33,403 bases of DNA from Aquabacterium sp. (lineage in GTDB: Bacteria; Pseudomonadota; Gammaproteobacteria; Burkholderiales; Burkholderiaceae_C): NCBI GenBank assembly GCA_023150345.1, contig JAKLLB010000046.1, positions 1 to 33,403 on the forward strand, written 5' to 3'. The notes below the pieces were generated by a model. That model had not been told where the DNA came from, searched no databases, and saw only the letters and a program-made list of their open reading frames with translations. The position numbers were made by a program, and so were the translations under genes. Numbering within the stretch: position 1 is the stretch's first letter; each line of letters begins with the position of its first letter. This document shows, piece by piece, positions 1 to 33,403 of this stretch.

Positions 1-224
1 CATCGGCTGCCCACCCAGGGCTGAGTCGGGCTTTCCAGGCTTTTCACAGACCAGACCGTTTGAAATTCCTATGCGCAGTGACACAGATAGTGAAAAAAAC
101 CGGGATCCTTGCCAGGAAAAGTGAAAAAACGTGACGGCTCACTTTTCGACTCGTGACTGTCGATCTGGGCTACGAGCCGATTCCCAGCCCACACCCGTGT
201 CCGGTCCACCGTTGAACTGTACGC

Positions 225-1076
225 CTACATGGCGAAGCCAGAGCCACGCTGATCTTCAAAGAACTGGGATAGCTCCGCGTCGGGGATTTGCTGGTCGGCG
301 TATGAGAACGTTCCAGACGCGGCCATCTCTTGCGCCGCCCTTCGAATCAAGCCGAAAGTGGCACGAGCCAAACTGCCGCCCACGGTGACCCGTCGAACGC
401 CCAAAGATCCGAGTTGGGGCACGGTGAGAGGTGAACCTGTCAGGCCCATGACCACGGTGAGGGGGGCATTGATCTCCCGGACGAGCGCTTCGATGGTCTT
501 GGGGTCGGAAGCCCCCGGCACAAAGAGGCAATCCGCACCCGCCTCTCGGTACGCATTGCATCGCTCGACGGCCTCTGCAAAAACATTGCTCGCACCAGTC
601 AGGTAGACATCGGATCGGGCCGTCAGAACAAAAGGAACTCCCGACGCGTCCGCGGCGCGTCTTGCTGCCCGAACGCGCGCGACAGCGTGCTCTCTGTCGA
701 ACAGGGCTTGCGCAGGATTGCCGCTGTAGTCCTCGATGTTCGCGCCCACCACACCAGCACGAATCGCAGCCGCGATGGTTTCTCCAACCTCTTCAGGGCT
801 CGCACCGTAGCCCGACTGGAGATCGGCGGAGACAGGAAGTGGACTTGCCGCAGCAATGGACCCCACGCGATCCAGCATGGTCTCCCTGCTCACAGCAGCT
901 TCTTGATCAGGGAATCCCAGCGAGAAAGCCACGCCTGCACTCGTAGTGGCGATAGCGGGAAAGCCGCAGGACGCGAGCATCAGCGCACTACCAACGTCCC
1001 AAGCGTTGGGCATCAGAAAGATGGCCTCGGCAGTGTGCAATTGCTGGAACCGTAGACCCCGTTGGATTTGGCTCAT
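225..1076 (-). CDS. Isocitrate lyase / PEP mutase family protein
   Basis: About 283 residues, the usual size of the short members of this superfamily, which cleave or form C-C or C-P bonds on small 2-oxo or 2-hydroxy acids using Mg2+. Visible family marks are PNAWDVGSA near residue 23, the IATTSAGVAFSLG strand near 42, PVSADLQSGYG near 81 and GANIEDYSG near 111. The last two belong to the metal and substrate site of the TIM barrel. The frame stays open upstream to 1214, but the added residues look non-coding. Of the in-frame ATGs at 1085 and 1076, the one at 1076 has an AGGA at good spacing, so I chose it. The specific substrate cannot be read from sequence. It lies tandem with glnS on the minus strand but about 485 bases away, so it is probably a separate unit. 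Confidence 0.85.
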   Translation of the reverse strand: MSQIQRGLRFQQLHTAEAIFLMPNAWDVGSALMLASCGFPAIATTSAGVAFSLGFPDQEAAVSRETMLDRVGSIAAASPLPVSADLQSGYGASPEEVGETIAAAIRAGVVGANIEDYSGNPAQALFDREHAVARVRAARRAADASGVPFVLTARSDVYLTGASNVFAEAVERCNAYREAGADCLFVPGASDPKTIEALVREINAPLTVVMGLTGSPLTVPQLGSLGVRRVTVGGSLARATFGLIRRAAQEMAASGTFSYADQQIPDAELSQFFEDQRGSGFAM

Positions 1077-1561
1077 TATGGCCATCCTAGTCGCCGAAGT
1101 TGGTGGCGGGTACTTCAGTCGGTATCGTGCGTATGGGCAATCTCGCCCAGACACCGCATCAACTTGTCGTAAAGCGTGCGCCCTGTTGTCGGGGGAGGTA
1201 TGCCACACACCCATGTACTTCCTGCCGTTTTTGCGATTTGGTAGAGCGCCTCACTTTTCGACCATAACCAGCGCATGCACAGATTCGTCGGTGTCGAAAA
1301 ACGGCTCACGTTGCTTGCGTGGTTGCTTTAGGCAGCGCGTTCGAATCTCCTCGGGACGATTCAAGACAGGTTTACCGGGCAAACGCTCCGCAACTCCTAT
1401 GTGGCCGTGTCAACCGCGCGTTGTTCCGGATCTGTTCACCTACTCGCCAAAACGGAGTAGATAGCTACCCCCAGATTCTGAGAGTGAAGTGGTGCAAGGC
1501 GATGTCTTCAACAAAGACGATTTGTACGAGGCATTAAGCAAGCACAGAGTGGGAATAGCGA
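1077..1561. other. Intergenic stretch without a supportable gene
   Basis: No reading frame here has a recognisable family. A 64-codon minus-strand frame at 1115-1309 lies just upstream of the PEP mutase-family gene, but it has no motif I can name and may be chance. The stretch should hold the promoter of the PEP mutase-family gene and the 3' end region of glnS. I see no convincing terminator, tRNA or repeat. Confidence 0.5.
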
Positions 1562-3421
<1,860 letters not shown>

Positions 3422-3490
3422 GCAGTCATTCTAAGGAGAGGCGGAAGCTCCAAGATAATCAAGGTCTAACCCACAACAGGTGTCAAGCGC

Positions 3491-4342
3491 TTGAACCAAA
3501 GCACTCCCTTGCCGAGCGCCTCTCTGCTGAACCAGCTTCTGCGGTTCACCCCCACGGCGCGCATGTTTTTCTCGGGGAATCTCTGTACCCTGACGCAGGG
3601 ATCCGAGGCTGACGGCCTCAAGCAGGGGACGATGCACCTGCTCAGTCGCGGCGAGCTGCAACTGACGCGCAAGGGCTTTGCGCCGCTGAACGTGCGAGCA
3701 CCCAGCGTGCTGTTGCTTCCCCGCGCGTTGGAGCACTGGGTTCAGGGCTCAGGGCCGCAGGGGGTGGACCTGATGTGCGCCACCCTCAGTGAGTTGGCGC
3801 CGCCGCTGGACATGATCTTGCCGGACGTCACGGTGATTGACTTGAACGCCACGTCATCGCTGCAGCGACCGGTAGAGCTGCTGTTCGAGGAGGCCGAGGC
3901 GCGTGCTTTCGGCTATCGGGCAGCGATCGACCGCCTGCTGCAATACACCTTCGTAGTGCTTGTGCGACACCTGATTGATCGGCAACTGTTGTCCGGCGGT
4001 GTGCTGGAGGCCATGGTCGACAGCCGTCTGGGTGTGGTGCTGTCCATGCTGCACGAATCGCCAGAGTACGACTGGACGCTTGACAGCATGGCGGAGCTGG
4101 CGCACCTGTCCCGGTCTGCCTTTGCCCTGCGCTTTGCCCAGGTGGTGGGCATGCCGCCGTTGACCTACTTGACCCACTGGCGCATGGCGGTTGCCCGCAA
4201 CCTACTCGCGCAAGGGCAGGCGGTGAAGGCGGTGGCCGCTCAGGTGGGCTACGGTAATGCCACCGCATTCGCGCGAGCGTTTCAACGGGCCTCGGGGCAA
4301 TCGCCCAGCGCTTGGCAGATGGAGCATCTGAGTCAGCCGTAG
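3491..4342 (+). CDS. RclR-like AraC-family redox regulator
   Basis: A 283-residue one-component regulator. The N-terminal cupin-type sensor domain (about 1-165) leads to a C-terminal double helix-turn-helix of AraC type (about 190-278, with LAHLSRSAFALRF and VAAQVGYGNATAFARAF). The whole protein has only two cysteines, C32 and C96. By my eye alignment they fall where E. coli RclR has its HOCl-sensing C21 and C89: NLCTL versus NCVL, and LMCATL versus IVCGTL. This suggests a thiol-switch sensor of reactive chlorine or electrophiles. The first usable start is a TTG at 3491 behind a weak AGG, and a stop lies 21 bases upstream. The ATG at 3563 would remove the helix that aligns with RclR. It is codirectional with, and 124 bases upstream of, msrA and the oxidant-defence genes, its likely target. 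The family is certain; the RclR role is inference. Confidence 0.88.
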   Translation: MNQSTPLPSASLLNQLLRFTPTARMFFSGNLCTLTQGSEADGLKQGTMHLLSRGELQLTRKGFAPLNVRAPSVLLLPRALEHWVQGSGPQGVDLMCATLSELAPPLDMILPDVTVIDLNATSSLQRPVELLFEEAEARAFGYRAAIDRLLQYTFVVLVRHLIDRQLLSGGVLEAMVDSRLGVVLSMLHESPEYDWTLDSMAELAHLSRSAFALRFAQVVGMPPLTYLTHWRMAVARNLLAQGQAVKAVAAQVGYGNATAFARAFQRASGQSPSAWQMEHLSQP

Positions 4343-4466
4343 GTCCATCGGGCCCCGGTTCTGGACGATCGGTGGCGTGATAAGGACGCCGAATGCCGTT
4401 GTGCTGTGCCGAACGGACCCGACTTCAGGTTCAATGCCTTGAGGCAGAACTTTGAAGGAGATGGCG
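4343..4466 (+). promoter_or_regulatory. Probable promoter region of the oxidant-defence operon
   Basis: This is the only sizeable gap (124 bases) between the AraC-type regulator and the fourteen genes behind it, so the main promoter and the regulator's operator most likely lie here. I could not find a convincing -35/-10 pair or a clear AraC half-site pair; AATGCC occurs twice, near 4392 and 4433. AAGGAG at 4455-4460 is the ribosome binding site of msrA. The call rests on position and context only. Confidence 0.4.
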
Positions 4467-4976
4467 ATGAAACCGACTGAAAAAGCAGTCTTGGCCGGCG
4501 GTTGTTTCTGGGGCATGCAGGACCTGGTGCGCAAGCTGCCTGGTGTGATACGCACTCGTGTGGGCTACACCGGCGGCGATGTGCCCAATGCCACCTACCG
4601 CAACCACGGCACCCACGCTGAGGCGTTGGAGGTGGAGTTCGATCCCACGCAGACCAGCTTCCGTGACCTGCTGGAGTTCTTTTTCCAGATCCACGATCCG
4701 AGCACCCCCGGACGCCAGGGCAACGATCGCGGCAGCTCCTACCGTTCGGCCATTTTCTACACCTCGGACGAGCAGCTGACCACGGCGCAGCAGACCATTG
4801 CCGATGTGAATGCCTCGGGTTTGTGGCCGGGCAAGGTGGTCACTGAGGTCGCGCCTGCGGGGCCGTTCTGGGAGGCCGAACCCGAGCATCAGGACTACTT
4901 GGTCAAGCACCCAAACGGCTACACCTGCCACTACCCCCGCGCGGGCTGGAAGCTGCCGCGCCGCGAGATCGGCTAA
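4467..4976 (+). CDS. msrA: Peptide-methionine (S)-S-oxide reductase
   Basis: Reduces the S epimer of methionine sulfoxide, free or in proteins, with thioredoxin as electron donor. The 169-residue protein begins with the family signature GGCFWG, whose C13 is the catalytic sulfenic-acid-forming cysteine. It continues with [12 protein letters not shown], the FFQIHDPST motif and YRSAIFY. A second cysteine near the C-terminus (YTCHYP) may act in resolving. Two ATGs, at 4461 and 4467, follow AAGGAG at 4455-4460; only 4467 has normal spacing. It is the first gene of the run after the regulator and pairs functionally with the MsrB domain at 7124-8095, which handles the R epimer. Confidence 0.96.
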
Positions 4977-5061
4977 CGGCCAAAGCCTCTGAATGACCGG
5001 GTTCGGCGCGCCAGCTGGCACGCCGCCTCGATGGGTCTGTTTTCTTCCTGAGGAGATGGTG

Positions 5062-5550
5062 ATGCATTCTCAGTGCATTCAACAGGCGCCCGAGTTGCGG
5101 GTGCCTTGGTGGATCGACGGTGAAGGACGCAGCATGGCGCCGCTGAAGCTGGCCGATTTGGGTGACGGGTTCAAGGTGATTTTCTGTTTCCAGCACTGGT
5201 GTTCGGGCTGCCACAGTCGCGGCTTTCCAACTTTGCAGAAGCTGATCAAGGCGTTGGGCGATCGTGGCTTCGCGTTTGCCGCGGTTCAGACCGTGTTCGA
5301 GGGCGCCGAGTCCAACACCTTCGAGCGCCTGCGCGAGACGCAGCTGCGCTACGGCTTGAACATTCCGTTCGGACACGACCCTGCGATCGGACGCGCGTCG
5401 TCGCTCATGGCGGACTACGGGACGCGGGGCACGCCGTGGTTTTTGGTGATCGATCCGCTGGACGAGGTACTCTACAGCGACTTCGAGCTCGACGAGCGGC
5501 AGCTGATCGGGGCGTTCGGCGCTTCGAACGATGGTCTCAAGGCGGCCTGA
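5062..5550 (+). CDS. Thioredoxin-like redoxin, TlpA/AhpC-TSA type
   Basis: A 162-residue cytoplasmic protein (no signal peptide) with a thioredoxin fold and an active-site WCSGC (C47, C50) preceded by FCFQH. Later it has the cis-proline strand in RGTPWFLVIDP. It is clearly paralogous to the N-terminal half of the MsrB fusion two genes on: both share AAVQTVFE, SNTFERL/SNTWERM, IPFGHD and GTPWF. The likely role is a dithiol-disulfide reductase or a thiol peroxidase that feeds electrons to MsrA and related enzymes. GAGGAG at 5050-5055 favours the ATG at 5062 over the ATG at 5056. The gap to msrA is 85 bases and selO follows after 4. A peroxiredoxin role is possible, but the CxxC favours a reductase. 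Confidence 0.85.
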   Translation: MHSQCIQQAPELRVPWWIDGEGRSMAPLKLADLGDGFKVIFCFQHWCSGCHSRGFPTLQKLIKALGDRGFAFAAVQTVFEGAESNTFERLRETQLRYGLNIPFGHDPAIGRASSLMADYGTRGTPWFLVIDPLDEVLYSDFELDERQLIGAFGASNDGLKAA

Positions 5551-5554
5551 AGTC

Positions 5555-7087
5555 ATGCGTGCGTCCACACCAAAGGCCGTGTCGGAGCCGAAGACGCCGG
5601 GGACGGGCCCGGCGTTTCGGCTGCCGTTTGACAACAGCTTCTTCCGGGACATGCAGGGGTTCTATGTGCCTTGGAAGCCCGAGCCGTCCCCGGCCCCGGC
5701 CTGGGTGCAGTTCAACGACGCCCTGGCGCTGGAGCTGGGGCTGGAGCCGGCGACGCTGAAGTCTGCGACCGGTCTGGCGTGGCTGTCCGGCGTGGAAATG
5801 CCGGCTGAGGCGGCGCCGCTGGCGCAGGCCTACGCGGGACACCAGTTCGGCCAGTTCTCGCCACACTTGGGGGATGGCCGCGCCTTGCTGCTCGGGGAAC
5901 TCATCGACACGGCAGGACAGCGTCGGGACCTGGCCCTCAAGGGGTCGGGCCGTACGCCGTTTTCGCGCCGTGGCGATGGCAAGGCGGCACTGGGCCCGGC
6001 GCTGCGCGAGTACCTCATGGGCGAGGCCATGCACGCGTTGGGCATTCCCACGACGCGTGCGCTGGCGGTGATCCGGACCGGTGAGCGGGTGAACCGCGAG
6101 GGCTCGCCCCCCGGGGCGATCTTGGTGCGCGTGGCGGCCAGCCACTTGCGGGTGGGCACTTTTGAGTTCTTCGCGGCGCGGGAGGAGGAGGTGATGCTTC
6201 GGCGGCTGCTCGACTATGCCGTGGCGCGGCATGACCCCGCCCTCGCCAAGCTTTCCGACAAGCCCATTCCGATGCTGGAGGCCGTCTGTGAGCGGCAGGC
6301 GCAGCTGATTGCACGCTGGATGGGCGTGGGCTTCATCCACGGGGTGATGAACACCGACAACATGAGCATTTCGGGCGAGACCATCGACTATGGTCCGTGT
6401 GCGTTCATGGAGGGTTTCGATCCGGCCACGGTGTTCAGCTCGATCGACCGTCAGGGGCGATATGCCTACGGCCAGCAGCCGGCCATGGCGCAATGGAACC
6501 TGGCCCGTCTGGCCGAAGCGTTGCTGCCGGTTCTGGACGCCCGCGATATCGACGTCGTGGAACGGGTGGAACAGGTGGTGGCCGGGTTTGCCGTGCGCTT
6601 TGACCGGCATTGGACCGGGCAGCTGCGCGCCAAGCTGGGCTTGGCCGCTGAAGAGCCGGACGACCGCGCCCTGGCGGACGACTTCCTGCAGCTGCTGCAG
6701 CGGGAAAAGGTGGACTTCACGCTGGCGTTCCGCCTCCTGTCCGACGCCATCACGGGGCCGGATGCCGCACTGCACGACCTGTTCGGACGGGAGCGCCCGG
6801 CGCTCTCGGACTGGCTGGCGCGCTGGCGCCAGCGCATGGCCCGGGAGGGAAGGACCTTGCAGGACTGCGCCGCAACGGCGTGGTCGGTCAATCCCTTCGT
6901 GATCCCGCGCAATCACCAGGTGGAGGCGGCGCTGTCGAGTGCCGTGGACGAGGCCGACCTCGGTCCGTTCGAGCGCCTGCTGGCGGTGCTGGGGCGGCCG
7001 TACGAGACGGTGGAGTCCGCGCGGCCATTCACGCTGCCGGCCTCGCCCGAAGTGGCCGCAGCCCACCGCACCTTCTGCGGCACCTGA
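5555..7087 (+). CDS. selO: Protein adenylyltransferase SelO (YdiU family)
   Basis: A 510-residue pseudokinase-fold enzyme. The family transfers AMP from ATP to Ser, Thr or Tyr of target proteins and is linked to redox homeostasis. Family marks seen here are FDNSFFRDM, YAGHQFGQFSPHLGDGRA, LALKGSGRTPFSRRGDGKAA, VRVAASHLRVGTFEFFA, and the metal and catalytic region HGVMNTDNMS followed by DYGPCAFME. The protein ends in FCGT, so it keeps the conserved cysteine three residues from the end that is selenocysteine in some eukaryotic SelO proteins; here it is a plain TGC codon. The ATG at 5555 lies four bases after the redoxin stop. An ATG at 5531 would overlap that gene by 20 bases and adds poorly conserved residues. 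Confidence 0.95.
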   Translation: MRASTPKAVSEPKTPGTGPAFRLPFDNSFFRDMQGFYVPWKPEPSPAPAWVQFNDALALELGLEPATLKSATGLAWLSGVEMPAEAAPLAQAYAGHQFGQFSPHLGDGRALLLGELIDTAGQRRDLALKGSGRTPFSRRGDGKAALGPALREYLMGEAMHALGIPTTRALAVIRTGERVNREGSPPGAILVRVAASHLRVGTFEFFAAREEEVMLRRLLDYAVARHDPALAKLSDKPIPMLEAVCERQAQLIARWMGVGFIHGVMNTDNMSISGETIDYGPCAFMEGFDPATVFSSIDRQGRYAYGQQPAMAQWNLARLAEALLPVLDARDIDVVERVEQVVAGFAVRFDRHWTGQLRAKLGLAAEEPDDRALADDFLQLLQREKVDFTLAFRLLSDAITGPDAALHDLFGRERPALSDWLARWRQRMAREGRTLQDCAATAWSVNPFVIPRNHQVEAALSSAVDEADLGPFERLLAVLGRPYETVESARPFTLPASPEVAAAHRTFCGT

Positions 7088-7123
7088 TTGGGGTACCCAA
7101 CGATTTCTGAAAGGAGACTTCGC

Positions 7124-8095
7124 ATGACCACAACGAAACAGGAACCCGGTGTCCTTGGCGAAGCGGCCGCTCCCCTGGGTGTGACCCGGTGGGTGGACGC
7201 GTCGGGCCAGGCGCTGGAACACTTCGACCTGGACCGCATGCCCGGCCGGTTCAAGCTCATCTTCTGTTTTCAGGACGCCTGCCCGGGGTGCCATGCGACC
7301 GGCTTTCCGGCGCTTGCCCGGGTGGTCGACGCGTTTCGGGGGAGCGACTTCGTCGGGTTCGCCGCAGTCCAGACCGTGTTCGAGGACTTCGGTTCGAACA
7401 CCTGGGAGCGCATGCTGGCCAATCACTCCCGCTACGCGCTGGGCATTCCCTTCGGGCACGACGCCGGTGACGAACAGGACGGCGCGGGTTCGGAGCTGAT
7501 GCGCCGCTACCGCAACGGCGGCACACCCTGGTTCATCCTGATCGATCCCGATGGCAGAGTGGTCTACAACCATTTCCGAATCGACGCCGACAAGCTCGTC
7601 ACCTTTCTCAAGCGGCTGGAAAACGAACCGGCGGCACCGGAGCCTGGGCCCGACATGTTGACTTGGAAAGGAGTGATTCAACTGGTGGAAACGGGCAACC
7701 CGACGCCACCGCGCCGAGTTGAGCGCAGCGAAGCCGAGTGGGCCCAACAGCTGACGCCCGAGCAGTTCCGAATCACGCGGCTCAAGGGCACCGAACGGGC
7801 GCACAGCTCCTCGATGTGTACGCTGTTTTCGCCCGGGATCTACCGGTGCGTGTGCTGCGGCACTGAACTATTCGATGCGTCGACCAAATATGACAGCCGC
7901 AGCGGCTGGCCCAGCTTCACGCAGGCCATTGCCCCGGGTCTGGTGGGCTATCACAGAGACAACAGCCACGGCATGGTGCGGGTGGAGACGACGTGCAACG
8001 TCTGCGACGCCCACCTGGGTCACGTGTTTCCCGACGGACCCAAGCCCAGCGGTCTGCGCTACTGCATCAACGCCCTGGCACTGGAGAAAGCATGA
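7124..8095 (+). CDS. msrB: Redoxin-MsrB fusion (methionine-(R)-sulfoxide reductase)
   Basis: A 323-residue two-domain protein. Residues 1-170 form a thioredoxin-like domain with ACPGC (C53, C56) and GGTPWFILIDPDG, a paralogue of the redoxin at 5062-5550. Residues 175-323 are a complete MsrB domain: zinc cysteines C242/C245 and C291/C294, catalytic C314 in LRYCIN, and a resolving C232 in SSMCTLF. MsrB reduces the R epimer of protein methionine sulfoxide and needs a dithiol donor, so the fused redoxin probably recycles it in cis. AAAGGAG at 7110-7116 supports the ATG at 7124. The gene follows selO by 36 bases and its stop overlaps the next start (ATGA). No signal peptide is seen, so it should act in the cytoplasm. 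Confidence 0.94.
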   Translation: MTTTKQEPGVLGEAAAPLGVTRWVDASGQALEHFDLDRMPGRFKLIFCFQDACPGCHATGFPALARVVDAFRGSDFVGFAAVQTVFEDFGSNTWERMLANHSRYALGIPFGHDAGDEQDGAGSELMRRYRNGGTPWFILIDPDGRVVYNHFRIDADKLVTFLKRLENEPAAPEPGPDMLTWKGVIQLVETGNPTPPRRVERSEAEWAQQLTPEQFRITRLKGTERAHSSSMCTLFSPGIYRCVCCGTELFDASTKYDSRSGWPSFTQAIAPGLVGYHRDNSHGMVRVETTCNVCDAHLGHVFPDGPKPSGLRYCINALALEKA

Positions 8096-9312
8096 GCAGC
8101 GAAAAGGTAGGCTTCGCTGGCAGCAGCCAGGGTCTGCTGGTGGGTGTCTTGGAACGCCCGGACCATGCACCGTTACAAGCCCTGGCGGTGTTTGCCCACT
8201 GCTTTACCTGCGGAAAGAACTCTCTCGCCGCGACCCGCATCAGCCGGGCGCTGGCTCAGCAGGGCATCGCCACGCTGCGCTTTGATTTCACCGGTCTGGG
8301 CGAGAGCGAAGGCGACTTCGGGCGCGGTGGCTTTTCGTCCAGCGTGGCGGACATTGTGGCGGCGGTGCACTGGATGCAGAGCACGATCGGCATGCCTGCA
8401 CTGTTGGTCGGACACAGCCTGGGGGGGACGGCGGCCATCGCGGCGGCTGCCCGCCTCGACGGCATACGGGCGGTTTGCACGCTGGGCGCACCCGCGACGG
8501 CCGACCATGTGCTTCGTCACTTCGGTCCGACCAAGTCCGAAGAGGATGGGCAGATCCAGGTCGACCTGGGCGGCCGGGCGTTCAGGATCGCGCCGGCCTT
8601 CATTGAAGAGCTCCAGGCCCAAGCCCACGAGAACCCGGTCAAGGGGCTTCGCGCGGCCTTGCTGGTTATGCACGCGCCAAGTGACGCGGTGGTGGACATC
8701 GGCGAGGCACAGGACCTGTTCAAGGCGGCCAGACATCCTAAGAGTTTCATCAGCCTGGACGATGCGGACCATCTGCTCACGCGCCCGGCCGATGCGCAGT
8801 ATGCGGCTGACCTGATTGGCGCCTGGGCCTCGCGGTTTCTGCCGATGCGAGCCGAGCGAAACGATGCGCCGTCGGACCTTCGTGCGGGCGAGGTGTGGGT
8901 GGGGGAGCACGATCACGCCTTCTGGCGATCGATGCGAGCAGGTCCGCACCACCTCGACGCCGATGAGCCCAAGGAAGTGGGTGGTGGCGAACGCGGGCCC
9001 GATCCTTATGAACTTCTGCTGATGTCGCTGGGCGCCTGCACGTCCATGACATTGCGCCAGTACGCCAAGCGAAAAGGCTATGCGCTCAAGGATGTCCAGG
9101 TCAGGTTGCGTCATGAGCGCGCGCACGCGACCGATTGCCAGGAGTGCGGGGATCGCTCGGGACAGGTTGACCACGTCACGCGGCAGCTCCTGCTGAGCGG
9201 ACCGTTGAGTGAAAGCCAGCGACAGGACCTGTTGCGCATCGCCGATCGTTGCCCCGTGCATCGAACGCTGGAGAACCATCCGGTGATCACCACCACACTG
9301 ATTCGGGACTGA
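8092..9312 (+). CDS. Bifunctional alpha/beta hydrolase - OsmC family protein
   Basis: A 406-residue fusion. Residues 1-265 are an alpha/beta hydrolase with nucleophile elbow GHSLGG (S109), an acid loop in HAPSDAVVD and a histidine in DDADHLL. Residues 270-406 are an OsmC/Ohr-type domain with the two peroxidatic-site cysteines in SLGACTSMT and ADRCPVHRTL, plus an extra DCQECG pair. OsmC-type proteins reduce organic hydroperoxides. The hydrolase may free acyl or lipid hydroperoxide substrates, but this is inference. This domain pairing is known in proteobacteria. The start overlaps the msrB stop as ATGA, indicating translational coupling, and DUF427 follows after 32 bases. Confidence 0.93.
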   Translation: MSSEKVGFAGSSQGLLVGVLERPDHAPLQALAVFAHCFTCGKNSLAATRISRALAQQGIATLRFDFTGLGESEGDFGRGGFSSSVADIVAAVHWMQSTIGMPALLVGHSLGGTAAIAAAARLDGIRAVCTLGAPATADHVLRHFGPTKSEEDGQIQVDLGGRAFRIAPAFIEELQAQAHENPVKGLRAALLVMHAPSDAVVDIGEAQDLFKAARHPKSFISLDDADHLLTRPADAQYAADLIGAWASRFLPMRAERNDAPSDLRAGEVWVGEHDHAFWRSMRAGPHHLDADEPKEVGGGERGPDPYELLLMSLGACTSMTLRQYAKRKGYALKDVQVRLRHERAHATDCQECGDRSGQVDHVTRQLLLSGPLSESQRQDLLRIADRCPVHRTLENHPVITTTLIRD

Positions 9313-9344
9313 TCCCAACCACACACAAACGAAGGAGACGGAGC

Positions 9345-9626
9345 ATGAGAGCCATCTGGAAAGGCACCACCATCGCTGAGAGCGATGACATCGTGGAAGT
9401 TGAAGGCAACGCCTATTTCCCACACGACGCGTTGCGCCCGGAACATTTCAAACCAAGCGATACGCACACCACCTGTCCATGGAAGGGGCGGGCCAGCTAC
9501 TACGACGTCGTGGTCGGCGAAGACGTGAACGCTGACGCGGCGTGGTACTACCCGTCGCCCAAGGCTGGTGCGGAGGCGGTGACCGGCAGGGTGGCGTTCT
9601 GGCGCGGTGTCGAGGTGCGGCCATGA
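9345..9626 (+). CDS. DUF427 domain protein
   Basis: A 93-residue single-domain protein of the DUF427 family, small beta-rich cytoplasmic proteins of unknown biochemical role. Recognisable pieces are AIWKGTTIAES near the start, YFPHDAL, the TTCPWKGRASYYDV core and AWYYPSPKAGA. A good GAAGGAG at 9331-9337 precedes the ATG at 9345. Its stop overlaps the start of the RclA-like reductase (ATGA), so the two are translated together. The context of thiol and peroxide enzymes is the only hint of function. Confidence 0.9.
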   Translation: MRAIWKGTTIAESDDIVEVEGNAYFPHDALRPEHFKPSDTHTTCPWKGRASYYDVVVGEDVNADAAWYYPSPKAGAEAVTGRVAFWRGVEVRP

Positions 9627-11032
9627 GCGGGGAACAGAGGTTCGACGCGATCGTGATCGGAGCCGGTCAGGCCGGTCCCTTTCTGGGCGCGACACTCGTT
9701 GCCCGGGGTATGAAGGTGGCGCTCATCGAGGAGCGTGACCTGGGTGGTACCTGTGTCAATCGGGGCTGCACCCCAACCAAGACCCTACGCAAGTCGGCTC
9801 GTGTGGCTCACATGGCGCGCCGGGCCAGCGAATTCGGTGTGCAAACCGGGTCGGTCCAGGTCAACTTCAGGGCAGCGATGGAGCGCATGCAACGCCGGGT
9901 GGAGGAGGCTCGCTCTGGCCTGCAGGCCTGGCTGGGCCAGTTGGAAGGACTCACCATCATCAAGGCGCGCGGTCGCCTGGCGGGCCGTGAAGGCGAACAG
10001 TTCGTGGTGCTGGCCGGCGAGCATCAGCTGGTGGCGCCCAAGGTGGTGCTGAACACCGGCACACGTCCCTTTGTTCCGCCGGTGCCTGGGCTGGACGAGC
10101 TGCCGTTCCTGGACAACGAACGGCTGTTGGCGCTGCGTGAATTACCGTCCAGGCTGGTGATCATCGGCGGTGGATACATCAGCCTGGAGATGGCTCAGAT
10201 CTTTCGGCGGCTGGGAAGTGAGGTTGCCATTCTGGAAACAGGGCCCCGCCTCACGGCCCGCGAGGACGAGGACATTGCAGCCGCTGTGACCGGAATGCTG
10301 ACAGCGGAAGGCATCGAAGTGAACACCGGCGTGCGCATTGAGCGGGTCGGCAAGGCGGACAACGACGCTGGCGTGCGGGTGCAGTTGGCTGGTGGCCGCA
10401 GCGTGGATGGCAGCCACCTGCTGGTGGCCACCGGGCGAATACCGAACACCGACTGTCTGGGCCTGGAAACGGTGGGCCTGGAGGTCAGTGCGCGAGGCTA
10501 CCTGGTCACCAACGACCGGCTCGAAACCGCGGTTCCCGGCATCTGGGCGCTGGGTGACATCAATCAGCGCGGGGCCTTTACCCACACCAGCTACCACGAT
10601 CAGGACATCGTGGCGGAGAACCTGGCCGGAGGGCAACGCAGCGCCGCCGCGCGCGTCGGCATTTATGCCATGTTTACCGATCCTCCGCTGGCCCACGTCG
10701 GTCTTTATGAGGCCGACGCGCGAAAACTCGTGACCGAAGGGCGACGCATTTCCCAGGCGGTTCACGCCATGAAGGACGTCAGTCGCGCGAAGGAAGAAGG
10801 CGAAACCGTGGGCAAGATCAAGCTCCTCATCGATGAGGACAGTGGTCATTTCCTCGGAGCGACCATGCTCGGGATCCAGTCGGACGAGATCATTCAGGCG
10901 ATCGGTCTGGTGATGGCCAGTGGCGGCACCTGGAAGTTGGTCCGGGATGCATTGCCCGTTCACCCGACGGTCACCGAGTTCCTGCCCACCATCATTGATC
11001 GACGCAAGCCCTTGACCGCAAGTTCTGGGTGA
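9623..11032 (+). CDS. RclA-like FAD-dependent pyridine nucleotide-disulfide oxidoreductase
   Basis: A 469-residue flavoprotein of the lipoamide dehydrogenase/mercuric reductase group. Order of parts: FAD-binding GAGQAG (residues 13-18), redox disulfide GGTCVNRGC (C44, C49), NAD(P)H-binding GGGYIS, second FAD motif IWALGDI, and the dimerisation domain ending in a catalytic HP near H447 followed by E452. It lacks the N-terminal heavy-metal domain and the C-terminal cysteine pair of true mercuric reductase, so MerA is unlikely. The shape fits E. coli RclA, which protects from hypochlorous acid and reduces copper. With an RclR-like regulator at the head of the same run, an RclA-type role is a good inference. 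Substrate is unproven. Confidence 0.9.
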   Translation: MSGEQRFDAIVIGAGQAGPFLGATLVARGMKVALIEERDLGGTCVNRGCTPTKTLRKSARVAHMARRASEFGVQTGSVQVNFRAAMERMQRRVEEARSGLQAWLGQLEGLTIIKARGRLAGREGEQFVVLAGEHQLVAPKVVLNTGTRPFVPPVPGLDELPFLDNERLLALRELPSRLVIIGGGYISLEMAQIFRRLGSEVAILETGPRLTAREDEDIAAAVTGMLTAEGIEVNTGVRIERVGKADNDAGVRVQLAGGRSVDGSHLLVATGRIPNTDCLGLETVGLEVSARGYLVTNDRLETAVPGIWALGDINQRGAFTHTSYHDQDIVAENLAGGQRSAAARVGIYAMFTDPPLAHVGLYEADARKLVTEGRRISQAVHAMKDVSRAKEEGETVGKIKLLIDEDSGHFLGATMLGIQSDEIIQAIGLVMASGGTWKLVRDALPVHPTVTEFLPTIIDRRKPLTASSG

Positions 11033-11049
11033 GCCGGAGGACCCACACC

Positions 11050-11658
11050 ATGCCCATCAACCGCTCATTCAGCGGCCGCAATCGCGATGTCCACAACCAC
11101 GGCGGTCGACTTCCGCCAGGACAGTCCCTGACGGAAGGTTTTCCCGTGCTGACTGCGGGCCCCACCCCAAAAGCCTTGGCGCTTGGCGATTGGCGCTTGA
11201 CCTTGAAGGTCGGTGTGCGGCCGGTTCGCGTTTGGACCTGGAGCGAATTCCAGGCCCTGCCCCAGACCGAGCAGGTGGTCGATATCCATTGCGTTACCAC
11301 CTGGTCGAAATTCGACACCCGCTGGCGCGGTGTGACGTTGGACACCTTGTTGCAGGCGGCCGGACTGGAAGCGCCCACGCCTTGGGTGTTGGCGCATTCT
11401 CAGGACGGCTACTCCACCAACGTGCCGTTGGCCGATCTGACACAAGGGCGCGCAATGATCGCAACGCACTACGACGACCGACCGCTCGCGCCCGAGCACG
11501 GGGGACCGGCACGCCTGTTGGTGCCGCATCTCTACTTCTGGAAGTCGGCCAAGTGGGTCAATGCGCTGCAGTTCAACGAGCGCGACGAGGCCGGGTTCTG
11601 GGAACTGCGGGGCTATCACATGCGAGGCGACCCTTTCAAGGAAGAGCGCTATGGATGA
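11050..11658 (+). CDS. Sulfite oxidase-like molybdopterin oxidoreductase (YuiH type)
   Basis: A 202-residue protein consisting of only the molybdopterin-binding domain of the sulfite oxidase superfamily. The molybdenum-ligating cysteine is C81 in DIHCVTTWSKFDTRW, which is diagnostic. Later YSTNVPLADL and the PHLYFWKSAKWV motif follow. There is no Tat signal, haem domain or dimerisation domain, so it is a cytoplasmic YuiH-like enzyme rather than a periplasmic MsrP. GGAGG at 11036-11040 supports the ATG at 11050; a GTG at 11029 would overlap the upstream stop. Its stop overlaps the start of the ferredoxin-reductase-like gene by 8 bases, and that gene is its probable electron partner. Substrate is unknown; an S-oxide fits the context. 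Confidence 0.92.
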   Translation: MPINRSFSGRNRDVHNHGGRLPPGQSLTEGFPVLTAGPTPKALALGDWRLTLKVGVRPVRVWTWSEFQALPQTEQVVDIHCVTTWSKFDTRWRGVTLDTLLQAAGLEAPTPWVLAHSQDGYSTNVPLADLTQGRAMIATHYDDRPLAPEHGGPARLLVPHLYFWKSAKWVNALQFNERDEAGFWELRGYHMRGDPFKEERYG

Positions 11659-11863
11659 GGCTGTTGGTCAACACCGGCTGAGCTGGCAGACCGCACGCAT
11701 CGATGCGTTGCAGGCACTGACTCCACGCGTCATGCGGGTGGTGCTGCGTCCTGACAGATGGGTTCGCCCGAGGCCGGGCCAGCATTTGGATGTCCGACTG
11801 ACAGCGGAAGACGGCTATCAGGCACAACGGAGCTATTCACTCCTCTCACCTCCTCAACGTACC

Positions 11864-11869
11864 GGGCTC
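11864..11869 (+). repeat. Target-site duplication, left copy of GGGCTC
   Basis: Six bases immediately outside the left inverted repeat of the IS1634-family element, matched exactly at 13839-13844 on the other side. A duplication of 5-6 bp is usual for this family. Confidence 0.9.
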
Positions 11870-13838
11870 CCCGAGTTCGACACCTCCGACCGGTTTTGAC
11901 GCCATCTTCAGCCCCCGAAGCCAGTGGAATCAAGGACTTGGCGATGGTGATGCCGAGCGGTGTGTAGTCTAAACTTTGCAAAGCACGGTAGTTCACTGTT
12001 TGCGCTGACCTCCGTACAATGCGGCCATGTTCGTCAAGGTCACGCGCTCCAAAGGCCACAGCTACGCCCAGCTGGTGGAGTCGTTCCGCGACGAGCGCGG
12101 CCAGCCCCGCCAGCGCAACGTGATGACGCTCGGGCGCGTGGACGAGAACGGCGGCCAGGTCGAGCGGTTGCTGCAGTCGCTGCTCAAGGCGCGCGGCCTG
12201 CCGGCGCTCGATTCGGCCGCACCGCAGGTGCGCTTCGAGTCCGCGCTGTCGCTCGGCGATGTCTGGGCACTCGACCAGCTCTGGCGCGAAGTGGGCTTCG
12301 ATGCGCTGTCCGGCGTGTTCCGGCGTGCGCGCTACACCACGCCGGTCGAACAGGCGATCCGGATGATGGTGTTCAACCGGCTGTGCGACCCCGACTCCAA
12401 GCTCGGCGTGCTGCGCTGGGCGCAGACGGTGAGCATGCCCGGGGTGGAGTGCTCGAAGTTCACCCATCAGCAATTGCTGCGCGCCATGGACGCACTGATG
12501 GATCACCAGGACGAGGTCGACGCCTGCGTGGCCCAGCTGCTGCGTCCGCTCATCGACCAGTCGCTGTCGGTGGTGTTCTACGACCTCACGACCATCCGAG
12601 CCGCAGGCCTGAGCGAGCAGCCGGGGGATGTGCGCCGGCACGGTATGAGCAAGGAAGGCGTGGTTGCGCGCCAGTTCCTGCTGGGGGTGGTGCAGACGGC
12701 CGAGGGCCTGCCGATCCACCATGAGGTGTTCGACGGCAACGCCAGCGAAGGCCAGACGTTGCTGCCGCTGCTCGAGCGGCTGCTGCAGCGCTTCCCACAC
12801 ATCCGCCGCCTGGTGCTGGTGGCCGATCGGGGCCTGCTGTCGCTGGACAACCTGGAGGCTCTGGAGGCGTTGAAGCTGCCTGCCGGCGCCGAGGGCCCGC
12901 GCGCGCTGGAGTACATCCTGGCCGTGCCGGGGCGGCGCTACGGTGAGTTCGAGCCGGTGCTGCAGGACCTGCAGGCGCAGGTAGCTGACGAAGCGGCCCG
13001 TGTTCAGGCTCTGCGCGAGGCGGGGCAGCCGGCCACGCCGGTCGAGACGGTAGGTGAGACCGTCTGGCAGGGGCGCCGCCTGGTGGTGGCGCACGCGCCC
13101 GAGCGCGCGGCCGAGCAGGCGGCGCTGCGGCGCGCGCGCCTGGCCGAGTTGCAGGCCAGGGCCCAGGCGCTGGCCGACAAGCTCCAGGCACAGGACGGTG
13201 GCCAGCGCAGCCGCGGCCGGGCGCTGTCGGACTCGGGCGCCAAGGCGCGCTTCTTCCACGAAGTGGCCGACGCGCATATGGCCAGCATCGTCAAGGTGGA
13301 CCTGAAGGCCGAGTTGTTCCGCTACGAGATCGACGACAAGGCGCTCGCACGTGCCGAGTTGATGGACGGCAAGCTGCTGCTGGTGACCAACGTGGCCGAC
13401 CTGGAGCCCGTCGAGGTGTTGCAGCGCTACAAGGCGCTGGCCGACATCGAGCGCGGCTTCAGGGTGCTGAAGTCCGAGATCGAGATCGCGCCGGTGTTCC
13501 ACCGGCTTCCCGAGCGCATCCGGGCTCACGCCGCCATCTGCTTCATGGCGCTGATCCTGTACCGGCTGATGCGTGCACGCCTGAAGCTCGCCGGCCACAG
13601 CGCCTCACCCGAGACCGCCCTGGCGCAGTTGCGCCGCATCCAGCGCCACACCGTCACGATCAACGACAGCGCGCCCATCAGCGGCGTGTCCGCCATCAAC
13701 CAGGAACAGGCCACCTTGCTGGCCTCACTGCAACTAAAGAAGCCTTCGCCCGACGCTCAGATCAGCCTGCTGTAGTGGCAATTCGCAAGGCCAGACTATG
13801 CGAATCAAGGACTTATGGCGGTTGGCGTCGAACTCGGG
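11870..13838 (+). mobile_element. IS1634-family insertion sequence, complete
   Basis: A 1969-bp element with inverted ends: CCCGAGTTCGAC at 11870-11881 and its complement at 13827-13838, with weaker matching further in. It is flanked by a perfect 6-bp target duplication, GGGCTC, at 11864-11869 and 13839-13844. It carries one transposase gene in the same direction as the host operon. The intact duplication and ends point to a recent, simple insertion. A 13-bp sequence, GAATCAAGGACTT, occurs near both ends in direct orientation. Confidence 0.93.
12027..13775 (+). CDS. IS1634-family transposase
   Basis: A 582-residue DDE transposase of the IS4 superfamily, full length for IS1634/IS1549 relatives. 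The catalytic acidic residues can be placed as D186 in VFYDLTTI, D267 in LVADRGLLS and E475 in ALADIERGFRVLKS, with the RLPERIRAH stretch typical of the family after it. A long insertion with coiled-coil character (about 315-400) separates the second D from the E. The gene looks intact, so the element may be active. It reads in the same direction as the surrounding operon and could help transcription continue into egtB and egtD. Confidence 0.96.
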   Translation: MFVKVTRSKGHSYAQLVESFRDERGQPRQRNVMTLGRVDENGGQVERLLQSLLKARGLPALDSAAPQVRFESALSLGDVWALDQLWREVGFDALSGVFRRARYTTPVEQAIRMMVFNRLCDPDSKLGVLRWAQTVSMPGVECSKFTHQQLLRAMDALMDHQDEVDACVAQLLRPLIDQSLSVVFYDLTTIRAAGLSEQPGDVRRHGMSKEGVVARQFLLGVVQTAEGLPIHHEVFDGNASEGQTLLPLLERLLQRFPHIRRLVLVADRGLLSLDNLEALEALKLPAGAEGPRALEYILAVPGRRYGEFEPVLQDLQAQVADEAARVQALREAGQPATPVETVGETVWQGRRLVVAHAPERAAEQAALRRARLAELQARAQALADKLQAQDGGQRSRGRALSDSGAKARFFHEVADAHMASIVKVDLKAELFRYEIDDKALARAELMDGKLLLVTNVADLEPVEVLQRYKALADIERGFRVLKSEIEIAPVFHRLPERIRAHAAICFMALILYRLMRARLKLAGHSASPETALAQLRRIQRHTVTINDSAPISGVSAINQEQATLLASLQLKKPSPDAQISLL

Positions 13839-13844
13839 GGGCTC
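13839..13844 (+). repeat. Target-site duplication, right copy of GGGCTC
   Basis: Six bases immediately outside the right inverted repeat of the IS1634-family element, identical to 11864-11869. Deleting the IS and one copy restores an open frame across the ferredoxin-reductase-like gene. Confidence 0.9.
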
Positions 13845-14408
13845 TATGAGCTTGGCATTGAGCGTTTGGACGATGGCGAAGTATCCACCTGGTTTCACGA
13901 CAAGGCCCAGCACGGCGAAACGATTGAAGTCCTCGGACCGGTTGGAGGTCATTTTGTGCTTGACGAGTCGAACACACGACCAGCCTTGCTGATTGGGGGA
14001 GGATCTGGCGTCGTTCCCCTTTTGTCCATGGCAGCGCAACGCGTGGGTGCATACAGCCAAGCGCATACAACGCTGTTGGTTGCCGCACGCCATCTTGACG
14101 AAGTGTTGCTCTGGCCCACCCTGCAGCGATGGGAAGCGTTTACGCCGCGGTTTCGCAGCCGACTGGCGCTCTCGCGGGATACCTGTGCCCCGCGCGCACA
14201 GGACCACGTTGGCCGCATTGATGGAGCCGATGTTGCTTGGGCATTGCAGCAATTGGGTGATGTGGCGACCGAATCTGCGCAGGTTTTCATCTGCGGGCGT
14301 AATGACTTTGTCGAGTCCATCGTTCATATGGTCACCGGGCTAAATGTGCCCGAGGTCTCCATCCGCACCGAGCGCTTCGGAAGTTGACTCTCTTTTTTCT
14401 CATCTGCC

Positions 14409-15617
14409 GTGACACCTGAAGACATCCGCCTAACCCGATACGTCTCTGTCCGTTCGCGCAGCGAACGTCTGTGTGCCCCTCTGAGTGCCGAGGACCATGT
14501 TCCCCAACCGGTTTCCGACGTCAGTCCGCCGAAGTGGCACTTGGCCCACACCACGTGGTTCTTCGAGACTTTTGTCCTCGCGAAACAACAGCCGGACTAT
14601 CGACTGTTCCATCCTCTGTATGGCTACCTGTTCAACAGCTACTACGAATCGGAGGGCGCTCACCTGGCACGCCCGCAGCGAGGGAGCTTGAGTCGCCCGA
14701 CGGTGGCTGAGGTGATGGCGTATCGCGCGCATGTGGACGAGTCCATGCGCCGTATGCTGAAGGAACCACTGGAGCCCGCGGTCGCGGCCTTGGTAGAGCT
14801 GGGCATGCAGCATGAACAACAGCATCAGGAGTTGCTGATCACAGACATCAAGTACATCCTGGGCCACAACCCATTGCATCCGGCGTATGACCCTCTGGGC
14901 ATCGGTCCCCAAGATGTGACGGCCGAACATGATGGAACCTGCCCACCACTGGACGATTGGCTTAGCGTCGAAGGGCAGACGATTCGCATGGGCCACCAGG
15001 GGCCAGGGTTCGCCTTCGACAACGAGTCGCCATCGCATTTGGCGCTCATTCAAGGAGTAGACATCCGTGTGGCGCTAGTCACCAATGATGAATACCTTCA
15101 GTTCATGCGCGACGGAGGATATCAGCGCCATTCGCTCTGGCATGCGGAAGGCTGGGACTGGGTGCAAACGCTTAAATTCCGTGCGCCGATGTACTGGCAG
15201 CCCGACCCTAACCAGCCTGACGGATGGGGTCATTACACGCTCCAGGGGGTGATGCCGCTGACCAGTCAGGCACCAGTCACGCATGTCAGTTACTACGAGG
15301 CACACGCTTTCTGCGATTGGGCGGGGTGGCGATTGCCCACCGAGTTCGAGTGGGAAGCAGCGGCAAGCCGGTTCGACTGGGGGCGTCGATGGGAATGGAC
15401 GCGCAGTGCCTATCAGCCCTATCCCGGTTTTGCCCGCAGCGAGGGCGCAGTGGGCGAATACAACGGGAAGTTCATGGTGAACCAGCAGGTCTTGCGCGGA
15501 GCGTCCTGGGCCACATCGCCGGGCCACGCCCGTTTGACATACCGGAACTTCTTTCACGCTCCGTTGCGTTGGCAGTTCACGGGCATCCGTCCTGTTCGCT
15601 CGCGGGAGTCCGCATGA
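14409..15617 (+). CDS. egtB: Ergothioneine biosynthesis sulfoxide synthase EgtB
   Basis: Non-haem iron enzyme that uses O2 to join trimethylhistidine (hercynine) to cysteine or gamma-glutamylcysteine as a sulfoxide, the key C-S step in ergothioneine synthesis. The 402-residue protein has an N-terminal DinB-type domain with the probable iron ligands H47 (HLAHTTW) and H135/H139 (HEQQHQE), plus FNSYYES and RGSLSRP. A C-terminal FGE-sulfatase domain with LPTEFEWEAAA and LRGASWATSP follows. The start is a GTG at 14409, 21 bases after the disrupted reductase gene. Its stop overlaps the egtD start (ATGA). No egtA, egtC or egtE lies in the window, so the thiol donor and the final C-S lyase are unknown. 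Confidence 0.95.
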   Translation: MTPEDIRLTRYVSVRSRSERLCAPLSAEDHVPQPVSDVSPPKWHLAHTTWFFETFVLAKQQPDYRLFHPLYGYLFNSYYESEGAHLARPQRGSLSRPTVAEVMAYRAHVDESMRRMLKEPLEPAVAALVELGMQHEQQHQELLITDIKYILGHNPLHPAYDPLGIGPQDVTAEHDGTCPPLDDWLSVEGQTIRMGHQGPGFAFDNESPSHLALIQGVDIRVALVTNDEYLQFMRDGGYQRHSLWHAEGWDWVQTLKFRAPMYWQPDPNQPDGWGHYTLQGVMPLTSQAPVTHVSYYEAHAFCDWAGWRLPTEFEWEAAASRFDWGRRWEWTRSAYQPYPGFARSEGAVGEYNGKFMVNQQVLRGASWATSPGHARLTYRNFFHAPLRWQFTGIRPVRSRESA

Positions 15618-16498
15618 CTGATCGGGACAGACTGACCATGGCGCTGCCCGAGTACTACCTCACACGCCTTGAGCACGAGCTGCTGCGCTCACGCGCGGAT
15701 GAGCTTTCCCGGTGGATAGATCCTCGGTGCAGCCCGATCGATCTGATTGAACTGGGCAGCGGCGACGGGGCCAAAACGCTGTCGCTGTGCCAGGCACTGG
15801 CGCAACGTGAAGTGGATTGCATCTACAGGCCTATGGATGTGTCCGCACACGCCCTAGCGGATCTGAGCCGCCGCTTTGACACGTACCTCCCCCGCATGGC
15901 CATCGAACCGGTGCTGGGAGACTATTTCGAGCATTGGCCTCAGATTGCCGAAGGGCGACGCCAGGTTGCAATGTTGCTGGGCAGCAATCTGGGCAACCTC
16001 GACGAACACGGTGCCGTCAAGCTGCTGCAGCGGGTGCATTCGCATTTGCGCCCGGGTGACCTTGTGCTGCTTGGTCTGGATCTGGTCAAGGACCCGGCCA
16101 TGTTGCGCGCAGCATACGACGATTCACAGGGCGTGACCGCTGCGTTCAATTTGAATCTGCTGACGCGGTTGAATCGCGAGTTGGGCATGGACTTCGATCT
16201 GACGAAATTTCGGCACTACGCCAGCTACTGTCCGCTGGAACACGTGGCCAGAAGCTTTCTGGTGAGCCAAGTTGACCAGGTGGTCCACAGCAGAACCCTT
16301 GACCGAGGGTTTGTATTCCATGCCGGGGAGACCATCTATACAGAGCAATCCCAGAAATACTCCCTGGCTTCAATCGAACACCTCGCACGCCGAAGCGGGT
16401 TTGACAACACCTGCACCCTGACCGACCCCCGAGGCTGGTACGCCATCACCGTCTGGCACCGGCTACCGTTCACCCCAACGCAACAAACGTCGACCTGA
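15614..16498 (+). CDS. egtD: L-histidine N-alpha-methyltransferase EgtD, short form
   Basis: Makes hercynine by three SAM-dependent methylations of histidine. The 294-residue protein has ALPEYYLTRLE at residues 10-20, the SAM-binding ELGSGDGAKT (46-55), the LLGSNLGNLDE region, the LNLLTRLNRELG segment and a C-terminal IYTEQSQKYS that matches the substrate-site E-x-S motif. Typical EgtD has about 320 residues and starts with a segment containing a P-K-x-F-Y-D motif before the EYY motif. That segment is missing here, and the upstream frame inside egtB does not supply it. The ATG at 15614 is set by its overlap with the egtB stop. The call as the egtB partner is firm; whether the short N-terminus is fully active is open. 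Confidence 0.92.
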   Translation: MTDRDRLTMALPEYYLTRLEHELLRSRADELSRWIDPRCSPIDLIELGSGDGAKTLSLCQALAQREVDCIYRPMDVSAHALADLSRRFDTYLPRMAIEPVLGDYFEHWPQIAEGRRQVAMLLGSNLGNLDEHGAVKLLQRVHSHLRPGDLVLLGLDLVKDPAMLRAAYDDSQGVTAAFNLNLLTRLNRELGMDFDLTKFRHYASYCPLEHVARSFLVSQVDQVVHSRTLDRGFVFHAGETIYTEQSQKYSLASIEHLARRSGFDNTCTLTDPRGWYAITVWHRLPFTPTQQTST

Positions 16499-16511
16499 AA
16501 AAGGAGTCCTA

Positions 16512-16958
16512 ATGAGCAACAAGACCCATCTGCGCCAGACCATGCTGGACCTTGCCGAAGGGCGCCTGCGGTTTGCTGAACAGACCTATGCGCAATACCT
16601 GGTCGGTGCGGCGGGCCGCGGAGATGAACCCAGTGAAAGCGATGCGGCGTCGCGGGCCGTCAACAATGCCGCTCTGGCGCAGGCGTTCGAATGCCCCATT
16701 CACGATCATCAGGAGGCCCTGGAAGTCTTACGTCAGATCGATTTCGGTCCCCGGGATTCGGTGGAGACAGGCGCCGTGGTTCGCATCGACGGGCGTTGGT
16801 TCGTGATTGCGGTTGCTAGCGATGCCTTCCAGTGCGACGGCAACACCTACATGGGAATTTCCACCCAGGCGCCCATCTACGCAGCGATCGCAGATGCCCG
16901 AGCCGGTGATGTTGTCAGCTTCCGGCAACGCGAACTGCACATAGAGGAAGTCTTGTGA
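16512..16958 (+). CDS. GreA/GreB C-terminal-domain-like protein
   Basis: A 148-residue protein. The last 70 or so residues (from VETGAVVRIDGRWFVIA through ISTQAPIYAAIADARAGDVVSF to the C-terminal beta strand) match the pattern of the FKBP-like C-terminal domain of transcript-cleavage factors GreA/GreB. The N-terminal half is predicted helical but lacks the acidic tip (D-E/D pair) I would expect in a true Gre coiled coil. It may bind RNA polymerase near the secondary channel as a stress modulator, but that is inference. A strong AAAAAGGAG at 16498-16506 precedes the ATG at 16512. It sits between egtD and the MOSC gene in the same direction. Confidence 0.72.
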   Translation: MSNKTHLRQTMLDLAEGRLRFAEQTYAQYLVGAAGRGDEPSESDAASRAVNNAALAQAFECPIHDHQEALEVLRQIDFGPRDSVETGAVVRIDGRWFVIAVASDAFQCDGNTYMGISTQAPIYAAIADARAGDVVSFRQRELHIEEVL

Positions 16959-16981
16959 TGCACCTCATTCGAGTCTGAACG

Positions 16982-17518
16982 ATGGGCGGCACGCTGCGCG
17001 ACTTGGTCCGGCGCTTTCATGGCACAGGTCGACTTGGTGCCATCGTTCTGCGCCCGGATCGCCTCAAGGACGCTGTGTCCGTGCAGGAGGCCAGGGCCGA
17101 ACCGGGTCTCGGGCTGATTGGCGATCACCGCTCCCTGCGGCTTCGTCAGTCGGATGCGCAACGCCATCGCGAGCTGAGTCTGATCCAGGCTGAGCACCTC
17201 AGCTTGCTCGGGGTCTGGACGGGGCAAGCCCCAATTGCCCCGGAGCGTTTGCGGCGCAACCTCGTGATCTCGGGGATCAACATCGCCGCGATGCATTCAC
17301 CTTTCCGGGAAGAGCGCTTTGTCTGGCGAATTGGCGGTTCGGTCCGCATTGAAATCACGGGGCCATGTCCTCCTTGTTCACGCATGGAGGACGAGCTCGG
17401 TGAAGGCGGTTACGCCGCGCTGCGTGGTCACGGGGGCGCCACGGCACGGATCGTCGTAGGTGGCGTGCTACGGGTTGGAGATACCGTTAACCTTGACGTT
17501 GAATCCACCGTGGGCTGA
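16982..17518 (+). CDS. MOSC domain protein
   Basis: A 178-residue single-domain MOSC protein. The domain is related to the C-terminus of molybdenum cofactor sulfurase and is found in enzymes such as YiiM and YcbX that reduce N-hydroxylated compounds with a molybdenum cofactor. The conserved cysteine lies in ITGPCPPCSRMED, followed by GYAALRGHGGATARIVVGG and LRVGD, typical of the domain end. There is no ferredoxin domain, so electrons must come from elsewhere. The ATG at 16982 follows a stop four bases upstream in another frame. A six-codon frame (16958-16978) overlaps the previous stop and may be chance. It matches the molybdoenzyme seven genes earlier in cofactor theme. Confidence 0.88.
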   Translation: MGGTLRDLVRRFHGTGRLGAIVLRPDRLKDAVSVQEARAEPGLGLIGDHRSLRLRQSDAQRHRELSLIQAEHLSLLGVWTGQAPIAPERLRRNLVISGINIAAMHSPFREERFVWRIGGSVRIEITGPCPPCSRMEDELGEGGYAALRGHGGATARIVVGGVLRVGDTVNLDVESTVG

Positions 17519-17523
17519 GAGCC

Positions 17524-18456
17524 ATGATCGAAGCAGAGCGTACGCCTGGGTTCCTCCATCTTCTCCAGATGACCGGCGGTGCGTCGTGGTTGCACATGTG
17601 CATCCACCACCGCGAGACGGAAGGTTTTCTCTCGAGCGCGACCGGCCTGGACAAGCTGATCGCCGCAGCGATGGTCTCTGAAGATACCCGGTCGCGGTTG
17701 CGCGTCCACGGGCAGGGTGTGATGGTTCTGCTCAAAGCGATGCATCTGAGAGCTGATGGAGTGGGGCATCCAGAGGACATGGTGTCCATGCGAATCTGGA
17801 TTGATGAGCGTCGGGTTATCACGACCCGCGAGGAGGATGTGGATCCCATCCTCGAACTTGCAGAAGACATCTCTCAGGGGCGCGGCCCTGCAACGCCAGG
17901 TGACTTCCTTTGCGATCTCATCGAAGAGCACCTCGCGGAAGTTTCCGAGCAGGTCGAGATGCTGGAGGATGGGGTGGATCTGATCGGCGGCCTTCTGGTT
18001 CAGCACCAGACGGAAGCGGCATGCCCGAGCATGGCCAATACCCAGACCGCGATCTCTGGCTTTCTTCGTCATCTTGGCCCCCAGCGAGCCGTTCTTCAAA
18101 CGTTGACAACTCTCGTCGTCCCGCCGCTGAATATAAATCACCGAGGCCGACTGGAGGAGCACCTGAACCAGCTGTTGCGGTTGCTCGAAACGCTGGAGAA
18201 TTTGCGTGACCGTATCGATATCCTCAGTGACCAGGCAAACCGCATTCAGGAGCGACAGCTGAATCAAAGCTCTTATGTTTTTGCCGTGGTATCCACAATC
18301 TTCTTGCCCTTGAACTTTGTCACTGGCCTGTTTGGCGCCAATCTTCTGGGACTGCCGTTCGCAGATGCCACCAATGGCTTCTGGGTGTTGGTAGGTCTTT
18401 GCTTACTAATGAGTGTTGGGTTGGTAGCGGTCTTTCGCTGGTTCAAATGGCTTTAG
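17524..18456 (+). CDS. ZntB/CorA-family divalent cation transporter
   Basis: A 310-residue inner-membrane protein of the CorA/ZntB superfamily. A long cytoplasmic N-terminal domain (1-245) is followed by two C-terminal membrane helices: VFAVVSTIFLPLNFVTGLFG, and FWVLVGLCLLMSVGLVAVF before a basic FRWFKWL tail. The pore motif that is GMN in CorA and GIN-like in ZntB reads GAN here (GLFGANLLGLP), an uncommon variant. ZntB-type members move Zn2+; supply or efflux of Zn2+ could matter for the zinc site of MsrB, but this is inference. The start at 17524 is five bases after the MOSC stop. It is the last gene of the run; the next gene is convergent. Confidence 0.88.
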   Translation: MIEAERTPGFLHLLQMTGGASWLHMCIHHRETEGFLSSATGLDKLIAAAMVSEDTRSRLRVHGQGVMVLLKAMHLRADGVGHPEDMVSMRIWIDERRVITTREEDVDPILELAEDISQGRGPATPGDFLCDLIEEHLAEVSEQVEMLEDGVDLIGGLLVQHQTEAACPSMANTQTAISGFLRHLGPQRAVLQTLTTLVVPPLNINHRGRLEEHLNQLLRLLETLENLRDRIDILSDQANRIQERQLNQSSYVFAVVSTIFLPLNFVTGLFGANLLGLPFADATNGFWVLVGLCLLMSVGLVAVFRWFKWL

Positions 18457-18494
18457 TAGACGGTTTGTGGACTGTTTGAGATGTATCTTCGGAG

Positions 18495-18511
18495 CCGTCC
18501 ATCAAGGACGG
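18495..18511. terminator. Candidate bidirectional terminator hairpin
   Basis: CCGTCC at 18495-18500 and GGACGG at 18506-18511 form a perfect 6-bp stem with a 5-base loop in the gap between two convergent genes. There is no clean run of T on either side, so it is weak as an intrinsic terminator. A longer 9-bp inverted repeat, TTGTGGACT (18465-18473) with AGTCCACAA (18562-18570), encloses it. Confidence 0.35.
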
Positions 18512-18578
18512 GTGCGCTGTTAGGAAAAACGATACGTGCCCTTAAGAAGTGACTTAGAGGGAGTCCACAAGTGACTTG

Positions 18579-19244
18579 TTAGGCATCACTGAGTGAGAGG
18601 GCGACACGTTTCCTAAGTACAGGCAATAGCTCAGCTTCGAACCAGGGGTTTCGTGCAAGCCATCGATTGTTCCTCGGGCTTGGATGAGGAAGTGGAATGA
18701 CGCTTGGAAGGTGCATGCGCCAAGACTGAACTACCTCCGTCACCGATGAGCCTGCATTGGGGAGATGGTAGTCTTGAGCAAACTGTCCAATGACTAAGGT
18801 GAGTTGGACCGCCCTCAGGTGCTTGAGAAGTTCATTTCGCCATGCTGGAGCGCACTCAGGTCGTGGGGGTAGATCGCCCGAAACGCCAGTTCCGGGAAAG
18901 CAGAACCCCATGGGCAAGATGGCGACTCGACGTTCGTCATAGAAGATTTCAGATGAAATCCCAAGCCAAGAACGCAGCCGCTCGCCGCTGGCGTCTTGAA
19001 ACGGAATGCCTGATTCGTGTACTTTCCGGCCGGGTGCTTGTCCGACGATTAGGACACGTGCGGATGCATGACATTGAAGAACTGGCCGTGGGCCCAGCGG
19101 GAGATTTGTGGAACATATCTTGCAGGCTCTGACTTCTCGGAGTAAAGCCTCAAGTGAATCCTTGGTGCTGGTGTTCAGCCTAATTGATGGGATGGATTCC
19201 CCCTTTTGTGTACGCAAACTTGGCGTTCTGGTTTTCATGGGCAT
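18579..19244 (-). CDS. Uracil-DNA glycosylase family protein
   Basis: A 221-residue protein of the uracil-DNA glycosylase superfamily, which removes uracil or other damaged bases from DNA. Family marks are the water-activating loop IVGQAPGRKVHESGIPF (residues 66-82), the ILPMGFCFPGTG stretch, LVIGQFAQDYHL, and the DNA-intercalating HPSPRNN loop near the C-terminus. An N-terminal CKIC pair (C41, C44) may be part of a metal or Fe-S site, but I cannot place four ligands. A GGGGGA sequence upstream supports the ATG at 19244. It is convergent with the ZntB-like gene. It may belong to the chromosome or to the damaged edge of the accessory region. Confidence 0.85.
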   Translation of the reverse strand: MPMKTRTPSLRTQKGESIPSIRLNTSTKDSLEALLREVRACKICSTNLPLGPRPVLQCHASARVLIVGQAPGRKVHESGIPFQDASGERLRSWLGISSEIFYDERRVAILPMGFCFPGTGVSGDLPPRPECAPAWRNELLKHLRAVQLTLVIGQFAQDYHLPNAGSSVTEVVQSWRMHLPSVIPLPHPSPRNNRWLARNPWFEAELLPVLRKRVALSLSDA

Positions 19245-19405
19245 GTGAGATTCCCCCGGGAAGATCTCGAAGGATCAAAACTAGAGGTCGGGCTGCTTCC
19301 CAAGGCTCAGAGGAGAGCGAATAGAGGTCATTGAGAAGTCCGGATTCAGCGAGTGCAACTCTCCGATGCGCTGCAGTTGTTGATCAGCCGGCGCAGTGAA
19401 TGCAC

Positions 19406-19624
19406 CTACAAACCGATGACCTCTGTTTCAAGTGGCTGGGTGAGGCGAGCAAACCCGAGCTTTAAGCCTTGCTGCTTCTTCTCGGTCGAAATGACGTAGA
19501 GCGAGAAAGTTTTGCGAACTACCTCGGAGGTCGTTGTCGCAGCGTCAATGGCAATGGCGGTCCAGCGTTTATCGATCTCAGCGGGGATGATCAACTGCTT
19601 ACGCACGTGTATTGGTGTCGACAT
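19406..19624 (-). CDS. Small ribbon-helix-helix-like protein
   Basis: A 72-residue protein starting with a basic strand (VRKQLIIPAE), followed by a helix-turn-helix-like stretch (DAATTTSEVVRKTFSLY) and a tail ending in a GLKLGF...ETEVIGL pattern. That layout is common in short CopG/ribbon-helix-helix-type proteins with the repeated ending LE-x-E-(I/V)-I-G-L. A GAGGGG sequence upstream supports the ATG at 19624. I see no toxin partner beside it, so it may be an orphan regulator or antitoxin. Family call is by pattern only. Confidence 0.55.
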   Translation of the reverse strand: MSTPIHVRKQLIIPAEIDKRWTAIAIDAATTTSEVVRKTFSLYVISTEKKQQGLKLGFARLTQPLETEVIGL

Positions 19625-19782
19625 TGCTGGTTCCCCTCATTTCCATGGGTTGTCGTGCGCCCGCGCCATGCACGGAAGACCGCATTCTCATTCTGCACGA
19701 GTGTGTGTTCTGCGTGTGCCCATTCTTCGAGTTGAGAAGACGAGCATGGTCCGTGTGAAAACCAGACTGGGCACCTGAAGCG

Positions 19783-20622
19783 CTAAGGAAGGTCTGCACA
19801 ACCCCGGTACCGCTGGCCCGATGTGAGACATTGACGGCATGAAACAACTGAGCCTGGGCGAGAGCGGATTCGAGCGCAAGACCAAGAGGACGCGCAAGCG
19901 CGAGTTCCTGGACGAGATGAACCTGGTGGTGCCGTGGGCCGAGCTGGTGTCGTTGATCGCGCCACATGCACCGGCCCCTGGCGCCAAGGGCGGACGCCCA
20001 CCGTTTGCCGTGGAGACCATGCTGCGCATTCATTTCATCCAGCAGTGGTTCAACCTCTCGGACCCGGCGATGGAAGAGGCGCTGTACGACATGGCGCTGT
20101 TCCGTGAGTTCGTGGGTCTGGATGCCGGCGAAGACAACCTGCCCGACGAGAGCACCATTCTTCGGTTTCGCCACCTGCTCGAAACCCACAACCTGAGCTT
20201 GCAGATCCTGGCCACCGTCAACGCCACGCTGGCGGCCAAGGGCCTGCTCCTCAAGAGCGGCACGGTGGTCGATGCCACGCTGATCGCCGCGCCGAGTTCG
20301 ACCAAGAACAGCAGCGGCGAACGAGACCCCGAGATGTACCAGACCAAGAAGGGCAACCAGTGGCACTTCGGGATGAAGGCCCACATTGGTGTCGATGCGG
20401 ATTCGGGCCTGGTGCATACGGTGGTGGGCACAGCGGCCAACGTCAACGACGTGACGCAGGCGCATGCGTTGGTGCACGGAGCGGAAACCGATGTCTTCGC
20501 CGACTCGGGTTACCAGGGCGTTGGCAAGCGGGAAGAGACGCAAGAGATCAACGTCAACTGGCACGTAGCCATGCGGGCGGGCAAGCGCAAGGTGCTGGAC
20601 AAGAGCACACCGATGGGCGCCA
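19783..20622 (+). mobile_element. IS5-family element, right end lost
   Basis: The left inverted repeat begins at 19787 with GGAAGGTCTGCACAA, an IS5-type end, and follows CTAA at 19783-19786, the usual 4-bp target of this family. The element continues through most of the transposase and is broken at 20622, where an IS3-family element begins. No matching right end or second CTAA copy is found on the far side of the IS3 element. Confidence 0.85.
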
Positions 20623-20660
20623 TGAACCGCCCCGGGAATCGCGGAGGCCAGTTGGTTTGA
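19839..20660 (+). pseudogene. IS5-family transposase, C-terminally truncated
   Basis: Codons 1-261 are genuine IS5-family transposase; the last 12 or so codons come from the IS3-family element that abuts it. Two of the three catalytic acidic residues are present, in VVDATLIAAP and VFADSGYQG. The C-terminal part that carries the third (an E in the expected HPFRVIKRQFG region) is gone, so the product should be inactive. An intact protein would be roughly 320 residues. The start at 19839 is normal for the family, about 50 bases inside the left end. Confidence 0.92.
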
Positions 20661-20661
20661 G

Positions 20662-21555
20662 TCAGGCAGTCGCGGCCTGACCAGCGCGTTGGCGATGGTA
20701 GTTCGCCTCGAACTCGGCCGGGGGCACGTAGCCCAGCGGCCCCATCAAGCGGTGGTGGTTGAACCAGGACACCCACTCCAAGGTGGCCAGTTCCACCGCC
20801 TGCTTGGTCTTCCACGGCCCCCTGCGGTGGATCACTTCGGCCTTGTAGAGCCCGTTGATCGTCTCGGCCAGGGCGTTGTCGTAAGAGTCGCCCTTGCTGC
20901 CCACGGAAGGCTCGATGCCCGCCTCGGCCAGCCGCTCGCTGTAGCGAATCGACAGGTATTGCGATCCTCTGTCCGAGTGATGCACCAGGCCATCGCCTTC
21001 GGACGGCTTGCGGTCGTACAGCGCCTGCTCCAGCGCATCGAGCACGAACTCGGTGTGCATCGAACTGCTCTGGCGCCAGCCCACGATGCGCCGGCTGAAC
21101 ACGTCCACCACGAAGGCCACGTACACCCAGCCCTGCCAGGTCGAGACGTAGGTGAAGTCCGAGACCCAGAGCTGGTTGGGTCGCTGGGCCTTGAACTGCC
21201 GGTTGACCTTGTCCAGCGGACACGCCGCCTTGGGGTCGGGCACCGTGGTTCGCTGCGTCTTGCCCCTGCGCACGCCCTGCAAGCCTTGCTGGCGCATCAG
21301 CCGCTCCACGGTGCAGCGCGCCACGGTAACGCCTTGGCGGTTGAGTTGCCGCCAGACCTTGTCGGCCCCATAGACCTGCAGGTTGCTGCGCCAGACGTCC
21401 TCGATGCGGGGCAGCAAGGTGCTGTCTCGTTGGGTGCGCAGCGAGCGCAGGCTTGGATTGCGCAGCCGTGCGGCGTGTCGTCGGTACGCCGAAGGGGCGA
21501 TCTGCAGGGTGCGGCAGATCGACTCGACCCCCAGGCGCTGGCGGTGCTCGTCCAC
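20662..21555 (-). CDS. IS3-family transposase OrfB
   Basis: A 297-residue integrase-core protein with the DDE triad in WVSDFTYV, VHHSDRGSQY and NALAETINGLYK, and an HTH_21-type N-terminal region (YGADKVWRQLNRQG). It starts formally at a GTG at 21555, but its frame is open further upstream and lies -1 to orfA. It is normally made as an OrfAB fusion by programmed frameshifting at a T-run (GTTTTTCG, complement of 21599-21606). Confidence 0.95.
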   Translation of the reverse strand: MDEHRQRLGVESICRTLQIAPSAYRRHAARLRNPSLRSLRTQRDSTLLPRIEDVWRSNLQVYGADKVWRQLNRQGVTVARCTVERLMRQQGLQGVRRGKTQRTTVPDPKAACPLDKVNRQFKAQRPNQLWVSDFTYVSTWQGWVYVAFVVDVFSRRIVGWRQSSSMHTEFVLDALEQALYDRKPSEGDGLVHHSDRGSQYLSIRYSERLAEAGIEPSVGSKGDSYDNALAETINGLYKAEVIHRRGPWKTKQAVELATLEWVSWFNHHRLMGPLGYVPPAEFEANYHRQRAGQAATA

Positions 21556-21563
21556 GAACGCGT

Positions 21564-21884
21564 TCAGGACTTCAGGCGGCGGTCGAGTTCCGCCTGGGCG
21601 AAAAACGCGCTGGCCAGCTTCAGGATCTCGTTGGCCTTGCGCAGTTCGCGGTTCTCTCGCTCGAGATCCTTGATGCGCCGTGCATCCTCGCTCGTGAGCC
21701 CCTCGCGCTGGCCGGTGTCGCGCTCGTGCTGCTTGATCCAGTTGTCCAGCGTCTGGGCTGTGCAGCCGATCTTGCCAGCGATGGATTCAATGCACGCCCA
21801 CTGCGACGCATGTTCGCCACGGTGCTCCAGCACCATGCGCACCGCGCGCTCGCGCACCTCGGGGGAAAACTTCGACTTCCTCAT
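21564..21884 (-). CDS. IS3-family transposase OrfA
   Basis: A 106-residue protein with an N-terminal helix-turn-helix ([15 protein letters not shown] ... [10 protein letters not shown]) that binds the element's ends and a C-terminal leucine-zipper-like helix ([19 protein letters not shown]) for multimerisation. It ends just before orfB in the +1 frame relative to it, the arrangement needed for -1 frameshifting. Confidence 0.95.
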
Positions 21885-21955
21885 CTTGGCTCCATCTTCT
21901 CAAATGAAGGAGCCTCCTCAGAAACCGGGGCGGTTCAGGTCGCTGGATGTTGACT

Positions 21956-21984
21956 CTTGAATTTCGGCATGTTAGGCGCAATAT
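21956..21984 (+). promoter_or_regulatory. Candidate sigma-32 (heat-shock) promoter of the stress island
   Basis: CTTGAAT at 21956-21962 matches the sigma-32 -35 element, and CGCAATAT at 21977-21984 is a partial match to the -10 element CCCCATNT after a 14-base spacer. A sigma-70 -35-like TTGACT lies at 21950-21955 but has no good -10 partner. This is the only gap upstream of the first gene of the island, just outside the IS3 end. Confidence 0.4.
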
Positions 21985-22001
21985 CTTGCAAAGTCTTGCA
22001 A
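21984..22001 (+). repeat. Two TCTTGCAA repeats one helical turn apart
   Basis: TCTTGCAA occurs at 21984-21991 and 21994-22001, ten bases from start to start, so both copies face the same side of DNA. The second copy is also part of the palindrome TCTTGCAAGA. The position just downstream of the candidate promoter and before the HTH gene suggests an operator, perhaps for that HTH protein. Confidence 0.4.
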
Positions 22002-22049
22002 GAATTTCCTCAGGCGAGGCCGCGTTACGACGGAACTTGTGGGGGTGGT

Positions 22050-22331
22050 ATGACAGCGCGCCAGCAGGCGATCTGCACACTCGACGAGTTGGCTGCCTAC
22101 TTGAAAGTCGGCAAGCGGACGCTCTACCGGCTCGCCGCGCACGGGGAAATTCCGGCCTTCAAGGTGGGCGGGACATGGCGGTTTCGTCAAAGTGAAATCG
22201 ATCGATGGATCAATGATCAGACCCAAGCAGGCAGAAAGAAGGAGGTGATACGCACAGATGAGCAGCCAAAGTCAGCGAAACATCCCGTGTCGCCTGGGCG
22301 CGCTGTCCGTCGCCGCAGGCAAACGGAGTGA
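22050..22331 (+). CDS. Excisionase-type helix-turn-helix DNA-binding protein
   Basis: A 93-residue protein with a MerR/excisionase-type winged HTH at about 8-50: TLDELAAYLKVGKRTLYRL, then the wing AFKVGGTWRFRQSEIDRWI. A basic tail (RRRRQTE) follows. A GGGGGTGG stretch precedes the ATG at 22050; an in-frame ATG at 21957 would add 31 residues that do not look coding and would cover the repeats. It is the first gene of the stress-tolerance island, as in other versions of the locus, and probably regulates it. hsp20 follows after 35 bases. Confidence 0.88.
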   Translation: MTARQQAICTLDELAAYLKVGKRTLYRLAAHGEIPAFKVGGTWRFRQSEIDRWINDQTQAGRKKEVIRTDEQPKSAKHPVSPGRAVRRRRQTE

Positions 22332-22366
22332 GCGAGAGTCTTCGATTTTTCTTCTGGAGGTGTGAC

Positions 22367-22936
22367 ATGGACTTTGATTTCAAGAAATTGGCTCCCTGGA
22401 ACTGGTTCAAGAAGGAGCAGGAAGAACAACAGAGCACGGCCTCGCTGCCGGTGCAGCGCAATGACCTGCCGGTGGCGGGTGGGCCCGTCAGTCCCATCCT
22501 GCAATTGCATCGCGATATCGACCGCCTGTTCGACGACGCGTTTCGAGGCTTCGGTTTCCCGACGCTGGCCATGCCACGCTGGCCGTCGGACTGGCCGGGC
22601 ATGCTGAAGCCGGCGCTGGACATCCAGGAGACCGACAAGCAGTACAAGATCGCCCTGGAAGTACCCGGCGTCGAGGAAAAAGACATCCAGATCACGCTCG
22701 ACAACGACGTGCTGCTGGTGCGCGGTGAAAAGCGTCAGGAGCAGGAAACGAAAGACGGCGGTTTCCACCGGGTGGAGCGCTCCTACGGCAGCTTTCAGCG
22801 CGCTCTGAACCTGCCGGCCGATGCCAACCAGGACACGATCAAGGCCGCTTTCAAGAACGGTGTGCTCACGATCACGATGGAAAAGCGCGAGGCCAGTACG
22901 CCCAAGCAGGGGCGCTCGATCCCGATCAACGGCTGA
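22367..22936 (+). CDS. hsp20: Small heat shock protein of the stress-tolerance island
   Basis: A 189-residue ATP-independent holdase. A long N-terminal arm (1-80, rich in W, F and P) leads to an alpha-crystallin domain (about 81-175, with LKPALDIQETDKQYKIALEV, LVRGEKRQEQE and the FKNGVLTITM strand). The C-terminal oligomerisation motif I-P-I lies in RSIPING. It keeps unfolding proteins in a state that a disaggregase can use, and the disaggregase ClpK is the next gene. A strong GGAGGTG at 22355-22361 supports the ATG at 22367. The length and arm composition fit the island-type Hsp20 rather than the housekeeping IbpA. Confidence 0.95.
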   Translation: MDFDFKKLAPWNWFKKEQEEQQSTASLPVQRNDLPVAGGPVSPILQLHRDIDRLFDDAFRGFGFPTLAMPRWPSDWPGMLKPALDIQETDKQYKIALEVPGVEEKDIQITLDNDVLLVRGEKRQEQETKDGGFHRVERSYGSFQRALNLPADANQDTIKAAFKNGVLTITMEKREASTPKQGRSIPING

Positions 22937-22971
22937 CGCGGGGCAGCGCGTTTTTCTCAAAACCACAAAGA

Positions 22972-23002
22972 GATGAGGCACCGTGATCGGCGGTGCCTCG
23001 TC
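22972..23002 (+). other. Intercistronic RNA hairpin between hsp20 and clpK
   Basis: GATGAGGCACCG (22972-22983) pairs with CGGTGCCTCGTC (22991-23002), giving a 12-bp stem with one G-T pair and a 7-base loop. No T-run follows, so it is not a standard terminator. It lies 15 bases before the clpK ribosome site AGGAG. It may block 3' exonucleases and raise hsp20 message over clpK, or attenuate read-through. Confidence 0.55.
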
Positions 23003-23028
23003 AGATCAATCTTTACAGGAGCATCAGC

Positions 23029-25878
23029 ATGGCCAGAAAACAATGCCAAGTCTGCGGCCAGCCCGCCACGGTGCGGGTGGAAGCCAATCTCAATGGTCGC
23101 CACAGCACCATGCTGTTGTGTGACGATCACTATCGCCAACTGGTGCGCCAGCAAAAGCGCACCGTCTCACCGCTGGAAGCCTTGTTCGGCTCGCGCAGCG
23201 GGCTGTTCGAAGACTTCCTTGGCAGCGACTTCTTCCGCATCGGTGACGACGCACCGTCCATGGCGGCCGATACCGACGAGGTCGTCGATGCCTCGTTCGG
23301 CGAACCCGCCCCGGCCGGTACGGGCACCGCGCGCCGTCGCGGCAGTGGGCTCGCCAGCCGTATCAGCGAACAGTCCGAGGCCCTATTGCAGGAGGCCGCC
23401 CGACACGCTGCAGAGTTCGGGCGCGCCGAAGTCGATACCGAACACCTGCTGCTGGCGCTATCCGACAGCGACGTGGTCAAGACCATCCTGGGGCAGTTCA
23501 AGATCAAGGTCGATGACCTTAAGCGCCAGATCGAATCCGAAGCCAAGCGCGGCGATAAGCCGTTCGAGGGCGAGATCGGCGTGTCGCCCCGGGTCAAGGA
23601 CGCGCTCAGCCGTGCTTTCGTGGCCTCCAACGAACTCGGCCACTCTTATGTCGGGCCGGAGCATTTCCTGATCGGGCTCGCCGAGGAAGGCGAAGGTTTG
23701 GCGGCCAACCTGCTGCGCCGTTACGGCCTCACGCCGCAAGCGCTGCGCCAGCAGGTAAGCAAGGTGGTCGGCAAAGGGGCCGAGGATGGCCGCGCCGAGA
23801 CGCCGACCAACACGCCGGAACTCGACAAGTATTCGCGCGACCTCACCAAGATGGCGCGCGAGGGCAAGCTCGATCCGGTCATCGGCCGCGCGCAGGAGAT
23901 CGAGACGACCATCGAAGTGCTGGCCCGGCGCAAGAAGAACAACCCGGTGCTGATCGGCGAGCCCGGCGTCGGCAAGACCGCCATCGTCGAAGGGTTGGCG
24001 CAGCGCATGGTGGCCGGCGAAGTGCCTGAGACGCTGCGCGACAAGCGCCTGGTGGAACTCAACATCAATGCCATGGTGGCTGGCGCCAAGTACCGGGGCG
24101 AGTTCGAGGAGCGCGTGCAGAAGGTGCTCAAGGAAGTGACCGAGCACCAGGGCGAGCTGATTCTCTTCATCGACGAGGTGCACACCATCGTCGGTGCAGG
24201 CCAGGGTGGCGGCGAAGGCGGGCTGGACGTGGCCAACGTGTTCAAGCCGATGATGGCGCGCGGCGAACTGAACCTGATCGGCGCCACGACGCTCAACGAG
24301 TACCAGAAGTACATCGAGAAGGACGCCGCACTGGAGCGTCGCTTCCAGCCGGTGATGGTGCCCGAGCCGACGGTAGCGCAGACCATGATGATCCTGCGCG
24401 GCCTGCGCGACACCTTCGAGGCGCACCACAAGGTCAGCATCACCGAGGATGCGATCATCGCCGCCGCCGAGTTGTCGGACCGCTACATCACCGCGCGCTT
24501 TTTGCCTGACAAGGCCATCGACCTGCTCGACCAGGCGGCCGCACGCGTGAAGCTGTCGGCCACGGCCCGCCCGGTGGCGGTGCAAGAGCTGGAGTCCGAA
24601 CTGCACCAGCTACGGCGTGAGCAGGACTATGTGGCCTCGCGCAAGCAGTACGACAAGGCCGCCGAGCTGGGCAGGCGCATCGAGGCCAAGGAGACTGAAC
24701 TCAAGAAGCTCGTCGAGGAGTGGGAACGCGAGCGCGCCTCGGGCAGCGCCGAAGTCAAGGCCGAGCATGTCGCGCAGATCGTCTCGCGCCTGACCGGCAT
24801 TCCGGTCAACGAGCTGACGGTGGAAGAACGCGAGAAGCTGCTGCATCTGGAGCAGCGGCTGCACGAGCGCCTGGTGGGCCAGGACGAAGCGGTGCGCGCG
24901 GTGGCCGATGCCGTGCGGTTGTCGCGCGCGGGCCTGCGCGAAGGCAGCAAGCCGGTGGCGACTTTTCTGTTCCTCGGGCCGACCGGCGTGGGCAAGACCG
25001 AGCTCGCCAAGGCGCTGGCCGAGTCCATCTATGGCGATGAAGGTGCGCTGCTGCGCATCGACATGTCCGAGTACGGGGAACGCCATACCGTGGCACGCCT
25101 GGTGGGGGCGCCTCCGGGTTACGTCGGCTACGACGAGGGTGGCCAGCTCACCGAGAAGGTGCGGCGCAAACCCTACAGCGTGTTGCTGCTGGACGAGATC
25201 GAGAAGGCTCACCCCGACGTCTACAACATCCTGCTGCAGGTGTTCGACGACGGGCGGCTCACCGACGGCAAGGGCCGGGTGGTGGATTTCACCAATACCA
25301 TCATCATCGCCACCTCGAACTTGGGCTCGGACATCATCCAGCGTCGGCTGAAGGCCCGTGGCGCCGCCGGCGAGGAATACGAGAAGACCAAGGGCGAGGT
25401 GATGGACGTGCTGCGCGGACACTTCCGCCCCGAGTTCCTCAACCGCATCGACGAGATCATCGTCTTCCATGCGCTGGGCAAGGAGGAGATCCGCCATATC
25501 GTCGGCCTGCAGCTCGATCGTGTGGCCCGCAACGCCGCCAGCCAGGGCGTGACGCTGACCTTCGATCAGACCTTGATCGATCACTTCGCGGAGGAAGGCT
25601 ACAAGCCCGAGTTCGGCGCGCGTGAGCTCAAGCGGCTGATCCGCAGCGAGCTGGAAACTGCTCTGGCGCGCGAGATGCTGGGTGGCGGTATCGGCAAGGC
25701 CGATCAAGCCAGCGCCCGCTGGGACGACAAGGCCGAACGGGTGGTCTTCGAGCGCCAGGAGCCACCCGCGAAGCCGGCCGAGCCTGAGAAGCCCGATGCC
25801 GCGAACGTGGCCGAGACGCCGCCGAGCGACGCGAGCAAGCCTGCGCGCAAGAAGAAGTCAGCGGGCGGCGAATCTTGA
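23029..25878 (+). CDS. clpK: ClpK (ClpG_GI) autonomous disaggregase
   Basis: A 949-residue AAA+ ATPase of the Hsp100 family, the main heat-resistance factor of this island. In order: an N-terminal zinc-finger-like segment (C6, C9, C31, H34), a double Clp_N domain (about 105-250), AAA1 with Walker A GEPGVGKT (310-317) and LFIDEVHT, a short coiled M-domain (about 520-575), AAA2 with GPTGVGKT (650-657) and [11 protein letters not shown], a ClpB-type D2 small domain, and a charged Pro/Ala/Lys tail of 50 or so residues. There is no IGF/IGL ClpP-binding loop, so it should disaggregate without a protease. The extended tail and zinc segment separate it from ClpB and ClpC. AGGAG at 23017-23021 supports the ATG at 23029. 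Confidence 0.97.
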
Positions 25879-25895
25879 GTCATGGGGAGGCTGTC

Positions 25896-27326
25896 GTGTC
25901 CGACCCCAACGGGCTGACATGGGCAGCCACCCTCGTGTCGCTGGCGGTCGCTATCCCCACAGCGGGGCACGCGGTCATCTACAAGCGTGACCCTCGATCG
26001 GCCACGCTGTGGGTGCTGCTGATCGCGCTGTTGCCGCTGGGCGGTTCGCTGCTGTATGGGCTGTTCGGCATCAACCGTTACCAGCGGCGGGCGCGGCGGC
26101 TGTTTCCGGGGGCAGATCCTGCTGTTCGGCAGGACCTCGCGCCTACGATGCCCCAGGCCGTATCGGCGCCGTTTGCCGGCCTGGCGCACCTGGTGGGACG
26201 TGCCACCGGCCAGTCGCTGACCAGCAGCAACCGCATCGAGCCGCTCGTCGATGGCGAGCAGGCCTACCCGGCCATGCTCGCTGCCATCGAGTCGGCGCGG
26301 CACAGCGTCGCGCTGGCTTCGTACATCTTCGACAGCCAAGGCATCGGGGCGCAGTTCGTCGATGCGCTGCGCCGGGCTCATGAGCGCGGCGTGCAAGTGC
26401 GGGTGCTGATCGACGACGTCTATGCCCGCTGGAGGCCCCGCAGCGCCTACCGCGCCTTGCAACGCGCCGGCGTTCCGGCGGCGACGTTCAACCCGACGTT
26501 GATTCCCGCGCGCCTGCATGCCGCGCATCTGCGCAATCACCGCAAGCTGCTGGTGATCGATGGCGAGACGGGTTTCACCGGCGGCATGAACATCTTCAGC
26601 CCGTATTAGCGGCCCGATGCGCCGGAGCAGGCCTGTCACGATTTGCACTTTCGTCTGCGCGGGCCGGTGGTTGCGCATCTGATGCGGTGCTTCACCGATG
26701 ATTGGTGCGATACCACGGGCGAGCGGCTCAGCAAGGGTTTCTGGGGCGAACCGCCCGCAACGGCTGATGAGCAAGGAACCTCTTGGGCGCGCGGCATCGA
26801 GGCCGGTCCCGATGAGGCCCTGGACAGGATGCGCTGGACCTTCATGGGCGCTTTGAGCGCGGCGAAGCATTCGGTGCGCATCTGGACACCTTACTTCGTG
26901 CCCGATCAGCCGATGATCGCGGCGCTGAGCACGGCCGCGTTGCGCGGCGTGCGCGTCGAGGTGCTGACTCCCGCAAACGGCGACCATCCCACGGTGCAAT
27001 GGGCCGCGCGCGCCCACTACTGGCAGGTGCTGGAGCACGGTGTACGCATCTTCGAACGGCCTGGCCCGTTTGACCACAGCAAGCTGATGCTGATAGACGG
27101 CCAGTGGTGCTGCCTGGGTTCGGCCAATTGGGATGCGCGCAGCCTGCGCCTCAACTTCGAGTTCAATGTGGAGGTGTACGACACCGCGCTGTCTACGCGG
27201 CTGGAATCCCTTTTTGATGCCGCCCGTGATGCATCGAACGAGATGTCGGCCATGGCGTTACGCGCCCGCCCGCTGGCCATCCGCTTGCGCGACGGGGTGG
27301 CCCGTCTGTTCACCCCCATTCTCTAG
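25896..27326 (+). pseudogene. Phospholipase D / cardiolipin synthase with in-frame TAG
   Basis: Would make cardiolipin from two phosphatidylglycerols in the inner membrane. GGGGAGG at 25883-25889 points to a GTG start at 25896. Two N-terminal membrane helices (LTWAATLVSLAVAIPTAG and TLWVLLIALLPLGGSLLYGL) lead to two HKD motifs, HRKLLVID (H215-D222) and HSKLMLID in the second half. A single TAG at 26607-26609 (codon 238) breaks the frame between them, after NIFSPY. The same frame continues with a clearly homologous second half from 26610 to the normal stop at 27326. Read through, the product is 476 residues, the normal size. No frameshift is involved, so this is one base substitution, a sequencing error, or a suppressed amber codon. 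It follows clpK by 17 bases. Confidence 0.9.
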
Positions 27327-27353
27327 CGACACGACTTGCGAGGAACATTGCCC

Positions 27354-29234
27354 ATGGAAAAGAAAGATCAATGGAACATTGGCTACTGGATCGTCGCCGG
27401 CCTGTTGCTGCTGACGCTGCAGAACTACTGGCAGGCGGCCAAGACTGTCGAGCCCGTGCCCTACAGCGAATTCGAGAAGGCGCTGGCCGAGGGGCGCCTC
27501 GCCGAAGTGCTGGTGTCGGACCGCACGGTCACCGGGCGCCTGAAGTCGCCGGACAGCCGGGGCAAGACCACCATCGTGGCCACCCGCGTCGAACCCGACC
27601 TGGCCGAGCAGCTGTCGAAATACGATGTGTCCTACGCGCGAGTGGTGGAAAGCACCTGGCTGCGTGATGTGCTCTCCTGGATTCTGCCGGCCGTGGCTTT
27701 CTTCGGCGTCTGGTTCTTCCTGTTCCGCCGCTTCGCCGAGAAGCAGGGCATCGGTGGTTTCATGAGCATCGGCAAGAGTCGCGCCAAGGTGTTCATGGAG
27801 AAGAACACGGGCGTCACCTTCGCCGATGTCGCGGGCGTCGATGAAGCCAAGGCCGAACTGGTCGAGATCGTCGACTTCCTGAAGCACCCGCAGGACTACG
27901 GTCGTCTCGGGGCGCGCATCCCGAAAGGTGTGCTGCTGGTGGGGCCGCCCGGCACCGGCAAGACACTGCTCGCCAAAGCCGTCGCGGGCGAAGCTGGGGT
28001 GCCATTCTTTTCCATCTCCGGCTCGGAGTTCGTCGAGATGTTCGTCGGCGTGGGGGCGGCGCGCGTGCGCGACCTGTTCGAGCAGGCCCGCGCGCAGGCG
28101 CCGGCCATCATCTTCATCGACGAACTCGACGCGCTGGGCCGTGCGCGCGGCGTAGGAGGCCCCATCGGCGGCCACGACGAGCGCGAGCAAACTCTCAACC
28201 AGCTCCTGACCGAGATGGATGGTTTCGACAGTTCAGTGGGGCTCATCATTCTCGCCGCCACCAACCGGCCTGAAATTCTCGATCAGGCGCTTTTGCGCGC
28301 CGGTCGCTTCGACCGCCAGGTGCTGGTGGACCGTCCCGATAAGAAAGGCCGTCTCGATATCCTGAAGGTGCACGTCAAGAAGGTTACCCTGGCCAGTGAT
28401 GTCGATCTCGAACAAGTCGCGGCGTTGACGACCGGCTTTTCGGGTGCAGACCTCGCGAACCTGGTCAACGAGGCCGCGCTGGCCGCGACCCGGCGCAAAG
28501 CGTCCGCCGTGGAGTTGCAGGATTTCACCGCCGCCATCGAGCGCATCGTGGCGGGCCTGGAGAAGAAGAACCGAGTGCTCAATCCCAAGGAGCGGGAAAC
28601 CGTGGCCTATCACGAGATGGGCCATGCGCTGGTGGCGCTGGCGCTGCCCGGCACCGACCCCGTGCACAAGATCTCGATCATCCCGCGCGGCATCGGCGCG
28701 CTGGGCTACACGCTGCAACGCCCCACCGAAGACCGCTTCCTGATGACGCGCGCCGATCTGGAACACAAGATCGCCGTGCTGCTGGGCGGTCGTGCGGCCG
28801 AGAAGCTCGTGTTCGGCGAGCTGTCCACCGGGGCTGCCGATGACCTCGCACGGGCCACCGACATTGCCCGCGACATGATCACCCGCTTTGGCATGGACGA
28901 GGGACTCGGCTACATCGCGTTTGAGGCGCAGCGGCCGCGTTTTCTCGACGTCCCCGAGCTGGCCCAAGGTGGTTGCCGGGTGGCGGAATCCACCCAGGCG
29001 CGCATCGATCAGGCGATCCGCGACATCGTGATGGGCGTGTTCGAGCGCGCCTACCGGATTCTCGATACCAACCGCGCGGTGCTGGAGCGCTGCGCGCGCG
29101 AACTGCTGGCGCGGGAAACCCTGGACGAAAACGACATCCGTCAGCTGACCCAGGGGCTGAAGTCCGAATCCCGCGAGTCGGCGCCCCCCCAGTCCGAAAC
29201 CTCACTCTCTACATCCCAAGGGGCCACACCATGA
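27354..29234 (+). CDS. ftsH: FtsH-type membrane AAA+ zinc metalloprotease
   Basis: A 626-residue inner-membrane protease that extracts and degrades membrane and soluble proteins. It has an N-terminal membrane helix (9-26), a short periplasmic domain, a second helix (about 107-125), an AAA domain with Walker A GPPGTGKT (197-204), Walker [10 protein letters not shown] (252-260) and a second region of homology at [20 protein letters not shown], then an M41 peptidase domain with the zinc motif HEMGH (420-424; chromosomal FtsH usually reads HEAGH). It is the island copy, likely additional to a housekeeping ftsH. GAGGA upstream supports the ATG at 27354, 27 bases after the cardiolipin synthase stop. 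Its stop overlaps the thioredoxin start (ATGA). Confidence 0.96.
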
Positions 29235-29671
29235 GCGAACACCTTCACATCGTCTGCCCGCATTGCCAGTCCATCAACCGTGTGCCGGCCGCCAAGCTCG
29301 CGGATCAACCTAACTGTGGCCGCTGCCAGCAGCCCTTGTTCACGGGCGAGCCCATCGAGTTGACCACGGCGACATTCGGGCGCCACGTGGAGCGCAGCGA
29401 TCTTCCTTTGCTTGTCGATTTCTGGGCGCCGTGGTGCGGGCCTTGCAAGATGATGGCACCGCAGTTTCAGCAAGCGGCGCGCCAGCTCGAACCCAGTATC
29501 AGGCTGGCGAAGGTGAACACCGAGGCTGAGCCCCACCTGGCCGCGCAGTTCGGTATCCGCAGCATTCCGACGCTGGCCCTGTTCCAAGGTGGGCGGGAGA
29601 TTGGGCGTCAGGCGGGCGCCATGGGCGCGCAGGACATCGTGCGCTGGGCGACGGCGCAGGTTGGGCGCTGA
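29231..29671 (+). CDS. trxC: Thioredoxin 2 (TrxC type)
   Basis: A 146-residue cytoplasmic thioredoxin with the N-terminal zinc-binding extension typical of TrxC: two CxxC pairs, C9/C12 in VCPHC and C29/C32 in CGRC. The thioredoxin domain follows with active site WCGPC (C69, C72), [10 protein letters not shown] before it and the cis-proline in [10 protein letters not shown]. It reduces cytoplasmic disulfides under oxidative stress. The start overlaps the ftsH stop as ATGA, indicating coupled translation. It corresponds to the trx gene of longer forms of the island. Confidence 0.95.
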
Positions 29672-29674
29672 TCG

Positions 29675-29917
29675 ATGCTGGGCCTGCTGAGCGTCACGCT
29701 GATATTGCTAGCGGGGTGCAGTGTGGCGGCCGTGATGCCGGCTGCGTTCGGAGTGCCCACCTTGCTGGGTTATCAGCAGTCCTTTGCCGCAGCCCTTGGG
29801 CTGACGGACCAGGCAATGTCGGCGCTGGACATGCCGGCCGAGATAGTCGAACGAAGCATCAGTGCAATGCGCCATCGTCCCGTCAGCGGCAATTTCGCAG
29901 GGAGTCCATCTTCATGA
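29675..29917 (+). CDS. Small putative lipoprotein
   Basis: An 80-residue protein with a short hydrophobic signal and a lipobox LLAGC (cysteine near residue 15), so it is probably lipid-anchored at the inner or outer membrane. The remaining 65 residues have no motif I recognise. It starts three bases after the thioredoxin stop, and its stop overlaps psiE as ATGA, so it is translated as part of the operon. No strong ribosome site is seen at 29675. Coupling to both neighbours argues it is real. Confidence 0.6.
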   Translation: MLGLLSVTLILLAGCSVAAVMPAAFGVPTLLGYQQSFAAALGLTDQAMSALDMPAEIVERSISAMRHRPVSGNFAGSPSS

Positions 29918-30411
29918 AATCAACACGCCTCAACCCATTTCAGGTCTTGCGTGACCAGTGGGCCATCATGAGTTTTTACGAGCGCTTTGAGTGGGTCATC
30001 GCGCTCGTGCTGTCGGCGGTGATTGCCGTCATCATCGTGGTGTCGCTTCTCCAGCTCATCTCTATCGTATTCACGCTGCTGGTCCTCGATGCCTTCAATC
30101 CCCTGGACCACAAGGTGTTCCAGAGCGTGTTCGGCATGATCATGACACTTTTGATTGCGATGGAGTTCAAGCATTCCATCGTGCGCGTGGCGCTGCGTCG
30201 GGACAGCATCATCCAGGTCAAGACCGTGATCCTCATCGGCCTGATCGCGCTGGCACGCAAGTTCGTGGTCCTCGACCCCGACACGAGTCCCGCCAAAATC
30301 GCCGCGCTGGCAGGCGCCACACTTGCGCTTGGTACCACTTACTGGCTGCTGCGCGATCGCGACGACCGCGTCGCCGAGAGATCTGGGCATGAATCGTCAT
30401 CATCCCAGTGA
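29914..30411 (+). CDS. psiE: PsiE-family inner-membrane protein
   Basis: A 165-residue protein of the phosphate-starvation-inducible E family with four hydrophobic segments: about residues 28-58, 68-88, 102-120 and 130-147. The family pattern is visible in FNPLDHKVFQSVFGMIMTLLIAMEFKHSI and in the VLIGLIALARKFVVLD stretch. Biochemical function is unknown; it is a standard member of this stress island. The ATG at 29914 overlaps the upstream stop. htpX begins inside its 3' end, at 30389, so the two overlap by 23 bases. Confidence 0.93.
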   Translation: MKSTRLNPFQVLRDQWAIMSFYERFEWVIALVLSAVIAVIIVVSLLQLISIVFTLLVLDAFNPLDHKVFQSVFGMIMTLLIAMEFKHSIVRVALRRDSIIQVKTVILIGLIALARKFVVLDPDTSPAKIAALAGATLALGTTYWLLRDRDDRVAERSGHESSSSQ

Positions 30412-31354
30412 CCTGCGCGCTGCGTGGTTGCAACATCGCTGGCTCAACCGCCTGCAGACCGGGCTGCTGGCCCTGACCCTGGTCGGGATCGCGTCCGCTG
30501 CGGGGAGCCTGCTGTTCGGCGAAGGCGGCTCTTGGCTCGCGCTGTCTGCAGTTGCAGGCGCGCTGCTGCTGGAGCCGGCAGCAGCGTCGGCGCTGACCCT
30601 GCGCCTGTATCGCGCACGGGCACTGCACCCGCACGAAGCCCCCGAGATTTGGGCCATGTTGCGCGAACTGTCCGCCCGTGCCGGTTTGTCCGCCACGCCG
30701 GTGCCGCACTACGTGCCCAGTGCCGTCGTCAACGCCTTCGCTATCGGCTCGAAGCAGCATGCATCGATCGCCCTCACCGATGGCCTGCTGCGCAACCTGA
30801 GTTCGCGCGAACTGGCGGGTGTGCTCGCGCACGAGGTCGCGCACATCGCCACTGAGGATCTGCGTGTCATGGGGCCGGCGGATTCCGTCAGTCGCCTCAC
30901 GAGCCTGCTGGCGATGGTCGGATAGATCACTATTGTGTTCAGCTTGCCCGCACTGCTGGCCGGCGCGGTGGCGGTCAATTGGCCTGGACTGCTTCTGCTG
31001 GCCGCCTCGCCCCAGCTGGCCCTGCTCGCACAGCTCGGCTTGTCTCGCGTGCGTGAGTTCGACGCTGACCGCCACGCTGCGGAACTGACTGGCGACCCGC
31101 AGGGGCTTGCGTCCGCGCTGGCGAAAATCGAGCGGGTCAGCCGCTCCTGGCGCGCCTGGTTGTGGCCGGGATGGGGCAATCCCGAACCCTCCTGGTTGCG
31201 CACGCATCCGGCCACGCAAGAACGCATCTCACGCCTACTGACGTTGGCGCCTGGGCCAGCATCAGCGTTGCCACTCCACGCGCCCCATTTCTTGCCGGAA
31301 TCCGCTTTGACGCCGCGCCCACCGCGCTGGCGCCCGAGCGGGCTGTGGCGCTGA
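30389..31354 (+). pseudogene. htpX: HtpX-like M48 membrane metalloprotease with in-frame TAG
   Basis: A zinc metalloprotease family that degrades damaged membrane proteins. The first half has two hydrophobic stretches (about 22-43 and 48-70) and the zinc motif HEVAH (148-152). A TAG at 30923-30925 (codon 179) stops it after TSLLAMVG. The frame continues with ITIVFSLPALLAGAVAV, the third zinc ligand region in VREFDADR, and RTHPATQERI to the stop at 31354. The full frame is 321 residues, normal for this subfamily. A glutamine is plausible at the break (CAG to TAG), which would be a single C-to-T change. A GTG at 30935 could restart the second half, but that part lacks the HExxH. Confidence 0.9.
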
Positions 31355-31378
31355 TTGCCTATCAACAGGAGACTTCTC

Positions 31379-32530
<1,152 letters not shown>

Positions 32531-32548
32531 TTCAGTTGAATCTCTGGT

Positions 32549-33000
32549 TCATGCGGCGTTGAGCAGCCAAGCGGCTTCAGCCTCACGCCGTGTGACCAGT
32601 CCCGGCAGTACTTTTCCACCGCTATAGACCCATCGCCGCAGTTCCTGCCCAGCAGAAGACCAGTCCCGCTGGTTAATGCGCCGTCGCAGCGTCGACGTCT
32701 GCAACCGCCCCGCGCCAAGGTTGAACGTGAAGTCAACGATGGCCGCGAGCCGCGCCTCCGGCTCAGTGGCCAGTACCGGGCAGTAGCGCAGCGTCGCCGT
32801 CAGTGCCGTCTGCAGATCGCGCGCCAGATAGACCTCGGCTTCTGCCTCCGTGATCGGCGGATGCTTGGGGTCGCAGAGATGGCCGTACCCAATCGTCCAG
32901 AACCCTGCCGGGCAGATGTAGGGGACGGCAGTGATCTCGATTCCGCGTTTCACCTTACGCTCGAATCCCTCAAAGCGCTTGGCCAGCTCGATAGCTCTCG
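32549..33000 (-). pseudogene. Phage-type lysozyme (GH24), 5' end lost
   Basis: The frame reads AIELAKRFEGFERK near 32960-32995, then CPAGFWTIGYGHLCDP and FTFNLGAGRLQ, ending in AWLLNAA. This is the GH24 endolysin pattern with the catalytic Glu in RFEGF, the T-IGYGH loop and the helical C-lobe. The homology starts at about 33000 with no start codon there; the first formal start inside it is a GTG at 32953, which would omit the catalytic Glu. Upstream of 33000 the sequence is the N-terminal part of traG in another frame. So the gene was probably cut by recombination. It is convergent with degP. Confidence 0.75.
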
Positions 33001-33350
33001 AACAGGCCCGTGAGCGTGTGCCCGACCGTGCTGGTGACGCTGCCGAGGAAGGCCACGCCGAAGGGGACGTTGGCCACCACCTTTACGGCGGATCCGCCGG
33101 TCTTGTCGACTACGCCCACGGTCACCCGCGGCACGATGAGGACGGAGAACACCAGCAGCACCGTGGCCAGCCACTTCCAGCCCTGCAGCTTCTCGGGCGC
33201 GAAGGCGTAGGCCACCAGGGCCGCGATGAACCCGCAGAAGGCCACGGCGGCGACGGCCGCCATGTAGTCGCCGGAGCCGTGGATGGCTGCCGCAGCGTTG
33301 AAGATGCCGAACAGGCTGTCGGCGTTCTGGTAGGCGTAGATCTCCCACAT
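32970..33350 (-). pseudogene. traG: ICE-type TraG, N-terminal fragment
   Basis: The first 120 or so residues match the N-terminal domain of TraG from SPI-7/ICEclc-like conjugative elements, a mating-pair stabilisation inner-membrane protein: MWEIYAYQNADSLFGIFNA, a membrane helix in AAVAAVAFCGFIAALVAYAF, APEKLQGWKW, and a second helix with VLLVFSVLIVPRVTVGVVDKTGG. The complete protein is much longer (hundreds of residues). It ends here at 32970 with a tail (SYRAGQAL) that is out of family and lies in the lysozyme sequence. A GGAG upstream supports the ATG at 33350. It shows that a conjugative element's transfer region was joined to the island's right edge. Confidence 0.82.
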
Positions 33351-33403
33351 GCGTCGCTCCAGGGGGAGCGTGGATCCTGAAGCGATGTGACGATGGCGTC
33401 GGC

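Follow-up and report, generated by a model that had tools for sequence, protein, structure and literature searches.

The window, as we call the whole 33,403-nucleotide stretch of Aquabacterium DNA analysed here, probably carries a damaged copy of a mobile oxidant-defence module whose function, we infer, is directed against reactive chlorine. The module occupies positions 3491-18456, where an AraC-type regulator is followed by 14 co-directional genes, and the gene identities and common strand given in a preliminary description were confirmed. That gene list held as described, and it had overlooked the insertion sequence (IS), the loss within egtD, the mobility of the block, the adjoining glnS and the uracil-DNA glycosylase gene. 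The features are as follows, with gene starts assigned from the plasmid copy L031.

225-1214, minus strand: prpB-like gene of the PEP mutase/isocitrate lyase family, whole in the window (Pfam PEP_mutase)
1562-3421, minus strand: glnS, a second glutaminyl-tRNA synthetase (GlnRS) with YqeY fusion (TIGR00440, 638 bits, cut-off 426)
3491-4342, plus strand: AraC-type regulator (Cupin_6 and HTH_18), with cysteines at 32 and 96 only
4421-4466, plus strand: conserved msrA leader containing a possible hairpin, also present in regulator-free copies
4467-4976, plus strand: MsrA (TIGR00401, 164 bits, above the cut-off of 108)
5062-5550, plus strand: redoxin with thioredoxin fold (Pfam Redoxin just below and AhpC-TSA at the cut-off; redoxin family by plasmid annotation)
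5555-7087, plus strand: SelO protein adenylyltransferase (PF02696, 379 bits; NF000658, 541, above the cut-off of 431)
7124-8095, plus strand: redoxin-MsrB fusion (TIGR00357, 158 bits, above the cut-off of 113)
8092-9312, plus strand: alpha/beta hydrolase-OsmC fusion (Pfam)
9345-9626, plus strand: DUF427 protein (Pfam)
9623-11032, plus strand: FAD pyridine nucleotide-disulfide oxidoreductase, a relative of RclA and MerA that scores under the RclA cut-off
11050-11658, plus strand: small molybdopterin oxidoreductase, sulfite oxidase-like (PF00174, 126 bits; plasmid annotation)
11651-11869, plus strand: FNR-type reductase, N-terminal piece (weak FAD_binding_6; blastn to the uninterrupted L031 gene)
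11870-13838, plus strand: IS of 1969 bp, transposase ORF 12027-13775 (DDE_Tnp_1; similar DNA annotated as IS1634 family)
13839-14387, plus strand: FNR-type reductase, C-terminal piece (NAD_binding_1)
14409-15617, plus strand: EgtB (TIGR03440, 508 bits, above the cut-off of 360)
15614-16498, plus strand: EgtD, 93 bp (31 codons) missing near the start (TIGR03438, 245.8, below the cut-off of 290.9)
16512-16958, plus strand: 148-aa protein, possibly GreA/GreB-like (annotation of the L104 relative)
16982-17518, plus strand: MOSC domain protein (Pfam)
17524-18456, plus strand: CorA-family transporter, ZntB-like (PF01544, 172 bits; NF007092, 156, below the cut-off of 292)
18579-19244, minus strand: uracil-DNA glycosylase superfamily gene (Pfam), beyond the mobile segment and retained in two Diaphorobacter loci

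From msrA to corA, 12 of 13 junctions measure 36 bp or less: the AraC-msrA gap is 124 bp, the msrA-redoxin gap 85 bp, and the remaining 12 lie between -8 and 36 bp; for the pair of gaps adjoining the split reductase gene, that gene's own outer ends were used. SelO fell below the cut-offs of two SelO equivalog models (389 of 850 and 364 of 900), the small molybdenum enzyme scored 37 bits on the MsrP model NF003767 (cut-off 207), and three members of the 148-aa family reached 11.8 to 14.2 bits on Pfam GreA_GreB PF01272 (gathering score 26.9). The FAD enzyme had been called RclA, a name that did not hold, with 300 bits on NF040477 against a cut-off of 740 and 33% identity to E. coli RclA; its best solved chain was 6kgy (230 bits, listed as disulphide oxidoreductase), which we take to be RclA, followed by mercuric reductase (215).

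The window genome does not hold the intact oxidant programme proposed earlier, as the reductase gene is interrupted by the IS between 6-bp direct repeats (11864-11869 and 13839-13844) and blastn comparison with L031 revealed the in-frame loss of 31 egtD codons. The L031 EgtD scores 296.1 on TIGR03438, above the cut-off. The molybdenum enzyme has probably lost its reductase here, and EgtD is probably inactive. Other copies are broken as well, in the reductase frame (L032) or in redoxin and SelO (L182), and the module genes of Diaphorobacter nitroreducens DSM 15985 (L137) are full length.

The claim of a conserved co-linear set was borne out. Twelve to fourteen genes keep one order at 46-86% protein identity in Aquincola, Rubrivivax and Pseudomonas aeruginosa loci (L104, L127, L105), the P. 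aeruginosa locus lacking the window-type regulator, and the redoxin-MsrB fusion is also present in L104 and L105. Comparison of 16 genes with D. nitroreducens L137, 10 from the window and 6 from its plasmid twin L031, gave dN/dS values of 0.02-0.24, which we read as purifying selection. This shared order and selection indicated that the gene set is more than chance. In all three genomes tested, a single additional homologue of each of MsrA, SelO, EgtD and GlnRS lies outside the module, which indicates that these enzymes duplicate cellular ones and that the module is a plug-in duplicate set.

Near-identical DNA copies were found in 21 of 30 genome loci and in 20 plasmid records, and they have crossed genus boundaries; several of the plasmid copies lie beside IS1071. 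By blastn, homology begins at window position 400, inside the prpB-like gene, in 11 of the 30 genome loci and stops at 18540 in 14. In the copies checked, IS1071 lies beyond these ends, to either side of the module in L031, L032 and L182 and on one side only in L035; none lies within the window, whose ends are contig ends. In D. nitroreducens an IS1071 stands about 2.2 kb left of the module glnS, so the locus does not represent a clean state before capture. Two Achromobacter plasmids (L032 and L182) each carry, at a different site of the module, a Tn3-type insertion, and its chlorite dismutase and cupin genes are identical in both. The hosts of the module include water and clinical bacteria, and a full set for repair, scavenging and thiol synthesis that moves as a unit would make oxidant tolerance transferable rather than chromosomal.

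The regulator had been described as two-cysteine and RclR-like. Both cysteines are there and it adjoins the set in three lineages, but it scored 89 bits on the RclR model NF040475 (equivalog cut-off 400), where its Aquincola orthologue scored 81 and the E. coli RclR control 557. Cys96 aligns with RclR Cys89; Cys32 aligned with Cys21 in one alignment and lay two columns off in another. RclR works via a Cys21/Cys89 disulfide under HOCl (PMC7464077). Of 66 aligned regulator rows, E. coli RclR among them and some genomes entered twice, 63 have both cysteines. The pair typifies a whole subgroup whose other members do not adjoin this cluster, so by itself it does not tie the cluster to chlorine. That the set might never adjoin the regulator in homologous genomes, which would have refuted the preliminary description, proved wrong for orthologues (at least 53% identity) and true of paralogues (at most 41%): MsrA, SelO, EgtB, EgtD and the molybdenum enzyme were found in none of 57 regions around the latter (tblastn, E 1e-8), some of which gave weak redoxin, MsrB-fusion, FAD-enzyme, MOSC or uracil-DNA glycosylase-like matches.

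Under the reading that we favour, reactive chlorine (HOCl or chloramines) would oxidise Cys32 and Cys96 of the activator and switch on msrA through corA as a single transcription unit. Methionine sulfoxide would then be repaired by MsrA and the redoxin-MsrB fusion, while redoxin, the OsmC domain and the FAD disulfide reductase may remove oxidants and return thiols to the reduced state. An ergothioneine-type thiol would come from EgtB and EgtD, SelO may adjust proteins, and the molybdenum enzyme with its FNR partner, together with the MOSC protein, is predicted to reduce oxidised S- or N-compounds.

The first proposal placed the set under one thiol switch, but control by this regulator is no necessity: it stands intact beside the operon in only 3 of 20 near-identical plasmid copies, as against 18 of the 21 genome loci that are near-identical. 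Fifteen of the 20 plasmid records start at window position 4414, 53 bp before msrA and downstream of the regulator, and in two more copies (L035 and L181) the regulator breaks off near residue 198. These observations, and an AraC-type gene without cupin domain in L105, would fit an operon that is constitutive or driven from upstream, the AraC gene controlling another target such as glnS. We nevertheless consider this distinctly unlikely, since an orthologous regulator adjoins the cluster in three lineages and in those 18 genome loci, its dN/dS is 0.10, and the 4414 junction and shared truncation probably represent two events rather than many. The same RelB/DinJ-type antitoxin gene precedes the junction in all four records inspected (L033, L034, L178, L179). 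In 14 of the 15 regulator-free records no other place on the plasmid matched, and in plasmid NZ_CP043574 an intact regulator, accompanied by glnS, lies some 40 kb away from a regulator-free operon. Against the reading that we favour, no shared operator was recognised by eye in the upstream stretches of divergent copies, and the stretch ahead of msrA yielded no sigma-70-like promoter; promoter/terminator scan counts were below those of shuffles, and the single promoter-like match falls inside the IS. Versions with and without the regulator amount to a natural experiment on the importance of thiol-switch control.

Proteins of the MOSC and P460 families act on N-hydroxyl compounds, and paired cytochrome P460 genes occur in two divergent copies (L104 and L127), which leaves room for a nitrogen substrate. 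Instead of free HOCl, the module could target chloramines together with compounds that are N-oxidised or N-hydroxylated (or else chlorite), with the Mo-FNR pair and MOSC as core and Msr for repair; retention of MOSC and Mo-FNR genes in L104, L105 and L127 and the chlorite dismutase insertions would agree with this. It appears unlikely to us, as P460 is absent from the annotated ORFs of the window and from the L105 stretch, and Klebsiella, Serratia and Aeromonas plasmids carry the Msr-redoxin-SelO part alone. That stress genes were merely gathered by transposition, with no common programme, might be read from the transposons throughout, the mosaic edges and a shorter, differently arranged variant (L128, L131, L136), but the one gene order in three other lineages, the short gaps and the purifying selection make such a pile-up very improbable.

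Searches of the open PubMed Central literature, including one for GlnRS with hypochlorite, returned no description of this cluster among the matches listed. The E. coli rcl operon (RclR-RclA-RclB-RclC) likewise combines a two-cysteine AraC-type activator with an FAD disulfide reductase in a reactive chlorine context, whereas the window cluster misses the RclR and RclA cut-offs, has about thirteen further genes and is mobile; DUF417 (RclC) is absent from its Pfam matches. Catabolic IS1071 composite transposons carry their cargo between IS1071 copies and have spread among Comamonadaceae and relatives; the cargo here is instead oxidant defence plus a tRNA synthetase. Mobile chlorite dismutase (Cld) neighbourhoods with Msr systems (Barnum and Coates 2022, PMC9751292) resemble the module in Msr, peroxide and thiol functions on mobile DNA, the reactive chlorine link and the Cld-cupin pair, but Cld is not part of the window-type set and is only inserted in the two Achromobacter copies; the terms SelO, AraC and ergothioneine are absent from its main text. 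Clusters of the IncU plasmid pFBAOT6 type (L107) and on a Sphingomonas plasmid (L106) share MsrA, MsrB, hydrolase-OsmC, CorA and a relative of the 148-aa protein (45%), and DUF417 was also noted in this comparison; they differ in a LysR regulator, another order and an unfused MsrB, with EgtB, EgtD and SelO unmatched in the stretches read. The transmissible locus of stress tolerance, on the same contig at 22328-32530, also comprises mobile stress genes, though by Pfam these are chaperone, protease and envelope stress genes and include none of the oxidant cluster's families.

In three lineages the extra glnS and the regulator are transcribed divergently, and a second glnS copy was found in genomes G000, G010 and G183. 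In quick trees with long branches, whose groups were named after the tree was seen, a single clade of all island GlnRS was rejected (p-AU 0.0002 with 8 rows; 0.005 for the window type plus L104/L127), and joining L104/L127 with L128/L131/L136 was not (p 0.37), which argues for at least two origins, not three. A spare GlnRS thus appears to have been recruited into such modules at least twice, which is new here and offers a testable clue to one tRNA synthetase as target of such oxidants. A tentative extension, possible though we doubt it, is that a transposable reactive-chlorine tolerance operon brings its own GlnRS because this enzyme is a weak point of translation under that oxidant, that the recruitments were independent and driven by selection, and that the widespread use of chlorine disinfection may be spreading the operon. 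Hardening of the enzyme was rejected as a candidate: the window GlnRS has Thr in the KMSKS loop where E. coli GlnRS presumably has Met, and the same Thr occurs in the same-family glnS copies inspected, with no clear difference in Cys or Met counts. The idea that glnS is a simple flank of a housekeeping locus was also rejected, as ten other glnS regions (the seven nearest single-match glnS and the other glnS of G000, G010 and G183) hold no such cluster; three of them (L167, L168, L172) contain SelO homologues at 55-58%.

Annotation of the window, which is the entire 33,403-bp contig C192 of a 4.58-Mb, 251-contig genome, confirmed the coordinates and layout given in the preliminary description: fifteen genes on the + strand at 3491-18456, comprising one AraC-type regulator followed by fourteen co-directional genes, from msrA to corA. 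When start codons were assigned as annotated in the plasmid twin L031, 12 of the 13 junctions between msrA and corA measured -8 to 36 bp; the msrA-redoxin gap was 85 bp and the regulator-msrA gap 124 bp.

Although that interval was as described, two lesions in it had been overlooked. BLASTN alignment to the plasmid copies broke off at window 11869 and restarted at 13839 with a 6-bp overlap on the plasmid side, revealing that the FNR-type reductase gene is split by a 1969-bp insertion sequence with 6-bp direct repeats; DNA resembling its transposase carries an IS1634 family annotation. Full-length versions of the reductase gene occur in L031, in another plasmid copy (L035) and at 19 of the 21 near-identical genome loci; the remaining two contigs stop before or within the gene, and the frame was broken in a different way in an Achromobacter plasmid (L032). 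The same comparison showed that egtD lacks 93 bp (31 codons, in frame) close to its start, a stretch containing a WFYD motif that is also present in the EgtD structure 4pim, and the window protein scored 245.8 against a curated EgtD cut-off of 290.9 (L031 copy, 296.1). An assembly error is a possible source of the egtD deletion. Given the split reductase and the egtD loss, this genome's copy of the operon is probably impaired in its downstream part.

The expectation of a conserved, co-linear set held in divergent copies. TBLASTN recovered the order msrA, redoxin, SelO, redoxin-MsrB, hydrolase-OsmC, DUF427, FAD oxidoreductase, Mo enzyme, FNR, EgtB, EgtD, 148-aa protein and MOSC in the window, an Aquincola tertiaricarbonis plasmid (L104) and a Rubrivivax MAG (L127). 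A P. aeruginosa plasmid (L105) follows the same order but for a redoxin gene, none being recognised there; protein identities to the window were 46-86% across the three. CorA came next after MOSC in L104, which has additional genes between EgtD and MOSC, and was located elsewhere in the L127 locus. In Diaphorobacter nitroreducens (L036/L137), synteny extended from glnS to the UDG gene at 90-93% DNA identity, and dN/dS against this locus was 0.02-0.24 over the 16 genes compared, of which 10 were taken from the window and 6 from L031. Order conservation and low dN/dS together mark the cluster as a selected unit. Beyond its right IS1071, L031 carries a second, diverged set (33016-38315) of DUF427, FAD oxidoreductase, Mo enzyme, FNR, EgtB and EgtD at 61-83% identity. 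The 148-aa protein also has relatives below 60% identity in L106, L107 and 110 plasmid records (45% in those read), and in L106 and L107 the relative sits in a LysR-regulated Msr/OsmC/GST/CorA cluster with DUF417.

The regulator, a Cupin_6 plus HTH_18 protein with only two cysteines (32 and 96), had been described as RclR-like. Of 66 regulator rows in the alignment, 63, among them E. coli RclR, have cysteine at both positions, to within two columns for the first and one for the second, and the 3 exceptions lack the first; in E. coli RclR the activating disulfide is reported as Cys21-Cys89 (PMC7464077). Despite this alignment, the curated RclR model ruled out RclR as its identity (89 bits against a cut-off of 400; E. 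coli, 557). In three lineages (window type, L104 and L127), an orthologue with at least 53% identity adjoins both the cluster and glnS. We examined 60 regions around regulator matches in the family, out of well over 100 matches listed; in contrast to the orthologues, none of the 57 with regulators of at most 41% identity matched MsrA, SelO, EgtB, EgtD or the Mo enzyme (TBLASTN, E 1e-8). Some had weak redoxin, MsrB-fusion, FAD-enzyme, FNR, MOSC, DUF427 or UDG matches; a glnS at 81% identity was present in one. The link is thus with this particular regulator and does not extend to the wider subgroup. In L045, L048 and L061, RclR-like paralogues have UDG-family genes (63-65% identical to window 18579-19244) at a distance of a few kb, and in L127 one lies between the regulator and msrA.

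Obligatory control by a single thiol switch was not borne out. Twenty of 46 matching plasmid records were near-identical (mean identity at least 95% across at least 4 kb), and only three (L031, L032, L182) had a whole regulator beside the operon. It was cut after about residue 198 in two (L035, L181), and 15 started at window 4414, just upstream of msrA, which the same RelB/DinJ-type antitoxin gene preceded in the four examined. Among these 15, NZ_CP043574 carried an intact regulator with glnS about 40 kb away, and the other 14 listed a single matching place. The shared junctions suggested two events, not many. The regulator was kept at 98% in 18 of the 21 near-identical genome loci (lost in L138, cut in L135; L115 too short), and a conserved, foldable msrA leader (z -1.9 and -2.7) was present in regulator-bearing and regulator-free versions. 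By these comparisons, control of the operon by the regulator is not obligatory. One Comamonas plasmid has a YafQ-type toxin gene by a displaced regulator-glnS pair (L180 2188-5318) and a RelB-type antitoxin gene by msrA (L179 7745-8029), as if rearrangement had split a toxin-antitoxin locus. In the Comamonas testosteroni copy, the DNA directly past the right IS1071 (L179 24771-26164) encodes a DUF417 protein and a further AraC-type protein.

Thirty genome loci, found through the redoxin-MsrB alignment, comprised 21 near-identical in DNA, one at 90-93% and eight divergent. The near-identical loci were mostly at 97-100%, with single segments at 96.7% (L126) and 92.6% (L118); L134 and L031 represent a single plasmid. 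Records not marked as MAGs included those of Thauera (two contigs from a single strain), Xenophilus, Paenacidovorax, Zwartia, Limnobacter, Acidovorax and Diaphorobacter. Misbinning may underlie MAG assignments to Pseudoxanthomonas, Competibacteraceae, Dechloromonas and 'Bacteroidetes', among others. Of the 30 loci, 11 have homology to the window beginning at 400 and 14 have it ending at 18540, and IS1071 transposase genes flanked the module on both sides in L031, L032 and L182, a fragment annotated as IS21-family transposase preceding the right IS1071 in L031. The most parsimonious reading is that the module was captured once between IS1071 copies and then spread. The window arrangement may predate this capture, since homology continues past 18540 into the UDG gene (window, L126, L137), the window contains no IS1071 and its prpB-like gene is whole, whereas plasmids have it cut. 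Against a clean pre-capture picture, however, a full IS1071 lies about 2.2 kb left of the module glnS in D. nitroreducens (L036). Between the window and L109, 104 of 106 mismatches were confined to 3500-5500, making the sequence a mosaic.

The gene divergent from the regulator encodes a full-length glutaminyl-tRNA synthetase, and the genomes of the window (G000), D. nitroreducens (G010) and G183 each have another such gene elsewhere. The divergent pair recurred in L104 and L127, and glnS was also present in shorter-variant loci (L128, L131, L136). In a tree of 38 GlnRS, the window type grouped beside a glnS (94% identity) from G137, a genome with a single match; a single clade of all island GlnRS (p-AU 0.0002) and a clade of window type with L104/L127 (p-AU 0.005) were rejected, and L104/L127 joined with the shorter-variant group was not (p-AU 0.37). 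These rejections pointed to at least two recruitments. Residue composition gave no sign of GlnRS hardening. The module also duplicates cellular functions, as MsrA, SelO and EgtD each have one further homologue (32-59% identity) in the same three genomes.

The enzyme set is consistent with methionine sulfoxide repair, chemistry on peroxides and thiols, synthesis of an ergothioneine-type compound and a Mo-dependent reduction supplied by an NAD(P)H reductase. The flavoenzyme misses the cut-off for RclA, a name used in the preliminary description; the Mo enzyme likewise misses that of MsrP. Two features suggest reactive chlorine: the regulator, and the presence in two Achromobacter plasmids of the same Tn3-type unit (toxin-antitoxin, chlorite dismutase, cupin), which entered the module at a different site in each (L032 12074-17945; L182 7849-13723, where redoxin is cut and SelO gone). 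The MOSC protein and the cytochrome P460 gene pairs of two divergent copies (L104 14500-16248, L127 3425-5193) would allow an N-chloro or N-hydroxyl substrate instead. Mobile chlorite dismutase neighbourhoods with Msr genes have been described by Barnum and Coates (PMC9751292); 'SelO', 'AraC' and 'ergothioneine' are absent from the main text of that paper. Searches of open-access literature listed no description of this gene set, one of them covering 20 of 542 papers.

Downstream, the best-covering plasmid records matched about 70% of 18457-33403 at about 92%, and 1447 records matched some part. This segment includes a structured RNA:
21493-21609, - strand, ALIL pseudoknot (Rfam RF01497, 101.5 bits), within an IS3-type element.
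Such a pseudoknot is expected in an IS3-type element for frameshifting. Hsp20, ClpK-like, two PLD-type ORFs, FtsH, PsiE and a DegP-like gene at 22328-32530 form part of a transmissible locus of stress tolerance, whose PLD gene appears as two ORFs (25875-26609 and 26643-27326), perhaps a break.
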